From a virus: 64,000 nt of DNA. Positions 1-64,000 of this stretch are shown here, piece after piece. Location of the stretch: IMG/VR virus record IMGVR_UViG_3300025096_000004, positions 1 through 64,000 of that record; one strand, 5' to 3'. The translations under genes were made by a program, and so were the position numbers. How positions within the stretch are numbered: position 1 is the first letter of the stretch; every line of letters starts with the position of its first letter. The notes under the pieces are model-generated. The model ran no database searches. It had not been told where the DNA came from and worked only from the letters and a program-made list of their open reading frames with translations.

Positions 1-1
1 C

Positions 2-1087
2 GATGCCCTTTATAAAGCGATAGTCGATTTTTTTGTCGATGTACTCTGGAAACCAAATAATTTTAGAGTTAGATATATACCAGCCGGGGAATCAACCCCT
101 CCCAGCGAGAGCGACTGGTATCAATCCTTTGACACAGGCGAAGACCTTAGAGCCCCGGAAAGTGAAAACGAAAAACACGCCGCCATGTATGGAGATGTCC
201 TAGCAGATGAGAAATATCTTTACAAGAGATATTTAGAGATTCTTGCGGACAACAATGTCACAGATGATCCGATTTTCTCAGATTGGTCAAAGGGCGGCAA
301 CCCGTATCGCGCACCGGCGCACCCTGATTTTGTCTACGCTATCAATAAATTTCGTTTCCGGGCTGTTTACAGAGATCCTACCGGCAACTCCGGCGGTTCA
401 ATGTCTGATAATGGTCGTATGACACTATTTCATTATGGACGGATTGACGGTGTTGATGACAACGAAGCCTTCTTGAGACTAAAGGAGAAATTTCGAAGCA
501 CATTGGATCATGAAATAGTTCACTACATAAATTCTGTTAGGTCGGGATTTGTCCGTACTCGTTCAGTCGGGGGAGAAAAACAATATGATACTGGCTCTCA
601 AGAGTATGTAGACTCCACAGAGGAAATGCAAGCAAGGCTGATTGAAGCGTTTAAAAGATTTGAACGTCTGCCTGATGTCCCCGAGCGGCGATGGACAACA
701 AAAGAAGAAGGCGGATGGTGGAAAACTTTTAAAAATTGGATTGGCATGGGCTACGATCCCTACGACCTTAGTAAAGATAAAGACAGAGATGGCCTCGCAG
801 ACCACCCCAGCCTCAAACGTAAAGGCAAAGAAAGATGGTATCTAACGCTTTACACAGGAAGTATTAGATGGTTTATCAAGCAGTGGATTGAAGTCTTTTA
901 TGCCGAGGGAATAGAAAGATATTATCTTGAAAATCACACCAAAGAGAACCAACAAAGACTACTTGGCAGGGTTTATCAATATGCCAAGGATTTGAAAGAC
1001 AGCAGGAATTATAAAAAATGGGTTGAACAAGAAGAGCGCATGAGAGCCTCAATTGACAAAGCCTTTAAGACTAACAAGGAGACATAA
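2..1087 (+). CDS. Putative zinc metallopeptidase-like protein, 5' end outside window
   Basis: The reading frame is open from base 2 with no stop before the first in-frame ATG at 185, so the gene starts upstream of the window and the visible part is a C-terminal portion of about 361 aa. The segment around base 505 encodes LDHEIVHYI, an HExxH-type zinc motif, followed by an acidic and aromatic-rich C-terminal half with no clear membrane segment. A second-site zinc ligand was not identified, so peptidase activity is inference. It is followed 2 bases later by a small membrane protein gene. Similar HExxH proteins recur at 27694, 42220 and 54362, but this one shows no obvious similarity to them outside the motif. 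Confidence 0.7.
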   Translation, partial: DALYKAIVDFFVDVLWKPNNFRVRYIPAGESTPPSESDWYQSFDTGEDLRAPESENEKHAAMYGDVLADEKYLYKRYLEILADNNVTDDPIFSDWSKGGNPYRAPAHPDFVYAINKFRFRAVYRDPTGNSGGSMSDNGRMTLFHYGRIDGVDDNEAFLRLKEKFRSTLDHEIVHYINSVRSGFVRTRSVGGEKQYDTGSQEYVDSTEEMQARLIEAFKRFERLPDVPERRWTTKEEGGWWKTFKNWIGMGYDPYDLSKDKDRDGLADHPSLKRKGKERWYLTLYTGSIRWFIKQWIEVFYAEGIERYYLENHTKENQQRLLGRVYQYAKDLKDSRNYKKWVEQEERMRASIDKAFKTNKET

Positions 1088-1089
1088 CA

Positions 1090-1254
1090 ATGACAGAGAT
1101 ATTAGCATCGAAAAACTTTAGTTTGTTTTGTGCTGTTTTAAACGGCGCGTTTGCACTTCAAGCGTTCCTTATTGGCAGTTGGTTATGGGGCGGATTCTGC
1201 TTGGCCTTCTGTGTATTATGTTCGAACAATTATCGAAATGCGGAGAAGCAGTGA
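1090..1254 (+). CDS. Small two-helix membrane protein
   Basis: 54 aa protein starting at ATG 1090 behind AAGGAG (spacing 8). Two hydrophobic stretches (around residues 9-25 and 27-41, rich in F, L, A, G, W, C) suggest a membrane protein with a short polar C-terminus (NNYRNAEKQ). It begins 2 bases after the preceding gene and its TGA overlaps the GTG start of the next, so it is probably translationally coupled to both. No family recognised. Confidence 0.6.
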   Translation: MTEILASKNFSLFCAVLNGAFALQAFLIGSWLWGGFCLAFCVLCSNNYRNAEKQ

Positions 1255-1451
1255 GCCCCGGAGACAGAGTGAGAGATTTGATTCGTGGGAGACTCGGCAC
1301 CTCTAAAGGCCCCGTATTTCGTTATGGTGTGCATTGGGTTTTGGTCGAGTGGGACACCGGCCCTGACTCCATTATTCTGGAGCACTGTCTGGAACTATTC
1401 GACCAAAAGGAGAATGATTGGGACTGTACACCCTTCGGTGAACAAAGATAA
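1251..1451 (+). CDS. Small SH3/KOW-like protein
   Basis: 66 aa from GTG 1251 (GGAG 7 bases upstream); GTGA overlaps the stop of the preceding gene. The N-terminus VSPGDRVRDLIRG and the following VHWVLVEWDTG match the pattern of the MKVGDLV family that fills 8-23 kb: a GD(L/R)V start, a G-V-x-V strand, then a VxWxDG strand. This suggests a small beta-barrel. It lies directly in front of tRNA-Gly. An upstream ATG at 1128 is possible but would overlap the membrane gene and has no ribosome-binding site. Confidence 0.6.
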   Translation: MSPGDRVRDLIRGRLGTSKGPVFRYGVHWVLVEWDTGPDSIILEHCLELFDQKENDWDCTPFGEQR

Positions 1452-1457
1452 ATAAAT

Positions 1458-1533
1458 GCAGGTGTAGCTCAGTTGGTAGAGCATCACGTTGCCAACGTGA
1501 ATGTCGTGGGTTCGAGCCCCATCACCTGCTCCA
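1458..1533 (+). tRNA. tRNA-Gly (anticodon GCC)
   Basis: A complete cloverleaf can be drawn. The acceptor stem pairs GCAGGTG with CACCTGC, discriminator T, and CCA is encoded at 1531-1533. The D-arm is the canonical agctcagttggtagagc. The anticodon stem pairs TCACG with CGTGA around the loop TTGCCAA, giving anticodon GCC. The T-arm GTGGG-TTCGAGC-CCCAT carries the invariant TTCGA. Encoded CCA and standard geometry suggest it is functional in a bacterial host. Confidence 0.95.
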
Positions 1534-1553
1534 TTTTAAAAAAGGAGGATTGA

Positions 1554-1814
1554 ATGAAAAAGATTATTCATGTCAACCAGCATAAAATTCGCAAGAATAC
1601 AAAACATGGAACTGACGAACCAGTTCTTACTGTTAAGACTTACAAAGAAAACAACTATGCCCACGAAGCTATAATGAAAACGAAAGATGGTGCCACAATC
1701 GGCAAAGTAATATATAGCCCTCACAAACCACTAAGCTGTGGAGCGAGGGTGTGGATTGAATTGGATACTGATGTTATTGATGTGGATCTAATTGTAAGAG
1801 GTGAAGATGTTTAA
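1554..1814 (+). CDS. Conserved hypothetical protein
   Basis: 86 aa, starting MKKIIHVNQHKIRKN behind AAAGGAGG, 20 bases after the tRNA. It is basic at the N-terminus with a beta-rich C-terminus (GARVWIELDTDVIDVDLIV). The pattern (a short protein with KPLSCGARVWIE) resembles small phage proteins of unknown function. It overlaps the start of the next lipoprotein gene by 8 bases. No catalytic motif seen. Confidence 0.7.
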   Translation: MKKIIHVNQHKIRKNTKHGTDEPVLTVKTYKENNYAHEAIMKTKDGATIGKVIYSPHKPLSCGARVWIELDTDVIDVDLIVRGEDV

Positions 1815-2694
1815 CTTATTATATTTATTGGCCTGTTCACCAGAAATCGGTCTGATTGGTTACAGAGACAAACAACAAGATAGCAGTGCGGTGCAAGATA
1901 CTACCACCACTACGGAACCTGCCGGAGAGCCCTCCCCCCCTGATACCTCCCTACCCCCAAGGGAGGGGGTGTCTGGATATATATATTGGAAGCTTCAACA
2001 GGTCGCTTGCCCTGCTTGCGTTGGTCAATCTCATGAAATCGCAATAGATTTTAAAGCTGAATTCCACCAACCGATTACAGATTCACATGTTGGTTGGATA
2101 CCTGAACCTTCAGAGTGTACTCAGAACTTATTTATAACCAATCCCTCAACCATACCTGAGAGTGTAGGTTCCAGCCTAACGCTACAGGGGAACATTCATT
2201 CGTTCACAGTGCCAATGACAGGCCAAGCCCAATATGAAACACAGCAGATATATGAGACACAATATGAGCGTGATACAATCTACAGCCTGTATGGTGATGG
2301 GGTCAATACCACATTCACTTCGTCTCATGGGTTTGATTATATTGAACCCTTTAATATGTTATATGTTGATCCGTCATATGCTTTTGACGCTGCAATAAGC
2401 CGCACTGGTATGACATTCTTTTGGGGTCCGAGTGGGACCAATCACAAGTTTATGATTACAGTTTCTGTTTATAGTCAAGATGGCTCTCAATTCCTTGGTT
2501 ATGTAACTTGTGTGGGCTCTGACGTTGGCTATATGACAATCTCAAGCCAGTATCTTTCTTCATATCCAGTTTGGTCGTTGGTCGCAATTCACCTTGCGAG
2601 ACACCAAGTTGATCTTATTGAGACGGATTTATTTAATTCTTATATTGAATCTCACATGGAGTGGGAAGTGGTAGGAACAGGGCACATTGAATAG
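1807..2694 (+). CDS. Putative secreted lipoprotein
   Basis: 295 aa. The start ATG 1807 is preferred over GTG 1801 because it follows AGAGGTGAAG at good spacing. The N-terminus MFNLLYLLAC ends in a lipobox-like LLAC, predicting signal peptidase II cleavage and lipid attachment at Cys10. A Thr/Pro-rich linker (residues about 28-55) contains a C-rich DNA segment shared with other loci in the window. A CPAC motif and a beta-rich body follow. No enzyme family recognised. Lipoproteins in phages may act in superinfection exclusion or envelope modification, but there is no direct support for either role here. Confidence 0.7.
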   Translation: MFNLLYLLACSPEIGLIGYRDKQQDSSAVQDTTTTTEPAGEPSPPDTSLPPREGVSGYIYWKLQQVACPACVGQSHEIAIDFKAEFHQPITDSHVGWIPEPSECTQNLFITNPSTIPESVGSSLTLQGNIHSFTVPMTGQAQYETQQIYETQYERDTIYSLYGDGVNTTFTSSHGFDYIEPFNMLYVDPSYAFDAAISRTGMTFFWGPSGTNHKFMITVSVYSQDGSQFLGYVTCVGSDVGYMTISSQYLSSYPVWSLVAIHLARHQVDLIETDLFNSYIESHMEWEVVGTGHIE

Positions 2695-2702
2695 GAGAAC
2701 CA

Positions 2703-3023
2703 ATGCCAAAAAAATCATTAGATAAAAAAAGCGACATCGGTGTCATGGATCGACAGAAGAATGAGATGGAGCCACCCAAGAAGTACAAAGTTGTCTTCCA
2801 CAATGATGACTACACTTCGTTTCAATTTGTTGAACAAGTGTTGATACAACTGTTTCACAAATCAGCCACAGCGGCCAGATCCATTGCCAAATCAATACAT
2901 CACTCTGGGAAGGGTATAGCTGGTGTCTATTCCAAGGAGATCGCTGAAACCAAAGCCCACCAAGTCAACCTTGCTGCCAGAGCACAGGGATTGCCCCTGC
3001 TGGCGGAGATTGAACCGGAATGA
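2703..3023 (+). CDS. clpS: ATP-dependent Clp protease adaptor ClpS
   Basis: 106 aa. The region from residue 26 to the end matches the ClpS core: YKVVFHNDDYTSFQFVEQVL, then helices ending in GKGIAGVYSKEIAETKAHQV and AARAQGLPL. The NDDYT-x2-x-FV and EIAETK segments are family hallmarks, with the NDD and hydrophobic pocket binding N-degron residues. ClpS delivers N-end-rule substrates to ClpAP. A phage copy could redirect host proteolysis. It overlaps a small membrane gene by 4 bases (ATGA). Confidence 0.9.
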   Translation: MPKKSLDKKSDIGVMDRQKNEMEPPKKYKVVFHNDDYTSFQFVEQVLIQLFHKSATAARSIAKSIHHSGKGIAGVYSKEIAETKAHQVNLAARAQGLPLLAEIEPE

Positions 3024-3172
3024 ATCCTATTTTGAAGAAAATTTGTTTAGTTTGTGTATTCATAAATATATATCTTATGTTCTTCAATATCATGATTGAG
3101 GCCGAATGGTACGTTCCTTTCATGAACTTTCTATTCGCAGGGCTGTGTTGGTACTCATATGACAAGTCATGA
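3020..3172 (+). CDS. Small membrane protein
   Basis: 50 aa from ATG 3020, overlapping the clpS stop as ATGA. Two hydrophobic segments (about residues 5-25 and 31-43) are separated by EAEWYVP, giving a likely two-pass inner-membrane protein. Its 3' end overlaps the metallophosphoesterase start by 14 bases. No family recognised. Confidence 0.55.
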   Translation: MNPILKKICLVCVFINIYLMFFNIMIEAEWYVPFMNFLFAGLCWYSYDKS

Positions 3173-3866
3173 TAAAGATTACGTCCGACTAATAATATCG
3201 GATGTGCATCTTGGGAGTTACTATTCAAAAGAAGCCAAGCTGCTCTCCTTTCTCAAGACCGTTGAATTTGATGAATTGGTCTTAGCTGGGGATATTATTG
3301 ACTTCATCAAGATACCTCAGTTCACCGAGACAACAATAAAGATTTTTGATTATATATCAAAGCTGAATAAAAAAATAATATATGTTGTCGGCAATCACGA
3401 TATTGCATTTGAGAAGTTCATCGGCAAACAGTTTGCCCACATTGAGTTTGTCTCTCAGTATGAGTTTGAATATGGGAACAGATCATATAGGATTCAACAT
3501 GGCGATCAGTATGAAACTGGACTGATACACTGGAGATTTACAATGAAAGTGGTCTCTGTGTTTCACGATATGTTGGAGAGATTCTTTAAAAGAAACCTCG
3601 CAGCCCTTCTTGTAAAGATGTTTGTTAAGAAGAAGAAGATCAAGCGTATCTGGAATCTCATCCAGTGGAATGATGATGTTGATGTCTTCATCATGGGACA
3701 CACTCATATTCCTGAAGTGGTCATCTGGGTAGACCAGAGCGAGAATATAAGAACCTATGCCAACACGGGAGACTGGGTTGAGCACACGACATATATCATT
3801 CTTAAAGACGGAAACCTGCGATTGAAAAAGTATGAATTGTCCCAATCTGGCGACACACCACCTTAA
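3159..3866 (+). CDS. Calcineurin-like metallophosphoesterase (LpxH-like)
   Basis: 235 aa. The metal-binding blocks are in order: ISDVHLGSYY (D-x-H), LAGDIIDF (GD), VVGNHDIAF (GNHD), QHGDQYE and MGHTHIPE (GHxH). This is the arrangement of the UDP-2,3-diacylglucosamine diphosphatase-like branch (LpxH/YbbF), where the GD is followed by DF and a helical insert precedes GHTH. The substrate is not proven: it could be a lipid A precursor or another phosphodiester or nucleotide. The ATG at 3159 overlaps the previous gene. Confidence 0.85.
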   Translation: MTSHDKDYVRLIISDVHLGSYYSKEAKLLSFLKTVEFDELVLAGDIIDFIKIPQFTETTIKIFDYISKLNKKIIYVVGNHDIAFEKFIGKQFAHIEFVSQYEFEYGNRSYRIQHGDQYETGLIHWRFTMKVVSVFHDMLERFFKRNLAALLVKMFVKKKKIKRIWNLIQWNDDVDVFIMGHTHIPEVVIWVDQSENIRTYANTGDWVEHTTYIILKDGNLRLKKYELSQSGDTPP

Positions 3867-3908
3867 TGAAATCTCGCTGCTATTTAATTGCAAACAAGGA
3901 AAGAAATT

Positions 3909-4862
3909 ATGTCTTTATCAATAGTATTTGGTGCTATTGGTTTTTTTTTGGCAGCATTTTCTGTCATTGGAAACGATAGCGCACAAACACTTGGAACTTT
4001 TATAAGCTCCAACAACAAAAAGGTTAAGTGGTATTGGATGTGGGCTTTTGCATCTGTCATTCTGACTGCTACCCTCCTATCGGGGTGGGTGCAAGGTGAC
4101 ATTGCATTTGGCCGCCTGAATAAGATTCCACTTCCCGATCAATTTCAGTGGTATCACGCTATGGCTCCAGCATTGTTACTGGGGCTTACTCGTTTTGGAA
4201 TACCCGTTTCGACGACACTCTTAACTTTAAGTGCCTTTTCGAGCGGCATTGTGTTGGAAAAGATAATCATGAAATCGGCCATGGGCTATGCGATAGCTGC
4301 TGTGGCTGCATATGCCATTTGGATGGTCATGTCGAGGTATCTAAATGAAAAGGAAAAGGTGAGCGAGAACAAGAGAAAGTTTTGGGCTATAGCTCAATGG
4401 TTTTCAACAGGTTTCTTATGGTATATGTGGTTGTCGCATGACATCGCCAACGTCTTTGTTTACCTACCAAGGGACGGCGTTTCGTTGCAGATGATGTTAG
4501 GTGTAATTGTTATTCTGGTTATTGGTTTGGCTCACCTGTTCTACAATCGAGGAGGAAAGATCCAAGAAATTGTCCTCTCCAAGAGTGGAACCCGCTTCAT
4601 CCGATCAGCTTGTCTCATTGATTTATTTTATGCAATGGTTCTCTGGTATTTTAAGATATACAATGATATTCCAATGAGTACCACATGGGTCTTTGTTGGC
4701 CTGTTGGCTGGTAGAGAGTTGGCAGTGTATCGAATATTCAATAAGGACAAAGAAGTTAAGGTCATCTTCCCAGTACTTGTTGATGACTTCTTAAAAATTA
4801 TGTTAGGTCTTGCACTTAGTGTGGCTGTAGTCACGGGTGTAATCTATTTTGATTCTTTGTGA
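3909..4862 (+). CDS. PiT-family inorganic phosphate transporter-like permease
   Basis: 317 aa; ATG 3909 sits behind AAGGAAAG, and an earlier ATG at 3888 lacks a site. It is strongly hydrophobic with about 8-9 membrane spans. The N-terminal VIGNDSAQTLGT resembles the PiT GxNDxAxxxGT signature, and RFGIPVSTTLLT matches the second PiT G-x-PVSTT signature. A second NDxA-like element, SHDIANVF, occurs in the C-terminal half. Phosphate uptake genes are known phage-carried metabolic genes, because phage DNA synthesis is phosphate-demanding. It is followed by a terminator. Confidence 0.75.
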   Translation: MSLSIVFGAIGFFLAAFSVIGNDSAQTLGTFISSNNKKVKWYWMWAFASVILTATLLSGWVQGDIAFGRLNKIPLPDQFQWYHAMAPALLLGLTRFGIPVSTTLLTLSAFSSGIVLEKIIMKSAMGYAIAAVAAYAIWMVMSRYLNEKEKVSENKRKFWAIAQWFSTGFLWYMWLSHDIANVFVYLPRDGVSLQMMLGVIVILVIGLAHLFYNRGGKIQEIVLSKSGTRFIRSACLIDLFYAMVLWYFKIYNDIPMSTTWVFVGLLAGRELAVYRIFNKDKEVKVIFPVLVDDFLKIMLGLALSVAVVTGVIYFDSL

Positions 4863-4890
4863 ATAAGTTAAGCCCCGCGTCGTTATTTCG

Positions 4891-4920
4891 GGTCAAAGTG
4901 TTAAGCTTTGGCCTTTTTTA
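4891..4920 (+). terminator. Rho-independent terminator
   Basis: GGTCAAAG (4891-4898) pairs with CTTTGGCC (4906-4913, one T-G wobble) around a 7-nt loop, followed directly by six T. It closes the unit ending with the transporter gene. Confidence 0.8.
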
Positions 4921-4931
4921 CTTTCCTTTCT

Positions 4932-4950
4932 ATAGTTATTAATAGGGGGG
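4932..4950 (+). promoter_or_regulatory. Leader element ahead of lipoprotein gene (copy 1)
   Basis: ATAGTTATTAATAGGGGGG precedes an ATGA and then the true start 10 bases on. Almost the same string stands at 36125 before another lipoprotein gene, and a shorter relative lies at 33791-33812 on the minus strand. It is probably a conserved ribosome-binding leader; its role as a promoter is not shown. Confidence 0.45.
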
Positions 4951-4959
4951 AGTTATGAA

Positions 4960-5679
4960 ATGTATTTTGGGGGATTACTTTTAAGTTTGTTGATAAGCTG
5001 TGACGTAAGGATCACAGAAGACCCGTTTTCAATAGACATTCAGTCGCAATCAGTCTGCCGCTACAATCCAAAGGGATTAAAGCAATCGATGAAATCTTCG
5101 GTGCAAATATCTTTTATGGTTGGTGGAGAGCAAGTTGGCAAAGCATCGGGCAACTATTTCAAACATCGTGGGAACACTTTTGTAATCACCGCAGCCCATG
5201 TGGCTGATGCCGCCGAACAATCTGATCTTGTGGTGAACGAAAGGATTGGTATTGGATATTCGGAGGTGGACATTGTCTACACCAACGAGATTCATGATCT
5301 GGCTATACTTAAACTCAAGAGTGACTTGGCCACTGTTGATCCTATAAAGTGGCGCAGGAAGGATCGGTGGGAGCTTGACATCGGTGAGCCTTTGTATTAC
5401 ACTGGTCATCCAATGGACTTGGATCATATTTCATTCAATGGTTCGGTTGCCAAGATTTATCAAGAAACAATTGTGATGCAGGGATTTGCCTATATGGGAT
5501 CATCCGGCTCCGCAGTATTTGACAAGAGAGGGAGAGTCGTTGGGGTCATCTCCGCAATAAAGTTTGACGTTCCGGGCGGCGCATTTCCACAGCTTCTTCC
5601 AAGCGTTGTAATGATTGGGGGCATAAGTGTGCTGCATGATGGAGAGCTTCACAGCCTCTTGGAGGCTGCTGGTGAATGA
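4960..5679 (+). CDS. Trypsin-like serine protease, lipoprotein-anchored
   Basis: 239 aa. The N-terminal signal (LLLSLLISC) ends in a lipobox-like ISC, predicting a lipoprotein. The trypsin-fold triad is visible: ITAAHVAD (His), IHDLAILKL (Asp) and YMGSSGSAVFD (Ser in GSSGS, followed by the GRVVGVIS strand). This matches the HtrA/trypsin clan in order and spacing, but no PDZ domain follows. The likely location is the periplasm or outer membrane. ATG 4960 overlaps out of frame with a nearby ATG at 4955 that gives only a 9-codon peptide. Its stop overlaps the next gene (ATGA). Confidence 0.85.
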   Translation: MYFGGLLLSLLISCDVRITEDPFSIDIQSQSVCRYNPKGLKQSMKSSVQISFMVGGEQVGKASGNYFKHRGNTFVITAAHVADAAEQSDLVVNERIGIGYSEVDIVYTNEIHDLAILKLKSDLATVDPIKWRRKDRWELDIGEPLYYTGHPMDLDHISFNGSVAKIYQETIVMQGFAYMGSSGSAVFDKRGRVVGVISAIKFDVPGGAFPQLLPSVVMIGGISVLHDGELHSLLEAAGE

Positions 5680-5912
5680 AGTGGAGATTTAAGATTGGCA
5701 CCCTTTTAGAAGACTCGGGAACCGTCGGTGTAGTCTCAGCCCACTTACCTTTGGGTTGTGAAACATTTGAAGGATTTGCAAAAATCAATTGGAGAAATAA
5801 CTATGAAATAGTATATGCAAATCAGACTACTTATATAATAGGGGCTTCCGCCCTCCACCGATTAGTTGACTCTGGTCAAATAAATTTATTAAAACTTCCT
5901 TATAAAACTTGA
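5676..5912 (+). CDS. Small SH3/KOW-like protein, divergent
   Basis: 78 aa, coupled by ATGA to the protease gene. FKIGTLLEDSGTVGVVSA followed by FAKINWRNNYEIVYA repeats the scheme of the MKVGDLV family (G-x-L start, GVV strand, INW strand). It is probably an outlying family member. Function unknown. Confidence 0.55.
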   Translation: MKWRFKIGTLLEDSGTVGVVSAHLPLGCETFEGFAKINWRNNYEIVYANQTTYIIGASALHRLVDSGQINLLKLPYKT

Positions 5913-5937
5913 CAAGAGATAGAAAATTGGTTATATT
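5909..5937 (+). promoter_or_regulatory. sigma70-type promoter without operator
   Basis: TTGACA (5909-5914), 17-bp spacer, TATATT (5932-5937) inside the GGTTATATTATA context shared by all promoters here. It lies just before ATG 5958. No GGACA dyad is present. Confidence 0.8.
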
Positions 5938-5957
5938 ATAGACACGCTGGAGAACAA

Positions 5958-6203
5958 ATGTTACTGGAAAAGGAAAAAGGAATTATAAAATCCATCGGCC
6001 CATTTGAGAGAGCCAAGACAAACTTAGAAAGGTTTGCGTGGAATTTTATGATTGTTTACACGGTGTATAACATTGTGAAAGCTTATGAATACATCGAACA
6101 GGGTGAAGAGGATAAGCTAAAACTCACCAAAATAACGGCTGATACCACCCTACAGGGGGTCTTTCACCTTATTTTGGAAAAGAACAATAATGTTTGGGAT
6201 TGA
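5958..6203 (+). CDS. Hypothetical protein
   Basis: 81 aa behind GGAGAACAA and a consensus promoter. It is mixed helical and rich in charged residues, with a central VYTVYNIVKAYEYIEQGEEDK. No motif or family recognised. First gene of a unit leading into the accessory region. Confidence 0.6.
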   Translation: MLLEKEKGIIKSIGPFERAKTNLERFAWNFMIVYTVYNIVKAYEYIEQGEEDKLKLTKITADTTLQGVFHLILEKNNNVWD

Positions 6204-6205
6204 CA

Positions 6206-6463
6206 ATGTTCGGAGAGTTACACCAATTCTTGTCGTTTGACAGCAGGAATGAAAGAAGAGAATATTGGCTTGGAAGGCTTGTGCAAGCAAAATCGCCCAT
6301 AAGGATCGATTTGTTTAACTTTTTGCCACAAGATATTCTTGGCTTAGTAATAGATTTGGAGGAATCAAATGGATCTAATTATGTATTGGTTGTTAGGTGG
6401 ACAAATGGTCTTACCTTTCCCTGTTATCAACACAGCATTTATTCACATGAAGAAGGAAAATAA
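6206..6463 (+). CDS. Small SH3/KOW-like protein, divergent
   Basis: 85 aa from ATG 6206, two bases after the preceding stop; a TTG at 6194 is an alternative. WLGRLVQAKSP is followed by DILGLVIDLEE and YVLVVRWTNG, which repeats the G-L-V, GLVxD and VRWxxG strands of the MKVGDLV family with a longer first loop. Function unknown. Confidence 0.5.
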   Translation: MFGELHQFLSFDSRNERREYWLGRLVQAKSPIRIDLFNFLPQDILGLVIDLEESNGSNYVLVVRWTNGLTFPCYQHSIYSHEEGK

Positions 6464-6464
6464 A

Positions 6465-6776
6465 ATGACAAAGTCTAAACACACAACAAAGGCCACTAAA
6501 AAAGAGATTAAAGGTGGTTTAATGACTCTGGCAACAGAAAACACCCCCAATAGGTTCAATGTCAAGTTTGATAGCGATGGCTCCGGCCCTTGTGCGGTGC
6601 TGATGGTCGAAAGAGACAAGGGGGAGGATTCCAATGGACGCTCCCCATTTAATAGCTGGACAATGATGCCAGCGAAATATATGGGCTGGCGAGTTGTTTT
6701 CTTGCATGTTCCACATGGATATATTGACACATTTTATGATGCCGATGGTAATTATAAAGTGACAGCAGACGCTTAA
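6465..6776 (+). CDS. Hypothetical protein with basic N-terminus
   Basis: 103 aa starting MTKSKHTTKATKKEIKGG at ATG 6465 (AAGGA upstream); the frame is open further up but without a ribosome-binding site. The C-terminal part (SGPCAVLMVERDKG, YMGWRVVFLHVPHGYIDTFYD) looks globular. No family recognised. The stop is 1 base before the first GGACA operator. Confidence 0.6.
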   Translation: MTKSKHTTKATKKEIKGGLMTLATENTPNRFNVKFDSDGSGPCAVLMVERDKGEDSNGRSPFNSWTMMPAKYMGWRVVFLHVPHGYIDTFYDADGNYKVTADA

Positions 6777-6777
6777 C

Positions 6778-6820
6778 GGACATTTTCTGTCCTCGACAAT
6801 CTGGTTGAACAGGTTATATT
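6778..6820 (+). promoter_or_regulatory. Operator-promoter module 1
   Basis: Dyad GGACA-ttttc-TGTCC (6778-6792) abuts -35 TCGACA (6793-6798), then N16 and -10 TATATT (6815-6820). It drives 6841 onward. This is the first of about 18 related modules up to 25 kb. Confidence 0.85.
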
Positions 6821-6840
6821 ATTAATACATTGGAGGTCAA

Positions 6841-7026
6841 ATGAAAAAAGAAAACAATGAAATTACTATCAAGATTAACGTGTCTGATGCCATGCTTTCA
6901 GCAATAGCGAATGTTTTGGTCATGACGAGTTCGCCCAAGCTACCACAAGCTCTTATGACACTGAAGTCTACTACTACCCTGCCCCCCTCACCCCCCTTGG
7001 GCTTCCGAGCAAAAGGGGGTAATTAG
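6841..7026 (+). CDS. Hypothetical protein with C-rich repeat insertion
   Basis: 61 aa behind GGAGG. The N-terminal part (ITIKINVSDAMLSAIANVLVM) looks ordered. The last 20 residues (TTTLPPSPPLGF...) come from a C-rich DNA block related to elements at 1935 and 22663, suggesting a short insertion changed the C-terminus. The stop is 1 base from the GTG of the zinc-knuckle gene. Confidence 0.5.
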   Translation: MKKENNEITIKINVSDAMLSAIANVLVMTSSPKLPQALMTLKSTTTLPPSPPLGFRAKGGN

Positions 7027-7027
7027 C

Positions 7028-7822
7028 GTGTTTAAATACGCTCACGGAGGCGTGGTTAGGTGTTCATTCTGTGGCGTAAGGGGGCATAATATACGATCTT
7101 GTAAAGATGTTGTTATAGCAGCAACTGATGAGGACAATATATCTTATGACGCACAACAGGTTTATAAAGCCAAGTCCGAGTTGGCCAAGCGAACTGCTCC
7201 AAAGTCCAAACAGGTGAACCAAAGAGGTAAACCTCGTTGCGGTTTTTGCCGATCCACAAAGCACAATAGAAAGAATTGCCGAAGAATGAAAAAGTTCAGA
7301 AACAAGCTTTATAAAGCAAATACAAACTGGCGGAAACATTTTGCAAATAGGGCTAACATTCTTGGTGTGGGACAAGGGGCTTTAATAGAGGCATGTGGTG
7401 TGCCTGTAAATGTGTTGGCGAAGTTTAGTGTTTCACCCACCAAGGGAAGTCATATTGGAATCGTAAATGAATATGATTATGACAATTTAAATGTATTTTG
7501 CAATTACTCTGGTTCATATGATTATAGGTCATCGGCAGATGTAACTGCCAAACTAATAACCACCGGCGGTTTGGTAGATATAAGCATAGGGAAATATATT
7601 GGTGAGGATTTGTTTCGTGAAAACACCCTTTTCGCTCATTGGTGCAAGTTTAAAGTTATAAATCGAAAAGAAATACAGTTTTCAAAGAAGTGGCTGGGGG
7701 ATAAGAACATCCCGATGTTGGATTGGTTGCCCCAAACACACAGTTTTGAAGAGTTACAATCGCTTGGCATTGTTGCGTTTTTAGATTATTGGACAAAAAA
7801 TGTCCTCGACAATAATGAATAG
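7028..7822 (+). CDS. Double CCHC zinc-knuckle protein, paralogue 1
   Basis: 264 aa from GTG 7028. Two C-x2-C-x4-H-x4-C knuckles are visible: CSFCGVRGHNIRSC (about residues 12-25) and CGFCRSTKHNRKNC (about 72-85), joined by a basic linker. A conserved C-terminal domain begins MKKFRNKLYKANTNWRK. Zinc knuckles of this type bind single-stranded nucleic acid in retroviral and eukaryotic proteins; RNA or ssDNA binding here is inference. Paralogues lie at 11038 and 15588 with the same architecture. The next promoter's dyad lies inside the last codons of this gene. Confidence 0.8.
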   Translation: MFKYAHGGVVRCSFCGVRGHNIRSCKDVVIAATDEDNISYDAQQVYKAKSELAKRTAPKSKQVNQRGKPRCGFCRSTKHNRKNCRRMKKFRNKLYKANTNWRKHFANRANILGVGQGALIEACGVPVNVLAKFSVSPTKGSHIGIVNEYDYDNLNVFCNYSGSYDYRSSADVTAKLITTGGLVDISIGKYIGEDLFRENTLFAHWCKFKVINRKEIQFSKKWLGDKNIPMLDWLPQTHSFEELQSLGIVAFLDYWTKNVLDNNE

Positions 7823-7833
7823 TGGGTTATATT
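7791..7833 (+). promoter_or_regulatory. Operator-promoter module 2
   Basis: GGACA-aaaaa-TGTCC (7791-7805), TCGACA (7806-7811), N16, TATATT (7828-7833). The dyad is inside the 3' end of the zinc-knuckle gene. Confidence 0.8.
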
Positions 7834-7859
7834 AGTTATGTATTCAAACGGGAGGCAAA

Positions 7860-8039
7860 ATGAAATACAATATTATTAAACTTGAACAGCAACCTAAAGG
7901 CTCAGTTCATTGTGGAACTATTCGTTCCGAAGGGAAGGTGGCGACCTATTTAACAAGGTCATCAGCTTATGAAAAGGTGAGCAAACTGAAAACAACTTCG
8001 CCCAATTCGACATTTATTGTGTCGAAGCACTGGAGGTGA
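7860..8039 (+). CDS. Hypothetical small protein
   Basis: 59 aa from ATG 7860 behind GGGAGG. MKYNIIKLEQQPKGSVHC followed by TRSSAYEKVSKLK and a C-terminal FIVSKHWR. No family recognised. Its final codons contain the GGAGGTGA ribosome-binding site of the next gene. Confidence 0.55.
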   Translation: MKYNIIKLEQQPKGSVHCGTIRSEGKVATYLTRSSAYEKVSKLKTTSPNSTFIVSKHWR

Positions 8040-8042
8040 TTC

Positions 8043-8216
8043 GTGAAAATCGGAGACACCGTTAGGATAAGACCTTCTGGTGAGGTGGGGGTAATTACGG
8101 AAAGTGTAGACCGTGTTATAGGAACACATGTAGACAAATTGCCAAGGTGGGTTGTCCACCTTGCTATAACAATGAGAAATCATATATTTTTAGAGAAGGA
8201 TTTAGAAATAATTTAA
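8043..8216 (+). CDS. MKVGDLV-family small SH3/KOW-like protein
   Basis: 57 aa from GTG 8043 (GGAGG 7 bases upstream). VKIGDTVRIRPSGEVGVIT is followed by WVVHLAITMRNHIFLEKDLEII, which is the family scheme of GD start, GVI strand, VxL strand and a C-terminal L-E-(V/I)-I. First compact member after the zinc-knuckle gene. Function unknown. Confidence 0.65.
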   Translation: MKIGDTVRIRPSGEVGVITESVDRVIGTHVDKLPRWVVHLAITMRNHIFLEKDLEII

Positions 8217-8238
8217 TACTCAGATGGAGGGGTATACA

Positions 8239-8373
8239 ATGAGCAGAATAGTAAAACGGGCAGTCGCCCTGTCCAGAAAAAATAGCGAATGGTATGCAGC
8301 CAGCAGCCAACCAAAACCATTAACCAAAGAGGTGAAAAATGAAAACAAAGAGATACAAAAGGGTCGTGTGTAA
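8239..8373 (+). CDS. Hypothetical basic peptide
   Basis: 44 aa from ATG 8239 behind GGAGGGG. Lys/Arg-rich (MSRIVKRAVALSRKNSEWYAA). Its 3' end overlaps the start of the next gene by 35 bases in another frame. No family recognised. Confidence 0.4.
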   Translation: MSRIVKRAVALSRKNSEWYAASSQPKPLTKEVKNENKEIQKGRV

Positions 8374-8665
8374 AGATGGGTTCTCAATGAGCGTTCAAGC
8401 TCATGATGGGGCTTATTGCGAACCAAGAATAGATAATGCAGCAAATTACACAGAGGTAGAAGTCGGCTATCCAACACAGATAGAAGAACTGCTCATGCCT
8501 TGGTGTGAAGACAAAGATAAGCCATGCAATACAGTCTATGGCTATGTCCCTGTCTTCACTGTTCACCTCGTTATAACAAAACATGGTGGTATGGTTGAGG
8601 GTGAGGTTCCAAACGGAGTGTTGCTTTATGATAAAGCCGGACAAAATCTGTCCTCGACAGGATGA
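8339..8665 (+). CDS. Conserved phage hypothetical protein
   Basis: 108 aa. The string GFSMSVQAHDGAYCEPR, then YTEVEVGYP and TVYGYVP with a C-terminal ITKHGG, fits a small protein widely seen in phages, though its function is unknown. ATG 8339 follows GAGGTGAAA. The last codons (AGQNLSSTG) read through the next operator, so that tail is probably not under functional constraint. Confidence 0.75.
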   Translation: MKTKRYKRVVCKDGFSMSVQAHDGAYCEPRIDNAANYTEVEVGYPTQIEELLMPWCEDKDKPCNTVYGYVPVFTVHLVITKHGGMVEGEVPNGVLLYDKAGQNLSSTG

Positions 8666-8681
8666 CGGAACAGGTTATAAT
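8639..8681 (+). promoter_or_regulatory. Operator-promoter module 3
   Basis: GGACA-aaatc-TGTCC (8639-8653), TCGACA (8654-8659), N16, TATAAT (8676-8681). It overlaps the end of the preceding gene and lies only 16 bases before ATG 8697. Confidence 0.8.
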
Positions 8682-8696
8682 GTAGGAGACTTAGTA

Positions 8697-8912
8697 ATGG
8701 TACACGGGGTTCACTTGGGTATCATTACTTTGTTTTATGCTCCCCGTGGATTGTGGGTAATAAGGCTTGCACATGACGGACAGGAACTTGCCCTATTTAG
8801 GGATGATTTTGAACCATTAAACTATATGGAGAACAATAATGGAAGAACAGATGACAATAATGGAAAAGTTAAGATATGTTCCCAAGGAGGGGGATGTGTT
8901 GATTTATCTTGA
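8697..8912 (+). CDS. MKVGDLV-family protein, start displaced by promoter
   Basis: 71 aa from ATG 8697 (AGGAGA upstream). In frame just before the ATG the sequence still reads N-V-G-D-L-V, but no start codon precedes it and the -10 box overlaps this stretch, so the canonical N-terminus seems lost. VHLGIITLFYAPRGLWVIRLAHDG matches the family core. The last 25 codons overlap the next gene, and the low-complexity NNNGRTDDNNG tail may be read-through of a lost stop. Confidence 0.5.
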   Translation: MVHGVHLGIITLFYAPRGLWVIRLAHDGQELALFRDDFEPLNYMENNNGRTDDNNGKVKICSQGGGCVDLS

Positions 8913-9084
8913 TGGGTCGCACTTGCAAATCAAAGAGATTAAGAAAACCCACGTTAAACTTGAAAAATCGGGAAGCGGTGAGGATCTTCCTTTGAAGCCC
9001 GTTGCTCACATTAGGTCAGATATGATTAAGAATGAGTGCTTCCTTTGCAGAAGAAAATTGGCGGCACCAAATGAAAACAGGTGA
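8839..9084 (+). CDS. Divergent SH3/KOW-like protein
   Basis: 81 aa from ATG 8839 (GGAGA upstream). VPKEGDVLIYLDGSHLQIKEI is a variant of the family start, and a CFLCRRK motif near the C-terminus adds a CxxC. It ends ...NENR with the 14-base overlap ATGAAAACAGGTGA into the next gene. Confidence 0.6.
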   Translation: MEEQMTIMEKLRYVPKEGDVLIYLDGSHLQIKEIKKTHVKLEKSGSGEDLPLKPVAHIRSDMIKNECFLCRRKLAAPNENR

Positions 9085-9241
9085 TTTGGTAAAAGTACAA
9101 GGACACTGCGTTGAAGAGTATGCCCTGTTGGTAGAAATTGGGGAAAAAGATGGTTGCAATTGGGTGCGGGTTCGCTATTTTGATGGTGAAGAGGAAGTGC
9201 TTCATCCAACACAGGTGAAAAGAGTTAGTGAAAGCAGGTGA
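9071..9241 (+). CDS. MKVGDLV-family small SH3/KOW-like protein
   Basis: 56 aa starting MKTGDLVKVQGHCVEEY. The core GCNWVRVRYFDGEEEVLHPTQV is almost the same as that of the gene at 10166, so these two are recent duplicates. The ATG lies inside the 3' end of the preceding gene and its stop lies in the start of the next. Confidence 0.75.
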   Translation: MKTGDLVKVQGHCVEEYALLVEIGEKDGCNWVRVRYFDGEEEVLHPTQVKRVSESR

Positions 9242-9446
9242 TTTGATATGCTTTGCTTTCAAACCCCCTTTGCGGAGGGTTCCCCCAATGGCAATAGTTG
9301 TCCATGCCTACAAGAGTCATGATTACCTCGAAGGACACGTTGAGGTTGTTTGGATAACTGGTTCGATGGCTGGACAAAGAAAGTGTTACCCCCCTTCAAA
9401 CTTGGTAAAAGTAAAACCGGACATTTTTTGTCCTTTACAACTTTAA
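9228..9446 (+). CDS. MKVGDLV-family small SH3/KOW-like protein
   Basis: 72 aa from GTG 9228, 14-base overlap with the previous member. MKAGDLICFAFK has a proline-rich insertion, then MAIVVHAYK and VEVVWITGSMAG. The last codons run into the operator at 9419, so the C-terminal PDIFCPLQL is read through regulatory DNA. Confidence 0.65.
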   Translation: MKAGDLICFAFKPPLRRVPPMAIVVHAYKSHDYLEGHVEVVWITGSMAGQRKCYPPSNLVKVKPDIFCPLQL

Positions 9447-9462
9447 GCAAATATGCTATATT
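9419..9462 (+). promoter_or_regulatory. Operator-promoter module 4 (variant -35)
   Basis: GGACA-ttttt-TGTCC (9419-9433) with -35 TTTACA (9434-9439), N17, TATATT (9457-9462). It is the only abutting module without TCGACA, and its spacer is 17 instead of 16. Confidence 0.75.
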
Positions 9463-9491
9463 ATATATGAACCCCAGAACAAGGAGTTAAC

Positions 9492-9824
9492 ATGGATGTT
9501 TGGGTAGTTATAGATAGATACGATCACAGTGAACACATTGTTACAGTTCACCTGACCGAAAAGGGTGCAATGATTCACACTTATGGTATTTTGCTTGAGT
9601 CTTATGATGGTATTTGTGATTCTGTCTGGGATGATAGCGAGGACGACGACTTCAAAGAAGAGTACCCCGATGCTTATGAGTTTGTTAAGAAGTATTGTGG
9701 AAACATCGAAGAGGCCAAGCTTGCCGATTTGAGCAAGCATCAAGTTGATTTGACCTGTTTTATTGGAAATGCTACCGACTGGTCAACCGATGTATCAATT
9801 GAACAAACACGGCTGCAAGCATGA
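9492..9824 (+). CDS. Hypothetical acidic protein
   Basis: 110 aa from ATG 9492 behind AAGGAG. It is acidic (WDDSEDDDFKEEYPDAYEF). N-terminal MDVWVVIDRYDHSEHIVTVHL reads as beta strands. No family recognised; the acidic surface could bind a basic partner or mimic DNA, which is speculative. The stop overlaps the next start by 4 bases. Confidence 0.6.
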   Translation: MDVWVVIDRYDHSEHIVTVHLTEKGAMIHTYGILLESYDGICDSVWDDSEDDDFKEEYPDAYEFVKKYCGNIEEAKLADLSKHQVDLTCFIGNATDWSTDVSIEQTRLQA

Positions 9825-9994
9825 AGGTCGGTGATTTAGTGAAACTGATACACAGCCTTTATGGTGGTTATGGCATCATTACCAATATAAGAGACTGGCC
9901 TAACAGTTCCTCCATCTGGTATACGGTTCACTGGCAAAACGGTGTAACACGGGAGACATACGAAGCTGATGAATTGGAGGCAGTATGCAAGTAG
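9821..9994 (+). CDS. MKVGDLV-family small SH3/KOW-like protein
   Basis: 57 aa, MKVGDLVKLIHSLYGGYGIITNI then IWYTVHWQNGVTRETYEADELEAV. Complete family scheme. ATG overlaps the preceding TGA. The stop TAG lies in the start region of the next gene (overlap 10). Confidence 0.7.
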   Translation: MKVGDLVKLIHSLYGGYGIITNIRDWPNSSSIWYTVHWQNGVTRETYEADELEAVCK

Positions 9995-10179
9995 GTGACT
10001 TAATCAAATGGACAGACTATAAAGGTGATACCCCCGTGGGGCATGTTGGCCTACTTATCAAAGACCTAAAGGACTATTGGTCAAACCCATCGGACTGGAA
10101 CGATTTCTACGTCCTTTGTGAAGGTCAGTATGTCTTTTGGACTTCATGGCAATGCGAGGTGTATAATGGAAGTAAATGA
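9985..10179 (+). CDS. MKVGDLV-family small SH3/KOW-like protein
   Basis: 64 aa, MQVGDLIKWTDYKGDTPVGHV. The body keeps GLLIKD and FYVLCEGQYVFW. It overlaps both neighbours by 10-14 bases. The C-terminus YNGSK departs from the usual LEVI ending. Confidence 0.7.
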   Translation: MQVGDLIKWTDYKGDTPVGHVGLLIKDLKDYWSNPSDWNDFYVLCEGQYVFWTSWQCEVYNGSK

Positions 10180-10357
10180 TTTAGTTAAGGTGCGAGGTCA
10201 CTGTGTTGAAGAGTACGCCCTCTTAATTGAAATAGAAGGAAAGAGCGGATGCAACTGGGTACGGGTGCGGTATTTTGACGGGGAGGAAGAGATACTTCAC
10301 CCAACCCAGATAACCCCAGTTAAGAAAACCGGACAAAATATGTCCTCGACAAGTTAA
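10166..10357 (+). CDS. MKVGDLV-family small SH3/KOW-like protein
   Basis: 63 aa from ATG 10166 (14-base overlap), MEVNDLVKVRGHCVEEYALL. It is nearly identical in its middle (GCNWVRVRYFDGEEE) to the protein at 9071. The last ten codons are encoded by the next operator and -35, showing that regulatory DNA was inserted at or replaced the gene end. Confidence 0.7.
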   Translation: MEVNDLVKVRGHCVEEYALLIEIEGKSGCNWVRVRYFDGEEEILHPTQITPVKKTGQNMSSTS

Positions 10358-10373
10358 GGGAACAGGTTATATT
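10331..10373 (+). promoter_or_regulatory. Operator-promoter module 5
   Basis: GGACA-aaata-TGTCC (10331-10345), TCGACA, N16, TATATT (10368-10373). Confidence 0.85.
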
Positions 10374-10401
10374 ATAAGCATAACCCAAGCAGAGGTGACT
10401 T

Positions 10402-10605
10402 ATGAAAGTCGGTGATTTAATTGGTATCGGATGGAGCGGAGTGTGGAAACAGCCTTTTGTAGCAGTGATAAGAGAGGTACACTGTTTCCGAAAACACATG
10501 ACCAAAAAAGGCGAAATCAGTGGTTATACTGTTTTCATTCCAGCTACAGGAAAAGAAACATTCATAACCCCAAGAGATGTGAGGAGTCTAAATGAAGATA
10601 GGTGA
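10402..10605 (+). CDS. MKVGDLV-family small SH3/KOW-like protein
   Basis: 67 aa, MKVGDLIGIGWSGVWKQ, first gene after module 5. FVAVIREVH and GYTVFIPATGKETFI provide the strands. It ends NEDR with the 14-base overlap into the next member. Confidence 0.7.
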   Translation: MKVGDLIGIGWSGVWKQPFVAVIREVHCFRKHMTKKGEISGYTVFIPATGKETFITPRDVRSLNEDR

Positions 10606-10759
10606 TTTAATAAAATACAAACATCGTTACATAGGGGAGCAATTTGTAGTTGTGGGTATCCGCAATTTCGGTAAAGCTGCCGCTGTGAAGTGCATATCAG
10701 CCAAAACCCTGAAAAAAACCAGATGGTCTTGTTCATCAACTGTTGAGGTACTCGCATGA
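10592..10759 (+). CDS. MKVGDLV-family small SH3/KOW-like protein
   Basis: 55 aa, MKIGDLIKYKHRYIGEQFVVVGI, very basic (Lys/Arg in KTLKKTRW). It ends TVEVLA, with its TGA overlapping the next ATG by 4 bases. Start fixed by the conserved overlap sequence. Confidence 0.7.
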   Translation: MKIGDLIKYKHRYIGEQFVVVGIRNFGKAAAVKCISAKTLKKTRWSCSSTVEVLA

Positions 10760-10977
10760 AAAAGAATAAGTTCAAGATAGGTGATTTGATAACGATGTCT
10801 GCTGCTGGTCGCAATCTGTCGAGCAATTGGGCGTACAAAGGGGAAATGGGCATCATTGTCCAGATAATGTCAAATGTTGAGAACCCTTATCAAATACGAT
10901 GGATTCGATCAAAGTGGCGAAGAGCAGCTTGGTACAAGCAATATGAGCTAAAGTTTGTCAAACCGGACAAAAAATGA
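10756..10977 (+). CDS. MKVGDLV-family small SH3/KOW-like protein
   Basis: 73 aa, MKKNKFKIGDLITMSAAGRN, four residues longer at the N-terminus than typical members. MGIIVQIM and YQIRWIRSKWRRAAW follow, giving a strongly basic core. The C-terminus runs into module 6. Confidence 0.7.
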   Translation: MKKNKFKIGDLITMSAAGRNLSSNWAYKGEMGIIVQIMSNVENPYQIRWIRSKWRRAAWYKQYELKFVKPDKK

Positions 10978-11007
10978 CCTCGACAAGTCGAGACAACAAG
11001 TTATATT
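10965..11007 (+). promoter_or_regulatory. Operator-promoter module 6 (imperfect dyad)
   Basis: GGACA-aaaaa-TGACC (10965-10979, right arm one change), TCGACA, N16, TATATT (11002-11007). A second dyad CTCGAC-aa-GTCGAG spans the -35. Confidence 0.8.
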
Positions 11008-11037
11008 ATATATGAACCTCAAAAAAAGGAGATAAAA

Positions 11038-11853
11038 ATGCAATGTGGATATTGTTACAATTACGGACACAACAAAATGGGATGCCCTAAAGCAAAAGAA
11101 AGGGCTGCTACCATCCTACCCCAGTGGGAGCAGTGGCAGAAGATGGAGCATGACAACGACTATGTCAAAACCTCGACATATAAAGCTGCTCGTCACTTTG
11201 AATGGGAATACAAATATCGCGAAGCTCTTGATATACATCTTCAAAAGCAGAAGCGCAGCACAAAAGTTAAGGTTTGCAATTTCTGCGGTCAATCCGGCCA
11301 CAACAAAAGAACCTGCCAAGAGCTTAAAGACTTTAAGGGCGAAATAAAACAAGCAACCATCGCCTATAGAAAGACCGTCATCAATGCTATCTCCGAAACT
11401 GGACAGGGCATTGGCAGCATGTTTACGGGTGAATATTCACATTGGAATCGTCATAAGGGCGAATATGATGAGGGAAAGCAGGGCATCGCTTTGGTTACTG
11501 GTATCAAGTGGCACTTGATTAACTTGGTTGATGTTCGGGAGCATGGAGAAATCAGCCTCAATCGCAGTGTCAGTGAACCTATTTTTGAAGTTAGATGGAC
11601 TCATGGTTTCGTTGAGTCTCATGTTCCGTTTGTCAATTATAGTATTGACAACCAGTCAGTACTAAGTGTCAGTTGGAGAGGCTCAGATAAAAAACTACTT
11701 GCCCCCTCTAAAACTGTAACCCCACCCGACGGTTGGGCAACTTGCGATGATTCGCTTTCCCAACGTCATTTGTCCAAAGTTCTTTCTGGTCGCAAGTCTC
11801 AAAGAAAGAACCAGCTTGAGTACTTTCGAGGAAAAATGAACCAGTGGAAGTAA
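11038..11853 (+). CDS. Double CCHC zinc-knuckle protein, paralogue 2
   Basis: 271 aa, starting directly with the first knuckle CGYCYNYGHNKMGC (residues 3-16) and carrying a second, CNFCGQSGHNKRTC, at about 79-92. The C-terminal domain LKDFKGEIKQATIAYRK aligns with MKKFRNKLYKANTNWRK (7028 gene) and MKTFLVEAYQANENWRR (15588 gene), and a G-Q-G-(I/A) turn follows in each. Likely nucleic-acid binding by established knuckle chemistry; target unknown. Own operator-promoter upstream and another directly downstream. Confidence 0.8.
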   Translation: MQCGYCYNYGHNKMGCPKAKERAATILPQWEQWQKMEHDNDYVKTSTYKAARHFEWEYKYREALDIHLQKQKRSTKVKVCNFCGQSGHNKRTCQELKDFKGEIKQATIAYRKTVINAISETGQGIGSMFTGEYSHWNRHKGEYDEGKQGIALVTGIKWHLINLVDVREHGEISLNRSVSEPIFEVRWTHGFVESHVPFVNYSIDNQSVLSVSWRGSDKKLLAPSKTVTPPDGWATCDDSLSQRHLSKVLSGRKSQRKNQLEYFRGKMNQWK

Positions 11854-11856
11854 ACC

Positions 11857-11899
11857 GGACAGAATCTGTCCTCGACAAGTTAAGAGAACAGGTTACATT
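11857..11899 (+). promoter_or_regulatory. Operator-promoter module 7
   Basis: GGACA-gaatc-TGTCC (11857-11871), TCGACA, N16, -10 TACATT (11894-11899). Confidence 0.8.
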
Positions 11900-11928
11900 A
11901 TATACATCACTCAAGCAATGGAGGTCGG

Positions 11929-12234
11929 ATGAACGACCAAGCTATAACAAACCTAATTAAAGTCCTGCTCAACGGTTCGGACGCATCTTATCGACTCAAG
12001 CGACAAATTACCAACGCTCTTGACCCTGACAATGTGGCCATCTGGTGGCATGTTTCCGATGTTGAACATATCGCAGCAAAAGAAGAAGAAGCCTATGGTG
12101 AAGCTGTCGGCTCAATCTATGACCGCTCACAGTTCCACGACTTGCTGGAGGATGTCTGCGGAAACTCCGAGTATGGGGTGACTGTCGAGACAATTGAAGA
12201 TACCCTTAACTATTACAAACAGGAAGGTGCGTAA
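11929..12234 (+). CDS. Hypothetical protein
   Basis: 101 aa behind GGAGG. Mostly helical (MNDQAITNLIKVLLNG, VEHIAAKEEEAYGEA), acidic. No family recognised. Its TAA overlaps the start of the next gene (TAATG), so the pair is probably co-translated. Confidence 0.65.
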   Translation: MNDQAITNLIKVLLNGSDASYRLKRQITNALDPDNVAIWWHVSDVEHIAAKEEEAYGEAVGSIYDRSQFHDLLEDVCGNSEYGVTVETIEDTLNYYKQEGA

Positions 12235-12578
12235 TGGGATACCGTTCAGACGTTATATTCTGGGTTCACAAGTCATTGGTCAGCAGATTGCTAACAATGA
12301 CCAACCAAGACAAAGAAGCTTTCAATGTCCTTTTCAAATGGGCAGACCTCGAAAAAGACAAAGAGGGTAACATGAAGTTTGACATAGGCCACATCAAATG
12401 GTATGATGCCTATGGAGGCGTTGCAGCCATCGAAGGCTTTATGTGTGACTTGGAAGCTGAAGACGAAGAGTGGGGCTTTGGCTTTCACAGACTTGGTGAA
12501 GAGTTTGGCGACCACGAACAACGTGGACAGTCCGAGCTTTGGGAAGTGTACCCAATGCAGAGTCTGTCATGCAATTGA
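12234..12578 (+). CDS. Conserved phage hypothetical protein (MGYRSDV type)
   Basis: 114 aa starting MGYRSDVIFWVHKS. A GYRSDV start is seen in small proteins of many phages, with no known role. IKWYDAYGGVAAIEGFM and EEWGFGFHRLGEEF suggest a compact alpha/beta fold. Ends 8 bases before the tRNA-like RNA element. Confidence 0.65.
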   Translation: MGYRSDVIFWVHKSLVSRLLTMTNQDKEAFNVLFKWADLEKDKEGNMKFDIGHIKWYDAYGGVAAIEGFMCDLEAEDEEWGFGFHRLGEEFGDHEQRGQSELWEVYPMQSLSCN

Positions 12579-12586
12579 TATTTTAT

Positions 12587-12727
12587 GGGGATGCCCTGCG
12601 CCAGCGCACACTGGCAATGGGGTTGAAACGGTGGTTCCAGTTGTGCGACTCGCACCGCCTCAGTTGATGGATCGACTGGCTGCACTCAAGGTGTGGTTGG
12701 AGCGTGGGTTCGACTCCCACCATCCCC
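12587..12727 (+). ncRNA. tRNA-like structured RNA, 141 nt
   Basis: The ends form a perfect 7-bp acceptor-like stem, GGGGATG (12587-12593) with CATCCCC (12721-12727). Directly before the 3' strand lies a perfect T-arm, GTGGG-TTCGACT-CCCAC (12704-12720), exactly as in tRNA or tmRNA. Between them, instead of about 45 nt of D and anticodon arms, are about 110 nt with hairpins GCCAG/CTGGC, GTGCG/CGCAC and CAGTTGA/TCGACTG. CCA is not encoded. It could be an intron-bearing tRNA, a degraded tRNA or a new tRNA mimic; it is much too short for tmRNA. No convincing anticodon arm found. Confidence 0.55.
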
Positions 12728-12739
12728 TTTCACTTTTTC

Positions 12740-12782
12740 GGACATTTTCTGTCCTCGACAAGTCGAGACAATATGTTATATT
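12740..12782 (+). promoter_or_regulatory. Operator-promoter module 8
   Basis: GGACA-ttttc-TGTCC (12740-12754), TCGACA, N16, TATATT (12777-12782), with CTCGAC-aa-GTCGAG over the -35. Drives the 12812-14197 chain. Confidence 0.85.
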
Positions 12783-12811
12783 ATATATGAACCTCAAAGA
12801 AAGGAGCTAAC

Positions 12812-13192
12812 ATGGCTTATTTAAAACCAAACATGACAGTATTCATGGCCAACAACGGCCAGCCCATCTATTCAACAATTGAGAAGATTGCCTTCCGCAA
12901 GTATTGGGGAAAGAAGCGAGACAAGAAAACAGGACTGATGAAAAAAGCAAGAAAATCAATGCCTTATGCGATTTGTACTGTTAAAATGTCATCTGATACC
13001 GACATACCCACGGGGGCGCAATTCACAATCGCTGGCTATCAGCTTCGCAACGTGATTATGAAAGGTGAGAAAATCCTGACCTTCGACCAAAAGTATGTGG
13101 CAGACTTCGCCCAAGAGTACGGTAACAAGTGGGTCAGACGCATGATTATTGAAGAGTTCAAGCATGATGGTGATGACAATGAAAGTCGGTGA
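12812..13192 (+). CDS. Hypothetical protein, head of a small-gene chain
   Basis: 126 aa behind AAGGAG. Basic, with MAYLKPNMTVFMANNGQP, then a Lys/Arg segment (RKYWGKKRDKKTGLMKKARK) and GAQFTIAGYQLRNVIMKG. No family recognised. It ends DDNESR through the 14-base overlap, so it feeds ribosomes into the MKVGDLV chain behind it. Confidence 0.65.
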   Translation: MAYLKPNMTVFMANNGQPIYSTIEKIAFRKYWGKKRDKKTGLMKKARKSMPYAICTVKMSSDTDIPTGAQFTIAGYQLRNVIMKGEKILTFDQKYVADFAQEYGNKWVRRMIIEEFKHDGDDNESR

Positions 13193-13364
13193 TTTGATAA
13201 AAGATAAGATGAGCGAACAAGTCGGCATCATTGTGGCCACCAAGATGGTAAATAATGGGTCTGCCCCCGCCGGTGAACTTGAGCCATATCACCGATGCTT
13301 GGTTGGCAAGGATTACATTTGGTTTTTTGAGATTTCATTGGAGGTCATCAATGAAAATCGGTGA
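13179..13364 (+). CDS. MKVGDLV-family small SH3/KOW-like protein
   Basis: 61 aa, MKVGDLIKDKMSEQVGIIVA; body ends FFEISLEVINENR. First of six members in one unbroken overlapping chain (13179-14197). ATG fixed by the shared ATGAAAGTCGGTGA overlap with the upstream gene. Confidence 0.75.
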   Translation: MKVGDLIKDKMSEQVGIIVATKMVNNGSAPAGELEPYHRCLVGKDYIWFFEISLEVINENR

Positions 13365-13551
13365 TGCAGTAAGAATAACAACAGAGTTTGGGCAATACTG
13401 GCATTATACTGTGGAGATTTCTGGCATGGTCGGAATACTCCTTCGTCTCAATCGAGGGAATGACCAAGCTGAAGTTTATCTTTCCAATGGACAGACCTGT
13501 AAAATTAGTTGCCCCCATGCTTGGTTGGAGGTGTTAAATGAAAGTAGGTGA
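13351..13551 (+). CDS. MKVGDLV-family small SH3/KOW-like protein
   Basis: 66 aa, MKIGDAVRITTEFGQYWHY. VGILLRLNRG and QAEVYLSNGQTCKI provide the strands, and WLEVLNESR closes it. 14-base overlap on both sides. Confidence 0.75.
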   Translation: MKIGDAVRITTEFGQYWHYTVEISGMVGILLRLNRGNDQAEVYLSNGQTCKISCPHAWLEVLNESR

Positions 13552-13714
13552 TTTGGTAAACGTAAGAGACTATGGAGTCGGTGTCATTGCTGATTTTACT
13601 TGGGAGTTTGTTCAGGATGTGCCGTATAAATGGGCTTCCATCTGGTTGATTGCTCAAGAACGCCTAATTTTTACTTCAATTACTTTAGTCGAGGTCATCA
13701 ATGAAAATCGGTGA
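13538..13714 (+). CDS. MKVGDLV-family small SH3/KOW-like protein
   Basis: 58 aa, MKVGDLVNVRDYGVGVIADF, then WASIWLIAQERLIF and LVEVINENR. Same 14-base overlaps. Hydrophobic and aromatic core richer than in its neighbours. Confidence 0.72.
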   Translation: MKVGDLVNVRDYGVGVIADFTWEFVQDVPYKWASIWLIAQERLIFTSITLVEVINENR

Positions 13715-13886
13715 TTTAATTATACGAAAATACGATGGTATGTTAGCCATAGTTATCAACACAGACAGGCTTCACACTGGCCTCGTCACGGTGCAGTACT
13801 ACGCAGTACCCAAAGAAGCTGAATACGGTGGCTGGCACTGTGATGACCTTGCGTCAAGCTGGAGGCTTCAAGATGAAAGTCGGTGA
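13701..13886 (+). CDS. MKVGDLV-family small SH3/KOW-like protein
   Basis: 61 aa, MKIGDLIIRKYDGMLAIVIN, then LVTVQYYAVPKEAEYGGW. It ends RLQDESR; the usual LEV is replaced, but the overlap with the next ATG is kept. Confidence 0.72.
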   Translation: MKIGDLIIRKYDGMLAIVINTDRLHTGLVTVQYYAVPKEAEYGGWHCDDLASSWRLQDESR

Positions 13887-14028
13887 TTTGGTAAGAGATA
13901 CGCAATTCAATGATGTCGGTGTCGTTGTTGAAATTGATGAAGGGGAGAACCTATATAAAATAATATTCCCCAACAGCATGGAATGGCTAACAGATGCTTA
14001 CATCGAGGTGATAAGTGAAAGTAGGTGA
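13873..14028 (+). CDS. MKVGDLV-family small SH3/KOW-like protein
   Basis: 51 aa, one of the shortest members: MKVGDLVRDTQFNDVGVVVEI, LYKIIFPNSMEWL, YIEVISESR. It shows the minimal fold: start strand, GVVVEI strand, third strand, C-terminal IEVI. Confidence 0.75.
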   Translation: MKVGDLVRDTQFNDVGVVVEIDEGENLYKIIFPNSMEWLTDAYIEVISESR

Positions 14029-14197
14029 CTTGGTCAAGTGGACAGCACCGCATCCCCACCCTGAAGACTGCATTATCGGTCTTGTCGAAGCGGTTTGCGA
14101 TAGATATATCTATGTGCGGTGGGCAGATGGCACACTCGATGAATATGAGGTTGAAGACTGGAAATCTAAACGTCTTGATTTGGAGGTGATAAGTTAA
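14015..14197 (+). CDS. MKVGDLV-family small SH3/KOW-like protein
   Basis: 60 aa from GTG 14015 in the 14-base overlap. MKVGDLVKWTAPHPHPEDC is followed by YIYVRWADGTLDEYEVEDW, and it ends LEVIS. It resembles the 17257 gene in the proline and Glu-Asp-Cys-rich first loop, suggesting a copied pair. Last gene of this chain. Confidence 0.75.
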   Translation: MKVGDLVKWTAPHPHPEDCIIGLVEAVCDRYIYVRWADGTLDEYEVEDWKSKRLDLEVIS

Positions 14198-14201
14198 GAC
14201 C

Positions 14202-14244
14202 GGACAGAATATGTCCTCGACAATTCAACCAAACAGGTTACATT
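14202..14244 (+). promoter_or_regulatory. Operator-promoter module 9
   Basis: GGACA-gaata-TGTCC (14202-14216), TCGACA, N16, TACATT (14239-14244). Drives the chain 14275-15513. Confidence 0.85.
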
Positions 14245-14274
14245 ATATACATCACTCAGACAATGGAGGTCACA

Positions 14275-14496
14275 ATGAAAAAAGGTGACTTAATCAGAAA
14301 CAAAAACGATGGCGAGTTCGCCATAATCCTTTCAACCTATACCAAGTTCTTTCAGGACTCCAACTACTCCGGTGAGCATGACTATGGGGTGGCCGACACC
14401 GCTGTCCGTATCAAGTGGATTGAAGGAGGTCATGAGCATACCTTTCAGAGGTCAAAGATGCGTCGAAATTGGGAGGTTCTCAATGAAAGTCGGTGA
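14275..14496 (+). CDS. MKVGDLV-family small SH3/KOW-like protein
   Basis: 73 aa, MKKGDLIRNKNDGEFAIILS from ATG 14275 (GGAGG upstream; the ATG at 14263 overlaps that site). TAVRIKWIEGGHEHTF gives the third strand. It ends WEVLNESR with the 14-base overlap. Heads a seven-gene chain. Confidence 0.75.
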   Translation: MKKGDLIRNKNDGEFAIILSTYTKFFQDSNYSGEHDYGVADTAVRIKWIEGGHEHTFQRSKMRRNWEVLNESR

Positions 14497-14656
14497 TTTA
14501 GTAAAGGTTAGGGGCATTAGCCAGAAGAGGTTGGGGCTTGTGGTTGAGATCCCACCCCATGATGACTATTGGGGAGATACTGCTGTTGTAGAATGGCTTT
14601 GTGGCTTTAGAGAAGAGCTAACCCAAGATAGAGTGGAGGTTGTATCATGCAAGTAG
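14483..14656 (+). CDS. MKVGDLV-family small SH3/KOW-like protein
   Basis: 57 aa, MKVGDLVKVRGISQKRLGLV, then TAVVEWLCGFREEL and VEVVSCK. 14-base overlap upstream, 10-base overlap downstream (ATGCAAGTAG). Confidence 0.75.
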   Translation: MKVGDLVKVRGISQKRLGLVVEIPPHDDYWGDTAVVEWLCGFREELTQDRVEVVSCK

Positions 14657-14859
14657 GCGATTTAGTTAAGTTCCGCTATATCTATAGCGGTTGTGACTTG
14701 AACGATAAAAAAGCCCTGTACTTGGGTGAAGCTTTCATCCATCGGAATGATGGTATCGTCGTTGAGAATCATAAGATTCTTGAGATTGGAGCCACAAAGC
14801 CAACAATCGTCGATTCTGGTTTGCTCAAGTACATGGAGGTTATCAATGAAAGTCGGTGA
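14647..14859 (+). CDS. MKVGDLV-family small SH3/KOW-like protein
   Basis: 70 aa, MQVGDLVKFRYIYSGCDLND, with a longer middle (DGIVVENHKILEIGATKP). Ends YMEVINESR. Overlaps both neighbours. Confidence 0.73.
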   Translation: MQVGDLVKFRYIYSGCDLNDKKALYLGEAFIHRNDGIVVENHKILEIGATKPTIVDSGLLKYMEVINESR

Positions 14860-14995
14860 TTTAGTTAAAGACCAGCACGGCAACACCGGAATCATTACAA
14901 AGGGATACTGGGGAAACCATAAACATTGGTGGGTTCATTGGACTCATGGCGGCTCAAATACAATCCACGAACGATGGTTGGAGGTGATAGCATGA
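14846..14995 (+). CDS. MKVGDLV-family small SH3/KOW-like protein
   Basis: 49 aa, the shortest member: MKVGDLVKDQHGNTGIITKG, HWWVHWTHGGSNTI, WLEVIA. Stop and next ATG overlap as ATGA. Confidence 0.73.
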   Translation: MKVGDLVKDQHGNTGIITKGYWGNHKHWWVHWTHGGSNTIHERWLEVIA

Positions 14996-15156
14996 AAGTC
15001 GGTGATTTAGCAATGACCCACAGGGGCAACCTTTGCGTTGTGGTCGAGGTCGGCAAAAACATTTGGGGTCGAATCGACTGGTACAACATTGTTTTCAGTT
15101 CTTCTGGATACCTACGCACCGGATACCCTGCCCACTGGCTACGGAGGCACCGATGA
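14992..15156 (+). CDS. MKVGDLV-family small SH3/KOW-like protein
   Basis: 54 aa, MKVGDLAMTHRGNLCVVVEV, GRIDWYNIVFSSSGYL, ending HWLRRHR. Basic C-terminus replaces the LEVI ending. 4-base overlaps on both sides. Confidence 0.72.
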   Translation: MKVGDLAMTHRGNLCVVVEVGKNIWGRIDWYNIVFSSSGYLRTGYPAHWLRRHR

Positions 15157-15359
15157 AAGTAGGTGATTTAGTAAGATTTACCGACAAAGGAACATATTCA
15201 AAATGGTTCTATTGCAGATATGCAAAGATTGAGAGTGTGAGCAAATGCAAAGCACATCTTCGTGTAAGATGGATTTTTCCTGTGAAATATTATGATAGAT
15301 GGACAACAATATCTGACTTTGGCGCAGATAAGTTTGAGGTCATCAATGAAGGTCGGTGA
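15153..15359 (+). CDS. MKVGDLV-family small SH3/KOW-like protein
   Basis: 68 aa, MKVGDLVRFTDKGTYSKWFY; strongly basic middle (KIESVSKCKAHLRVRWIFPVKY). Ends FEVINEGR with the 14-base overlap. Confidence 0.73.
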   Translation: MKVGDLVRFTDKGTYSKWFYCRYAKIESVSKCKAHLRVRWIFPVKYYDRWTTISDFGADKFEVINEGR

Positions 15360-15513
15360 TTTGATAAGGTCAAAAATGAATAATGGACTTCTTGGCATCA
15401 TTAAGGAAGCCTATGACTCTCCGAAGGGATTGTGGATAATCCATTGGATGGACGGTGGAACCTTTCATTCAGGGTCTTTGGCTCATGAGAACAATTTTGA
15501 GGTAATAAGTTAA
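15346..15513 (+). CDS. MKVGDLV-family small SH3/KOW-like protein
   Basis: 55 aa, MKVGDLIRSKMNNGLLGIIK, WIIHWMDGGTFHS, FEVIS. Last gene of the second chain; its stop is 2 bases before module 10. Confidence 0.74.
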   Translation: MKVGDLIRSKMNNGLLGIIKEAYDSPKGLWIIHWMDGGTFHSGSLAHENNFEVIS

Positions 15514-15515
15514 GC

Positions 15516-15558
15516 GGACATTTTCTGTCCTCGACAATCTGACCAAACAGGTTAGATT
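15516..15558 (+). promoter_or_regulatory. Operator-promoter module 10
   Basis: GGACA-ttttc-TGTCC (15516-15530), TCGACA, N16, -10 TAGATT (15553-15558). Confidence 0.8.
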
Positions 15559-15587
15559 ATAAGCATAACCCAAACCGTGGAGACACA

Positions 15588-16421
15588 ATGAACATATTTG
15601 AAAACAACGGAAGTGGCCGAAGCACATCAGCTTGCGGCTATTGCAGAACCACCGGACACGACATTAGGGACTGCCCACAGGTTCCCAAAGATTATGCCTA
15701 TTGGAAAGACTACAAAGTACCGCTTCAAGCTGGCAATCCCTGTCGCTGGTTCGCTGCTAATCAGCCCAAGTACTGGGGCGAGTGGTACACCAAGTGCATC
15801 AACGCCATGCACAGACAGCTTGAATATCAAAAGAAGAAGAACCAACCAAAAGTTAAGCGCACCTCTTATCCTCGTTCTTGCGGCTTCTGCGGTGAACTTG
15901 GACATACCCGTCGAAAGTGTCAGAAGATGAAGACCTTCTTGGTCGAAGCTTATCAAGCCAATGAGAACTGGCGACGAAAAGCCTATGAAGCTTTGGTCAA
16001 CAATCTTGGTATTTCTGTCGGTGCTGCTATAAAAGTTAAGAAAAGTGCTGGGTATCACTACGGTGCAGAGGCAACAGAGCATGTAGCCTTGGTGTCTTCG
16101 GTCAATTGGGATAAGTTAAACCTGTCCTGTGCCAATCAAACATGGGAAGACCAGTGGAGACAGCACCTCAGTGTGGAAGTCCTTCTCAACGGTCAAACCC
16201 TCACACTAAGGTTTGCAGACAGACTGCTTGAACCTGTTTTCCGTCACATTTCTGGCTATAGTGGTGTCACTTATCTTGATAAGGTCGCCCCTGCTCCAAA
16301 GCCCCTTGATGAGTCTTGGGTCACTGACTACAAAGAAGCTTTCGACTTCATCGCAAAGAAGCGCAGCTATGAAAGGCTTGAGCAAGCGGGTATCGTCGCT
16401 CTTGTCGAGAAGTGGAAATAA
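15588..16421 (+). CDS. Double CCHC zinc-knuckle protein, paralogue 3
   Basis: 277 aa. Knuckles CGYCRTTGHDIRDC (about residues 17-30) and CGFCGELGHTRRKC (about 99-112), followed by the shared MKTFLVEAYQANENWRR domain and a C-terminal region present in all three paralogues. The inter-knuckle linker is aromatic (YWKDYK, YWGEWY) unlike the basic one in paralogue 1. All three genes head their own operator-promoter, spaced about 4 kb apart. Nucleic-acid binding is inferred from the knuckles. Confidence 0.8.
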   Translation: MNIFENNGSGRSTSACGYCRTTGHDIRDCPQVPKDYAYWKDYKVPLQAGNPCRWFAANQPKYWGEWYTKCINAMHRQLEYQKKKNQPKVKRTSYPRSCGFCGELGHTRRKCQKMKTFLVEAYQANENWRRKAYEALVNNLGISVGAAIKVKKSAGYHYGAEATEHVALVSSVNWDKLNLSCANQTWEDQWRQHLSVEVLLNGQTLTLRFADRLLEPVFRHISGYSGVTYLDKVAPAPKPLDESWVTDYKEAFDFIAKKRSYERLEQAGIVALVEKWK

Positions 16422-16423
16422 AC

Positions 16424-16466
16424 GGACATTTTCTGTCCTCGACAACTGTCGAGGATAGGTTATATT
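16424..16466 (+). promoter_or_regulatory. Operator-promoter module 11 with second dyad
   Basis: GGACA-ttttc-TGTCC (16424-16438), TCGACA, N16, TATATT (16461-16466). CCTCGAC-aact-GTCGAGG, a perfect 7-bp-arm dyad, lies over the -35. Confidence 0.85.
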
Positions 16467-16495
16467 ATATACATCACTCAAGAACAGGAACTTTT

Positions 16496-17257
16496 ATGAC
16501 AGCAAAACAACAACAACTTGCCCTCATCCAAAAAACCATCGAAGCTGCCGACAAGCTTGGCAACAAAAGGGATGTTTACACTCTGGGTTCTCTCCTGCGC
16601 TATCGACAAAAGCGAAAGCTGTCCCACCGTCAGGAAGACTTCTTAAAGAAGCTAATCCAGCGCAACGATGAGTCTGCATTGAAGGCACTGGCTGATAAAA
16701 ATGCAGAGTGGGAGCGTGAATGGCGAAGCAACGATGAATTGAGGGCAAAGGCCGAGGTCATTGCAAATTATTATTTGACCACGACCTACTATAATGTACC
16801 TGCTCGAAAGGTCATTCAATGGCGCAAGATTGAAAGCTTTACAGCCCACTCAGAAGAAGAGAAGAGCGAGTTGTATGCAGACTGTCTCCCTCCGAAGCGT
16901 CAGGTTTTGAGAATGGTTAACAACAAGTATGCTGAGAACGTATGGCAAAGCCACAATGCCGAGCCTAAATGGAAGGTCGGTGACATGGTAGCTATCCGCA
17001 AGTCTTATAAAGGAACCCTTAACCTTGGAAACAAAATCGCCACAAGCCATTGGCATGGCAAACAAGGTTTCCCGATGTTCGATGAATTGAGCTATTTGAT
17101 TGTAGCAGTGGATTCAAAGCCAATCAGTGAGTCTCTCAAGTACGACAAGAGCCGAGGTGGTTGCAGATATTACAAACTGCTACCCGTAGGCTACCCTACC
17201 CCCGTGGATGTCATGGAGTGTAACCTAAAGAAGCTTCTCAAAAAACAGGTGAGCTAA
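16496..17257 (+). CDS. Hypothetical protein with C-terminal GD-x-V segment
   Basis: 253 aa from ATG 16496; the frame is open upstream through the promoter but ATG 16412 would precede it. N-terminal helical region (TAKQQQLALIQKTIEAADKLG, SHRQEDFLKKLI), middle QRNDESALKALADKNAEWERE. The C-terminal third begins WKVGDMVAIRKSYKG and continues YLIVAVDSKP, so a KOW/SH3-like module is fused to a helical domain. This may show the ancestral context of the small paralogues. Stop overlaps the next MKVGN start (TAATG). Confidence 0.7.
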   Translation: MTAKQQQLALIQKTIEAADKLGNKRDVYTLGSLLRYRQKRKLSHRQEDFLKKLIQRNDESALKALADKNAEWEREWRSNDELRAKAEVIANYYLTTTYYNVPARKVIQWRKIESFTAHSEEEKSELYADCLPPKRQVLRMVNNKYAENVWQSHNAEPKWKVGDMVAIRKSYKGTLNLGNKIATSHWHGKQGFPMFDELSYLIVAVDSKPISESLKYDKSRGGCRYYKLLPVGYPTPVDVMECNLKKLLKKQVS

Positions 17258-17451
17258 TGAAAGTCGGTAATTTAGTTACATGGTCGGAACCCTCCCCGTA
17301 CCCCGAACAATGTCAGCTTGGTGTGATTATAACAATCGAAGCTTGTACGATTTGTCCAGAAGACCAGTACGTCCAGATTCAATGGGCAGATGAGGAGAAA
17401 GGCAGCAGCAGGTCATGGGAACAAGTCCAAGACATAAAGGTGATAGCATGA
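17257..17451 (+). CDS. MKVGDLV-family small SH3/KOW-like protein
   Basis: 64 aa, MKVGNLVTWSEPSPYPEQCQ, YVQIQWADEEKGSS, ending IKVIA. The first loop resembles that of the 14015 gene. 4-base overlap with the next gene. Confidence 0.73.
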   Translation: MKVGNLVTWSEPSPYPEQCQLGVIITIEACTICPEDQYVQIQWADEEKGSSRSWEQVQDIKVIA

Positions 17452-17657
17452 AAGTCGGTGATTTAGTTAAATACAAGACAACTGGTGACATGGGCTTGAT
17501 TATTCGGATGGAGACAAAGCCAGCTTTGCCAACCGATAGAGAATGGGTTTATGTGGCATGGATAGGCCAAGAAGGTCAAGCCACTCGATGGCGATGGGGT
17601 CGAGAACTCTCAGGGTATCCCAAAGCAGACTTGGAGGTCATCAATGAAGGTCGGTGA
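17448..17657 (+). CDS. MKVGDLV-family small SH3/KOW-like protein
   Basis: 69 aa, MKVGDLVKYKTTGDMGLIIR, WVYVAWIGQEGQATRWRW, ending LEVINEGR with the 14-base overlap. Trp/Arg-rich third strand. Confidence 0.74.
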   Translation: MKVGDLVKYKTTGDMGLIIRMETKPALPTDREWVYVAWIGQEGQATRWRWGRELSGYPKADLEVINEGR

Positions 17658-17823
17658 CTTGGTTAAAATCGAAACTTATCGCAACAGTGGCGACATTGAA
17701 GCAATTGGAATACTTTTGAAATACGATCTCGTCCGAGCGCGAGCCACTGTTCATGTTACTGATGGAACCCAGCAAAATGTTCCAGTCGGTCTGATTTCGA
17801 GGTATCGTAATGAAAGTCGGTGA
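17644..17823 (+). CDS. MKVGDLV-family small SH3/KOW-like protein
   Basis: 59 aa, MKVGDLVKIETYRNSGDIEA, ATVHVTDGTQQNVPV, ending RYRNESR. 14-base overlap with both neighbours. Confidence 0.72.
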   Translation: MKVGDLVKIETYRNSGDIEAIGILLKYDLVRARATVHVTDGTQQNVPVGLISRYRNESR

Positions 17824-17989
17824 TTTGGTATCAGCCCCGAAGAGTCAATTTGATGACTTTGACATGAAGCAGTTCTTTGGTTTGGTTGTCTGGACGGATG
17901 GCTACAAGGTCACTCTTCTTGTCGATGGGCTGGAAGAAACATGGACAACCTTTGACCTCAAAGCGATAGGCGCAAAGGTCATAAGTTAA
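17810..17989 (+). CDS. MKVGDLV-family small SH3/KOW-like protein
   Basis: 59 aa, MKVGDLVSAPKSQFDDFDMK, FGLVVWTDGYKVTLLVDG, ending AKVIS. Acidic first loop. Last of the chain; stop 3 bases before module 12. Confidence 0.72.
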   Translation: MKVGDLVSAPKSQFDDFDMKQFFGLVVWTDGYKVTLLVDGLEETWTTFDLKAIGAKVIS

Positions 17990-17992
17990 ACC

Positions 17993-18035
17993 GGACAATT
18001 TCTGTCCTCGACAATCTGGCTGAACAGGTTATATT
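17993..18035 (+). promoter_or_regulatory. Operator-promoter module 12
   Basis: GGACA-atttc-TGTCC (17993-18007), TCGACA, N16, TATATT (18030-18035). Confidence 0.85.
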
Positions 18036-18059
18036 ATATACATCACAAGGAAAGCTAAC

Positions 18060-18242
18060 ATGAAAAAGCAATCATCTAAAGCCCAAATACTCAAGCAACT
18101 GGCCGCAGCCAGAGGCATCGAGCGCAAGCGACACTTTGAAGCTGGCGGGTCTTTGGTCGATTGGCGTGGAGGCACTCGAACAGTGACAAAAAACAAAAAG
18201 AAGTCAGCTTCAAAACTGGCTTGCCGAGGGCGATTCCGCTAA
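18060..18242 (+). CDS. Small basic conserved phage-type protein
   Basis: 60 aa, about a third Lys/Arg. RKRHFEAGGSLVDWRGGTRT followed by a Lys-rich tail and CRGRFR fits a short basic protein found in many phages (pattern HFxxGG-x-W-RG), function unknown. It sits alone between two operator-promoter modules, so it is transcribed as a separate short unit or read through. Confidence 0.7.
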   Translation: MKKQSSKAQILKQLAAARGIERKRHFEAGGSLVDWRGGTRTVTKNKKKSASKLACRGRFR

Positions 18243-18244
18243 AC

Positions 18245-18287
18245 CGGACAGAAATTGTCCTCGACAACTCGCCAAAACTAATTATAT
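18245..18287 (+). promoter_or_regulatory. Operator-promoter module 13
   Basis: GGACA-gaaat-TGTCC (18245-18259), TCGACA, N16, TATATT (18282-18287). Drives the MoxR-type ATPase. Confidence 0.85.
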
Positions 18288-18337
18288 TATATACATCAAA
18301 CAAAAACTTTCTTTAACCCCCCAATCTGGAGTCCATC

Positions 18338-19396
18338 ATGGCAGTAGATTTTAAAACATTCCTCTCAGTCGTTCCTCACATCGTCGCAGCACGATTCCCA
18401 ATCCTTACCCGAGGCCGCCACGGTATCGGGAAATCCACTGTGGTTTATCAGCTTGCAGACAGCATGGGTCTTCCAGTTGTCGAGCGTCGAGCTTCACAGA
18501 TGACCGAAGGTGACCTCTTGGGTCTGCCGAAGGTCGAAGGTAATATCACAAAGTGGCTTGCTCCAGAGTGGCTCCATGAAGCTTGTAATAAGCCTGTAGT
18601 CCTCTTCCTCGATGAAGTTGACCGAGCGACGATGGAAGTCCGACAGGGCATCTTTGAGCTTTGCGATTCTCGTAAAATCGCTGGCTATGAGCTTCATCCA
18701 GATACCATCATCTTTGCTGCCGTCAACGGTGGACAGCATGGAGCGCAGTACCAAGTCGGTGAAATGGATCCAGCGGAGCTTGACCGTTACACTGTCTTTG
18801 ACCTTGAGCCTTCAATTGAAGATTGGCTGATTTGGGCTAAAGACAACGTAGTTCAAGAGATTTGGGACTTCATCAACCATAATCATGGTCACTTGGAGCA
18901 CAACGATGACTATGAACCTAACAAGGTTTATCCTTCTCGTCGCTCTTGGGAACGTCTTTCTAAGACCTTGACCTCGATGGGGAAGGACATCGAATCCTCT
19001 CCGGTTCTCTATCAGCTTGCCTGTGCTTTCATCGGCTTTGAAGGTGCTGTAGCTTTCAATGACTTCATGAAGAACTATGAACGTCAAGTCACTATCGAGA
19101 ACATCCTTGATGAAGGTAAGCTTGAATTGACCAAAGATTGGAAAATCAATGACCATAACTCTCTTATCGAGAAGTTCAAGGCCAAAGAGGTTTTCAATGA
19201 GAAGCTCGATGACAATCGTTTGCAGAACCTTGCAAACTACTTTGTCACCCTTCCTTCTGAGATTGCCATGACCCTTTGGCAAGTAATGGGAACCACCGAG
19301 TTCGCCACCTACAACGTGGCAAAGCTCCACAACCTCACTGCTTCTTGTGGAACCGTTGTTCAAGACTTCATCGTCGAAATCTTGACCGCAAAATAA
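18338..19396 (+). CDS. MoxR-type AAA+ ATPase
   Basis: 352 aa. Walker A GRHGIGKST (residues 26-34), Walker B LFLDEVDRA (89-97), then a sensor-like AAVNGGQHG segment. The pattern ASQMTEGDLLGLP after the first helix is typical of the MoxR/CbbQ branch. Such ATPases act as chaperones that remodel target complexes with a VWA-domain partner, and the next gene encodes exactly such a partner. Each has its own operator-promoter, implying coordinate control. The C-terminal lid is helical. Confidence 0.88.
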   Translation: MAVDFKTFLSVVPHIVAARFPILTRGRHGIGKSTVVYQLADSMGLPVVERRASQMTEGDLLGLPKVEGNITKWLAPEWLHEACNKPVVLFLDEVDRATMEVRQGIFELCDSRKIAGYELHPDTIIFAAVNGGQHGAQYQVGEMDPAELDRYTVFDLEPSIEDWLIWAKDNVVQEIWDFINHNHGHLEHNDDYEPNKVYPSRRSWERLSKTLTSMGKDIESSPVLYQLACAFIGFEGAVAFNDFMKNYERQVTIENILDEGKLELTKDWKINDHNSLIEKFKAKEVFNEKLDDNRLQNLANYFVTLPSEIAMTLWQVMGTTEFATYNVAKLHNLTASCGTVVQDFIVEILTAK

Positions 19397-19401
19397 GAAA
19401 C

Positions 19402-19444
19402 GGACAAAAACTGTCCTCGACAATAGTCGAGGACATGTTATATT
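19402..19444 (+). promoter_or_regulatory. Operator-promoter module 14 with second dyad
   Basis: GGACA-aaaac-TGTCC (19402-19416), TCGACA, N16, TATATT (19439-19444). CCTCGAC-aata-GTCGAGG overlaps the -35. Confidence 0.85.
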
Positions 19445-19474
19445 ATATATGAACCCAATCAATGGAGGTCTTTC

Positions 19475-20650
19475 ATGGCTTTTGATTTAGATAAACACAC
19501 TTGGCGACTCCTTCAGAATGAGCCTTTCTTTGCCGCTCTCTCTCGTCGCATCCACAAGACACCGACAACAGCTATTCCAACCGCTGGTGTTAAGTTAAAC
19601 CCTGAGACTGCACAGTTTGAAATGATTTACAATCCTGAGTTCTTTGAGAAGCTGGAAGATAATCATAAGCTTGGAGTCTTGATGCACGAATACTATCACA
19701 TCATCTTTGAGCATGTCACTGGTCGCTTGCCACCGGAAGGCATGAACATGATGTGGAATATTGCGACTGACCTTGCAATCAATTCACACCTCAAAGGCAT
19801 GTTACCCGAAGGGTGCTGTATGCCCGAACAAGACCGTTTTGAAGAGTATCCTTCTGGCAAGTCTGCTGAGTGGTACTATTCAAAGCTACTCAAAGAGCAA
19901 GATGAAGAAGACCAAGACGGCAAAGGCGAAGGTGAAGGGTCAGGCAAAGGCGACCTTTCAGACCAGCAATTCGACAGTCATGAAGGATGGGGCGAAGCTG
20001 ATGAAGATACAAAGCAGATGGCTAAAGAGCGATTGCGTCAAGCAGTCGAAGACTCAGCCAAAGAAGCGCAGAATAAAGGCTCTTGGGGTACAATGTCATC
20101 CGGTATGCGAAAGAAGATTATGGATATGATTACTCCGAAGGTCGATTGGCGCAAGGTTCTTCGATATTTCATCAAAACCTCGCAACGTGCCAACAAGCGC
20201 AGCACAGTTCGACGCATCAACAAGCGTTTTCCTTACATCCACGCTGGAAAGAAGGTACAACGTCAGGCGAAGATAGCTATCTCCATCGACCAGTCAGGCT
20301 CAGTCTCTGACAAGATGCTTGCTGCGTTCTTTGCCGAGCTTAACACTTTGGCGAAGCTTGCCGAGTTCACTGTCATTCCCTTCGATACCGAAGTAGCCGA
20401 AGATAAGGTCTATGTCTGGAAAAAGAACCAGAACAAGCCTTGGGAACGTGTCCTTTGCGGTGGAACCTGTTTCGATGCTCCGACAAAGTATGTCAACAAG
20501 GGAAGCTTTGATGGTCATATCGTCTTAACCGACATGTGCGCTCCAAAGCCTGTTTCTTCCAAGTGCCAGCGCATGTGGATGACAGACAACGAAAACGCTC
20601 GAAATCCGTACTTTACAACCAATGAACGGGTTATAGCCATAGAAGCCTAA
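19475..20650 (+). CDS. VWA-like / putative metallopeptidase partner of MoxR ATPase
   Basis: 391 aa. The N-terminal domain carries LMHEYYHIIFEH (HExxH at residues 71-75) and IATDLAIN, the layout of DUF2201-type putative metallopeptidase domains. A Gly/Glu/Asp-rich linker (about 150-175) follows. The C-terminal VWA-like domain has AISIDQSGSVSD (MIDAS DxSGS), a Thr in GGTCFD and IVLTDMCA. MoxR and VWA pairs are a known system type, used to activate or assemble metalloenzymes and other complexes; the target here is unknown. Confidence 0.85.
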   Translation: MAFDLDKHTWRLLQNEPFFAALSRRIHKTPTTAIPTAGVKLNPETAQFEMIYNPEFFEKLEDNHKLGVLMHEYYHIIFEHVTGRLPPEGMNMMWNIATDLAINSHLKGMLPEGCCMPEQDRFEEYPSGKSAEWYYSKLLKEQDEEDQDGKGEGEGSGKGDLSDQQFDSHEGWGEADEDTKQMAKERLRQAVEDSAKEAQNKGSWGTMSSGMRKKIMDMITPKVDWRKVLRYFIKTSQRANKRSTVRRINKRFPYIHAGKKVQRQAKIAISIDQSGSVSDKMLAAFFAELNTLAKLAEFTVIPFDTEVAEDKVYVWKKNQNKPWERVLCGGTCFDAPTKYVNKGSFDGHIVLTDMCAPKPVSSKCQRMWMTDNENARNPYFTTNERVIAIEA

Positions 20651-20664
20651 ACAATGGCCTATTC

Positions 20665-20726
20665 AGGCATCTAAGGCGGCTCTGACAGGCTCAGAGGGGT
20701 AGGATGGTGGGAGTTCTTAGATGCCT
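20665..20726 (+). ncRNA. Structured RNA element between genes
   Basis: An 11-bp outer stem AGGCATCTAAG (20665-20675) with CTTAGATGCCT (20716-20726) encloses a 6-bp hairpin CTCTGA (20680-20685) with TCAGAG (20691-20696), and a 19-nt purine-rich single strand (20697-20715). No T-run follows, so it is not a simple terminator. It stands 38 bases before the start of 20765, in the only gap of this region without a GGACA module. Candidates: processed small RNA, riboregulator or RNase site. Confidence 0.55.
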
Positions 20727-20764
20727 CACAAACCAATCAATTACAACCAAACAATGGAGACTCT

Positions 20765-21058
20765 ATGTCAAAAAAAATGAAAAACCAACAAGTAATCAAG
20801 GCTTTCTTCAATGGCCGAAAAGCTTGTTCTCACACTTGGAACCTTTCCACAGATGGAGCCAAGCTTTATTCCTATAACCTTGAGATAGCAAGGCGAGACA
20901 CCGAAGGGGGTTATGTAGTCTTTGACTATACAGCACCTGCCGACGGATTTGCTTCACAGACAACCTCTCAGCACGTTGGCATGACCAAGAGAGCAGCACC
21001 ATCCAGACTCACAACCATCATGAGGCCAGATGCCGCAAAGGTCGCAGGTTTAATATAA
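20765..21058 (+). CDS. Hypothetical basic protein
   Basis: 97 aa behind AATGGAG. MSKKMKNQQVIKAFFNGRKA, then GAKLYSYNLEIARRDTEGGYVVFDYTA reads as beta strands. SQHVGMTKRAA is basic. No family recognised. It has no promoter of its own, so it is read through the structured element at 20665. Confidence 0.65.
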   Translation: MSKKMKNQQVIKAFFNGRKACSHTWNLSTDGAKLYSYNLEIARRDTEGGYVVFDYTAPADGFASQTTSQHVGMTKRAAPSRLTTIMRPDAAKVAGLI

Positions 21059-21060
21059 AC

Positions 21061-21103
21061 GGACATTTTCTGTCCTCGACAATAGTCGAGGATAGGTTAT
21101 ATT
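21061..21103 (+). promoter_or_regulatory. Operator-promoter module 15 with second dyad
   Basis: GGACA-ttttc-TGTCC (21061-21075), TCGACA, N16, TATATT (21098-21103). CCTCGAC-aata-GTCGAGG overlaps the -35, as in module 14. Confidence 0.85.
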
Positions 21104-21174
21104 ATATATGTTAAACCCTTTCAGCGGATTCAATTTATGATTCTTTCACTTCTCACATATCTGGAGACACTATT

Positions 21175-21405
21175 ATGCAAAATCTTATTCTTACTCGCCT
21201 CGTTGACGGCTCCAAAGCCGTTATCACCCATTGGGATCACTTTTATGTTAATCGCTCTACTGGTTCCACAATCGACAGGGCTTTTACAATCAAATACCTC
21301 GATGGAGACTATGAAGGTCAAAGCCACTGTTGGTCAATCCACAGTCTTCACACGCTATTCCACATCGTCGGAAAGAACGAGGTCAGCAATGACAAAATCT
21401 CCTAA
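21175..21405 (+). CDS. Hypothetical small protein
   Basis: 76 aa from ATG 21175 behind TGGAGAC. MQNLILTRLVDGSKAVITHW, AFTIKYLDGDYEGQ; beta-rich and possibly a distant SH3/KOW-like fold (IKYLDG strand). A longer frame starting at 21137 covers the same DNA but lacks a ribosome-binding site and is read as a shadow. Overlaps the next start by 17 bases. Confidence 0.6.
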   Translation: MQNLILTRLVDGSKAVITHWDHFYVNRSTGSTIDRAFTIKYLDGDYEGQSHCWSIHSLHTLFHIVGKNEVSNDKIS

Positions 21406-21733
21406 GTGTGCATATAAACAAGGCGACCTTGTGAACAAGGCAGGGCAAATGGGCATCGTCACCAACACCGACGATACTTTTTACACCTTTCAGTTGCTTG
21501 GCAGTCAACCCATTACTCATACCACGATGAACATCACAGTTAGACACTATCTCAAACTGGTCAAGGCTCAAGAACAGATTACAACTGGCAGGGGCGTTTC
21601 AAGTGACTTCGTTGTAAGGAACCTAACCTTAGAAGAAGAGCTTCTTGAAGGCGACCCACAACCGCTAATCACAGGCAAAGTCAACCGACATGCCGAGAAC
21701 ACTTTAAATAAGTTAAGTCAAGGAGAAGTATAA
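21389..21733 (+). CDS. SH3/KOW-like protein with C-terminal extension
   Basis: 114 aa from ATG 21389 within the preceding gene's end. YKQGDLVNKAGQMGIVTNTDDTFYTFQL follows the family scheme in residues 9-50. An extra 55 residues (TGRGVSSDFVVRNLTLEEELLEG) follow, absent from the short paralogues. Stop overlaps the next start (TAATG). Confidence 0.6.
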   Translation: MTKSPKCAYKQGDLVNKAGQMGIVTNTDDTFYTFQLLGSQPITHTTMNITVRHYLKLVKAQEQITTGRGVSSDFVVRNLTLEEELLEGDPQPLITGKVNRHAENTLNKLSQGEV

Positions 21734-21954
21734 TGAACAGGTTCAATAGAAGCAGAAGAAAGCAAGTCGAAACCTATGAAGTGGGAGCTTTAGTAGAGTA
21801 TCGTTGTGACCCATCTGGAATGGAACCCTTTGACCTGCTGGCTATAGTCTTAGAGTATATGCCCAAAGAGGGCTATTACCTTATTAGGTTCATGGATGAT
21901 GGCTCTACTCTACATTGTGTCCATTCAGAGATATGCCGACCGGAGGCAGTATGA
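21733..21954 (+). CDS. SH3/KOW-like protein with basic N-terminus
   Basis: 73 aa. The basic N-terminus MNRFNRSRRKQ is followed by YEVGALVEYRCDPSGMEP, LAIVLEYMPKEGYYLIRFMDDGSTL. The strand order of the family is kept, with VGALVE for VGDLVK. 4-base overlap to the next member. Confidence 0.65.
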   Translation: MNRFNRSRRKQVETYEVGALVEYRCDPSGMEPFDLLAIVLEYMPKEGYYLIRFMDDGSTLHCVHSEICRPEAV

Positions 21955-22151
21955 AGATAGGAAGCTTGGTAAGGTTCAACCCACCGCTTGGAGCATCCGA
22001 ATTGGGTGAACTGTTCATGGTTATTGGGAAGCGTCCAGCAATTTCGCTGAAGAGCGGAGGCGCATGTCCGGAAGCTGTGAAGTGTGTATCGGTTAAGACC
22101 GGAAAGAAAACCCCGTTCGTTCGCACCACTCGCCTCAGTGTGTACGCATGA
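21951..22151 (+). CDS. MKVGDLV-family small SH3/KOW-like protein
   Basis: 66 aa, MKIGSLVRFNPPLGASELGE, MVIGKRPAISLKSGG, ending LSVYA. ATGA overlaps at both ends. Confidence 0.68.
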   Translation: MKIGSLVRFNPPLGASELGELFMVIGKRPAISLKSGGACPEAVKCVSVKTGKKTPFVRTTRLSVYA

Positions 22152-22315
22152 AGGTGGGTGATTTGGTTAGGCCGTGGAAAGCACAACGAGCAATCGGTCT
22201 TGTGGTCGAGGTCATAAATAAAAAAGAAGTAAAGGTTCAATGGATAGGAAAGAAGAATCAATTGATGTATGCCTATCAGAAACATAAGTTAGAGGTGATT
22301 AATGAAAGTAGGTGA
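22148..22315 (+). CDS. MKVGDLV-family small SH3/KOW-like protein
   Basis: 55 aa, MKVGDLVRPWKAQRAIGLVV, EVINKKEVKVQWIGKKNQL, ending LEVINESR with the 14-base overlap. Compact and highly basic. Confidence 0.74.
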   Translation: MKVGDLVRPWKAQRAIGLVVEVINKKEVKVQWIGKKNQLMYAYQKHKLEVINESR

Positions 22316-22490
22316 CTTGGTAAGGTATGTAAGGGGAGAAGCAGCCAAAGGTTTCGATATGAATGTGATTGGTCTGGTTATCAATGTAGGGAATGACCCA
22401 CTAAGAAACAATAGACCATCTGCTCGTATCCACTGGTTGAATGACTCATGGTCTGTGGAAGCACAGAAGATATTGGAGGTGCTTGCATGA
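22302..22490 (+). CDS. MKVGDLV-family small SH3/KOW-like protein
   Basis: 62 aa, MKVGDLVRYVRGEAAKGFDM, IGLVINVGND, ARIHWLNDSWSVEA, ending LEVLA. 14-base overlap upstream, 4-base overlap downstream. Confidence 0.74.
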   Translation: MKVGDLVRYVRGEAAKGFDMNVIGLVINVGNDPLRNNRPSARIHWLNDSWSVEAQKILEVLA

Positions 22491-22660
22491 AAGTAGGTGA
22501 CCTTCTTCGGAGCAAAGACACTGGTCTTATTTGCATAATAAAGAGGATAGAAAAGCCCAAGGAAAGAGGCGGTGTAACTTTATTCTTTTTAGACTGTCAG
22601 TCAATTGTCTGTGGCTATTGGAGTAGGGAAGTGATAACTGATTTTTATCATTTGACCTGA
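22487..22660 (+). CDS. MKVGDLV-family small SH3/KOW-like protein, last of the series
   Basis: 57 aa, MKVGDLLRSKDTGLICIIKR, VTLFFLDCQSIVCGYW. The C-terminus differs (ITDFYHLT). After its stop the DNA changes to a 900-base stretch without clear genes. Confidence 0.7.
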   Translation: MKVGDLLRSKDTGLICIIKRIEKPKERGGVTLFFLDCQSIVCGYWSREVITDFYHLT

Positions 22661-22783
22661 TACTACCCTACCCCCGTGGGCTGCGCTTTCAGTTATATTT
22701 TTTTGCCTACTACCCCGATACCCCCCTACCCCCGACTGAATCTGCTGACATGTCAATGGGTATTCATGCGGATTGTAGGAGCA

Positions 22784-22812
22784 AGCCCCCGAAGGGGCTG
22801 CAAGGTTTTTGG
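22784..22812 (+). terminator. Hairpin with CGAA tetraloop, possible terminator
   Basis: AGCCCC-cgaa-GGGGCT (22784-22799) followed after 6 bases by TTTTT. It lies about 125 bases after the last gene of the preceding unit. The T-run is slightly displaced, so strength is uncertain. Confidence 0.45.
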
Positions 22813-23010
22813 AGAAAAGGAGAGAGATGGCTAAGATTTGTGGGATTCAAAGGGTTTATGTTGAATATCGTTGACTTAAATCGACCAAGTGCAAATCTTA
22901 TGCCAATCTCTCAAAAGCGCAGGGCTTCCCTTGTAAATAGCCCATTTGTTATTAAACTCCCACAAATCTCACAAAATATGCCACGGTTTTCAACACTGAG
23001 AAGATACCTC

Positions 23011-23165
23011 TCATACGCACGAATATCCGCACGATGCACACAGGCTCACACATATACCACACGCATCACACACATAACCCACACGAAACACGCATGTATT
23101 CACTCACGCATAATGCACGTTGCACCTCGCATATCACGCACATACACGTTACGCATAACAAACCT
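23011..23165. repeat. CA-rich low-complexity tract
   Basis: About 155 bases dominated by C and A on the + strand, with repeated short words CACGCAT, CGCACA and CACACA. There is strong strand asymmetry and no stable coding sense. Such tracts occur near origins as unwinding or primase regions. Confidence 0.55.
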
Positions 23166-23343
23166 TGTGACACAAAGTTATGCCACTTGGCTCAAAGCTC
23201 TTGACACAGGTGTTACGGCCTCTAAGGGAAAGCTTCATTAACCCCTTGATTTTCCTACGCTTTTTGAATCATCAAAAGTCTTGACGGAACCCAGTGTTAT
23301 GCAGCGAATAAGTTAAACCTTCAGGTAATTTCGAGGGTTTCTC

Positions 23344-23475
23344 TTGACGCGTCAAAAACTTGACATAACTATGGAACGGTAAAATACTTGACATAACTAT
23401 GGAAAATTATGGAAACCCAAATACTTGACATAACTATAGGATGGGAAAATACTTGACATAACTATAGGATGAAGC
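23344..23475 (+). repeat. Four iteron-like direct repeats plus palindrome
   Basis: ACTTGACATAACTAT occurs at 23358, 23386, 23423 and 23451 (spacings 28, 37, 28), the last three preceded by AAATACT-like context and the last two extended by AGGATG. A perfect palindrome TTGACGCGTCAA at 23344 stands beside them. The repeats contain TTGACA but no -10 at 16-18 bp, so iterons fit better than promoters. Confidence 0.65.
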
Positions 23476-23530
23476 TGGCTTCACCGCTCAGAGTGCTTCC
23501 AGCGGAGGGCATAAGAAAAAACTTCAAAAC

Positions 23531-23574
23531 GGACATATTTTGACCGTGACATTTTGCTCTTGCCGTGATACATT
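23531..23574 (+). promoter_or_regulatory. Operator-promoter module 16 (degenerate)
   Basis: GGACA-tattt-TGACC (23531-23545), -35 GTGACA (23546-23551), N17, TACATT (23569-23574). Drives the putative nuclease at 23625. Confidence 0.65.
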
Positions 23575-23579
23575 ATAGT

Positions 23580-23601
23580 ATGAAAAGAAAAAACTTTTCA
23601 T
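23580..23601 (+). promoter_or_regulatory. 5' leader hairpin (copy 1)
   Basis: ATGAAAAG (23580-23587) pairs with CTTTTCAT (23594-23601) around six A. It lies at the expected transcript start of the 23625 gene and is repeated at 24988. It may protect the 5' end or control translation. Confidence 0.5.
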
Positions 23602-23624
23602 GTTTTGAAAATAATGGAGAACAT

Positions 23625-24119
23625 ATGTCAATCAAAACTTTGGATACTCAACAATTAATCAATCTCTGCGGACTTGACCTTTCAGGTAAAGGTGGAAAGG
23701 AAAACGAGATTGCGAAGGCTCTTGGACATGAACGTAATCATCAACCTCTTGTGGACGCTAAGTGTCCTAAATCTGGTGTACTCTATGAGTACAAAAAGCA
23801 ATCTGGCACTCAATGGTTTGACCTGCATAAGCTGGCCAACCTCACCAAAGAACAGGCTCAGGTCGCTGTCCTCTTCGTGGTTCACAAAGGTGGCAAGTTC
23901 ATCGGCCTGTATCAGACAACCTATCAAGGAGTCAAGAACTCCATCGGTCTTAAACCAGCGGATTGGGCATGGGCTAAGAAAGCTCCAGCCGGAGCACAGG
24001 TTAAGTATGCTCTCAAATTGGCTCAAATCAAGAAGTTCACTTGTTTGACCTACAGTTCGGAACGGTTCATTGATGACCAGACAGGCCGAGTATCTTGGGA
24101 GAACTCAGCTAAAAAATAA
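23625..24119 (+). CDS. Putative PD-(D/E)xK (PvuII-like) nuclease
   Basis: 164 aa from ATG 23625 (GGAG upstream). LVDAKCPKSGVLYEYKKQSG gives D-x10-E-x-K, close to the D-x9-E-x-K active site of PvuII, with the same Y-E-x-K wording and a following strand VAVLFVVHKGGKFIGLYQ like the PvuII AIYRGIAIEAIYR segment. PvuII is 157 aa, so length fits. No methyltransferase gene is adjacent, so a stand-alone nuclease or a host-genome degrading enzyme is more likely than a restriction system. Alternative: a DNA-binding protein with a nuclease-like fold. Confidence 0.55.
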   Translation: MSIKTLDTQQLINLCGLDLSGKGGKENEIAKALGHERNHQPLVDAKCPKSGVLYEYKKQSGTQWFDLHKLANLTKEQAQVAVLFVVHKGGKFIGLYQTTYQGVKNSIGLKPADWAWAKKAPAGAQVKYALKLAQIKKFTCLTYSSERFIDDQTGRVSWENSAKK

Positions 24120-24128
24120 TTTCATTTC

Positions 24129-24182
24129 GGACATATTCTGTCCGCTTGTCACTTGACAAACCCCTCAAAAATATGGTATAAT
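24129..24182 (+). promoter_or_regulatory. Operator-promoter module 17 (spaced type)
   Basis: GGACA-tattc-TGTCC (24129-24143) lies 9 bases upstream of a consensus TTGACA (24153-24158); N18; TATAAT (24177-24182). Here the operator does not touch the -35. Confidence 0.75.
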
Positions 24183-24211
24183 ATAGTATACCCTGAAGAC
24201 ATGGAGTTAAA

Positions 24212-24304
24212 ATGTCAAATCAACCAGAAACCCCCTTCCAATCTTTTATCGCAGCTTGCGGCTTTGTCCTCTTTGTCGCTGCTCTGCTTGTTGTCACGAT
24301 ATGA
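24212..24304 (+). CDS. Single-span small membrane peptide
   Basis: 30 aa from ATG 24212 behind TGGAG. MSNQPETPFQSF then a hydrophobic span IAACGFVLFVAALLVVTI to the C-terminus. It is probably a small inner-membrane protein. Its stop overlaps the next ATG (ATGA). Confidence 0.5.
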   Translation: MSNQPETPFQSFIAACGFVLFVAALLVVTI

Positions 24305-24573
24305 GGAATCGGCTCAAGCAATTAGCCTTCGGCTTTTCGATGGCTTCACTCATTTACACTTATCTTATTATCAATTCATTCCGTCGAGGTAAACATGGAA
24401 AATACAACTCTAACAAAAGCACAGCGCATGGTCGAAAACATGATGATTTCATGGGCTATTCAAGATGCCATCAACCAGAAGGCAATTCACCCAACTCCGG
24501 AGCAACAGAAGGCAATCGAATTAATGATTGCAACACTCGCGGAACACTTCCAACCTGCGGAGGCATAAGATGA
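24301..24573 (+). CDS. Possible membrane-peptide gene overlapping the next gene
   Basis: Frame of 90 codons starting ATGA-coupled at 24301. The first 28 residues contain a hydrophobic segment (LAFGFSMASLIYTYLII) and RR, which look real. Downstream the frame is entirely overlapped by the better-supported gene at 24395 and reads as low-quality sequence. Either the C-terminus is unconstrained or the original stop was lost. Confidence 0.3.
   Translation: MRNRLKQLAFGFSMASLIYTYLIINSFRRGKHGKYNSNKSTAHGRKHDDFMGYSRCHQPEGNSPNSGATEGNRINDCNTRGTLPTCGGIR
24395..24568 (+). CDS. Hypothetical helical protein
   Basis: 57 aa from ATG 24395 (GAGG upstream). MENTTLTKAQRMVENMMISW and TPEQQKAIELMIATLAEHF suggest two helices. 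No family recognised. One base separates it from the next ATG. Confidence 0.6.
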   Translation: MENTTLTKAQRMVENMMISWAIQDAINQKAIHPTPEQQKAIELMIATLAEHFQPAEA

Positions 24574-24833
24574 GCTTGTATCAACTTACAAAAGAAGCCC
24601 GAGAAGAGGCAACCCGAACAGCTTGCACTCATTTCGTTGTTGTCATTCGGGAGCCTCTCAAAAACGGTGGCTTTGAATACGACTATGACATCTTTCAACA
24701 GGTCGATTATGAAGACCCAGACGTTACAGTCGTTAGGGAATGTCGGCCAGACTTTAAAAAGCATCAAGAAATGCACGGACTCAATGACCATCTTTTTAAA
24801 AAAGGTGTTCGCAACTTTGTTAAAACCCGATAG
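24570..24833 (+). CDS. Hypothetical protein
   Basis: 87 aa from ATG 24570. MSLYQLTKEAREEATRTACTH, FVVVIREP, GGFEYDYDIFQQVDYEDPDV; mixed alpha/beta. The acidic middle and basic end (KKGVRNFVKTR) are notable. No family recognised. Followed by a tiny membrane peptide gene. Confidence 0.6.
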   Translation: MSLYQLTKEAREEATRTACTHFVVVIREPLKNGGFEYDYDIFQQVDYEDPDVTVVRECRPDFKKHQEMHGLNDHLFKKGVRNFVKTR

Positions 24834-24841
24834 GAGACTCT

Positions 24842-24925
24842 ATGTCACGAAGAACAAAACTTACCCTCGCCTTGACTGCCGACATCATATGTTGGTCAAC
24901 CTTAATTTATTTCCTTTTATTTTAA
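24842..24925 (+). CDS. Tiny single-span membrane peptide
   Basis: 27 aa behind TAGGAGAC. MSRRTKLTLA then a hydrophobic run (DIICWSTLIYFLLF). Short but with a strong ribosome-binding site and positive-inside N-terminus. Stop is 4 bases before the operator of module 18. Confidence 0.4.
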   Translation: MSRRTKLTLALTADIICWSTLIYFLLF

Positions 24926-24929
24926 TAAC

Positions 24930-24982
24930 GGACACAATCTGTCCGGTTTGGGTTTGACAAGACCCTCAAAAAATGTTATATT
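24930..24982 (+). promoter_or_regulatory. Operator-promoter module 18 (spaced type)
   Basis: GGACA-caatc-TGTCC (24930-24944), 9 bases, TTGACA (24954-24959), N17, TATATT (24977-24982). Last operator copy seen in the window. Confidence 0.8.
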
Positions 24983-24987
24983 ATAGT

Positions 24988-25008
24988 ATGAAAAGAAATA
25001 CTTTTCAT
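24988..25008 (+). promoter_or_regulatory. 5' leader hairpin (copy 2)
   Basis: ATGAAAAG (24988-24995) with CTTTTCAT (25001-25008), 5-base loop, followed by GTTTT as in copy 1. The same placement relative to the -10 supports a function in the transcript leader. Confidence 0.5.
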
Positions 25009-25037
25009 GTTTTTTCACTTCCCCCTTTGGAGCTTAT

Positions 25038-25418
25038 ATGTTTTCTCACCTTCCCCCTCTCGACTTTCTTAACCTTGAACGTCATTCCGAGAACATCGAG
25101 GATTATGCAGACCAGCATAACCCTGCGTATCTCGTTGACCTGTCCATCCGCATGAATGAGCAAGCTGACCGCTTGGCTAAGATGTTCACCGAGATTCAGG
25201 AGTCCCCTGACCATCAACCCATCGAGTACAAGGACATCATGCACTGGAAAGCTCGATACACTTATCTGAAGAATGTCGGTCAAGCTAAAGCGGCTCAAGC
25301 CCTTGCGAAAGCTGAAGCACTCAAGGAAGCTAAGGAAGCTGACAGTGACGAAGAGTTCATGGAAGGTTACAAAGAGTTCCTTGCCACCGAGTTCGATGGC
25401 GAGGTGTTTAATGATTAA
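25038..25418 (+). CDS. Hypothetical helical protein
   Basis: 126 aa behind TTTGGAGC. Long helices with an Ala/Lys/Glu-rich coiled-coil-like stretch (residues about 76-100, AKAAQALAKAEALKEAKEAD) and an acidic end. No family recognised. Expressed from module 18. Confidence 0.65.
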   Translation: MFSHLPPLDFLNLERHSENIEDYADQHNPAYLVDLSIRMNEQADRLAKMFTEIQESPDHQPIEYKDIMHWKARYTYLKNVGQAKAAQALAKAEALKEAKEADSDEEFMEGYKEFLATEFDGEVFND

Positions 25419-25464
25419 ATACCCTCCTTCCTATTTATTACCAACCCCCTCAATTGGAGACGCT

Positions 25465-25584
25465 ATGTCAACCATCACTGAACACACTAACCATTATCTT
25501 GTAACCCGACCCGATGGAACAACCATCAAGTGTCATAACCTTGCGACTGCCAGATGGTACGTTCGTAATCCAGAAGCCAAGTAA
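25465..25584 (+). CDS. Hypothetical small protein
   Basis: 39 aa from ATG 25465 behind TTGGAGAC. MSTITEHTNHYLVTRPDGTT, then IKCHNLATARWYVRNPEAK. It resembles a single beta-alpha unit. No family recognised. Confidence 0.45.
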   Translation: MSTITEHTNHYLVTRPDGTTIKCHNLATARWYVRNPEAK

Positions 25585-25637
25585 CCCTTGGCTCTACACC
25601 TCTACCCTCATACACCCCTGCCCTCCTTGGAGAATAC

Positions 25638-25973
25638 ATGTCACTGTCATCTTATCGCTCTGAAGCTTCTTACGCTCACTCTCACCGCAAGTTCGGTGGT
25701 TGCTCTACAAAGCAGGTGAAGCTTTTGCGAAAGGCTACCAACGATTATCATCGTGCGCTGCGTCGAAACAAACGTAACATCATTGCTGCTGACATTGCAG
25801 CCGAGGCGCGTGAATACTACGGACATGTGGGGAGGACTTACCACGATGGGGGATGGGATTGGTTCAATGACGATGTAGGTGTCTGGTCTGTGGCCGAAGG
25901 ACGTTACATTCTGTTGCGCCATGACATTGACCACGAACGCATTGAGTTATTGTGTCAACAGTTTGAAGGTTGA
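25638..25973 (+). CDS. Hypothetical basic protein
   Basis: 111 aa behind TTGGAG. Basic N-terminal half (SHRKFGGCSTKQVKLLRKAT, RALRRNKRN) with a helix IIAADIAAEAREYY, and a C-terminal part rich in W, G and D. No family recognised. Last gene of the operator-controlled region. Confidence 0.6.
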   Translation: MSLSSYRSEASYAHSHRKFGGCSTKQVKLLRKATNDYHRALRRNKRNIIAADIAAEAREYYGHVGRTYHDGGWDWFNDDVGVWSVAEGRYILLRHDIDHERIELLCQQFEG

Positions 25974-26177
25974 GGCTTTTTGTTTCGTTTTGTTACGAAA
26001 TGAAACATGTTGTTTTGACGGGGGGTGCTCCCCCCTCCCCCCTACTGGTCGAGGGAAAAAAGGTCTTCGAATAAGTACTTAGAAACTGGCTTTTCGGCGA
26101 CCTTAGTATATGGTACATTTGCAATCGCCCCAAAAAATCACAAATCCAAAAATTCGGCGGCAAAAATTTTACAGTTT
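25974..26177. other. Convergent intergenic region with G/C hairpin
   Basis: Between the last + strand accessory gene and the minus-strand thymidine kinase. Contains TTTCGT/ACGAAA (near 25985-26003) and GGGGGG-tgct-CCCCCC (about 26021-26036), possible bidirectional terminator elements without clean T-runs. The rest shows nothing recognisable. Confidence 0.45.
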
Positions 26178-26750
26178 TCATGCCAATCCCGTTCGTAATG
26201 CCCGTTCCAAATCAAATTCACCCCTATGAATGGACTCGTAATTGAGTCCAATTTGCATTTGTGTGCCATGCCATAGACGTTCACCTTCAGCATTGAGCCT
26301 CATATTCATCATGGATTTGCATCCATTGCCGTCATAGCTCTCAATTTCGTGAATCTCATCCGACCATGCCATAAGGTACGTGGCGCCCTCAAAGGGCTCC
26401 CCCTTGAAATCTGTTCGAAGCCCATAGCAAAAAATTGTTATACCATGCCCATCAACGAGCTTTGTCAATTGAAGCACCTGCTTTTTTGTCAAAAATTGCG
26501 CCTCATCAATGAAAATATAATCGGATGCGCAGTTGCTGTTGTCACAGAAATCCGTATCCGTCGCAAATAGCTCCGCTTCCGCAGAGATACCCACCCGTGA
26601 AGCAATCTTCCCAGCGCCAAACCTGTCGTCAAGGGCAAAGGTGTGCCTCTTCACCTTAAATCCCTTACTTTCCAGATTGTGGCTCTTTTGGAGCAGTTGT
26701 GCAGATTTCCCGGCGTTCATCGCCGAATAGTAAAATGTTAATTTGGCCAT
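26178..26750 (-). CDS. tdk: Thymidine kinase (TK1/Tdk family)
   Basis: 190 aa from ATG 26750 (minus); an upstream in-frame ATG at 26789 overlaps the promoter. P-loop YYSAMNAGKSAQL (residues 7-19), DDRFG, IFIDEAQFL (Walker B-like) and ITIFCYGLRTDFKGEPFEG are family hallmarks. Phosphorylates thymidine for phage DNA synthesis. Oddity: where the family usually has two CxxC zinc pairs, only C in GNGC and no CR-H pair is seen, so the lasso-domain zinc site looks lost. It is one of only two minus-strand genes. Confidence 0.92.
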   Translation of the reverse strand: MAKLTFYYSAMNAGKSAQLLQKSHNLESKGFKVKRHTFALDDRFGAGKIASRVGISAEAELFATDTDFCDNSNCASDYIFIDEAQFLTKKQVLQLTKLVDGHGITIFCYGLRTDFKGEPFEGATYLMAWSDEIHEIESYDGNGCKSMMNMRLNAEGERLWHGTQMQIGLNYESIHRGEFDLERALRTGLA

Positions 26751-26768
26751 TGACCCTCCGTTTGATAT

Positions 26769-26797
26769 ATTATAACCCATTTTGGGCATTTTGTCAA
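26769..26797 (-). promoter_or_regulatory. sigma70-type promoter of tdk
   Basis: On the minus strand: TTGACA (26797-26792), 17-bp spacer, TATAAT (26774-26769). The spacer holds a short dyad CCCA-aaa-TGGG. The GGACA operator is absent. Confidence 0.8.
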
Positions 26798-26846
26798 GAC
26801 AATAGATGTTAAAAAACTAATTATCATAGAAAATGGAGGATTATTG

Positions 26847-27182
26847 ATGAAATATTTGCTATTATTGACATTAATGGGGTGTGGCAAGGCCAATCTTATT
26901 AAAAAAGCTCGAAGTCAATTTGCAAATGATGTAAATTGCATTCTTGTTCTTAGAGAACAAGTTGAAAAAACCGGATGCAAAGCATTGCAAGTTGAATACA
27001 GAAAAAAATCGACACTTATTCGATGCAAAAGGCCGGACGAAGAGCGAGGACCGTTTTGGGATAATTATGTTTTTAAAATTTCATCAGCAAAACAGAGAAT
27101 CGGTCAAGAATTTCTTCCAGAAATTGAAAAACATACCATTTGCATTGATAAAAATATTCGAATTGAGGCATATGCTCCATGA
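26847..27182 (+). CDS. Small putative lipoprotein
   Basis: 111 aa from ATG 26847 behind GGAGG (a TTG lies one codon upstream). MKYLLLLTLMGCGKANL has a lipobox-like LMGC, so lipid attachment at Cys12 is predicted. The mature part has four further Cys, possibly disulfide bonded in the periplasm. No family recognised. ATGA overlap with the next gene. Confidence 0.65.
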   Translation: MKYLLLLTLMGCGKANLIKKARSQFANDVNCILVLREQVEKTGCKALQVEYRKKSTLIRCKRPDEERGPFWDNYVFKISSAKQRIGQEFLPEIEKHTICIDKNIRIEAYAP

Positions 27183-27697
27183 AATTGACAACACAACAAT
27201 TGAAACGAATCATAAAGGAAGAATTGGATGTCGTGCTTGACGAAGCCCTACCAGCAAAAGAAGAGTGGGTCGCTATTATGAATGATTGCATCAAATCCGG
27301 CAAAGATCACTATGATTGCATCGACTTGGCGACACAAGTATTCGGCAGAAGTTGGGATGATGAAACCATTAAAAAACATTTAGATTATGAATACGGAAAC
27401 AAACATCCAGAAAAATTGCGCCCGAAAAAAAGTGAAACAGATGAAATAAATGCTTGGATTGCTCAATCAGCGGAGGACGCTTACCAAAAACGAAACGCTG
27501 CCGCGATAGAGGCGGAAAAATGGGAAAAGCTTTACACTTCTTTCGATTGGAGCCAAGTAGGCCACATGTCAAACATATGGGTTGCAGATCGCTATGAGAA
27601 GGTTTTTGGAAAAGCACCAGATAGCAACCAACACGCCAAAAGAATCAAAAGAAAAATTATAAAGTGGATGAACGTACATGAGGCACAGAAATCATGA
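27179..27697 (+). CDS. Tagged protein of unknown function (class A tag)
   Basis: 172 aa. It begins MKLTTQQLKRIIKEELD, the amphipathic tag found on several unrelated proteins in 27-47 kb, ending in an IKE sequence that fits a T4-type prohead-protease site. The body is helical, with NDCIKSGKDHYDCIDLA and a C-terminal HAKRIKRKIIKWM. No enzyme motif. Likely virion-associated by tag logic only. Confidence 0.65.
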   Translation: MKLTTQQLKRIIKEELDVVLDEALPAKEEWVAIMNDCIKSGKDHYDCIDLATQVFGRSWDDETIKKHLDYEYGNKHPEKLRPKKSETDEINAWIAQSAEDAYQKRNAAAIEAEKWEKLYTSFDWSQVGHMSNIWVADRYEKVFGKAPDSNQHAKRIKRKIIKWMNVHEAQKS

Positions 27698-28035
27698 AGT
27701 TTCCATTCGTATTAGAAAACAGCGTAATTCCCAAGCTTCTGTCAATCTTCATATCCATTGAGGCAATCACCCTCTGGCCGTTCATCATATCAAGAAAGAA
27801 GCTCAATTCCACAATGTTCAACCATGAAATGATACATATCAAGCAACAACAGGAACTGCTTGTCGTTGGATTCTATTTGCTATATGTTTTCTACTGGCTA
27901 AGGGGATTTTGGCTTTATCGGGACAGTGAAATAGCCTATCTTGCCATTCCGTTTGAACAAGAGGCGTACAGTCACGAATTCAATCAAGATTATTTGGAAA
28001 ACCGCAAGATCTTTTCTTGGTGGAAGTATAGATAA
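27694..28035 (+). CDS. Membrane protein with HExxH-like motif
   Basis: 113 aa. Hydrophobic segments around residues 13-32 and 54-72 flank FNHEMIHIKQQQEL (HExIH). Further on, PFEQEAYSHEFNQDY supplies acidic residues that could be a third ligand, and it ends KIFSWWKYR. The layout recalls small membrane zinc-dependent proteins of unknown function. No tag. Overlaps the upstream gene by ATGA. Confidence 0.65.
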   Translation: MKFPFVLENSVIPKLLSIFISIEAITLWPFIISRKKLNSTMFNHEMIHIKQQQELLVVGFYLLYVFYWLRGFWLYRDSEIAYLAIPFEQEAYSHEFNQDYLENRKIFSWWKYR

Positions 28036-28069
28036 TTAATAAGGCGCGAATCGCCGGGAGAACAATTAA

Positions 28070-28360
28070 ATGTCTGAAGCAGAAAAAGATTTATATATGA
28101 GAATTGGCAGATTAGAAGACGGCATTGCCGACCTCAAAGTTGAAAGTGCCAAAACCTATAAGGACCTAATTGGCCACCACGAGATGGACAAAGTAAATTC
28201 GGCCTATATGAAGAAAGCTCTTGAGCAGCTTAAGGAAGCAACGAAGGATCCTCTTGCCGGGAAGGGCACATTTGCTCGATGGCTTGCGGCGGTACTAACC
28301 CCGCAAACAATAGCCATTGTAGCTGCCATCGTAGCTGCCGTGGTTGGCGCAAAACTATGA
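28070..28360 (+). CDS. Coiled-coil protein with C-terminal membrane anchor
   Basis: 96 aa behind GGGAGAAC. N-terminal heptad-like helix (MRIGRLEDGIADLKVESAK) and a C-terminal hydrophobic anchor (PQTIAIVAAIVAAVVGAKL). This is the general shape of tail-anchored proteins or some holin/spanin accessory proteins, but no lysis gene lies next to it, so the role is open. ATGA overlap with the next gene. Confidence 0.6.
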   Translation: MSEAEKDLYMRIGRLEDGIADLKVESAKTYKDLIGHHEMDKVNSAYMKKALEQLKEATKDPLAGKGTFARWLAAVLTPQTIAIVAAIVAAVVGAKL

Positions 28361-29142
28361 AATTGACGTTAGAGCAATTAGAACAAATGGTGCTAGACGA
28401 AATGTACAAGAAGTACAATCGCAAAGCTCCATTGGGAAAATATGTATTTCCAAAATATCTAACTCACGATTTACAAGATGAATTCCCCGATGCAGAGAGA
28501 GAAAGAGATACCCCGTTAGAAAAAATAATATCAAAAGCATTGAGAGTGCATGTCGCCCGAAACAGGGCATTGCCGAACAATGTCATAAAAAAATTGAAAA
28601 ACCTTATGTACGCCGGGCATTATCCAGAAATATTTAAATTTCGTAACGAAGGTCTGGTATATAGGGGAATGAATCTTTCAAAAGAATTTATACAGCATCA
28701 TTTCGGCTCATTACCCAAAAAACCAGTGTGGTATAAGCAACCTATTGACTGGTGGAATACGCGAGCAGAAAAAGTGTTAAGCAGAAAAATGCCGTATTCA
28801 TTTTCGACAAAAACTCGTTACAAAAAGAAAAAATGGCACAGCGGAAAACAGTGGGGAAGAGGGGCGGATTCTAAAGCATCATCATGGACAGACGACCTGC
28901 AATCCGCGAAGGGCTTTGCTGGTGATAATAAAGACGGCTTTGCCGTTATTCTCGTTGCCGATGCAAGCAAAAATCGCGATGTTTTTATTGATCTTGATCC
29001 GTTGTATAAATTATTCGAACCGTTTGAAGGCTTTGACCATGAAAATGAACTCATCGCCACGGATGATGTTAGGGTTCATTCAATAATATGGAACTACCTC
29101 TGGGCTGGGGAAGAAGCCCCTGATCAAAACTGGCTGCCTTAA
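28357..29142 (+). CDS. Probable mono-ADP-ribosyltransferase with N-terminal tag
   Basis: 261 aa. Tag MKLTLEQLEQMVLDEM at the N-terminus. The R-S-E elements of arginine-type ARTs follow in order: LVYRGM (Arg103), ASSWTDDLQSAKGFA (SxxT with A-x2-F, about 174-188) and HENELIA (Glu229-x-Glu231). ExE is typical of arginine-modifying enzymes. T4 Alt, a packaged and injected ART that modifies host RNA polymerase, is the functional precedent, although no sequence relation beyond the fold signature is claimed. Coupled by ATGA to the coiled-coil gene. Confidence 0.7.
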   Translation: MKLTLEQLEQMVLDEMYKKYNRKAPLGKYVFPKYLTHDLQDEFPDAERERDTPLEKIISKALRVHVARNRALPNNVIKKLKNLMYAGHYPEIFKFRNEGLVYRGMNLSKEFIQHHFGSLPKKPVWYKQPIDWWNTRAEKVLSRKMPYSFSTKTRYKKKKWHSGKQWGRGADSKASSWTDDLQSAKGFAGDNKDGFAVILVADASKNRDVFIDLDPLYKLFEPFEGFDHENELIATDDVRVHSIIWNYLWAGEEAPDQNWLP

Positions 29143-29170
29143 AGTCGATTAACAAAACTGGAACTAAAAG

Positions 29171-29851
29171 ATGAAATTATCAAAAGAGCAACTTAGAAGG
29201 ATTATCAAAGAAGAGTATCGCAAACTGCTCAATGAAGATTGGATGGAAGATGTTCATAAAATCGGCGAGCTTTGGAATGCCGGCAAGGGTGATGAGAAAA
29301 ACGTAAGAATGGTTTTGCAACTTCTTCCATCCATTGGGGAAGCTCTGGCCCAATTGGACCCCGCTTGGAAACCCCTAATCGATGCATACCCTGACAACAT
29401 TGTTGTTGACTATACAACAAATTTGTCCAAACGATGGATTCGCGTCTTTTACGAATCAAAAGAAACTGCCGATGTTGTATTGATATTTTTTCGAAATTAT
29501 ATTACGGGTTCCAAATGGCGGAGTTCCGGCATGCCAAGCAAATGGGAAGGTGGAAATTGGATTCAACACAATTTGCCGCGAGAAAAGAATAAGCTGGGAC
29601 CAAGCGAAATACCAAATGCACCAACAATAGAAATCTTGGCCATGATGCTTGATGTGGGTGATGTAGGCCGGGGCGTCGGCATAAAAGAATTGCAGAACAG
29701 GGGCTATGTTGGAGACATCCCGCCACGAACAATGGCATTTCACGAAGACCCGCATTATTACCAGATGCAGTCTGATGGGTCCGTCAAGAAGATCAACGGA
29801 CACTTTGAATTGGACAATGCCACGCTTATGCGATTACAACAGGAATTGTAA
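29171..29851 (+). CDS. Tagged protein of unknown function (class A tag)
   Basis: 226 aa starting MKLSKEQLRRIIKEEYRKLL, the clearest example of the class A tag. The body (WIRVFYESKETADVVLIFFRN; WKPLIDAYPDNIVVDY) seems alpha/beta; a late segment reads IKELQNRGYVG. No catalytic motif recognised. It ends directly at the start of the thioesterase gene. Confidence 0.65.
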   Translation: MKLSKEQLRRIIKEEYRKLLNEDWMEDVHKIGELWNAGKGDEKNVRMVLQLLPSIGEALAQLDPAWKPLIDAYPDNIVVDYTTNLSKRWIRVFYESKETADVVLIFFRNYITGSKWRSSGMPSKWEGGNWIQHNLPREKNKLGPSEIPNAPTIEILAMMLDVGDVGRGVGIKELQNRGYVGDIPPRTMAFHEDPHYYQMQSDGSVKKINGHFELDNATLMRLQQEL

Positions 29852-30244
29852 ATGGATCTTATATCAACGCACATATGCAAAGGCAAAAATATCGGCGTTC
29901 ATGGCAATCTCTTTGGCGGGATCATGCTATCTTGGCTAGATGAAGCAGGTGGTGCATATGCTTGCCAATGCTGCGATACGCCGAGGATGGTTACCGTTCG
30001 AATGGGGGAAACCCTTTTTAAGAAACCTGTTCGTCCGGGACATCTGCTTAAGATTTATGGTGAGGTCGTCCGTGTCGGGACCACATCCATAACAATAAAC
30101 CTAGAAGCAAGGCGTCATAGCGTGTATAATGGCACTCAAGTTCTTGCCTGCACCAGTAGCCTTGTCTTCGTTCGCGTCGATGGGGATGGAACAGCTATAC
30201 CCCTTAGTGATAAAGTTAAGAAGAAATACGCAAAAAAAGACTAA
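29852..30244 (+). CDS. Hotdog-fold acyl-CoA thioesterase (YciA-like)
   Basis: 130 aa. GNLFGGIMLSWLDEAGGAYA is the hotdog helix with the catalytic Asp typical of YciA/ACOT-type thioesterases. FKKPVRPGHLLKIYGEVVRVG and ITINLEARRHSVYNG follow in family order. It hydrolyses acyl-CoAs; the substrate is unknown. A thioesterase is unusual in a phage and could alter host fatty-acid or CoA pools. No tag. Confidence 0.82.
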   Translation: MDLISTHICKGKNIGVHGNLFGGIMLSWLDEAGGAYACQCCDTPRMVTVRMGETLFKKPVRPGHLLKIYGEVVRVGTTSITINLEARRHSVYNGTQVLACTSSLVFVRVDGDGTAIPLSDKVKKKYAKKD

Positions 30245-30268
30245 TTAATGTAAGCATGAGAAAAAAGC

Positions 30269-30355
30269 ATGTATAACACAGATAAAGATTGGATTTTGAT
30301 AATTGCCGTTATGATATTTGTTATCATTGGCTACGCAATGTGCATGGGAGCCTAA
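30269..30355 (+). CDS. Tiny single-span membrane peptide
   Basis: 28 aa, MYNTDKDW then a hydrophobic span ILIIAVMIFVIIGYAMCMGA to the end. Its stop is 3 bases before the next ATG and its last codons supply the GGGAG site for that gene. Confidence 0.4.
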   Translation: MYNTDKDWILIIAVMIFVIIGYAMCMGA

Positions 30356-30358
30356 ACG

Positions 30359-32569
30359 ATGAAAATAAGAATAAGAAAAAAGAAAGTACCATTTCTCAAT
30401 GAAGCATTAACTGGACTGCACTTGCCGGATATTATTAATACGAAGATCATGGAAGAGGTTACAATCAACGCCAAAGCTCAAGAAGTCTACGGCAAGATCA
30501 TTCGAGATACATTATTTCGATGGCGTGGACGATGGTTTCAAAATAAAATGTTCCATATCATGATGGCGAGAAGAACCATGGCTGGAGACAGCGAGTACAT
30601 TCTTGATGGTGTAAACGAATCAATTTTTAATCAATTTATCAAAAACAATATAGAGAAGGCAGGGCTAACTGCGAAAGAAGATGAACATGGAATGAATTGG
30701 GAAAAATGGATTTCAAGATTAAATCCCGACAATCCCGATATTCAAATTGGCGCTGATGCTGATTGGGCAATTATGGTTGGTGATACGGAAGCTTCTTTTC
30801 CGGAAGGGTGGGAAGATGAAATGAGTCCCACGCGAGCTAGGTTATATAGAAGGCGCGTAGAGCGGGACGTTAAGCGTTTTGAAGGATACGTGCCAAATGG
30901 GCGAAAGGCTCTCCATGCTGCTCAAAAAGAATATGTTCAATTTAGAAACGAACTCAAAGACGTTGCGGCTGGGCTATTTGAAAAGTTAAAGGTTCAAGGT
31001 GGCAACCGAAGATTTGTCCAAGTAAATCGAGATTTATGGGTAGATATTCGGAGAGCCCTTAAGAGCACCCGAAAGAAATTTAAGAAATGGGGGTTCCAAC
31101 AAATTTATGAAGATGAGATTGTTCCGGCTGTCGATTCATTATATTTGATGATTTGGAAATATGCGGCTGAGAAAGAAGACATGGTGAAGATTGCGGCTTA
31201 TTTGAATAGATCTCCGAGAAATCATGCTGGGGTTGAGAAAGCCATGAATAAGGCCATTGATAATGGCGATGATATTCTTACTCATGTTGTTAAATTTTTG
31301 GCGACAGGTGAAATGGAGAAATCTTTAAAAACCTCTTGCGAAGATGTTGCCGCTGAGAAGGGAAGCGATAACATGTTTTGGACCGATGGGACGCCATGTG
31401 TTATCAAGAAATATGATGATGGGCACTTTTGGTTTAATCGAGCATCAAGAAATTGTGAGGCGTTTGGGACTGAAGGGAGAAATTGTGGTAGTGGAGCATA
31501 TCTGCTGATCGATCTTCAAAAGATGGGAGATACGAGGACATGGCACATTGGGCTGGATTATGATCCGAATAGTAATATACTGCACCAAGTGCTTAGCAAA
31601 GGAAATGTGTTTCCTGTGGAGAAGTATTGGCCTTATATTAAGGATTTTGTGGAAAAATTTGGCGTCAAAGACATCGAGGTCGATGCCTTTACTCATTCAC
31701 AAGATTCAAGTCCGTCGCAAATTGCTAAATTCATGACCTTTGTGATGGGAGAGGACCATGAGCGAGGCAAAGAAGATGAAGCATTAAAAGAAATCATATC
31801 AAAGATAGACAATGGTGAATATAATTTCGGTATTGTCGATTCAATGGCTGAAAGATTTAGAAAAGTTGGAAAGGTTGAAGTATGGGGAGCTTTAAGGGAT
31901 AGCGAGGGCATCCATTTTGATGTTGCTTTCGATTCCAAATGGCAGTCCGACTTTCCGATAAAACCCAAAGAGTGGAGAGAGAAGTATGCACATGACCGAG
32001 GTTTTTTAGAAAGAACCATGTCTGAGAAAGCAACAAATTTAATTGAAGAATGGTGGAACCAGCACCATCACCGGTTCTTCTTTAATATGTATTCTCACTT
32101 GGGACCGCTAGCTATCGGGGTGAAACCAACATTGGCGTTCAGCATGAAGATCGATATGCACGAAAAGTTCTGGCGGGAAGAGTTCCCCGAACGGGCCAGT
32201 GATACCGGGTTTATAAGAGGCACAGAACTAGAGATGGCACACAAGGCTTTTACCAATAACGGCGGCATGATGAATGGAATCTATTATCCAATTAAAAATG
32301 AGGATAATATGAATAGATACATTCAAAAGATGAGGTCCTCTATATTTCCAAGACAGGAAAGAAGAAAATTTTTAAGCCACTTTGATGAGGAGATGGAAAA
32401 AGAGTGGGCGGATGCTTTAAAAGAAGTTGAAAGACAGGCTGCTGTACTTAGAGGCGATACTGACTTGGCCGAGGTTTGGAAGAAAAATGCAAATATTAAA
32501 CCCAAGAAAAAGATCAATGTCCATGAAGCAGCAGCCAAAAACAATTGGTATAGGAAGAGACAGAAATGA
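30359..32569 (+). CDS. Large tagged protein with NCG motif domain (paralogue of 33837)
   Basis: 736 aa. It begins MKIRIRKKKVPFLNEALTG: a class B tag of alternating basic and hydrophobic residues followed by LNE-A, a T4-type processing site. The central domain (about 335-400) has DDGHFWFNRASRNCEAFG and EGRNCGSGAYLLIDL, aligning with GNGFFWYN, SCSVEAARMGHCG and ILFSLRS in the 33837 protein, so the two share a Cys-x2-E-x(n)-(N/H)CG domain. A long helical N-terminal region precedes it. A Cys-based activity is possible but not shown. Candidate injected virion protein. Confidence 0.7.
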   Translation: MKIRIRKKKVPFLNEALTGLHLPDIINTKIMEEVTINAKAQEVYGKIIRDTLFRWRGRWFQNKMFHIMMARRTMAGDSEYILDGVNESIFNQFIKNNIEKAGLTAKEDEHGMNWEKWISRLNPDNPDIQIGADADWAIMVGDTEASFPEGWEDEMSPTRARLYRRRVERDVKRFEGYVPNGRKALHAAQKEYVQFRNELKDVAAGLFEKLKVQGGNRRFVQVNRDLWVDIRRALKSTRKKFKKWGFQQIYEDEIVPAVDSLYLMIWKYAAEKEDMVKIAAYLNRSPRNHAGVEKAMNKAIDNGDDILTHVVKFLATGEMEKSLKTSCEDVAAEKGSDNMFWTDGTPCVIKKYDDGHFWFNRASRNCEAFGTEGRNCGSGAYLLIDLQKMGDTRTWHIGLDYDPNSNILHQVLSKGNVFPVEKYWPYIKDFVEKFGVKDIEVDAFTHSQDSSPSQIAKFMTFVMGEDHERGKEDEALKEIISKIDNGEYNFGIVDSMAERFRKVGKVEVWGALRDSEGIHFDVAFDSKWQSDFPIKPKEWREKYAHDRGFLERTMSEKATNLIEEWWNQHHHRFFFNMYSHLGPLAIGVKPTLAFSMKIDMHEKFWREEFPERASDTGFIRGTELEMAHKAFTNNGGMMNGIYYPIKNEDNMNRYIQKMRSSIFPRQERRKFLSHFDEEMEKEWADALKEVERQAAVLRGDTDLAEVWKKNANIKPKKKINVHEAAAKNNWYRKRQK

Positions 32570-33255
32570 AACTTATAATGGAGACATGGCGAAGGTATTT
32601 AACAGAATCCCAAGTGACAAAGCTTAGGATTTTTGACTTTGATGAGACCATTGCCTTTACAAAGTCTTCCGTTCGAGTAATAACCCCAAGGGGAAAGAAA
32701 ATTGAATTTCCTTCTCAATTAGAATATGATAAGTGGATCAGCAAGATGGGACAAGAACTTGACATTCAAGACTTCGATCCAGTAGGTGCGATGGTCAGGA
32801 TGGGCTTTAAATTCGATTATAGTGATTTTGATAAAGTTATCGATCCGGAAGAAAATAATAGGGTTGTCAAGATTTTAGGACGTGTTGTTGGAGCGAACCG
32901 ACTTGATCCGCAGAGAGAAGTTTATATTATGACTGCTCGAGGTCCAGAAGCTAAGAAACCAATAATGGATTATCTTATGACTTTAAAGAGAGAAGATGGG
33001 TCTCCAAGGTTTGAAAAAAGTGACTTCACCGGCATACTCACTTTGACAGGGCAATCCAAACAACGAGCGATTGAAAAGCTTATTCTCAAACACTCAACAG
33101 ACGGGCAAACCTCAATTAGACAAATTTCATTTTTTGATGATTCTCAAAAGAACCTCGATGATGTCATGCAATTGAGAAACAAATATCCAGATATTGACAT
33201 TGCAATAGAAAAGGTCGAGCATGGAGATATTACAAGTTTGGAGGAAGAGATATGA
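32566..33255 (+). CDS. HAD-superfamily phosphatase with N-terminal tag
   Basis: 229 aa. Tag MKLIMETWRRYLTES (LTE site), then HAD motif I LRIFDFDETIAFTKS, motif II YIMTARG and motif IV ISFFDDSQKN with the motif III Lys near QSKQRAIEKLI. The enzyme part starts within 20 residues of the N-terminus, so the tag is a clean addition. Substrate unknown; candidates are nucleotides or polynucleotide 3' phosphates. ATGA overlaps with both neighbours. Confidence 0.8.
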   Translation: MKLIMETWRRYLTESQVTKLRIFDFDETIAFTKSSVRVITPRGKKIEFPSQLEYDKWISKMGQELDIQDFDPVGAMVRMGFKFDYSDFDKVIDPEENNRVVKILGRVVGANRLDPQREVYIMTARGPEAKKPIMDYLMTLKREDGSPRFEKSDFTGILTLTGQSKQRAIEKLILKHSTDGQTSIRQISFFDDSQKNLDDVMQLRNKYPDIDIAIEKVEHGDITSLEEEI

Positions 33256-33542
33256 AACTCATAATGGAAAATTGGAGAAAATACATTAAAGAAGGTGAAC
33301 TTATCCAAGGTCCATGGGTTTCGGCCAAAGATCAAGCAGTTGAAGAATTTATAAAATTATTCCCTCCGGCGATGGCACCAGATGAAGTGGAGGCAGAGGA
33401 GTTCATATTTGCGCTTCAAAGTAAAGAGGTCGAGTCTGCTCTAAAGGCCATTGGTTATCGACCGGAGACCTTTGGTATGGACCATCTTGGAAATATCTAC
33501 ATTTGGGTTGACAGGTGGTTTAACAAAAAGAGTATGCTATAA
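33252..33542 (+). CDS. Small tagged protein (class A tag)
   Basis: 96 aa, MKLIMENWRKYIKEGEL (IKE-G site), followed by a compact acidic domain ending GNIYIWVDRWFNKKS. The tag is nearly identical to that of the preceding HAD protein, although the bodies are unrelated. Function unknown. Confidence 0.65.
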   Translation: MKLIMENWRKYIKEGELIQGPWVSAKDQAVEEFIKLFPPAMAPDEVEAEEFIFALQSKEVESALKAIGYRPETFGMDHLGNIYIWVDRWFNKKSML

Positions 33543-33785
33543 AGAATCAAGTTTGTAAACCTTTATGCGATCTACAGGTATAAGATATAGCGTAACACCC
33601 TTGGCAAACCATAAATCCACAACATCAATTCCGTCTTTTGAGTCATCTTGGTAAATATCCGATATAACTATCCCAAAGGTGCCAAATATATCAGTAACTC
33701 TTTCCAATATTTCAAGATATTTTTTCGTTTCAAGCTCATTTGGTTGCGAAAATACAACCATTGATCCTTTTTTTATTTGTTCCAA
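33537..33785 (-). CDS. SH3/KOW-like protein on the minus strand
   Basis: 82 aa on the minus strand from TTG 33785, with GGGGGGA 7 bases upstream. The reading KGSMVVFSQPNE, FGIVISDIYQDD, VVDLWFAKGVTLYLI, VDRIKVYK matches the G-x-(M/L)-V, G-I-V, V-x-L-W and I-x-V pattern of the MKVGDLV family. It fills the only gap between + strand genes here, so it is likely real. Its leader resembles those at 4932 and 36125. Confidence 0.6.
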   Translation of the reverse strand: MEQIKKGSMVVFSQPNELETKKYLEILERVTDIFGTFGIVISDIYQDDSKDGIDVVDLWFAKGVTLYLIPVDRIKVYKLDSL

Positions 33786-33836
33786 TCATTTATCCCCCCA
33801 ATGTAACTAATTACAACAAGTTTGGAGTTTTTTTAA

Positions 33837-36110
33837 ATGATAAAAATAAAGATTAGGAAGAATCCTGTGTTGCAAGAAGCGATGAAACTTGAAGGCATGG
33901 GTTTGCCAGCAATTTTAATCACTTCGATCAAAGAAGATCTCACTAAAAGAGAAGATCAAGTCCGCCTCGCATTAATGCTCAAAGATGAACCAATAAGTTT
34001 GCGGGCAGCAATGAAGGCCTCCAAGCTATTTGATTGGAATGGGCACAACCCATGGGTGGGTAATTTTTATAAACAAATGGAAAAGAAATATCTCAATCAT
34101 GATATAGGCATGAAAGAGTTTAAAGGCTTTTACGATAAATATTCCAATTATTTTGTCAATCACAAAGCTGTTGCAATGAGTGGCGAATATTATTGGAAAA
34201 GCAAATTGCAAAACCCCGATCGGCCAAGCCCTTTTTGGGTCAGAAATGGTGTTGACTCGACAAGACCTTTAAAACTTAAAGATTTGAAAGGAATGAGAAA
34301 ATCTGTTGCCAAGTTTATTAAAAAAAATGATGAATTGTCAACTGAACATTATACCAAAAAATTCAATGATGAAATGGATGGAACTATTCTTGAATTCTAT
34401 AATGATAAAATTAGAGGAAGTGGGTCTGGATCAAAACTAATCGCCTTTTTGAAAGAACATCCAGACAACCAACAATCGCTTGCAGGTATGGGTTTAAAGG
34501 AAGCGGTGGAGTTTGCTGAAGGTTATTTTAATGAAAAAGAAGATCCTGACAACATTATTAAAGATTACGGTAATGGATTTTTCTGGTACAACATAGGAGA
34601 AGATAGTTGTAGTGTCGAAGCGGCTCGCATGGGTCATTGCGGCTCAGCGGATAGAGGGATTTTATTTTCCCTTCGGTCTAAGGGTCGGAAGCAAAAAATT
34701 TCCGATTCCCATATTACTATCTCGTTTGATGGAGGAGAGGTATTTCAAATCAAAGGAAAACAAAATTGTACACCTGATGAGAAGTATGGCAAGTATATTA
34801 TTGATTTTTTAAAATTTATGGAAGTAGAGGTTATTCATGAGTCAGGACAACATTCAAGTTGTGATTTTGGGCCATTTCTTGAATGGCTCCAAGAGAAGTA
34901 TCCCGAAGCAGAATATCCGGGAAATATGGAAGAAGAACTCATGCAAACCATCAATGCAATAAACAATGGTAATTACAACACAGAATATGTTGAGTTTTAT
35001 TCAGATTGGGTAGATGACCCTCATATAGGGAGGCCTCAAATTTATATTGATGCAGAAGCTTTCTTTCGTGTGGAACTGCCTTTTTTAAATGATTTGGATT
35101 GGGAATTTGTGGCAGATATTTATAACGATGAAGAGGAAAAGTTAAAAGAACTCATTGTTGAGGCGTGTGACTTTGAAGATTATGATGTATATTCTGATGC
35201 TATTGATATTCACCTCCGAGAGGGCGAGTTTTCCGATGAGGGGCTCATGTTGGATGTTAGACTTCGTCTTTCTCCAGATAATAACAATTACGCTGAAAGT
35301 CAGGAAGAGGCGGAAGGAAATATAAGAAACATCTATTATGGTTATGAAGGGGACAACATTGAAGACCATCAAAAGAAAATACAAACGGTTTTCATGCGAG
35401 AGTATGACGATGTTATTAACCCCGCCGGGCGGGAAGAATTCCAAGGTGTTTTGGAAAGAATCGAAGAATTAAAGCAACAATATAAATTTTTTGATGTATA
35501 CGTTGACGATGAGTCCGAAGAGATCTCAATGGAAGCAAAGATCCCGCTGCCAATTAGATTTAAATTTATTCAGAATGCGGGACGATACAGCAGAGATCAA
35601 ATTGGAAGAGCTATCAATACTTATTGGCAAGAGTTGGAAACCATATTCCCGACCAAAACAATTGCAAAAGATATAGAAAAAGCAATGGATGATAGACATG
35701 ACAAGATAAAGGCTGCTGCCGAAAAACAGGTTCAAATACCCTTTCCGGGATTTGAAGTTGAAAAACCTCACCAAGGGAAACTTAAAAAGCCATTTTCTTT
35801 TGAAATGGGAATTAAGAGACCAAGCACGGCTGCGCTGAGTGGTGCAATCAAAGGGGCAGAGTGGCTTGTTCCAAAGTTGGCAATGGGCATGATGATAAGT
35901 TGGCTAGATAATAAAGACACGATTTTATATGTTATGGAATATATCGACTTCCTTGAGGATGAGATAGAAAATATAATAAATGGTCTTCCTTTGGACAGAA
36001 TGCAGAGAGAAGTTAACGCGGCTCATAAAGAAGCAGTGAGTTCTCTTCCCAACTACACACAACTCTCCGAGAACAGAAAAAGAAGAAGAAAAATTAAAAT
36101 AATTAAATAA
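33837..36110 (+). CDS. Large tagged protein with GHCG motif domain (paralogue of 30359)
   Basis: 757 aa behind TTTGGAG. Starts MIKIKIRKNPVLQEAMKL: class B tag with LQE-A site. The central domain (about 240-335) reads GNGFFWYNIGEDSCSVEAARMGHCG, continuing ILFSLRS, SHITISFDGGEVFQIKGKQN and KYIIDFLKFMEV. A domain with W-x(n)-C-x2-E-x(n)-MGHCG and QIKGKxN is recurrent in phage proteins without known function. Beyond it, a long acidic region and a basic C-terminus (KRRRKIKIIK). Candidate packaged effector. Confidence 0.7.
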   Translation: MIKIKIRKNPVLQEAMKLEGMGLPAILITSIKEDLTKREDQVRLALMLKDEPISLRAAMKASKLFDWNGHNPWVGNFYKQMEKKYLNHDIGMKEFKGFYDKYSNYFVNHKAVAMSGEYYWKSKLQNPDRPSPFWVRNGVDSTRPLKLKDLKGMRKSVAKFIKKNDELSTEHYTKKFNDEMDGTILEFYNDKIRGSGSGSKLIAFLKEHPDNQQSLAGMGLKEAVEFAEGYFNEKEDPDNIIKDYGNGFFWYNIGEDSCSVEAARMGHCGSADRGILFSLRSKGRKQKISDSHITISFDGGEVFQIKGKQNCTPDEKYGKYIIDFLKFMEVEVIHESGQHSSCDFGPFLEWLQEKYPEAEYPGNMEEELMQTINAINNGNYNTEYVEFYSDWVDDPHIGRPQIYIDAEAFFRVELPFLNDLDWEFVADIYNDEEEKLKELIVEACDFEDYDVYSDAIDIHLREGEFSDEGLMLDVRLRLSPDNNNYAESQEEAEGNIRNIYYGYEGDNIEDHQKKIQTVFMREYDDVINPAGREEFQGVLERIEELKQQYKFFDVYVDDESEEISMEAKIPLPIRFKFIQNAGRYSRDQIGRAINTYWQELETIFPTKTIAKDIEKAMDDRHDKIKAAAEKQVQIPFPGFEVEKPHQGKLKKPFSFEMGIKRPSTAALSGAIKGAEWLVPKLAMGMMISWLDNKDTILYVMEYIDFLEDEIENIINGLPLDRMQREVNAAHKEAVSSLPNYTQLSENRKRRRKIKIIK

Positions 36111-36124
36111 CAATTATTTTACCC

Positions 36125-36144
36125 ATAGTTACTAATAGGGGGGG
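36125..36144 (+). promoter_or_regulatory. Leader element ahead of lipoprotein gene (copy 2)
   Basis: ATAGTTACTAATAGGGGGGG, 18 of 19 positions as at 4932, followed by the same TATGA just upstream of the true start. The two genes it precedes are both lipoproteins but otherwise unrelated. Confidence 0.45.
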
Positions 36145-36151
36145 CTATGAG

Positions 36152-37150
36152 GTGTTTTATTTAATTTTCTTTTTATTGTCTTGTGTTAATGACCATATGA
36201 TTGCCTATAAGGTCGTTGAAACGGAGACTGAGACCGTTCATGCGCAGGACATTTACGTCTATATTGAGGGTGACACGATTGAAGACACGGCGTTTGATGG
36301 TGCGCCAATATGGGTTGACTCATTTACACAACCATCGTCGGTCAACGGTGTTGACATTCTATGGGTTATTGATCCTTCGGGTTCTATGAATTCCCACCAA
36401 AGCAGACTGTTGGCTGGGATTGATGTGATGATGCAAGCCTTGCCGCCAAATGGATGGAGGTTGGCAATCATTCCGGCAGACTATAGGTTTGCAGAACAAG
36501 AGCAACAGTTCCCGTTGGTTCCGGGCGACACATATCAAATGGCAGAGAATATGTACATCCAATCCAAGAAGGGAGCCTTCGAAGCTGGGTTTGATGCTGT
36601 CTACGGTTATACAATGAACAATTCTTATTCATCAACATGGATGAGACATGATGCTGCGTTATTAATAGTTTTTGTCTCCGACGAACCGGAACAAAGCAAT
36701 GTGTATCTGCCGGCGACCACTGATTTCATAATGTGGGCATCAGCTTATAGAGAGAATGTCTTTGTGGCCTCGATTGTTAATATCGATCCACCGGAGACAC
36801 TCTGTAACCACTCCGGAATAAACACTGGTACGAAATATATCGATGCTGCTAATCATTTTAATGGTCAAGTTGTTGATATCTGTTCTGTAGATTGGACTGC
36901 TGGTGTTAATGATGCATCAAACCAAGTAGAGCCCTATGAAGAGTGGCCGTTGACACACGAGCCAGCAGACCCTGCACATATATATGTATTTCATGATGGA
37001 GTTCCAGTACCGGACAGTGACGGGGTTGATGTTTATTGGCATTATGATCAGTCATCAAACTCCATAATTTTTGATAAAGTACCAAGTTCTCAGGTTTTGG
37101 TTGAAATTGCTTATTATTATGAAGAAGAGGATCAAGATACAGGAAGTTAA
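36152..37150 (+). CDS. VWA-domain lipoprotein
   Basis: 332 aa from GTG 36152. MFYLIFFLLSC ends in a lipobox-like LLSC (Cys11). The VWA domain starts VDILWVIDPSGSMNSHQ (MIDAS DxSGS), with later LLIVFVSDEPEQSN providing the third MIDAS Asp. The C-terminal 80 residues (AHIYVFHDGVPVPDSDG, VLVEIAYYYEEE) read as a separate beta domain. A cell-surface adhesion-like protein would be unusual for a phage. No tag. Confidence 0.8.
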   Translation: MFYLIFFLLSCVNDHMIAYKVVETETETVHAQDIYVYIEGDTIEDTAFDGAPIWVDSFTQPSSVNGVDILWVIDPSGSMNSHQSRLLAGIDVMMQALPPNGWRLAIIPADYRFAEQEQQFPLVPGDTYQMAENMYIQSKKGAFEAGFDAVYGYTMNNSYSSTWMRHDAALLIVFVSDEPEQSNVYLPATTDFIMWASAYRENVFVASIVNIDPPETLCNHSGINTGTKYIDAANHFNGQVVDICSVDWTAGVNDASNQVEPYEEWPLTHEPADPAHIYVFHDGVPVPDSDGVDVYWHYDQSSNSIIFDKVPSSQVLVEIAYYYEEEDQDTGS

Positions 37151-37172
37151 CTATTTATAGTTGAGGATCTGT

Positions 37173-38642
37173 ATGAAGGTTAAAATCAAAAGAAAGATGG
37201 ACGAGCTTTTTGCTCTTCCGGGTAAGCCCGGCAAACGAGTTGAAGAAGATGAAGAGTTCCCAGAATTAGTCCACAAGAAGGCCAACGAATGGGCTAGCGA
37301 GCCCGGAATGACACGCAAACAAGCTTATGGCAAGGCCATAGGTATGTATAAAAGCGGTGATCTTAAAGAAGTCTTTCCTCATGGTGGGTTGCCATATGGC
37401 GCAGCGAGAAAACAAAATGGTGAAAAAGAACATGCAGGTCATGTCGAGAGATCGTGTCATCAAGGGCTTCGAAATGTAATGAATGAAGAAGACAATCCCC
37501 ACATTCAGGCAATCCAAGATATAGGTTTTAGCAATATAGAATATATTAGTAAAGGGCTATATGGGTCGGTTTACCGAGGAACTTGGGATAATCACGATGG
37601 CGTTGAACATGCAATCAAAGTCCTCCCTGCAAACGGAGATGGGAGACACGAAGCCAAAGTTTATAGAACTATTTCCGATATGAGGTCAAAAGTAAAGTCA
37701 ATTGCCAAACATTTTCCGAGAGTAGACATGGTTCGGATGGATCAAAAGAGAAATTTAATCTTAATCGTCATGGAGCTTCTTGAAAATGATCCAAATGCTA
37801 AAGGAGTTATTCAAGATATATTTGGAGGAACAGAAGTTGCAGTCTGGAGGCCAGATCTGGCTCTTCAAGATCTAGATATACACAAGAATATCGGACACAG
37901 AGCGGACATGATGATAACAGATCCGAAGACCAAAGAGTTCGTTGTAAACAAATTGATACAAACTGTGCCGGCTGGTAAAGGATATGTCAAAGATGCCTTA
38001 ATGAGGGCTAATTTTCGAGGAATGAAATTTCCAAAATTAAAATGGCAAAATGCGATAGGAAAAATGAAACAGAACGCTCAAGTTTTTGATTTAGTTGATG
38101 TTATTTGGGATGATATGAAGACCCGAGATTTGGGACCATCGAAGGAAAGTTCCGGGAAAACATCAATTGCATTTTTAGCTTATTTTCTCAATGCTGCTGT
38201 TGAAGCATGGGAAAAAGATTTTGATGTTGAAAAAATGGGTTATGATGCACTATTTGATGAACTTTATCTTTCTTTAGAAGATTTTATACATATGTATCGT
38301 TCTTGGACACCAATTGGTATATCGCCAGACGGCTCCACCGACATGATGAAGGGTGCGCCTCCAGAGATAAAAGGAGCGGGATACCCCGGAACAGAAAGTC
38401 TTTTAAAGGCCATTAAGGCTGTTCGGGCAACAACGGGTCTTGGAGCATACGATATGCATGACGACAATGTCTTGGTCCGGCCGGGGACAAAAGATTTGGT
38501 TATAGTTGATGTCGGACTGTTCAGAGAGAAGTCCGCAAGAATAAAAAGCCCAGATAAACAGGTGACAGCACTTGGCGAGGTCAACAAAAAAGACTTTTTG
38601 AGAGTTATTATACAAGAAATACAAAAATTTAACTTGACATAA
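37173..38642 (+). CDS. Protein-kinase-like protein with N-terminal basic tag
   Basis: 489 aa from ATG 37173 (GAGG upstream). Class B tag MKVKIKRKMDELFALPG. After about 120 residues: Gly-rich loop KGLYGSVYRG (127-136), HAIKVL (Lys149), candidate Glu in HEAKVYR, hinge-like VMELLEN, a catalytic-loop-like MHDDNVLV (H429-x-D-N) and VDVGLF in place of DFG (D446). The order is that of protein kinase folds, with HDDN reduced compared with HRDxxxxN. Active kinase or pseudokinase is open. If packaged through its tag, it would parallel phage kinases that modify host proteins early. Confidence 0.7.
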   Translation: MKVKIKRKMDELFALPGKPGKRVEEDEEFPELVHKKANEWASEPGMTRKQAYGKAIGMYKSGDLKEVFPHGGLPYGAARKQNGEKEHAGHVERSCHQGLRNVMNEEDNPHIQAIQDIGFSNIEYISKGLYGSVYRGTWDNHDGVEHAIKVLPANGDGRHEAKVYRTISDMRSKVKSIAKHFPRVDMVRMDQKRNLILIVMELLENDPNAKGVIQDIFGGTEVAVWRPDLALQDLDIHKNIGHRADMMITDPKTKEFVVNKLIQTVPAGKGYVKDALMRANFRGMKFPKLKWQNAIGKMKQNAQVFDLVDVIWDDMKTRDLGPSKESSGKTSIAFLAYFLNAAVEAWEKDFDVEKMGYDALFDELYLSLEDFIHMYRSWTPIGISPDGSTDMMKGAPPEIKGAGYPGTESLLKAIKAVRATTGLGAYDMHDDNVLVRPGTKDLVIVDVGLFREKSARIKSPDKQVTALGEVNKKDFLRVIIQEIQKFNLT

Positions 38643-38662
38643 CAATCGCAATATGTTATATT
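38634..38662 (+). promoter_or_regulatory. sigma70-type promoter without operator
   Basis: TTGACA (38634-38639), N17, TATATT (38657-38662), overlapping the end of the kinase-like gene and preceding ATG 38682 by 20 bases. Confidence 0.8.
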
Positions 38663-38681
38663 ATTATAGGATTATCTTAAA

Positions 38682-39386
38682 ATGAAGCAGTTAATGGAAA
38701 ATTGGAGACAATATCTCGAAGAAGATCAACTTGAAGAAAAACTATCCCTCAAAAAAGGTAAAATGGGTTGGTGGAAGTACTCAGAACTTGTTGCGGAGGC
38801 CTATATGACTGCTCCAGCATATGATTCTGCTGTTGAACCCCTTTATGAGAAGCTTGGATTGTGGCTTGAAGGTACTTTTGGTCGAATTTCAAGTCAACTT
38901 GAGATCAAATTTGTCCCAGAACACCCCTACACCTCCGCCAAAGAGATGAGACAACGCGTAAATAAAGAAAAAATCATGTATGTTTCGACTTCAGACGCAG
39001 AACATCCGGTGTGGACAGGCGAAAAAGGCCTAATTTGGAACACCATGTTTCGTGCTTGGCACGATTGGGAAGGCCACATAGCCAAAGGAAGAGGTTTCAG
39101 GCTCCAAGGGGAAATAGCAGCTTACAATGCACACGCAAAAACAGTACCAAGAGCGTGTATTCCCATACTCTTTACCGAAGTGGTGGGCCAAATCTGTTGT
39201 TTTTATCAATCAGGTAAGCAAAATTGCGAACAAAAAGCTATAATTATGCCAGAATTCGATTATATTAACGTTGGAAATCTAACTTCGGAGGGCGAATCAA
39301 GGTTTGGAATGAGATTAAACTCACAAACGAAGCTTCTGGAGCCAATCAATGATTCGATTGGCGCGGAAATCGATAAAAATGAGTAA
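38682..39386 (+). CDS. Tagged protein with WHDxxGH motif
   Basis: 234 aa. Tag MKQLMENWRQYLEEDQL (LEE-D site). The body has FRAWHDWEGHIAKGRGF, LQGEIAAYNAHA and LFTEVVGQICCFYQSG: an ordered set of His, Glu and Gln residues (HDxxGH ... GE ... E-x3-Q) that resembles a metal-binding helical bundle seen in phage proteins of unknown function. Iron or diiron binding is a guess. Overlaps the next gene by 8 bases. Confidence 0.65.
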   Translation: MKQLMENWRQYLEEDQLEEKLSLKKGKMGWWKYSELVAEAYMTAPAYDSAVEPLYEKLGLWLEGTFGRISSQLEIKFVPEHPYTSAKEMRQRVNKEKIMYVSTSDAEHPVWTGEKGLIWNTMFRAWHDWEGHIAKGRGFRLQGEIAAYNAHAKTVPRACIPILFTEVVGQICCFYQSGKQNCEQKAIIMPEFDYINVGNLTSEGESRFGMRLNSQTKLLEPINDSIGAEIDKNE

Positions 39387-40581
39387 TACCGTAACATTTG
39401 ACTTTGATAATACCATTGTAATGTCCTACATGGACATTGAAAGTGATGATTTAAAGTATAAATTCCAAGGTTACAACAAAGAAATGATAAAAATTCTTAT
39501 GTCTCACATCCAAAAAGGAGATGATGTACACATTGTCACGTCAAGACATGAAGAAAAAGAAGGAATGTTCCCCGAAGATACAGTTCAAAAACATCTTGAA
39601 GGCCTAAATTTGGCAAGATTCTTCTGGCCTGATAAGGTTCATTATACAAATGGCAAATATAAGACCGAAATATTAAATAAATTGGGTTCAACTTTGCACT
39701 ATGACGACGATATGGAGGAACATATCAACAATCATGGTGGCATTTCAGTCAAAAACCCACTTGATTTCTATCCAGACTCCCATATTGTGGGTAAAGCGGT
39801 CATTTTTGACATGAATGATCGGCTTTTATTGCTCAAAAGGGGCGATACAGGCAAAAAATGGGACCTTCCCGGAGGACACATCAAAGAAATTGAGGCTCAA
39901 AGGGGTGAGCAAGGCTTTTTAGATGGCCTTGAGAGGGAAGTCGCCGAAGAAACAGGCATTATTTTGCCATTTGCGGACAAAATTGGTGACCAAGCATTCG
40001 AATTTAAGGGCAATAAGTCACATGTACACGTATACATGGTCAAAATGAAGCAATCTCAACCCAATATTAACCTTGATATGCAGGATTTTCGCGAAAATGA
40101 GGAGTTTCGGTGGGTTTCGATGGACGAAATCGATCATTATCTGTCAAATTCGACCCAAGTGCTCCAAAAAGCCATTGAATTCGCCAAAAACAGGGGTTTA
40201 TTAACCGAAAAAGAGGCTTGGTACCTCCGAAGACGTCGGAAAGACGTTAAAAATCGCAAAAAACTCATTGGAATGGGCGGAAACAAACACACAGGCGGCG
40301 GAAAAGGACACAAAAGGCCCAAAATGGGGTCTCCAAAGAGCGCTCCTGCTGCTGTTGGGGTCCTAGAAGAGGAAAATGAGACAAAAATGAAGAAAATTAA
40401 GGTAAGAATCAAGCCAAAACAATCGAATATAGAGGAAAAAAGACGGAAAAGACGGAAAAAACACAAAAAAACATCTAAAAGACGTCGAAATAAGGGGTCA
40501 AATTGGCCCTATATTGGCAGTTATATCCATGATTTTGGTGATTCTGGTGGCGATGCGGGTGATGGCGGCGGTGGAGAATAG
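39379..40581 (+). CDS. HAD phosphatase-Nudix hydrolase fusion with basic tail
   Basis: 400 aa. Residues 1-130: HAD fold (VTFDFDNTIVMS motif I; HIVTSRHEE motif II; LHYDDDMEEH motif IV). Residues about 145-275: Nudix, AVIFDMNDRLLLLKRG, WDLPGGHIKE and REVAEETGI, with six extra residues inside the Nudix box. The C-terminal 110 residues are very basic and glycine-rich and include an internal MKKIKVRIKPKQ at ATG 40387, which matches the class B tag. Possible role: cleansing of nucleotide or ADP-ribose/NAD-type phosphates. Confidence 0.82.
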   Translation: MSNTVTFDFDNTIVMSYMDIESDDLKYKFQGYNKEMIKILMSHIQKGDDVHIVTSRHEEKEGMFPEDTVQKHLEGLNLARFFWPDKVHYTNGKYKTEILNKLGSTLHYDDDMEEHINNHGGISVKNPLDFYPDSHIVGKAVIFDMNDRLLLLKRGDTGKKWDLPGGHIKEIEAQRGEQGFLDGLEREVAEETGIILPFADKIGDQAFEFKGNKSHVHVYMVKMKQSQPNINLDMQDFRENEEFRWVSMDEIDHYLSNSTQVLQKAIEFAKNRGLLTEKEAWYLRRRRKDVKNRKKLIGMGGNKHTGGGKGHKRPKMGSPKSAPAAVGVLEEENETKMKKIKVRIKPKQSNIEEKRRKRRKKHKKTSKRRRNKGSNWPYIGSYIHDFGDSGGDAGDGGGGE

Positions 40582-40607
40582 TGTTTTATTAGCGCTAGTT
40601 ATAACAC
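40581..40607. promoter_or_regulatory. 27-bp imperfect palindrome
   Basis: Centred on TAGCGCTA, with outer arms GTGTT/AACAC and a few mismatches between. It sits alone between two genes. Could be a protein-binding site or an RNA hairpin; there is no T-run for termination. Confidence 0.45.
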
Positions 40608-40623
40608 ATGGAGTATCTAGCGT

Positions 40624-40902
40624 ATGGATTTCGTTAAATTAGCACAAAAAATAGCAAATTTATTAAAAAAAGGCGAAAAAAATAACCTTGATGCCGTGAT
40701 GATCGAAGGAGAGGGGGCAGGATATTACTATAACCTTTCAACAATGCAGTTTTGCCTAATACAAAGAAAATCTGAAATGTATTTTTTGCCGCTGGAGCCC
40801 GATGAGATGGGAAATTTTTATATTTTCTTGCCCTATACTTTTTCTCAAGGGGCTATAATATTAGTACCGATCGAAGAGGTTGATTTTATAGGGTCGAATT
40901 GA
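40624..40902 (+). CDS. Hypothetical protein
   Basis: 92 aa. N-terminal helix (MDFVKLAQKIANLLKKGEK), then MQFCLIQRKSEMYFLPLEPD strands and IILVPIEEVDFIG at the end. The beta part resembles the pattern in the 45663 protein (TLYILPSIED), so the two may be distant relatives. No known family. Confidence 0.6.
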   Translation: MDFVKLAQKIANLLKKGEKNNLDAVMIEGEGAGYYYNLSTMQFCLIQRKSEMYFLPLEPDEMGNFYIFLPYTFSQGAIILVPIEEVDFIGSN

Positions 40903-40908
40903 GGACAT

Positions 40909-41046
40909 ATGAACGAAAATTTATTGATAAATTTAGCCAGTCAAGTTATTTTTTTACTAATGTGGCTCTTATTATACATTATTTTAGATTTTGAGACCAC
41001 CGTTGTTTTGATATTACTATTTATTTTAACCAGAATGAGGAAATAA
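40909..41046 (+). CDS. Small two-helix membrane protein
   Basis: 45 aa from ATG 40909 behind GAGGACAT. Two hydrophobic spans (about residues 5-26 and 30-41) and a basic end TRMRK. Ends 2 bases before the next gene. Confidence 0.5.
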   Translation: MNENLLINLASQVIFLLMWLLLYIILDFETTVVLILLFILTRMRK

Positions 41047-41048
41047 AA

Positions 41049-41357
41049 ATGAAAATTGATAAAAAAAGACTTGTTCAGATAATTGAAGAAGAAATGGATA
41101 TGATGAACAAACACCATCATCGAGGCGAACATATGACAGATCCCGATAAAGAGGGTAAAATGGCTATGTCACAGCTTAAAAATATAGCTGAGTATGCCAT
41201 GGAACTACATCAAATGCTTGAGCCATATGGTGATAACCTTCAGCTTGAGTCTTGGGTACAGTCAAAAATCACTTTAGCAAATGATTATATGTCAAAAGTT
41301 AAACACTTTCTTGAAAACGAATTAAATGTTGGACCTTCTATCGGAGGAGAAAAATAA
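41049..41357 (+). CDS. Conserved phage protein with class A tag
   Basis: 102 aa, tag MKIDKKRLVQIIEEEMDMM (IEE-E). The core MSQLKNIAEYAMELHQML, then LESWVQSKITLANDYMSKVKHFL, matches a short helical protein recurring in T4-like and other myoviruses (the WVQSKITxAxDY string), function unknown. Supports the myovirus-like assignment. Confidence 0.7.
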   Translation: MKIDKKRLVQIIEEEMDMMNKHHHRGEHMTDPDKEGKMAMSQLKNIAEYAMELHQMLEPYGDNLQLESWVQSKITLANDYMSKVKHFLENELNVGPSIGGEK

Positions 41358-41358
41358 A

Positions 41359-41697
41359 TTGTTTACTGTTGATCATATAGCTATTAGGGTTTCAGATTTA
41401 GATCGAGCCCAAGAGTGGTATGAAGAAAATTTAGGAGCAGTACTTCAATTTAAAGACCGTTTTTACCGAAGAATGTCCCTAAATAACACAACTTTAGCAC
41501 TCATAGATGAAAACCGGTACCCAAGTAACCATATAGGCGTATTGGTCGAGAACATTGCGAATTTGCCAGATGTTGGGACAAGGGTTGAACATCGAGATGG
41601 AACTATCGGAGTCTATGTGGAAGACCCATTCGGAAACGTGGTTGAATATATATGGTATTCGTCCGGGGCCATTCAAAAATTTACAAAGGAAAATTAA
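41359..41697 (+). CDS. VOC/glyoxalase-superfamily protein
   Basis: 112 aa from TTG 41359 (GGAGGAG upstream, just after the preceding stop). FTVDHIAIRVSDLDRAQEWYEENLG is the first VOC module, with His in DHIAI. YPSNHIGVLVENIANL and YVEDPFGNVVEYIW (Glu metal ligand) form the second. The metal ligand set suggests a dioxygenase/glyoxalase-type or resistance-type enzyme; substrate unknown. Confidence 0.8.
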   Translation: MFTVDHIAIRVSDLDRAQEWYEENLGAVLQFKDRFYRRMSLNNTTLALIDENRYPSNHIGVLVENIANLPDVGTRVEHRDGTIGVYVEDPFGNVVEYIWYSSGAIQKFTKEN

Positions 41698-41698
41698 A

Positions 41699-41980
41699 AT
41701 GAAATATAAAGAAATATATGGAGATGTTAGTGATGGCGCGTTGAATATGATTGATAGAAATATGAGAAAAGTTAATGATAATTATTGGAAATTAGGGAAA
41801 GGACATTTTCCAAGAACGATGAAGGCATCATATGTCAATATTATGATGATTTGCCCCGACACCGGGGATAAAAAGAAACATATTATGGGACCTTACTCTA
41901 AAAAAATAGCAGAATCTATCATGACTGATTATCTTAAGCAGGGACAGTGCTGTTGGGTTGAAGAAGATTATATCCGATAA
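41699..41980 (+). CDS. Hypothetical protein
   Basis: 93 aa from ATG 41699; earlier in-frame starts lie inside the VOC gene. MKYKEIYGDVSDGALNMIDRN, ASYVNIMMICPDTGDKKKHIMGPYSKK; ends CCWVEEDYIR. The middle looks like a three-stranded beta segment. No family recognised. Confidence 0.6.
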   Translation: MKYKEIYGDVSDGALNMIDRNMRKVNDNYWKLGKGHFPRTMKASYVNIMMICPDTGDKKKHIMGPYSKKIAESIMTDYLKQGQCCWVEEDYIR

Positions 41981-42215
41981 GCCATTTGGTGCCAGCGCAT
42001 TAAAAAAAGTTAGTATTGGTGACTTGGTAGAATGGGCTTCGCTTGAAGTAGACGAAAACAATAAATGGTTTGAAAAAAAGTCTCAAGGAATACTAACTGA
42101 TATAACTATCGAATATATTGGCGGAAGAAATGTTTATTTTGGTACAGTTGTACCAGTAAAAAATCAAATTAGTTGTAATGTCTTTCTATACTTGTTAGAG
42201 AAAGTAACTATTTAA
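41958..42215 (+). CDS. SH3/KOW-like protein outside the main array
   Basis: 85 aa from TTG 41958, overlapping the previous gene by 23 bases. After ALKKVSIGDLVEWASLEVDE comes QGILTDITIEYI and VYFGTVVPV: the MKVGDLV family pattern with a 17-residue N-terminal extension. Start codon uncertain because no good ribosome-binding site is seen. Confidence 0.55.
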   Translation: MKKIISDKPFGASALKKVSIGDLVEWASLEVDENNKWFEKKSQGILTDITIEYIGGRNVYFGTVVPVKNQISCNVFLYLLEKVTI

Positions 42216-42219
42216 TAGT

Positions 42220-43005
42220 ATGAAATATATTATTAATGCTAAAGATTATTCCAATGAAGTAAAGGGTTTAACAAATTTTGCTCGAAAAAGATTCGGCTTT
42301 TCTCAACAACCCAAGATCTTATTTGATGATGATGTCCCGAATAGTCACAAAACCTTGGGAAAAACAGGGCATTATGATCCGGGCAGCATGCAGATACATA
42401 TATATGCCACTGGGCGACACATTAAAGATATTTTAAGATCTTTGGCACACGAACTGGTTCACCATATGCAAAATGAAAATGGTGAACTTTCCCATGATGG
42501 GTATATGGGACAAGGATATGCACAAAAAAACCCTCACATGAGGGAAATGGAAAAACAAGCATATGAAATGGGTAACCTCTGTTTTAGAGATTGGGAAGAT
42601 AGCTTAAAACAAAAACACCCAACTATTTATAATGAAAGGAGAAATCATCAAATGTCACTAAAAGATTGGAAAAATAAAGAGTTAAACGAAAACCTCAATG
42701 AAAAATGGGGATTTAAAATGAAACTCAATGAAATGGGGATGCACCCCGGAGCCCAACAGGGAAGTATAGAACGAATGAATAGTATCTATGGTGCTGAACC
42801 ACCTCTGGCTCCGGAAGAATACATAGATCCAGAAGAATGTGAAGCCGTCGATCCAGTTTCTGGGGAATGTCTTGACCCTCCAGAAGAATCACCCTGTGCA
42901 ATGGCACAGCAGGAAAATCCATCCCCAATGGGATCGGAAATGCCAAGAGACGTACCATTTCAAGAGTCTCTCAATAGGAAAATCCGAGTTAAAATTAAAA
43001 AATGA
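42220..43005 (+). CDS. Zinc metallopeptidase-like protein with internal start and C-terminal tag
   Basis: 261 aa. LAHELVHHMQNENGEL (HExxH) followed by MREMEKQAYEMG, where a Glu could be the third ligand; this layout occurs in several phage genomes. At 42652 an in-frame ATG follows AAAGGAG: MSLKDWKNKELNENL, a string typical of protein starts and ending GFKMKLNE, another [LI]xE site. The C-terminus RKIRVKIKK repeats the class B tag. The gene may yield a full-length protein and a tagged C-terminal product. Confidence 0.75.
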   Translation: MKYIINAKDYSNEVKGLTNFARKRFGFSQQPKILFDDDVPNSHKTLGKTGHYDPGSMQIHIYATGRHIKDILRSLAHELVHHMQNENGELSHDGYMGQGYAQKNPHMREMEKQAYEMGNLCFRDWEDSLKQKHPTIYNERRNHQMSLKDWKNKELNENLNEKWGFKMKLNEMGMHPGAQQGSIERMNSIYGAEPPLAPEEYIDPEECEAVDPVSGECLDPPEESPCAMAQQENPSPMGSEMPRDVPFQESLNRKIRVKIKK

Positions 43006-44051
43006 AATTTGAAAAATTAAATCAATTTATTATTGAAGCAGTTCAAAATTACAATGAGGACGAAGTCATTGAAATTAAATCCTTTAAGGATCTTATGGAA
43101 GTCTCTGGTGTAAGTGGGCTTGCTGGATATGCAGGAATTCCATTTGGTAAAAAAAATGAAATCGAAGAGTTTAACAAAAAAGAAGAATTAAGACAACGTC
43201 TTAAAGGAAAAAAAATATCTGAAGGAGCAAATAACATGATTAAGAGAGAAAATATCCTCATTGAAAGAAGAATTCGACAGTATATCAGAACCAAAATTAA
43301 AAACCTAATGCATGAACAAAAAAAGGCGGAGATGCAAGAAGAAATGCAATTACGCCATGTTATTCGTCATTTGATCAAAGAAGGTGATATCTCTGATATT
43401 CATCCTCACCGATCTACTGGTATTAATATCTTGGAAGACCTTCTTAAAAAAATGATTCCAACTCTTCGGACTGATTTCAAACGATTAACAACAGATAAAT
43501 CTCAAAGGGATTCTTTCCGGGCTCATTTGGTTAAAGCTATCAAAGACTCACTTATGCCAATGATGGTAAATGATAAATATCGACCTGAAGACGAAGAACC
43601 TGCTGCTCCGGTGGCTGAACCGGGCGCACTATTAAGTGAACCTCCTGCTGATGTAGGTGCAGGTGAAGACGAAGAGGTTTTGGCCAATTTAGAAGAAATG
43701 GTGATGGCTGAACTTGGGGATCTGACGGAAATAGATATTGAAGTGCAGGACGGCGATGAAGAAAAAAAGGTTCCTGTCGAAGATGACGATACTCCTTCAG
43801 ATGAAGAAGCCTTTGGGACGGGCCTCGAAGGCTTGGATGAAACGGGGAGGAATATGGCTTTTACCTGTTTTAAAAAGGTTAGTCAATACATCCTTGATGC
43901 CTACGATTCGTTGGCCAATCCCAAAGACAAAGAAATCTTCATCGATTATTTGGTCACCAATGTTAAATTGTATTTTGATAAGTTCGAAGACGAGCTTGCA
44001 AAATCTGTTGATGAACCAACAACAAGTCAATATGATGATGCCATTGCTTGA
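43002..44051 (+). CDS. Probable virion-internal or core protein with capsid-targeting-like start
   Basis: 349 aa. MKFEKLNQFIIEAVQNY strongly resembles the T4 capsid-targeting start (MKTYQEFIAEA) with an IIE-A processing site. A second in-frame ATG at 43236 has GAAGGAG 9 bases upstream. The body is helical (LRHVIRHLIKEGDIS, RAHLVKAIKDSLMPM) with an acidic Pro/Glu-rich middle (about 190-280) typical of scaffold/core proteins. Likely prohead core or internal protein, by analogy. Confidence 0.65.
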   Translation: MKFEKLNQFIIEAVQNYNEDEVIEIKSFKDLMEVSGVSGLAGYAGIPFGKKNEIEEFNKKEELRQRLKGKKISEGANNMIKRENILIERRIRQYIRTKIKNLMHEQKKAEMQEEMQLRHVIRHLIKEGDISDIHPHRSTGINILEDLLKKMIPTLRTDFKRLTTDKSQRDSFRAHLVKAIKDSLMPMMVNDKYRPEDEEPAAPVAEPGALLSEPPADVGAGEDEEVLANLEEMVMAELGDLTEIDIEVQDGDEEKKVPVEDDDTPSDEEAFGTGLEGLDETGRNMAFTCFKKVSQYILDAYDSLANPKDKEIFIDYLVTNVKLYFDKFEDELAKSVDEPTTSQYDDAIA

Positions 44052-44104
44052 TATATATAATATAACTTGCTTTTGTAATCTTGTCAAGGATAAAATGTAA
44101 AAAA

Positions 44105-44470
44105 ATGGCTTGGAAAAAGAAACTTAGCTCATATCAAGGGAAGAACAAGGATTATTCATTCAGAAATAAATTAAAAAAAGATAAAAAACTGAATGATACA
44201 TTTGAATCTATATTAAGTTCTTTAACATTAGAAGAGATTATATCTTTAAAGTTAGAATTATCTTCTTCTTATATTAATAATAGATTATATAATATACCTA
44301 TATATAATAGTTTAATATATATAGTAAAAGAAGCATGTCTGAAATATGCACTCTCCGCATGTCGAACTAAGGGAGATGCTGCTCGGATGCTTGGATTGTC
44401 GAAGGCTAATTTTCAGACAGAATTGAAGAAATTCGGAATCAGACAAAAAAAACTTGAAGAAAGTACTTGA
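44105..44470 (+). CDS. Fis-type HTH DNA-binding protein
   Basis: 121 aa. Basic, Lys-rich N-terminus, a helical middle (TLEEIISLKLELSSSY), and a C-terminal ACRTKGDAARMLGLSKANFQ...LKKFGI that matches the Fis-family helix-turn-helix (AAxxLGxxxxxLxxKLKxxGI). Candidate transcription regulator or DNA-bending protein of the phage. Its stop lies in the -35 of the next promoter. Confidence 0.75.
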   Translation: MAWKKKLSSYQGKNKDYSFRNKLKKDKKLNDTFESILSSLTLEEIISLKLELSSSYINNRLYNIPIYNSLIYIVKEACLKYALSACRTKGDAARMLGLSKANFQTELKKFGIRQKKLEEST

Positions 44471-44495
44471 CAACTTCTCAGTTATAGGTTATATT
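44467..44495 (+). promoter_or_regulatory. sigma70-type promoter without operator
   Basis: TTGACA (44467-44472), N17, TATATT (44490-44495) in GGTTATATTATATAC context; drives 44525 and the phosphomannomutase unit. Confidence 0.8.
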
Positions 44496-44524
44496 ATATA
44501 TACTGGATTACTATGGGAGGTAAG

Positions 44525-44791
44525 ATGACAGTAACTGTAGATGATATTATAAAGAAATATAAAAACAAGAAAGGTGATATAGAGTCTGAAACGATACTAA
44601 TTGATAATAATTACGAGCGGAAAGCCAATGGAACAGTATCTGTTTGGGGATGCACAGCAGATATTGCGAATATAGCGGCAAGATGTAGAGACCAAATTGT
44701 CTCCATCCGCGATGATGCTGATGGTTGTTCTCTAGAAATCAATAGAAAGGCATTCAGAGGCGTTTTATACGCCTTTCGGAATGTAAAATGA
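44525..44791 (+). CDS. Hypothetical protein
   Basis: 88 aa from ATG 44525 behind GGGAGGT; ATG 44513 overlaps that site. MTVTVDDIIKKYKNKKGDIE, GTVSVWGCTADIANIAARCRDQI. No family recognised. ATGA overlap with the phosphomannomutase gene. Confidence 0.6.
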   Translation: MTVTVDDIIKKYKNKKGDIESETILIDNNYERKANGTVSVWGCTADIANIAARCRDQIVSIRDDADGCSLEINRKAFRGVLYAFRNVK

Positions 44792-45666
44792 GTTATGGCA
44801 AAAGAATAACTTGGCTTAATGATATAAAAAAATCTCAGCAGACTTCTGAGTGGGAGTTACCCCACCCAAAAAATATTATTTTGTTTGATATGGATGGGAC
44901 GTTGACTGCTCCAAGACAATCTTTTGATATGAATCTTTTGCAGCCTCTCCGAAAACTTTCTGAGATTGCTGATATTGGGATAGTATCAGGATCAGACTTC
45001 GATTATATTAAAGAACAATTGCATTATCTGCTTTTTAAATCAGAAATAAGATTTAAACTGCATTTATTGCCTTGCAATGGTACAAAATACTATGCACCAC
45101 CTACTTTTTCAACAGATCAATATATTTTGTCTCACAAAGTTAATATGAAAGAAGAAATAGGATCGCTGTCTTTTCATCAAATGATGAAAATTCTAACATC
45201 ATTGCAGAGTCATATAGCAGAGTTGGGAATCCCACTATCAGGAAATTTTATTCAATATAGGGGTTCCATGATTAATTGGTGTCCTATAGGTAGGAACGCT
45301 TCTCTTGAAGAAAGAGAACAATTTGTCAAGCGCGATCTTGAGTCAAATATTCGGAAAGACTATTTGCGGAGATTAAAGAGAAAACTCTCTCTTTCTAATA
45401 TGGATAAAAAAATAACTTGTACTTTGGGAGGAGAAACAAGTTTTGATATTTATCCAAATGGGTGGGATAAAACCTATGCCCTGCAACACTTTGAACATCA
45501 AGATGTTTGGTTTGTCGGTGATCGATGTGAAGATGGCGGAAACGATCAAGCTTTATATGAAGTTTTGATCAACAAGGGTCGATCCTATAAAACAAAAGGG
45601 CCAAAAAATACTAGAGAAATTATTGATGTAATAGGTCAACATTTATTAAACTTGGAAGATGAATGA
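44788..45666 (+). CDS. pmm: Eukaryotic-type phosphomannomutase (HAD family)
   Basis: 292 aa. The full signature of the PMM1/PMM2 branch is present: IILFDMDGTLTAPRQ (nucleophile Asp), IADIGIVSGSDFDYIKEQL, NWCPIGRNASLEEREQF, GGETSFDIYPNGWDKTYALQ and VWFVGDRCEDGGNDQALYE. It converts mannose-6-P to mannose-1-P, the step before GDP-mannose. The protein is about 45 aa longer than human PMM2, with about 27 extra residues at the N-terminus. It complements the GDP-mannose dehydratase operon at 59.6 kb. Confidence 0.88.
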   Translation: MSYGKRITWLNDIKKSQQTSEWELPHPKNIILFDMDGTLTAPRQSFDMNLLQPLRKLSEIADIGIVSGSDFDYIKEQLHYLLFKSEIRFKLHLLPCNGTKYYAPPTFSTDQYILSHKVNMKEEIGSLSFHQMMKILTSLQSHIAELGIPLSGNFIQYRGSMINWCPIGRNASLEEREQFVKRDLESNIRKDYLRRLKRKLSLSNMDKKITCTLGGETSFDIYPNGWDKTYALQHFEHQDVWFVGDRCEDGGNDQALYEVLINKGRSYKTKGPKNTREIIDVIGQHLLNLEDE

Positions 45667-46019
45667 AATCGGATGATAATAATTATTTTTTGAACATGAT
45701 TGTGAGAATATTGGAAGATGGTATATATTTGGGTGAAATTTCATCTTCAAAGGAATACTTAGATGATATAGCTAATTTTTTTAATCAAGATGGAAATCTA
45801 TATTGTAAGTTTGACTATAAAACTTTGGTTATTGAAGATTCAATGTGTAATCCAATTTTAAATTTGGTGATTAGAAGCAATACTTTATATATCTTACCTT
45901 CAATAGAAGATAATTTCTTTTCTTGTTTTGTTAAGATCATCTCTTATGTCTCCACCCCAAAGAGAAAGAAGAAAAATGTCAAAAAAGAAATCGACGAAAA
46001 AGAATTTGAATGGATTTAA
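45663..46019 (+). CDS. Hypothetical protein
   Basis: 118 aa, ATGA-coupled to pmm. The pattern IYLGEISSSKEYLDDIANFF, LVIEDSMCNPILNLVIRSNTLYILP resembles part of the 40624 protein. Lys-rich tail (PKRKKKNVKKE). No family recognised. Confidence 0.55.
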   Translation: MKSDDNNYFLNMIVRILEDGIYLGEISSSKEYLDDIANFFNQDGNLYCKFDYKTLVIEDSMCNPILNLVIRSNTLYILPSIEDNFFSCFVKIISYVSTPKRKKKNVKKEIDEKEFEWI

Positions 46020-46044
46020 GAATCTCAAACGTGGGAGAAAAATA

Positions 46045-46371
46045 ATGAAAATATTTTATTTAAAAAGGGTTGAAGATGAATCTGGCGTGTCCGGAACAGG
46101 CCGCATTGCTCAAGGGTTTATTTTTGATAATGGAAAAGTTGCCCTGACTTGGCTTTCAGAACACCCTTCTGTTACGGTTTACGATAGTATAGGCGAGGTC
46201 CGCGCTATTCACGGCCACGGTGGCAAAACAGAAGTTATTATGGAACCTGACTATAAAAGGGCATATAACGAAGTGAAGAGCTTTGTTGACAACTTTAAAC
46301 TGGAGGATGTTATGAAAGATAAACTCCCTGTTGAAGGTTCCGCCGCCAAACTATTAAAGGAGAAAGAATGA
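46045..46371 (+). CDS. Conserved phage protein (SGVSGTG/IHGHxG type)
   Basis: 108 aa from ATG 46045 (GGGAG upstream). YLKRVEDESGVSGTGRIAQGF, VALTWLSEHPSVTVYDS and IHGHGGKTEV are the recurrent strings of a short protein found in many phages and some bacteria; function unknown. Overlaps the next gene by ATGA. Confidence 0.75.
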   Translation: MKIFYLKRVEDESGVSGTGRIAQGFIFDNGKVALTWLSEHPSVTVYDSIGEVRAIHGHGGKTEVIMEPDYKRAYNEVKSFVDNFKLEDVMKDKLPVEGSAAKLLKEKE

Positions 46372-46799
46372 ATAAAAAAATGATAGCAATAAGTGGGGGA
46401 TTTGACCCCATTCATGTTGGTCACATCCGCATGATAGAAGAGGCATCAAAGCACGGGTCTGTTCTTGTTATCCTTAATTCTGATGATTGGCTTCAAAGAA
46501 AGAAGGGTTATGTGTTTATGGCGTGGAAAGAACGAGCATACATAATGGGAAATATCAAGGGTGTTTCTGTAGTAACAAATGTAGATGATTCCGATGATAC
46601 AGTGTGTCAAGCTCTCCGTCGACACAAGCCAGATGCATTTGCAAATGGCGGAGATCGCAAATCCAATAACACACCAGAAATGCAACTATGTAGCGACCTT
46701 GATATAGAATTGTTATGGAATATTGGCGGTGAAAAGGTTCAATCTTCTTCCGAGTTGGTTACCAACAGTCAAAACCAAAAAGGAGCAAAGCATGTCTGA
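46368..46799 (+). CDS. Cytidylyltransferase-like nucleotidyltransferase
   Basis: 143 aa. ISGGFDPIHVGHIRMIEEA carries the (H/T)xGH signature, followed by VLVILNSDDWL and ANGGDRKSNN. The length and pattern fit the glycerol-3-phosphate cytidylyl/heptose-1-phosphate adenylyltransferase group. It could activate a sugar phosphate or polyol phosphate. Another option is a pantetheine-phosphate or NMN adenylyltransferase-like role, less likely from the GGDR motif. Confidence 0.8.
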   Translation: MNKKMIAISGGFDPIHVGHIRMIEEASKHGSVLVILNSDDWLQRKKGYVFMAWKERAYIMGNIKGVSVVTNVDDSDDTVCQALRRHKPDAFANGGDRKSNNTPEMQLCSDLDIELLWNIGGEKVQSSSELVTNSQNQKGAKHV

Positions 46800-47046
46800 A
46801 AAATATAATCCCGGCGGAGCGGATAGGTTGTTGGATCGAGTGGAAAAAGACAAAACTGGTAAAATAAAAAAACTAGTTCTAATGTTGATGGATTCTGTGA
46901 AACGATTATCTATGGAGGGTATTCCGATTGATGAAATTGCCGCGACGACTACAATGGCATGGTACATCGGTCAAAACCCAGAAATGGAAAATATTGTACA
47001 AGCGTTCGCAAATTTGGACCAATCTGATGAAAATAATTATAATTGA
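46792..47046 (+). CDS. Hypothetical helical protein
   Basis: 84 aa from ATG 46792 behind AAAGGAG. MSEKYNPGGADRLLDRVEKDK, helices KIKKLVLMLMDSVKRLSME and IDEIAATTTMAWYI. No family recognised. Last gene before a terminator. Confidence 0.6.
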   Translation: MSEKYNPGGADRLLDRVEKDKTGKIKKLVLMLMDSVKRLSMEGIPIDEIAATTTMAWYIGQNPEMENIVQAFANLDQSDENNYN

Positions 47047-47051
47047 ACACA

Positions 47052-47078
47052 AAGGAGGGAGAAATCTCTCCTTTTTTG
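47052..47078 (+). terminator. Rho-independent terminator
   Basis: AAGGA (47052-47056) and GAG pair with CTC and TCCTT (47066-47073), GG bulge, AAAT loop, followed by six T. It separates the sugar/nucleotide unit from the putative structural genes. Confidence 0.65.
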
Positions 47079-47109
47079 CTATTTAGAGTATGATATAAGA
47101 GGAATTTAG

Positions 47110-47721
47110 ATGTCCACTGCCATGAGATTGATAATGGAAGGTTGGCGAGAGTTTTCTATTTTGGAATCAATTCTTGCTGAAGATAAAAAAGCAACACAAA
47201 TGAACATTGACCAGCTTGCTGATGTTCAAGCAAAATATGCAAAAAATCCAGAAATCCAAAAGAAAATATATATCGCCTTAACTTCAGACCCAGAGGTGCA
47301 AAAGCTCGCAGCTTTTCTCGTAAAATCTATCGAATCCGGAGTTGAAAGTTCTGAAGAGATTTCTGGCGATGCTGCTACAGATCTCGAATCAGCCGGACTC
47401 CAAGAGGGATTGGGAGATTTTGTTCAAGCAATCACTGATGCGATGGTCCTCGCCGGCGCTGGAGAAATGGAAGCTGCTTTGCGCTCTGTTGGTTTAGGTA
47501 TGATTGCGGATGCAAATCCAAAAATTATTGGAGCAGCAGTGCTGGCCATCACCGCCGGGGCGTCGTTAACCGGCGCCATAGACCCTCTTGATGCAGTTAA
47601 ATTGGCAGGTATCGGTGGCAAAATTGCAGTTGGCGGCATTGACAGCGCAACACCAGAAGATTTTGCTGATATTGCCACTTCAGCCTCCGGCCTCGAGGGT
47701 GGCAAGAAAGCAGAACAATAA
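47110..47721 (+). CDS. Tagged Ala/Gly-rich protein
   Basis: 203 aa. MSTAMRLIMEGWREFSILESI contains the class A tag wording (MRLIMEGW, ILE-S site). The C-terminal half is Ala/Gly/Ile-rich (IIGAAVLAITAGASLTGAID) and could contact membranes or form a flexible virion component. No enzyme motif. Confidence 0.65.
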   Translation: MSTAMRLIMEGWREFSILESILAEDKKATQMNIDQLADVQAKYAKNPEIQKKIYIALTSDPEVQKLAAFLVKSIESGVESSEEISGDAATDLESAGLQEGLGDFVQAITDAMVLAGAGEMEAALRSVGLGMIADANPKIIGAAVLAITAGASLTGAIDPLDAVKLAGIGGKIAVGGIDSATPEDFADIATSASGLEGGKKAEQ

Positions 47722-47738
47722 CCTTTGGAGTGTAAAAA

Positions 47739-50700
47739 GTGAATATAGCTAAACAACTAATTGAAAGTGCCGTAAATGAACTTATGGAAGAATATAATCT
47801 AGATGAAGGACCACTTGCCGACCGAACCAAGGCCGCCGCATCAGAAAAATATCCAGATGCCGCAGACAAAGATCTAGAAGATGCGGGCATTGAATCAGAA
47901 AAAGAGGAGGCCGCACCCGAAAAAGAAGATCCAAATATAAAAATTCTTAAAGAGTTGATTCAAATATTGTCTCAAAAAGACCCATCCGTCATTGCCACAG
48001 AACTCAAAACCGATGCAAAAAAAGAACAATTCGACAAAATCCAAAATGCCATCGAAGCTCTCGGGGGTCTTGAAAAAATAATGTCTGATCCCAACCTTGA
48101 GGCCAAGCCAAAAAAATTGTTGCAGCAATTCGCCCAAGCATTGGCTCAAGCCCCAGACCAAGAGACTTCCAAAGAGGTAGAGAGGTGGTTTGCCAACAAT
48201 GATCCCGATGGTGCATTTTTAAAACTACTAGACGATAAGGAAAAAGAAGCATTTTCAACCTTATTTTCAATCTTGCTCAAAGGTAAGGTTATATCTGAAG
48301 ACAGCTTCATAGACACAATTGATAACAGCCCAATTGACCGGATGAAATTTCTTGTGGCATTAAGGGATGTCGGCGGTCCTGCCGCCGAGATTATTAAAAA
48401 TGCTTTAATAAAGCCAGAAACCGCCAAGGCGTTCATCGCAATGATGAAATATAGCAAAGGTGAGGCAACCCCTGCCGAAAAACCAGAAGATGCTGCTGAA
48501 ATAGAAGAGTTGAGTGATGAAGTTAAAAAGATTGTTGAGGAACTCAATGCGGCCAAAATCGCATTACAACCTCAACAAATTAAAGTAATCCAATCAATAT
48601 ACAACACAATAAAAGAATACGCTTCGACATTACAAGAAGTAGGAGACCTTCCTCAAGTCAGAGACCCGGGTGATCTCCCACAGGTTAAAAAAGAACCATC
48701 CGGTGAGATGGCAAAAGATGTTTTATTGGGTTTTATTTTCAATATTATCCAAGATGAGGACAAATCAGTTGAATTGTTTAAAAAAATTCAACCAGATATC
48801 CGACAAGAGTTTAAAAAGATCCTATCCAACTCCGCCGCACAGGATATTCTGAAAAAAGGATTTGAGGGCATCTCATCAAAACAGCCACAAGATCCAGAGA
48901 AGAAAAAATCACCCGCATCTCTGGGCGCCACAAAACCAGAAAATATTGATGCAGTCGAGGGGCTTGTTGAAGCTCTCGACGAGTTCATGGGCCAACCCCC
49001 CGGAAGCGAACCAAATTTTTCTTTTCCAGAATCTAACCTGTTAAAGGATCAGGGTGTCATGCTTATGGGGTTGTTTTCTAAAATTCGCATTCTTTTGGGC
49101 ATGCCAACAATTGAAGCTCACAAGGCTTTGTTGGCGATTAATAGAAGAAACACAGGACCAGATCAGGAATCTCCCGGAAAACCGGCACCAGAGCAAGATA
49201 CTTCAAAGCCCGAATCTTCGCCTCCTGCTCCCAAGAGAGATGATATTTATGAAGCGAAGGAATTGGCACCCAACGAGGTAGAACCCAAAAACTTGGTTAT
49301 TCTTCGGGATTACATTAAGGAAGCAATAACAACGGTTCAAATTTATCTTGAAACTGCCAAAGAAGGCAAAAAAGGTTCAGAAGAATTGTATAGTAAATAT
49401 GGAAATGTTCTTGGACAAGACGCTTGGGATCCAAAAAAGGTTCTATATCAGATTAATTTGAAAAATATTATAAATCTATGTAATGCTTTTATTACACATC
49501 TTGATACGATTATGAAGAAAGCAGATGTCGAAGAAGAACCTCTTCAAGAGGCCCAAGCTGTTCCCTTTGCTCAAATTGTAAAAGAGGTCGAATCTGTATT
49601 CAATTTTGTTGTAGAACAGGGCACCCAATTGAAAAAGATGATTGCTGACCATGCTGTTGAGACCAAAGGAGATGAAAAGCCCGCCGCTAAGCGCGATGCA
49701 CTCTATGAAGCCGAAGAAGACAAGAATATAGCCGATCCGGCAGTGAGAGCGTCCCAAGCCGCATCCTTGGCATCCTTCGACGTTCAACTTGTTGAACCTC
49801 AAGTCGATGCAATTCGTAAAACAGGCCAAGCAATCCATGATCAACTTGATTCAATAAAACAGCATTTTCCATTGGTCAATCCTTTTGATTCAGATCTATA
49901 TGGAACCAAGGGTTTCGAAGATGCTATCAATAAATTAAAAAGTCTTTTGAAGGATATCGTAAATATTTCGGGACAAATTAGCAGTGCCCAAAGTTTCGCC
50001 GAGGTCACCCCAGCCGCGAAGAAAGTTTTATATGACACTCTTGAACGGATTGTTAAAAATATCAAAGATACCTTCACCGGTGGGTTTGATAAACGCCCAG
50101 CGGTCAATAATGAAACAGACTCCAAAGATTTTGAAGACAAGGCACCCCAAATTGGTGGAGATGAGGCAGAAACTGAAGACCCCGGAGAAGAGGGGACTGA
50201 AGATGATGAGTTATCACAATATCTCACTCAAGAAGAAAAATTTTATAAAAGAATACTGGGCATAAGAGACCAATTTAGAAAAGACGGCCTAAAGGGTATG
50301 GATATCGAGGAAGCCGCAATCAAAGATCCGATAAAATACCTCGGAGATTTAAGAATAAAGATTGAAGAATATGAGGCCAAACTAAAAGAAGATGATATAA
50401 AAGCGGATAAATTTACTTTTCGACAAGCAATGAAGGTCTATGAGCAGTATCTTGAAAGATATATTACTGTTTATGAACAATTTAAAGAAGGTAACCTTGA
50501 GGTTTCATTTGCCCAAACTCCAGAAGAAATAGCCGGTGTTTGGTTGAATGAAAAACAACTAGAATTTCTTAAGGGTGTGATGGAAGAATATGCCAACTTT
50601 CACGAAGCGGTTACTCAGTTCAATTTATCCGTCAAAGGCGGGAAACCAAGCGCCCAAACCGTTGGTAGAATTATGGATGTCCTTCAGGTCGCCGGTGGCA

Positions 50701-52271
50701 AAGCTGGAAAAGTAACAACACTACCTGCTGTCGTCACTTCTGCCGAAAAGGAGAATAGAACGACAAAAGCAACACAAGAAAGACAAAAAGAACGTGCGCT
50801 AAAGTCTAAGAAAAATATAGCCTCGCTATTTGTTTCAGGTGGTGTATCGGCACTAAAGAGAATTATAACTCCAGCCAATATTTTTGCCGCCGCCGCAGGC
50901 GTGGCTGGCGGCATCAAAGCCGCCAAAGCCCTTGGAGCTTTCGAAGAGGCTCAAGAGGAACCAACCGACCCAGATGTCGCTGACGACCTCCTAGACGATC
51001 CAGAGATGGAAAAGGCCGCAGAAGACTATGAAGCCCTTGAGGGCATAGGCAAAGAGTTTGCTGATAAGATGCAAGAGTTTGATATGAATTATCAACTTGG
51101 GGAGCACTTTAAAGAAAATATAGTCTCTTATTCAAAGGAGATTAAAAGTAAATTGGGAGTCATACAAACACATGCAAAGTTAATTCGCAGACAAGCTAGA
51201 GAACTTGCCAGTTTTATATCTGAAAATTCTGATCAAATTAGAAATAGTTTAATAAAGGTTGCCAAGATCAAACTACCCGGATTCAATCCAGAAAATGTCG
51301 CCGACATGCAAGACGAACCAAAAGGCCTCCCCGGTGAGACTGCAATTGAGGTAAAATATAAGAGGGTTTTGGATAAATATGACGGACCCCAGCGTGTTGC
51401 TTTGGAGACACTATTAAATAAATTACAAGAACTCGGCGAAGAAATGTTACAAGAGCACAAATGGCTTGCTGAAATGATTGAGCGCGAGTTGGACCTTATA
51501 CAAGAAGTATCATCATTTCCACCAAGACCAACAACTGGCCCCCACTCGGCTTCTCAAGATATTAAACAGCGTTCCGCCGAAACCGGCAAAACGTCTGATA
51601 AAGGTCGTCAAACGACAATGCGTACCAAATCCGGAGAAGAATTTGAAGAATTGCCAATGACAGATGTCGGTCCCGGCGGCAAAAAGGCGCCCCCAAGGGC
51701 CAAAACTCTAGAAGAGCTTGTCACCGCTGTTTTAGGAAAAGGAAATTTTGATAAATTGAAACAAGGCAAGCACAAACTTACAGATCAACAAATAAGCATG
51801 CTTACTGATATGTTCAACAAAGACGATAAACTGACGAAGGAGATTTTAAAAATATCAAAAAAATCGGCCCGGCGTTACCCCGATGATCGGGTCGACCGGT
51901 CGGAAGAGCGCTTCGAAGCCGCGAAAGCCATAGCGAAAGCATCAGAGATTATGAGCGTAGACAGTTTGGTTAAGAGCACCGGCTGGGAGCAGAAGTGGGC
52001 CAGACAAACTCTTGACCGCTTAGAAGATGAAGGCATCGTTGGTCCTTACAATAAAGAAAAAGGAGGCTTCCCTGTAATAAAAACCAGCAAAGATGAACCT
52101 GAAGAAGAATTTATTCAAGGTGAAGAGCCTTCCGCTGCCGACCTTGCCGCCGCAGGCCCGAATAAGCCAGTTCGTGTTGCTTCACCACGCAGGAAGATTC
52201 CTACTTCTGAGGCTCTGATGGAAAAGCTAATACCAATAATCAAAGATATGATGCGAGGCTCAAATGGCTAA
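47739..52271 (+). CDS. Giant 1510-aa virion-like protein with C-terminal winged-helix-like domain
   Basis: 1510 aa from GTG 47739 (TTGGAG upstream). N-terminal MNIAKQLIESAVNELMEEYN resembles the tags. The protein is acidic and repetitive in composition, with long helices separated by Pro/Glu/Lys-rich linkers, and two near-identical junctions AKRDALYEAEE and PKRDDIYEAKE (about 510 and 655) hinting at an internal duplication. Residues about 1400-1450 read IMSVDSLVKSTGWEQKWARQ and LDRLEDEGIVGP, similar to the FtsK-gamma winged helix. Scaffold, tape-measure-like or injected DNA-bound protein are all possible. Confidence 0.7.
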   Translation: MNIAKQLIESAVNELMEEYNLDEGPLADRTKAAASEKYPDAADKDLEDAGIESEKEEAAPEKEDPNIKILKELIQILSQKDPSVIATELKTDAKKEQFDKIQNAIEALGGLEKIMSDPNLEAKPKKLLQQFAQALAQAPDQETSKEVERWFANNDPDGAFLKLLDDKEKEAFSTLFSILLKGKVISEDSFIDTIDNSPIDRMKFLVALRDVGGPAAEIIKNALIKPETAKAFIAMMKYSKGEATPAEKPEDAAEIEELSDEVKKIVEELNAAKIALQPQQIKVIQSIYNTIKEYASTLQEVGDLPQVRDPGDLPQVKKEPSGEMAKDVLLGFIFNIIQDEDKSVELFKKIQPDIRQEFKKILSNSAAQDILKKGFEGISSKQPQDPEKKKSPASLGATKPENIDAVEGLVEALDEFMGQPPGSEPNFSFPESNLLKDQGVMLMGLFSKIRILLGMPTIEAHKALLAINRRNTGPDQESPGKPAPEQDTSKPESSPPAPKRDDIYEAKELAPNEVEPKNLVILRDYIKEAITTVQIYLETAKEGKKGSEELYSKYGNVLGQDAWDPKKVLYQINLKNIINLCNAFITHLDTIMKKADVEEEPLQEAQAVPFAQIVKEVESVFNFVVEQGTQLKKMIADHAVETKGDEKPAAKRDALYEAEEDKNIADPAVRASQAASLASFDVQLVEPQVDAIRKTGQAIHDQLDSIKQHFPLVNPFDSDLYGTKGFEDAINKLKSLLKDIVNISGQISSAQSFAEVTPAAKKVLYDTLERIVKNIKDTFTGGFDKRPAVNNETDSKDFEDKAPQIGGDEAETEDPGEEGTEDDELSQYLTQEEKFYKRILGIRDQFRKDGLKGMDIEEAAIKDPIKYLGDLRIKIEEYEAKLKEDDIKADKFTFRQAMKVYEQYLERYITVYEQFKEGNLEVSFAQTPEEIAGVWLNEKQLEFLKGVMEEYANFHEAVTQFNLSVKGGKPSAQTVGRIMDVLQVAGGKAGKVTTLPAVVTSAEKENRTTKATQERQKERALKSKKNIASLFVSGGVSALKRIITPANIFAAAAGVAGGIKAAKALGAFEEAQEEPTDPDVADDLLDDPEMEKAAEDYEALEGIGKEFADKMQEFDMNYQLGEHFKENIVSYSKEIKSKLGVIQTHAKLIRRQARELASFISENSDQIRNSLIKVAKIKLPGFNPENVADMQDEPKGLPGETAIEVKYKRVLDKYDGPQRVALETLLNKLQELGEEMLQEHKWLAEMIERELDLIQEVSSFPPRPTTGPHSASQDIKQRSAETGKTSDKGRQTTMRTKSGEEFEELPMTDVGPGGKKAPPRAKTLEELVTAVLGKGNFDKLKQGKHKLTDQQISMLTDMFNKDDKLTKEILKISKKSARRYPDDRVDRSEERFEAAKAIAKASEIMSVDSLVKSTGWEQKWARQTLDRLEDEGIVGPYNKEKGGFPVIKTSKDEPEEEFIQGEEPSAADLAAAGPNKPVRVASPRRKIPTSEALMEKLIPIIKDMMRGSNG

Positions 52272-53613
52272 AAAAAACTATGTGATTGACACATCCGTGT
52301 GTCTAACTGATGCCGATTGTATTTTGAGGTTTGGATATAATGACGTATTCATCCCCCTAAAGGTTCTTGAAGAAATCGACAAACATAAAAAACGACAAGA
52401 TTCTGTTGGATTCAATGCTCGAAAGATAATTAAACATTTTGATGCATTTCGATCAAGAGGTTCTTTGGATAAAGGCATTCGTATTGGAAAAGGTAAAGGA
52501 GTAATTAAGGTTTGTCAACCATCAAAATTGCTTCCAAAGTCTCTTGATACAAGAGTGGCGGATCATATTATACTATCATCTGCTCTTGCAATTCAACAAG
52601 AATGGGAAAAACGAAAAACCATTGTTGTATCCAGAGATATTAATATGCGGGTCATTGCCAATTCTATTGGACTTGAGTCGGAGGATTATAAAACAGAACA
52701 GGTCATCGACGATGCAGACAAACTTTATTCAGGTTTTGAACAATTGGTTGTGGATGGTGAATTAATTGATCAATTCTACGCCGGCGAAGGTATCGTTATA
52801 TCTAAAGATTTGGCAATGTCTCAAAAGTGCAAGCTTTATCCAAATCAGTTTTTGATGTTGATATCTTCATCAAACCCAAAGAAGACCGCCTTGGCAAGAT
52901 TCAAGGATTATTCCAACCCTATCGAGCCGACCAAGAAGTGGAACGGCAATTTGTCTTGGGGAATCACTCCAAGAAATAAGGAACAATCGTTCGCATACGA
53001 TTTACTATTTGATCCCAAGGTTCCGCTTGTGACTTTAATTGGAAAAGCCGGATCTGGAAAAACCTTGATGGCGATCGCCGCCGCAATGGAATTATCTCTT
53101 GACACGAAAAGAGCACTTGATTTGTCTAAAGCCCAATATAAAAAGATTGTTGTGTCTCGACCAGTCCAGCCACTTGGAAAGGACATTGGGTTTCTTCCCG
53201 GTTCAATGCACGAGAAGATGATGCCATGGCTTATGCCCATTCAAGATAATATGCAATCCATTCTTGGCGATGATCGAGCAAAACTCAAAGAATATCTTGA
53301 AACTGGACAGATTGAGATTGAAGCCTTAACTTATATTCGTGGACGATCAATTTCAAACGCCTTTATCATTATTGATGAAGCTCAAAACCTGACAGCGCAT
53401 GAGGTTAAGACCATCATCACTCGAGTTGGAGAAAACACAAAAATTGTTTTAACTGGTGACATTGAACAAATTGATAATATTTATACTAATGAGACCTCCA
53501 ATGGATTAGCATATGCGGTAGAAAGATTCAAAAATAGCCCACTTTCTGGACACATCACGTTCAAGAAGGGTGAGAGGTCACAAATAGCTACATTAGCTTC
53601 AAAGATTCTATAA
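52264..53613 (+). CDS. phoH: PIN-PhoH fusion ATPase/ribonuclease
   Basis: 449 aa. Residues 1-150: PIN domain with NYVIDTSVCL, LEEIDKH, DTRVADHII and VVSRDINMR, giving the four acidic residues. Residues about 240-449: PhoH ATPase with IGKAGSGKT (259-267) and AFIIIDEAQNLTAHEVK, TKIVLTGDIEQID. PIN-PhoH proteins unwind and cleave RNA in bacteria; PhoH is very common in phages, the PIN fusion less so. It overlaps the giant gene by 8 bases. Confidence 0.92.
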   Translation: MAKKNYVIDTSVCLTDADCILRFGYNDVFIPLKVLEEIDKHKKRQDSVGFNARKIIKHFDAFRSRGSLDKGIRIGKGKGVIKVCQPSKLLPKSLDTRVADHIILSSALAIQQEWEKRKTIVVSRDINMRVIANSIGLESEDYKTEQVIDDADKLYSGFEQLVVDGELIDQFYAGEGIVISKDLAMSQKCKLYPNQFLMLISSSNPKKTALARFKDYSNPIEPTKKWNGNLSWGITPRNKEQSFAYDLLFDPKVPLVTLIGKAGSGKTLMAIAAAMELSLDTKRALDLSKAQYKKIVVSRPVQPLGKDIGFLPGSMHEKMMPWLMPIQDNMQSILGDDRAKLKEYLETGQIEIEALTYIRGRSISNAFIIIDEAQNLTAHEVKTIITRVGENTKIVLTGDIEQIDNIYTNETSNGLAYAVERFKNSPLSGHITFKKGERSQIATLASKIL

Positions 53614-53625
53614 TAGGGGAATGTT

Positions 53626-54303
53626 ATGACTATTCTGATGATGTTTTGGGTGTTCTTTACATCCGCACTGGCAGAGGCACCGGATCATGCGATCGTTGTC
53701 GAAGAAAAGAGATCTGACTATCAAGTTATCCAAATCTACGTTGATATTACGGAGGTTCATGCACCTGATGGATCAAGGGGTACCTCAATTCCGTTGAACC
53801 TCATGGTTTCATCCGAGGCCCAAAAAACCTCAATGCTCAATCACCGATTGCAATACCTCGCCGCCCATAATATTTGGAGTGGTGAGATCAATGTCTATGA
53901 TTGGAGAAATGTTCAATATCTTCCAACTTTTAATAAATGTGATTATTCTGATGCTGTCCGCTGTGGAATGCAGAATAGCCACTGGACTCTTCGAACAATT
54001 GTATCCGTCGGAGAGAAGTTCTCTCTTTTACAAATAACGCTTTATGATGAGAAGGGCAAGATCATTGGCAATTCAAGTCAAACCGCATGGGGCAGAATTC
54101 GATGGAAGCCTCAATGGAAGATAACAAAGGTTAAACAAAATACAATGTATGGCCCCTCGACAACTGAAGTATTCGAACAGTGGCCACCAAAGATGGAGGA
54201 GATTCCACCTTTAATAACACCCTATATGGTGGGCCAATCTGTATTTAGTTTCTATGGCGCCGCCGCCAAAACAGCTTGTAGATTAAATTTTTGCAGAAAG
54301 TGA
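53626..54303 (+). CDS. Secreted protein of unknown function
   Basis: 225 aa with an N-terminal signal peptide (MTILMMFWVFFTSALAEA, AxA-type cleavage), so periplasmic or exported. Mature part beta-rich (YQVIQIYVDITEVHAPDG; FSLLQITLYDEKGKIIG); two Cys pairs possible. No family recognised. Upstream TAATAGGGGAATGTTATGA resembles the lipoprotein leader elements. Confidence 0.65.
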   Translation: MTILMMFWVFFTSALAEAPDHAIVVEEKRSDYQVIQIYVDITEVHAPDGSRGTSIPLNLMVSSEAQKTSMLNHRLQYLAAHNIWSGEINVYDWRNVQYLPTFNKCDYSDAVRCGMQNSHWTLRTIVSVGEKFSLLQITLYDEKGKIIGNSSQTAWGRIRWKPQWKITKVKQNTMYGPSTTEVFEQWPPKMEEIPPLITPYMVGQSVFSFYGAAAKTACRLNFCRK

Positions 54304-54313
54304 AAAAAAATAC

Positions 54314-54342
54314 TTGACAACCTCATCATGCCATGTTATATT
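54314..54342 (+). promoter_or_regulatory. sigma70-type promoter without operator
   Basis: TTGACA (54314-54319), N17, TATATT (54337-54342), 20 bases before ATG 54362. Starts the metallopeptidase-nuclease-glutamine synthetase unit. Confidence 0.8.
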
Positions 54343-54361
54343 ATATACATAAGGACAAAAT

Positions 54362-55033
54362 ATGACTTGGATACATGAAACCGCTCAAGTGGGAAAACAA
54401 ATGAACAATTTTTATTCCTTTAGTGGGACTGATTTATATATCATGCACCCCTTGCCTGAGCATATTTCAATCGAAACTGTGCTTGAATCTGTTGCTTCAA
54501 GGGTTCCAATACATCTTCAAAAAGGCGTTGATGTAATTTATGTTGGATACTTTCAAAATATGGTTGATCGTGAAGTAAATGCGTTATTTGAAGATGGCGC
54601 AATATATGTTAGTAACGAACAAGATGATGAAGAAGACATGATCGATGATATTGTGCATGAAATTGCACATTCAGTCGAAAAAGAATATCCGGATTTAATA
54701 TTTGAAGATGGAAGATTATTTAAAGAGTTTATTGGAAAAAGAAAAAGACTTAACAGTATGTTAGAATCCGAAGGTTTCGACGTTGATCCAATCTTCCGAA
54801 CGAGACCAGAATTTAATCAAAAAATAGATGATTTTCTGTACAAAGAAGTGGGTTATGATTTACTAAACGCTTTGATTATAGGTTTATTTCCGGGACCCTA
54901 TTCAACAACATCATTAAGGGAATACTTTGCTGTTGGCTTTGAGGAGTTTTTTATCGGAGATCGACAACATTTAAAAGAAATATGTCCAATTTTGTATACC
55001 AAGTTGGAATCACTAGCATCCTTGGGGGGATAA
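54362..55033 (+). CDS. Putative zinc metallopeptidase
   Basis: 223 aa behind AAGGAC. DDIVHEIAHSVEKEYP gives HExxH. A downstream LREYFAVGFEEFFIGD segment supplies candidate Glu ligands (E-x-F-A-x-GFE), as in M48- or anthrax-lethal-factor-like families where an E-Y/F-F-A helix holds the third ligand. Substrate unknown. Overlaps the next start (TAATG). Confidence 0.72.
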   Translation: MTWIHETAQVGKQMNNFYSFSGTDLYIMHPLPEHISIETVLESVASRVPIHLQKGVDVIYVGYFQNMVDREVNALFEDGAIYVSNEQDDEEDMIDDIVHEIAHSVEKEYPDLIFEDGRLFKEFIGKRKRLNSMLESEGFDVDPIFRTRPEFNQKIDDFLYKEVGYDLLNALIIGLFPGPYSTTSLREYFAVGFEEFFIGDRQHLKEICPILYTKLESLASLGG

Positions 55034-55812
55034 TGAAAAAACATATATCGTATTCAGAACTAAAAATTTGGTCTGAATGTGCGTTTAAGCACAAACTTGT
55101 CTATATAGACAAAATAAAAAAATTCATTGGTAATGAATTTACTGCCTTTGGCAAAGCTATTCACGCTGTATGTGAGCTTACTGCTAAGGGTGAGTTGCCA
55201 GATGATGAACAAGAGCAATTCTTTGATTATGAATTCTTGCGGGAACTGAAGGCACTCAAGGGCGAGGTCGAGTTTCGACCAAATCTGGTGGAGGAAATGA
55301 GAAGACAGGCTAAACAAATCACCCCCCAAATATTCCCTGCTTTAGCCAAAACATTCGGCAATTATGAAGTCTTCTCTGTTGAAGAACAACTGTTCGAGGG
55401 TATATCTGAGTTTGAACCTGAAGAGATAAAGCTTAAAGGGTTTATAGACTTAGTTATTAAAACCGAAGATGGCAAATACCACGTCATCGATTGGAAATCT
55501 TGTTCATGGGGTTGGAATGCAGAGAAAAGATCGAACAAATTGATAACATATCAATTAACCTTGTATAAAAAATATTTTTGTATAAAACACAAGGTTGACC
55601 CCAAATTAGTCGAAACTCACTTCGCCCTTCTTAAACGCACTGCAAAGAAAGATAACGTAGAGATCTTTAGAGTTTCTTCTGGTCCTCGCAAGACCGATAA
55701 TGCAACTAAATTATTGACCAATGCTCTTCATAATTTACATTCAGGCTTTCCTGTTAAAAATCGAAGTAGTTGTGAAAAATGTGAATTTTATAAAACCACC
55801 CACTGCCCATAA
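55033..55812 (+). CDS. RecB/Cas4-family PD-(D/E)xK nuclease with Fe-S cysteines
   Basis: 259 aa from ATG 55033. SYSELKIWSECAFKHKL, FTAFGKAIHAVCE (His motif), KLKGFIDLVIK (Asp), YHVIDWKSCSWGW (D-x-K) and YQLTLYKKYF make the complete RecB nuclease set. One Cys near the N-terminus plus C-terminal CEKC and THC give the four-Cys pattern of iron-sulfur Cas4/AddB-type nucleases. Likely DNA end processing in replication or recombination. No CRISPR genes nearby. Confidence 0.85.
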   Translation: MKKHISYSELKIWSECAFKHKLVYIDKIKKFIGNEFTAFGKAIHAVCELTAKGELPDDEQEQFFDYEFLRELKALKGEVEFRPNLVEEMRRQAKQITPQIFPALAKTFGNYEVFSVEEQLFEGISEFEPEEIKLKGFIDLVIKTEDGKYHVIDWKSCSWGWNAEKRSNKLITYQLTLYKKYFCIKHKVDPKLVETHFALLKRTAKKDNVEIFRVSSGPRKTDNATKLLTNALHNLHSGFPVKNRSSCEKCEFYKTTHCP

Positions 55813-55825
55813 AGAGGAATTAAAA

Positions 55826-56824
55826 ATGACAGTATTAGCAGAATACATTTGGATTGATGGAACCGATCCAACTCCACTTCTAAGAAGTAAGACAAAAATT
55901 TTAGATAGTGATGAAGATCCCCCGCTCTGGGGGTTTGATGGATCATCAACAAAACAGGCCAATGGAACCAATAGCGACTGTGTTTTAAAGCCAGTTTTGG
56001 TCACCCCCGATCCCATTCGCGGAGCAAACAGTGTTCTTGTTTTATGCGAGGTTTATAACACAGACGGCACACCGCATGTTTCGAACAAAAGACACGCATG
56101 TACCCAAGCTGAAGAGCAATATAAAGATCATGAGTGCTGGTATGGGTTAGAACAAGAATATACTCTTTTAAAGCCCGATGGACGCCCTATTGGTTTCCCA
56201 ACAGATACAAGTAAATTTCCAGAACCACAGGGAGATTACTATTGTGGTGCAGGAACCGGCCGAGCGTTTGGTAGAGAAATAGCAGAAGTTCATTTATTTA
56301 AATGTCTTCAAGCTGGTCTTAAAATTAGCGGTATCAATGCTGAAGTTTGCCCGGGACAATGGGAATTTCAAGTTGGCCCCTGTGGAACAGTAGAGGCTGG
56401 AGATCATCTTTGGCTTGCGCGTTATCTTTTGGAAAGAACAGTTGAGAATTATGGAGTGATGGTTTCGCTTGATCCAAAACCTGTTGAGGGAGATTGGAAT
56501 GGCGCTGGTTGTCATACTAATTTTAGCACCAAGGAAATGAGAGGTTCATATGATGCCTGTATAACAGCAGCAGAACGCCTCGGAGAGAACATTCAAGAAC
56601 ATATTGAAAATTATGGCCACGGCATTGAACGCAGACTTACTGGAAAACATGAAACCTGCTCGTATAAAGAATTCAAATGGGGTGTTTCAGACAGAACAGC
56701 GTCTATTCGAATCCCTTGGCAAGTGGCCAATGGTGAAACTGGCTATATTGAGGATCGAAGACCGAATGCAAATTGTGACCCATATGTTGTTACAAGACTT
56801 ATCATAAATACAGTGTGCAGTTGA
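55826..56824 (+). CDS. Type II (eukaryotic-like) glutamine synthetase
   Basis: 332 aa from ATG 55826 (AGAGGAA upstream). YIWIDG, LLRSKTKIL, PPLWGFDGSSTKQA, DCVLKPV, CWYGLEQEYTLL, CPGQWEFQVGP, DWNGAGCHTNFSTKEMR, HGIERRLTGKHET, SDRTASIRIPW and EDRRPNANCDPY follow the GSII order. These include the metal-binding Glu residues and the ATP and glutamate loops. GSII is about 350 aa and found in eukaryotes and some bacteria. It makes glutamine, the amide donor for nucleotide and amino-sugar synthesis. Very unusual phage cargo. Confidence 0.92.
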   Translation: MTVLAEYIWIDGTDPTPLLRSKTKILDSDEDPPLWGFDGSSTKQANGTNSDCVLKPVLVTPDPIRGANSVLVLCEVYNTDGTPHVSNKRHACTQAEEQYKDHECWYGLEQEYTLLKPDGRPIGFPTDTSKFPEPQGDYYCGAGTGRAFGREIAEVHLFKCLQAGLKISGINAEVCPGQWEFQVGPCGTVEAGDHLWLARYLLERTVENYGVMVSLDPKPVEGDWNGAGCHTNFSTKEMRGSYDACITAAERLGENIQEHIENYGHGIERRLTGKHETCSYKEFKWGVSDRTASIRIPWQVANGETGYIEDRRPNANCDPYVVTRLIINTVCS

Positions 56825-57126
56825 TGTCAAAGGATTTAGAAATAGATTGGTCTGAAGCAACAAGATCATATATCAAAACAAGCTTTATTGAGACCCCACC
56901 AGTCCACCCAGATTATACTGTCAAGATGAACCCTAGATTAAAAAAGGGAGATTTGGTAGAAACACATGATTTAAAAATAGGGCTGGTGCTGGGTATCGAA
57001 GAGAGTGATTTAAATATTCAAATATACATCAATGGTGCCGATAATAAATATTATAAAATTATGGTTGGCCAAGAAGAAAAAGTATATGTTGGATATTCTT
57101 TAAAAAAAATTGAAAAAAAAACTTGA
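56824..57126 (+). CDS. SH3/KOW-like protein with N-terminal extension
   Basis: 100 aa from ATG 56824, overlapping the glutamine synthetase stop (TGATG). After about 38 residues: RLKKGDLVETHDLKIGLVLGI and YYKIMVGQEEKVYVGYSLKKIE, the MKVGDLV family pattern. Stands alone far from the main arrays; function unknown. Confidence 0.6.
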   Translation: MSKDLEIDWSEATRSYIKTSFIETPPVHPDYTVKMNPRLKKGDLVETHDLKIGLVLGIEESDLNIQIYINGADNKYYKIMVGQEEKVYVGYSLKKIEKKT

Positions 57127-57151
57127 CACATTTGTTAAGGTGTGTTATAAT
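57123..57151 (+). promoter_or_regulatory. sigma70-type promoter of the glycan operon
   Basis: TTGACA (57123-57128), N17, TATAAT (57146-57151), overlapping the end of the preceding gene. Starts the glycosyltransferase-perosamine operon. Confidence 0.8.
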
Positions 57152-57177
57152 AATATTATATAATAATGGAGTTTAAA

Positions 57178-58428
57178 TTGTCTAAGAAAATTAGAGTCCT
57201 AACATTGGGAGATCATCCACTTTCTCCTTCTGGAGTCGGGACGCAAACAAAATATATTTGTCAAGGTCTATTGGACACTGGCAATTTTTCTATTTTGAGT
57301 CTTGGTGGAGCAGTCAAGCACAAAGACTACCGTCAGGTTCAAGTCGAACCTTATGACAATGATTGGAGAATTATTCCGATTGATGGTTATGGAACGCCGG
57401 AGATGATTCGTTCTGTAATTAGAACAGAAAGTATCGACATGGTATGGATTATGACAGATCCTCGTTTCTGGGATTGGCTTTGGATGATGGAAAATGAAAT
57501 ACGACCGCTGTGTCCGTTGATTTATTATCATGTGTGGGACAACTTTCCCGCACCGATGTTTAATAGAGATTTTTATTTGTCAAACGATCATATAGTTACA
57601 ATCTCAAAAGTAACAGATGCGATTGTCAAAGAGGTTGCACCAGAGGTACCTAGAACATACTTGCCTCACGCCGTCGACCAAACCATATTTAAACCATATT
57701 CAGATGATGAACTGGTCAAAGTAAAACATCAACTTTGGGCACAACAAGATCACGACCCAGATGTTTTTACTGTATTTTGGAACAATCGAAATGCCCGACG
57801 AAAACAATCTGGAACTTTAATATATTGGTTTAAATATTTTTTAGATAAGGTTGGTCATGATAAAGCTCGATTACTTATGCATACGGACCCTAGAGATCCC
57901 CATGGACAAGATTTGCCACTTCTCATCGAGAGCCTCGGGTTGAATAATAAACAGGTGATGCTTTCTACGGAGAAACTTCCACCTGAACATTTAGCTGCAA
58001 TTTATAATGCAGCCGATTGCACAATAAATATTTCTGACGCCGAGGGTTTTGGCCTCTCTACTTTGGAATCTTTGTCCTGCGGCACACCTATCATTGTTAA
58101 TTTGACAGGGGGACTTCAAGAACAAGTAACAAATGGTACAGATTGGTTTGGTTTTGGCATACCCCCCATTTCTAAGGCCCTGATTGGTAGTCAAAATGTT
58201 CCTTATATTTATGAAGATCGTATTAGCAAGGATCAATTTGTAGAGACCTTATTTAAAATGTATTCAATGACTTCTCAATCTAGACGAAAAATGGGCATGG
58301 AAGGTCGATTGCACGTAGAGGCGAATTATAATTTTAATAATTATAAGAAACAATGGGCGGAGTTGATGATGAAGATCTTCGAAGAAGGTAACAGCTATAA
58401 TAATATTATGTTTAAGGAGGTAGCGTGA
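57178..58428 (+). CDS. GT-B glycosyltransferase (GT4-like)
   Basis: 416 aa from TTG 57178, which has GGAG 6 bases upstream; ATG 57166 adds four residues but lacks a site. LSPSGVGTQTKYICQGL is the GT4 N-terminal loop. Late motif: AAIYNAADCTINISDAEGFGLSTLESLSCGTP, the E-x7-E nucleotide-sugar site. Likely transfers a sugar from a nucleotide donor, perhaps the perosamine made by this operon. GTGA overlap with the next gene. Confidence 0.87.
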   Translation: MSKKIRVLTLGDHPLSPSGVGTQTKYICQGLLDTGNFSILSLGGAVKHKDYRQVQVEPYDNDWRIIPIDGYGTPEMIRSVIRTESIDMVWIMTDPRFWDWLWMMENEIRPLCPLIYYHVWDNFPAPMFNRDFYLSNDHIVTISKVTDAIVKEVAPEVPRTYLPHAVDQTIFKPYSDDELVKVKHQLWAQQDHDPDVFTVFWNNRNARRKQSGTLIYWFKYFLDKVGHDKARLLMHTDPRDPHGQDLPLLIESLGLNNKQVMLSTEKLPPEHLAAIYNAADCTINISDAEGFGLSTLESLSCGTPIIVNLTGGLQEQVTNGTDWFGFGIPPISKALIGSQNVPYIYEDRISKDQFVETLFKMYSMTSQSRRKMGMEGRLHVEANYNFNNYKKQWAELMMKIFEEGNSYNNIMFKEVA

Positions 58429-59651
58429 AAAAGAGAATTTTAGTCAGAGGTCCTGTTTTGTCTCAATCTGGTTATGGAGAACAAGCCCGGTTTGCTCTTC
58501 GAGCCTTAAGGTCACAAGAGGATAAATATGATATACATATCCAACCAATCAGGTGGGGTCAAACAGGCTGGATTTGGGAAGATACCGAAGAACGCCGCTG
58601 GATGGACGAAATGATTACTAAGGGCGCAAATTATATGCGCCAAAAGGGACAGTATGATATTTCATTACAGATTACTATTCCAAATGAGTGGGACCAAACC
58701 GCGCCTCTTAATATTGGATACACTGCTGGTATTGAGTCCGACCGCGTTGCTCCACAATGGCTCTTTAAAGCGAATCAAATGGACAAAGTGGTTGTGGTAT
58801 CTAATCATTCAAAAACTGTATTTGAAAAAACTCAAGTTGAGGGGAAGGATCCCTCTACTGGCCAAACAATGAAATATGAACTGACAACCCCAATTGATGC
58901 TGTTGGTTATGCTGTAACTGATTATCCAACAGAGAATATTAAAGAATTTAGCCCCACCACTGATTTCAACTTTTTGTGTATTTCACAATGGGGCCCAAGA
59001 AAGAATTTTGAAAACACTATTAGATGGTGGGTTGAGGAATTTCATGATCAAAATATTGGCTTGATTCTTAAAACTTCGATTGCAAGCAATAGTACTATTG
59101 ATAAAACTAAAACAGAAGAATTGTTGACCTCGATTTTATCTAAATATAAAAGTCGAAAATGTAAAGTTTATATGCTTCATGGGGATTTATCTGCCGGCCA
59201 AATGCGCTGGCTATATAGCCACGAAAAAGTAAAATGTTTGATAAATTTGGCACACGGCGAAGGCTTTGGACTTCCAATGTTTGAGGCTTCTCAAAATGGT
59301 TTGCCCGTTATGACCATTGGCTGGTCTGGACAAATGGACTATTTGACTCAAGATAACAAAGAATACTTTATTAAAATTGATCATAAATTGGAGCCAATAG
59401 GGACCAATGCTGTTTGGGATGGTGTATTGCAAGCAGATTCAAAGTGGGCATATGCCGAACAGGGTTCTTTTAAGATGAATCTCCGAAAGGTCCGGAAAAA
59501 TTGGAAAAAATTCAAAAAACAAGCAACAAAACTACAATCATTAATTAAAGAAAGATATACTCAAGAAATTATGTATAAACAGTTTTGTGATTCAATAGAA
59601 AATATAAAACTTCATACTCACCCTATGTTTGGAGAACTAGAGACAGAATGA
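58425..59651 (+). CDS. GT-B glycosyltransferase (GT4-like)
   Basis: 408 aa from GTG 58425 (AAGGAGG upstream). RGPVLSQSGYGEQARFALRAL and INLAHGEGFGLPMFEASQNGLP show the same GT-B architecture as the preceding protein, and IAHGEGFGLP-like wording is typical. Two adjacent GTs suggest assembly of at least two linkages. ATGA overlap with gmd. Confidence 0.86.
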   Translation: MKKRILVRGPVLSQSGYGEQARFALRALRSQEDKYDIHIQPIRWGQTGWIWEDTEERRWMDEMITKGANYMRQKGQYDISLQITIPNEWDQTAPLNIGYTAGIESDRVAPQWLFKANQMDKVVVVSNHSKTVFEKTQVEGKDPSTGQTMKYELTTPIDAVGYAVTDYPTENIKEFSPTTDFNFLCISQWGPRKNFENTIRWWVEEFHDQNIGLILKTSIASNSTIDKTKTEELLTSILSKYKSRKCKVYMLHGDLSAGQMRWLYSHEKVKCLINLAHGEGFGLPMFEASQNGLPVMTIGWSGQMDYLTQDNKEYFIKIDHKLEPIGTNAVWDGVLQADSKWAYAEQGSFKMNLRKVRKNWKKFKKQATKLQSLIKERYTQEIMYKQFCDSIENIKLHTHPMFGELETE

Positions 59652-60628
59652 GAACAGCTTTTATAACTGGGGTTAATGGACAAGATGGTTCCTATTTATC
59701 TGAATATCTATTACAAAAAGGGTATAGGGTTGTTGGTTTAATAAGAAGAACAAGCACATCAGAGAGAGAAAAATATAAAAATCTTGAAAATATCTTGGAT
59801 AATAAAAATTTCATTTTGGAGACCGGAGATTTAACGGATATAACTTCAATAATAAGAATTATAAAAAAACATAAGCCCCACGAATTATATAATTTGGCGG
59901 CACAATCCCATGTTGGGGAGTCTTTTAATAGCCCCGTAATGACAATGAATGTTAATGCTCTAGGCACAATAAATATTTTAGAAGCCATTAGGATTTGTGA
60001 CAAAAATATTAAATTATATCAGGCTTCAACTTCGGAAATGTTTGGAGACTTGAGCGCAATCCAGAATGAAAATACCACATTTAACCCTGTTTCTCCATAC
60101 GCATGCTCTAAGGTGTGTGCCCACAACATGGTAGTTAACTATAGAAAGGCATATAATTTGTTTGCAAGTTGTGGTATATTATTTAATCATGAATCTCCAA
60201 GACGAGGTGAAGATTTTGTCACCAGAAAAATAACCAAAGCCGCCGCCCGAATTAAATTAGGTAAACAAAGCAAGATTTACCTAGGGAATATAAAAACTTA
60301 TAGGGATTGGGGATATGCTGGTGATTATGTCGAGGCTATGTGGAAAATATTAAATCACACTAAGCCTGATGATTTTGTTATAGCAAGTAGTAATAGTATC
60401 ACCGTTGAAGATTTTTTGAAAATTGTTTTTAATATAGCAGATTTAGATTATAAAGACTTTCTTGTCATAGACAAGTCTTTGTTTCGACCACATGATGTTC
60501 CGTATTTGAAAGGCGATGCGACAAAAGCAAAAGAAGTATTGGATTGGAAACCCAAAACCACCCTAGAGGAACTTGCCAAGATGATGTATGAAAATGATTT
60601 TGTATTGGAGAGCAAAGATGTCAAATAG
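59648..60628 (+). CDS. gmd: GDP-mannose 4,6-dehydratase
   Basis: 326 aa. AFITGVNGQDGSYLSEYLL (NADP Rossmann motif GxxGxxG-type), LIRRTST, ELYNLAAQSHVGESF, STSEMFGD, PYACSKVCAHNMV (YxxxK) and FNHESPRRGEDFVTRKI are diagnostic of Gmd. Converts GDP-mannose to GDP-4-keto-6-deoxymannose. Lies between the glycosyltransferases and the GT9-like gene in a tight operon. Confidence 0.94.
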   Translation: MRTAFITGVNGQDGSYLSEYLLQKGYRVVGLIRRTSTSEREKYKNLENILDNKNFILETGDLTDITSIIRIIKKHKPHELYNLAAQSHVGESFNSPVMTMNVNALGTINILEAIRICDKNIKLYQASTSEMFGDLSAIQNENTTFNPVSPYACSKVCAHNMVVNYRKAYNLFASCGILFNHESPRRGEDFVTRKITKAAARIKLGKQSKIYLGNIKTYRDWGYAGDYVEAMWKILNHTKPDDFVIASSNSITVEDFLKIVFNIADLDYKDFLVIDKSLFRPHDVPYLKGDATKAKEVLDWKPKTTLEELAKMMYENDFVLESKDVK

Positions 60629-61523
60629 TGTGACTGTAGTATGTTTTGGGGCGTATGGAGATATCTTAAATTCAACCCCAATAGCAAAGCATTACAAAAT
60701 GGAAGGAAAAGATGTTACTTGGGTGACCAAAAGAAAATATTCATCTTGTATAGACAATAATCCATATATTGATCAAATTTTTTATTTTAAAAAAGATATA
60801 GAAAATCAATTTGATTATGTATATATGACTTTTAGCTGCATGGAGCATCCTTTATTCAATACCCCATCATCAATGTCTATATCTAAGATATTGCCAAATT
60901 CAAAAGTGATCTTTTCCGCTCCTTATGCATCACCATATGCAGATGGCAGCCCAAGAAGCACTTTACTTAATATAATAAAAGACGAATGTAGTGGAATAAA
61001 AGAGTGGAATTGTGATTTTATTCCTATTGTTCGCTTGGCTTCCACCGAAGAAAAAGAAGCCATTAAATTTTACAGCAAGCTACAGGGCAATAAGAAAATT
61101 TTAATAGAATACGAATTTCACTCCGCTCAATCAATGTGGGACAAAGAATATCTTATTGAGACGTGTAAATATTTAAACAATAAAGATGTGGATATAATTT
61201 TAACTGGCAAGAACGAATTACCCTACTTAGAAGAATTAAAAACCCAATTTGATATCAATTTTTATCATTATCATGGCAGTTTTATGTCTAATGCTAAATT
61301 ATATAATCTAGTTGATATGTTTATAGGAGTCTCTTCAGGGATTACTTGTTTGACATCGTCTGATTATTGCGATACAAACAAAGAAAGAATTGAAGTAATC
61401 AAGGGTCCACATTGGGGCACTGCGGATTGGAAACACAATCAAGAAAACAAGACAATATGCTATAATTTTGATGAATATTGTAGAGCCCTTGATAAAACTA
61501 AGGAAGTTTTAAAAAGTGCTTAA
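60618..61523 (+). CDS. GT9-like (heptosyltransferase-type) glycosyltransferase
   Basis: 301 aa from ATG 60618, 11-base overlap with gmd. VVCFGAYGDILNSTPIAKHYK is the GT9 opening (GxxGDxLxxTP). KKILIEYEFHSAQSMWDKEYL and MFIGVSSGITCLTSSDYC match the C-terminal donor region where GT9 enzymes have GxSSG. May add a sugar to an LPS-like acceptor or act on the phage decoration; the substrate is unknown. Confidence 0.75.
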   Translation: MSNSVTVVCFGAYGDILNSTPIAKHYKMEGKDVTWVTKRKYSSCIDNNPYIDQIFYFKKDIENQFDYVYMTFSCMEHPLFNTPSSMSISKILPNSKVIFSAPYASPYADGSPRSTLLNIIKDECSGIKEWNCDFIPIVRLASTEEKEAIKFYSKLQGNKKILIEYEFHSAQSMWDKEYLIETCKYLNNKDVDIILTGKNELPYLEELKTQFDINFYHYHGSFMSNAKLYNLVDMFIGVSSGITCLTSSDYCDTNKERIEVIKGPHWGTADWKHNQENKTICYNFDEYCRALDKTKEVLKSA

Positions 61524-62193
61524 TATTATTTATTTGAGCAATGAGGGGGATTTTGGAAAAAAAGGATTACAGTTATTGGAAGAAATAACCAATTTAGAGG
61601 TAAAAGGTAAATTTTTTGGGACAGAGATGACAAAGGGTGATATACCAGATAACACTGATTTAATAATTTCTTTTTGTTATCCCAAGCTTATCAAAAAAGA
61701 AGTTTTTGAAGTCGCACGTTTTGGGTGTATAAATTTCCATCCTGCCCCCCTTCCGGAATATAAGGGCTTCGCCGTGTATAATTTTGCAATACTAAATGGC
61801 GAAAAAGAGTGGGGTGTTTCTGCACATTTCATTGATCAAAAATTTGATACTGGAGATATTATAAAAGTTAATAGGTTTAAAATTGGTAAAGAAACAGCCC
61901 ATTCGTTGAGAAAAAAAAGCAGAGATAGGTTGCTTATTTTACTCAAAGAAGTAGCCAATGAATTTGCTTTGAGTGGTAAACTAACATCAATCAAGCAAGA
62001 CAAAAATAAAGGAAAATATTATTCGAAAAAGATGATGAATGAAAACAGAGTGATAACCCCATCCGATGATGCTATCACGATAGAGAGGAAAATTAGAGCA
62101 TTCTGGTGCCCCCCTTATGCCGGCGCCGCTATAAAATTAAATAATATTGAGTATACTTTAATAAATAAAGAGATATTAAAAACAATAGAATAG
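61516..62193 (+). CDS. Formyltransferase, probable GDP-perosamine N-formyltransferase
   Basis: 225 aa from GTG 61516. CINFHPAPLPEYKGFAVYNFAIL (the N-H-P-LP-G formyltransferase core), WGVSAHFIDQKFDTGDII (Asp) are family motifs, with the domain ending early compared with methionyl-tRNA formyltransferase. In this operon context (gmd plus DegT aminotransferase) the best fit is the WbkC-type enzyme that N-formylates GDP-perosamine. Confidence 0.8.
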   Translation: MLNIIYLSNEGDFGKKGLQLLEEITNLEVKGKFFGTEMTKGDIPDNTDLIISFCYPKLIKKEVFEVARFGCINFHPAPLPEYKGFAVYNFAILNGEKEWGVSAHFIDQKFDTGDIIKVNRFKIGKETAHSLRKKSRDRLLILLKEVANEFALSGKLTSIKQDKNKGKYYSKKMMNENRVITPSDDAITIERKIRAFWCPPYAGAAIKLNNIEYTLINKEILKTIE

Positions 62194-62201
62194 GAGAAAA
62201 A

Positions 62202-62510
62202 ATGGCCGATACACTTGGAGGTTTAATAGATAAACTCATCACTATCGATATGAAAATGTGGAACAATCAAGAGTTTCTCTATGAAGTGAGGCGCCTTTCC
62301 TTTGATGAGTTTCAAAAAAAATACACTGAAACAGAGAAGAAAAGAATAGATTTGTTTAGTTCAGTTAAAAAATGTTGCGACTTAAATATGCAAAGGAATC
62401 AACTGATTGATGAAATCGATGAAAAAATAATAGACATTGTCAAGACAGCCCTTTCGGGCAAAAATATAGATGATGGAAAATTTATTCAAAGAAAACATAA
62501 AACATATTAA
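62202..62510 (+). CDS. Hypothetical helical protein
   Basis: 102 aa behind AGGAG. MADTLGGLIDKLITIDMKMW, FDEFQKKYTETEKKRIDLFS, IDEIDEKIIDIVKTALSGKN; helical. Sits between formyltransferase and aminotransferase genes, so it probably belongs to the operon as an accessory. No family recognised. Confidence 0.6.
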   Translation: MADTLGGLIDKLITIDMKMWNNQEFLYEVRRLSFDEFQKKYTETEKKRIDLFSSVKKCCDLNMQRNQLIDEIDEKIIDIVKTALSGKNIDDGKFIQRKHKTY

Positions 62511-62533
62511 TCGAAGTCCTTAAGAGATACCAT

Positions 62534-63640
62534 ATGATAAGAATTTATGAACCATATTTAACAGAGTCAACTAAGAAGTACGCCCATGATGCAATAGAGT
62601 CTGGGTGGATTTCTTCTCAAGGCTCCTATATTGCTGTGGCTAGAGAAAGTTTGGCATCACTTATGGGAGTGAAACATTGTGTTCTTTTATCAAATGGAAC
62701 AACTGCAACCCATTGCTTGTCTAAAGGATTAAATTTTAAATATCCAAAAATAAAGAATTTAATTGTACCAAACAACGTCTATGTAGCAGCATGGAATTCT
62801 TTTTTACACGATGGTCAATATGAAGACATTACTGCGATCGATGCTTGCGAAGATACGTGGAATTACAATTTGGACAAATTATATAAAACTCTTGAAGAAG
62901 TAGATTTTGATACAACAGCGCTCTTGTGTGTTCACAATTTGGGAAACATTATAAATATACCGAAAATCAAAAGAGATTTTCCATCTTTGGTTATCGTTGA
63001 GGATAACTGTGAAGGGTTTTTGGGAAAATATGAGAATTCTTACTCTGGTACTCAATCTTTCTGCGCTTCAGTTTCTTTTTATGCTAACAAGAACATTACT
63101 TCGGGAGAAGGCGGCGCCTTTTTCACCAATTGTGATGAGACATATCATTATATTTCGTCATTTATAAATCAAGGAAACACAAAGGAGAAGTTTATTCATG
63201 ATAAGTTGTCGCAAAACTATAGAATGACAAATATCCAAGCCGCTCTTTTATTGGGACAAATTGAAGATTTGGAGTTGATTCGAGAAAAAAAGAATGTTAT
63301 TTTTGAAAAGTATAAACAAAAATTACCAAATATTGATAATGTAACAATCCAATCAAGAGAGGCTAATACAGACCCCGCCGATTGGATGATGGGCGTAAGA
63401 GTTACAAATGGCAAAACCTATAGCACCATTGAGTCGGAATTAAAATCAATGGGCGTCGAAACCCGTCCTATGTTTTATTGTTATAATAGACACAAACATC
63501 TTAAAAAGATTATAAAATCAGAAACAAACAAAGTAGCCGAACACCTTAGCTTATGTGGCTTTATGATACCAAGCCACCCCTTGTTGTCTGAATATGAGAC
63601 AGATTTTATAATAGATAGTATTGCAAAAATATCAAAATAA
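62534..63640 (+). CDS. DegT/DnrJ/EryC1 aminotransferase, probable perosamine synthase
   Basis: 368 aa. N-terminal EPYLTESTKKYAHDAIESGWISSQG, VLLSNGTTATH, VEDNCEGFLGKY (PLP Asp) and SFYANKNITSGEGGAFF (Lys186 Schiff base) define the family. Together with Gmd, the likely substrate is GDP-4-keto-6-deoxymannose, product GDP-perosamine. Its start MIRIYEPYL and GW-S-Q-G match perosamine synthases (Per/RfbE group) rather than ArnB. Confidence 0.87.
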   Translation: MIRIYEPYLTESTKKYAHDAIESGWISSQGSYIAVARESLASLMGVKHCVLLSNGTTATHCLSKGLNFKYPKIKNLIVPNNVYVAAWNSFLHDGQYEDITAIDACEDTWNYNLDKLYKTLEEVDFDTTALLCVHNLGNIINIPKIKRDFPSLVIVEDNCEGFLGKYENSYSGTQSFCASVSFYANKNITSGEGGAFFTNCDETYHYISSFINQGNTKEKFIHDKLSQNYRMTNIQAALLLGQIEDLELIREKKNVIFEKYKQKLPNIDNVTIQSREANTDPADWMMGVRVTNGKTYSTIESELKSMGVETRPMFYCYNRHKHLKKIIKSETNKVAEHLSLCGFMIPSHPLLSEYETDFIIDSIAKISK

Positions 63641-63652
63641 AGGAGAAAACAG

Positions 63653-63868
63653 ATGAAATTAAGCGATCAAGCAATGGGGGCTATTATGATGGCCTTGCAG
63701 AAATCTCTAATGGAGCAGAGTGACATTGTTCCGTTGCTGAAGGAGATGAACTTTGTTGAGATGGACAATGGAGAATTGTTGGTTGAAAATCCGCCAACAG
63801 TTAAAGCTCCTAACACAGGTGTTAAAATTGTTGAAGAGGACAAAACAGTTTTAAACTATGGGAATTGA
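63653..63868 (+). CDS. Hypothetical small protein
   Basis: 71 aa behind AAGGAG. MKLSDQAMGAIMMALQKSLM, LLKEMNFVEMDNGELLVENP. Resembles small phage proteins with a C-terminal NPPTVK, function unknown. Its last codons overlap the possible start of the next gene. Confidence 0.65.
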   Translation: MKLSDQAMGAIMMALQKSLMEQSDIVPLLKEMNFVEMDNGELLVENPPTVKAPNTGVKIVEEDKTVLNYGN

Positions 63869-63872
63869 ATGG

Positions 63873-64000
63873 ATGCCAAGATATGTTTACAAGTGTAAAG
63901 ATTGCGAAGCCAGCTTCATGACTGTGCATGGTATTATGGAGGATCAAGATCATTGCGAGGTTTGTTTTAATTTTGGTTCAGTCTTTCGAATCCCCCAGAT
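63873..64000 (+). CDS. FmdB-like zinc-ribbon protein, 3' end outside window
   Basis: Partial, 42 codons visible. MPRYVYKCKDCEASFMTVHG and HCEVCFNFGSVFRIP contain CxxC and CxxC, the arrangement of FmdB/zinc-ribbon regulatory proteins (MPxYxYxCxxCx...). ATG 63858 is an in-frame alternative start. The gene runs off the window end. Confidence 0.7.
   Translation, partial: MPRYVYKCKDCEASFMTVHGIMEDQDHCEVCFNFGSVFRIPQ

Follow-up and report, generated by a model that had tools for sequence, protein, structure and literature searches.

Tagged genes in the window

The window, that is the whole 64,000-nucleotide stretch analysed (positions 1–64,000 of a 191-kb record from a marine T4-like bacteriophage), carries on its plus strand a series of genes whose unrelated products begin with similar short peptides (Table 1). 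An earlier note on this DNA had listed twelve such N-termini, and all twelve are open frames on the plus strand where it placed them. At 47110 the frame is indeed open, but the tag quoted for it starts at 47122, the ORF itself beginning MSTAMRLIMEGW; the 28357 frame has an alternative, longer start at 28279. What had been called class A is a shared tag, but one which splits into two related tags, A (MKLTKEQLRRIIKEE) and C (MKLIMENWRxFLxE); written as patterns these are MKLTKEQLRRIIKEE(L..VLxE) and (M..)KLI[MF]ENWRxFLxE. As read from the sequences, class A is short, amphipathic, Lys-rich and helix-like. A Sec-type signal was rejected, the tags having no hydrophobic core. Most starts end at [LI]xE, as the note had it, but 37173 (MKVKIKRKMDELFAL) does not, while the tag at 27179 has a second site, VLDE|A.

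Table 1. Tags, tagged genes and protease gene of the window and its parent record
Feature	Position	Strand	Gene and remarks
Class C-tagged protein, C-terminal part	2..1087	+	tag MSDAKLIFENWRGFLNE at 191152, opposite record end
Class A tag MKLTTQQLKRIIKEELDVVLDE	27179..27244	+	gene 27179-27697, 172 aa, body without assigned function
Class A tag MKLTLEQLEQMVLDE	28357..28401	+	gene 28357-29142
Putative cargo body, ADP-ribosyltransferase-like	28402..29142	+	YRGM, ASSWT, ENE motifs
Class A tag MKLSKEQLRRIIKEEYRKLLNE	29171..29236	+	gene 29171-29851, 226 aa, body without assigned function
Class B candidate tag MKIRIRKKKVPFLNE	30359..30403	+	gene 30359-32569, 736 aa; weak, few relatives
Class C tag MKLIMETWRRYLTE	32566..32607	+	gene 32566-33255, HAD-like (weak), DFDET motif
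Class C tag MKLIMENWRKYIKE	33252..33293	+	gene 33252-33542, 96 aa
Class B candidate tag MIKIKIRKNPVLQE	33837..33878	+	gene 33837-36110, 757 aa
Class B-like start MKVKIKRK, no clear [LI]xE	37173..37196	+	gene 37173-38642, weakly kinase-like
Class C tag MKQLMENWRQYLEE	38682..38723	+	gene 38682-39386
Class A tag MKIDKKRLVQIIEE	41049..41090	+	gene 41049-41357
T4-CTS-like start MKFEKLNQFIIE|A	43002..43037	+	gene 43002-44051; fits T4 register
Class C tag MRLIMEGWREFSILE	47122..47166	+	gene 47110-47721; site off by one residue
Further tagged genes	112421, 113233, 113492, 120812, 121593, 122564, 123559, 170843, 190163, 191152 of record		second tag inside 112421, at 112742
Peptidase_S77 prohead protease (T4 gp21-type)	121949-122560 of record		E 9.3e-37; PHROG head maturation protease 1.6e-60

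The parent record is circular or terminally redundant; a related locus (L026:8491) holds a complete 384-aa version of the protein at 2..1087, with 99.3% identity over 300 aa. Eighteen proteins with unrelated bodies bear a class A or class C tag in the parent record. When the record's 186 plus-strand genes encoding 80 aa or more were compared as ungapped 14-mers (score at least 38), 54 N-terminal pairs were found; internal segments gave 0.9 and N-termini after shuffling 0.4. One N-terminal cluster comprised 17 genes, A and C mixed. ORFs fitting the tag patterns number 18 in the record and one in the reversed sequence; random IMG/VR contigs totalling 600 kb have none. The sharing of N-terminal tags by unrelated proteins is thus real, with 54 pairs against about one for internal segments. 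Upstream on the coding strand, T4-like late promoters (TATAAATA) show no enrichment.

For the class B start (MKIxIxKK), proposed earlier as a second tag class, the only cases are three genes of the window and the relative L196. The endings FLNE|A and VLQE|A agree with the cut site; position -6 is basic. With very few cases the class is weakly supported, and it is not claimed here as a capsid-targeting sequence (CTS). The 33837 protein has a C-terminus, LSENRKRRRKIKIIK, similar to its own class B candidate tag.

The enzymes named in the earlier note are upheld to differing degrees. The proposed ADP-ribosyltransferase is the 28357 protein, which shares 36% identity over 241 aa with a homologue (L168) that keeps its R-S-E motif (R103, S175/S176, E229-x-E231). 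Its AF2 model, built from two sequences, has a pLDDT of 31 and lends no support; PDB and Pfam gave no match and the related-locus search no further homologues. The kinase-like protein (37173) matches PK_Tyr_Ser-Thr weakly, at an E of 0.0017 that falls below the cut-off, and the putative HAD phosphatase (32566) has the DFDET motif but a weak Pfam E of 0.009; a homologue of the latter in L139 is tagged too. The body of 38682 is kept in IMG/VR phages and in mycobacteriophages, the mycobacteriophage match beginning past the tag. In its AF2 model the body is confident and residues 1–20 have pLDDT below 50; good as the model is, Foldseek found no fold match in the PDB. The body of 41049 also occurs elsewhere, including within larger proteins.

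A fixed putative cut site in the T4 register

A bare [LIVMF]xE within the first 26 residues is common and not diagnostic, whereas a fixed register is. In class C tags, [LIVMF]xE falls exactly at residue 14 in 34 of 40 cases against a background of 2.5%; these tags were not selected for the motif, and 31 of 37 remain when three supplied by the scan are removed. Class A matches have it at residue 21 in 22% and at residue 22 in 44%.

In the T4 CTS, residues 4 and 7 serve in targeting and residues 8 and 10 in processing (PMC9026906). W/L8, F/Y/I11, I/L12 and E14 of the tag align with these four residues in order. The targeting residues at -6 and -3 from the cut Glu (T4 Y4 and F7) are thus present in the tags, whose register is directly seen to match YQEFIAE|A, the capsid-targeting sequence of T4. 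The start of 43002, likened earlier to that sequence, fits the T4 register. The T4 gp23 cleavage site FGSFLTE|A likewise aligns with LLRE|A of the capsid protein in the record.

Exchange of tags among relatives

Among IMG/VR relatives, the same tags are found on 186 body clusters (at least 110 aa). In separate counts, non-redundant class A bodies number 131, many of them small and charged, and one strict pattern scan gave 21 class C bodies. Enzyme domains on tagged bodies include PF01467, AAA_33, C5 methylase, M23 and YkuD. M23 and YkuD are cell-wall enzyme domains that would not obviously act as effectors in the cytoplasm, which counts against reading the tagged proteins as injected effectors. 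Short tblastn queries, which are insensitive, gave no match for the class C tag in INPHARED phages and one weak match for class A (E 5, in a 484-kb uncultured phage). The cultured Flavobacterium phage immuto has a tag set of its own, MKKSQLRxIIKE / MENFDLKKFLVENKLT.

In at least four families, A and C are swapped on the same body with the junction at [LI]xE: a P-loop kinase (L199/L201/L204 versus L113, L217), a body containing STIHFMDWL (L200 versus L202), the ADP-ribosyltransferase-like protein (28357 of the window, class A, versus L168, class C) and a fourth family (L158 versus L100). The modularity and interchangeability of the tags are therefore directly established.

Tagged genes form tandem arrays and bodies are exchanged behind tags, as would be expected if the tag DNA were homology for effector gene swapping, forming recombination hot spots, and the peptide had little function. 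Strong codon bias at some tag positions (ATA at I4 in 26 of 32) points the same way. Synonymous codons nevertheless differ among the tags, in both the Arg and the Leu codon blocks, which indicates that the tag peptide is under selection; moreover, A and C interchange despite their different sequences and the cut site is kept in register, so that this explanation appears highly improbable.

A prohead protease among the tagged genes

The earlier note had proposed a search of the full genome for a gp21-like protease and for further tags. Both are there: an S77 prohead protease (E 9.3e-37), directly adjoined on both sides by tagged genes, and ten more tagged genes (Table 1). The record has a gp23-type head. 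Across relatives, the S77 protease is observed to co-occur with the tags, in 21 of 25 tagged contigs of at least 99 kb against 1 of 17 random contigs (p 4e-7); for contigs of at least 96 kb, with a random control of only n=5, p is 0.011. The four large tagged contigs in which it was not seen may be fragments.

Tags on virion enzymes of a T4-like cyanophage

Mass spectrometry of virions of the T4-like cyanophage S-CREM2 detected a SAM hydrolase (MKDFDSFLEE), a kinase (MKRFDAFLTE), a cytidylyltransferase (MKNFSSFLTE) and a Cas9-like protein (RFASFMAE), although the authors of that study warn that co-purification could account for part of the proteins detected (PMC10665884). Tags of the MKxFxxFLxE type, which are T4 style and neither class A nor class C, are thus found on all four non-lysis enzymes detected. 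The nucleotidyltransferase type PF01467 bears the class C tag MKLIMENWRSFLKE here, and its S-CREM2 virion counterpart is tagged too. In this one phage the tag register is linked to presence in the virion: the generic register occurs in 7 of 43 virion against 4 of 155 other proteins (p 0.0024), with a pattern set after its N-termini had been viewed; the p of 1e-4 obtained with a stricter version is post hoc. As a predictor of virion presence, bare [LI]xE was rejected (p 0.15 in S-CREM2), and a bare [LIVMF]xE stands within the first 26 residues of 60 of the 155 non-virion proteins.

These data also bear on a structural role, in which tagged proteins would be scaffold or core components or assembly factors, destroyed or expelled at maturation and not injected. 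In T4, gp21 substrates include gp22, gp67 and gp68 (PMC9026906); here, the places beside the protease that gp67, gp68 and gp22 occupy in T4 are taken by tagged genes, and small charged bodies are frequent in class A. Such a role is unlikely given the high diversity of the bodies, enzyme domains among them, and the retention of such enzymes in finished S-CREM2 virions. Still less probable is a signal that has nothing to do with the head and serves membrane or host-protein targeting or degradation control. The Lys-rich, helix-like character of class A would suit it, but the tags co-occur with the S77 protease and lie among head genes, their [LIV]xE site is fixed in the T4 register, and the S-CREM2 virion data oppose it.

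Proposed function

The tags are probably capsid-targeting peptides that are cleaved off, so that the system would be a variant of the internal-protein system of T4 in strongly expanded form; from sequence and comparative analysis, we put the probability at roughly 0.85. The suggestion of the earlier note, a cargo signal of T4 type with cleavage at [LI]xE, gains support from the tag swaps, the unforced fixed-site [LIV]xE, the protease co-occurrence, the T4 CTS register and the published mass spectrometry of cyanophage virions.

Core binding, packaging, cleavage, injection and effector activities in this phage are inferred as follows. The phage would produce many unrelated effectors, each with an N-terminal peptide W/L-x-x-F/I-I/L-x-E by which it may dock on the scaffold core of the prohead under assembly. 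The gp21-type protease is predicted to cleave after [LIV]-x-E, freeing the mature protein within the head. This cargo would then be packaged along with the DNA and pass by injection into the next host cell, becoming active before phage gene expression, with putative roles in ADP-ribosylation, NAD metabolism, phosphorylation by kinases, DNA methylation and cell-wall hydrolysis.

It is also somewhat probable that marine T4-like phages use a general modular delivery code, in which each genome has interchangeable N-terminal tags on dozens of its proteins. The virion would then be an injector preloaded with effectors, and a considerable fraction of the 'dark matter' genes of these phages would become readable as injected effectors from sequence alone. 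If so, a short pattern would predict virion cargo across uncultured marine phages of a widespread group. In related viruses, hundreds of genes so far unexplained would become predicted injected effectors, and their function-unknown products, together with ADP-ribosyltransferases, kinases, DNA methylases and NAD enzymes, would gain a place (inside the head) and a time (the first minutes of infection). This would also suggest a reason for the recurrence of NMNAT-like proteins and kinases in cyanophage virion proteomes.

Comparison with known systems

To our knowledge, the injected phage proteins known so far are few, and come chiefly from T-even phages, P1 and giant phages. The class A and C tag strings are not mentioned in the open-access literature searched, and the available parts of papers on virion enzymes of T4-like cyanophages do not describe the tag.

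In T4, the CTS is found on IPI, IPII and IPIII and in the propeptides of Alt, gp24 and gp23, and is cut by gp21. As in T4, short N-terminal peptides here stand on unrelated proteins; they have an [LI]xE site, E at 0, and residues at -6, -3 and -2 that are hydrophobic or aromatic. The phage also encodes a gp21-type protease and a gp23 capsid protein whose own site matches; T4 Alt is an ADP-ribosyltransferase, and an ADP-ribosyltransferase-like protein is among the putative cargo here. Unlike the 10-aa T4 peptide, the tags (MKLTKEQLRRIIKEE / KLIMENWRxFLxE) are 14–22 aa long, with a second [LIV]xE in class A, tandem arrays and interchangeable tag classes, and at least 18 genes are tagged in one record compared with a handful in T4.

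In phiKZ, 201phi2-1 and SPN3US, the propeptides of inner-head (ejection) proteins are cut at S/A-x-E. The likeness lies in many virion-internal proteins with cleaved N-terminal propeptides and in a diverged gp21 homologue; SPN3US propeptides, unlike the tags here, are mostly ~80–160 residues long with no common short tags (PMC5694885). Finally, virions of S-CREM2, S-SCSM1 and S-CRM01 contain a kinase, an NMNAT-like cytidylyltransferase and a SAM hydrolase with MKxFxxFLxE N-termini; these tags differ from those described here in being T4 style, but share the same register.

Tagged genes in the record

The window belongs to a virus record of 191,495 bp. All twelve N-termini that the earlier note had proposed as virion cargo tags are present there as open frames. 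Pairwise ungapped 14-mer scores were computed for the 186 plus-strand genes of at least 80 aa in the whole record; 54 N-terminal pairs scored 38 or more, against 0.9 for internal segments and 0.4 for shuffled N-termini. At 34 or more there were 73, 64 of them within a single 17-gene cluster mixing two tag forms, A (MKLTKEQLRRIIKEE) and C (KLIMENWRxFLxE), which align without gaps (MKL..E..R+.IKE). With 28357, whose tag is masked by a longer frame, the record has 18 tagged genes.

The head gene cluster is T4-type, and the search of the full genome that the earlier note had suggested yielded both a gp21-like protease and further tags (Table). Both class C proteins downstream of the protease contain a DGHHRW motif, and 123559 is similar, by eye, to a class C-tagged family from the scan (L013 and relatives). 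A double-tagged ORF represents either two fused cargo genes or an internal start.

Table. Tagged genes, head genes and neighbouring features (single numbers, gene positions; L006, L025 and L039, IMG/VR loci)
Feature	Position	Remarks
Tagged genes, window cluster	27-47 kb	
Tagged genes	112-114 kb	
Tagged genes upstream of prohead protease	120812, 121593	directly around protease
Tagged genes downstream of prohead protease	122564, 123559	directly around protease
Portal		phrog_213, 1.3e-71
Prohead protease		PF03420, 9.3e-37; phrog_207, 1.6e-60
gp23 capsid protein		PF07068, 2.1e-74
270-aa ORF	112421-113233 (= L006:8421-9233)	two class A tags (residues 1, 108)
C-termini LSENRKRRRKIKIIK, FQESLNRKIRVKIKK, LEENRKRRRRKK	33837-36110, 42220-43005; L006:18564-19562	class B-like
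HELVHH zinc-protease motif protein	42220-43005	conserved in L025, L039 and an immuto NadR-annotated protein
Phosphomannomutase-type HAD protein	44788-45666	PF03332, E 1.6e-39; no tag
Charged 1510-aa protein	47739-52271	start VNIAKQLIESAVNELMEEYNLDEG; adjoins tagged gene 47110
Many small proteins beginning MKVGDLVK/MKIGDLI	9200-22700	repeated small-domain family
CCHC zinc-knuckle-like proteins (n=3)	7028, 11038, 15588	

Tags in relatives and their exchange

Scanning IMG/VR with a strict class C DNA pattern turned up 32 genes, whose bodies are of 21 unrelated kinds. The class A pattern matched at least 120 stretches, giving at least 131 non-redundant bodies of at least 60 aa. Clustering the tagged proteins of 110 aa or more from 238 loci (353 in all) gave 186 groups of related bodies. 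Control loci reached via an arbitrary 14-mer held no tags in 600 kb; 581 kb around related proteases held 108, every one on the protease strand. An S77 protease is encoded in 21 of 25 tagged contigs of at least 99 kb versus 1 of 17 random contigs (p 4e-7; 0.011 with random contigs limited to at least 96 kb).

The same body can follow either form, so the tags are exchangeable modules. Such swaps affect a P-loop kinase (L199, L201 and L204, ...NRVLREN, versus L113, ...KYLNEQ, and L217, ...RFLKEE), a STIHFMDWL body (L200, ...NRVLREE, versus L202, ...RFLIEG), a body shared by L158 and L100, and that of 28357 (class A; class C in L168, ...KFLQEV). In the first two families homology restarts a few residues past [LI]xE. 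Synonymous codons differ within tags, which argues for conservation of the peptide and not of DNA alone. For 38682, AlphaFold2 models the body with confidence and leaves the first 20 residues disordered; homologues of this protein in mycobacteriophages align to it only from residue 37 onward.

The predicted cut site

The class A scan left residues from 16 on unconstrained; among the matches listed, 22% of the unrelated bodies have [LIVMF]xE at residue 21 and 44% have it at residue 22 (background about 2.5%). Class A is thus longer than the earlier note had drawn it. Of 40 bodies with class C tags beyond the scan's possible selection, 34 have the motif directly after the tag's aromatic residue; with three scan-derived bodies left out the figure is 31 of 37. 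This recurrence at a fixed place in unselected tags argues that the tag ends at a predicted gp21-type cut motif. Separately, three C-termini resemble C-terminal versions of class B, a further candidate tag, adjoining a possible cut site; T4 Alt, too, has a C-terminus, and it is cut by gp21 (PMC9026906).

Predicted cargo

ART motifs are conserved in 28357. A Pfam search of 81 tagged representatives found no family for most, and one protein each for CTP_transf_like, AAA_33, C5 DNA methylase, M23, YkuD, tRNA-ligase phosphodiesterase and LRV. Class C-tagged proteins in L041 and L023 share a CWDGYE-type cysteine motif (L041: CWDGYEMIG...VPNCVPKE), and further phage proteins from these loci have this motif as well. 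The 1510-aa protein is possibly a large internal head protein.

Comparison with known systems

The virion proteome of the T4-like cyanophage S-CREM2 is published (PMC10665884); 198 of its genes were translated (43 virion proteins, 155 others). Virion N-termini include those of a SAM hydrolase (MKDFDSFLEE), a kinase (MKRFDAFLTE), a cytidylyltransferase (MKNFSSFLTE), a Cas9-like protein (...RFASFMAE) and two hypothetical proteins (MKDLHSFLTE, MQTFSMFFSE). The general tag register occurs in 7/43 virion proteins versus 4/155 others (p 0.0024), or 7/43 versus 1/155 with F required at -3 (p 1e-4, post hoc), though co-purification of detected proteins is possible according to the authors (PMC10665884). 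Bare [LI]xE was uninformative as a virion predictor in S-CREM2 (p 0.15). Homologous cytidylyltransferases begin MKSFFQFLSE|A (S-SM2), MKSFSQFLTE|T (P-SSM2) and MKLFNQFFKE|A (S-CRM01); the nucleotidyltransferase encoded in the record belongs to this Pfam family too and has the tag MKLIMENWRSFLKE.

The cultured Flavobacterium phage immuto, related by capsid protein, has its own tag set near the gp21 gene. Two families, MKKSQLRxIIKE and MENFDLKKFLVENKLT, lie upstream of and around its portal and protease, the latter family in 4 places in the record.

The tags are best read as T4-type capsid-targeting signals, and the tagged proteins would be packaged, cleaved and injected. In the T4 capsid-targeting sequence, MKTYQEFIAE, residues 4 and 7 serve targeting and 8 and 10 processing, and gp21 cleaves after L/I-x-E (PMC9026906). 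Relative to the cut Glu these residues are -6, -3, -2 and 0, where class C has W, F/Y, L/I and E, and class A L, I, I and E. The cut in T4 gp23 falls at FGSFLTE|A, and the aligned position in this phage's capsid protein reads LLRE|A. Compared with T4, the tags are new sequences with a much larger cargo set.
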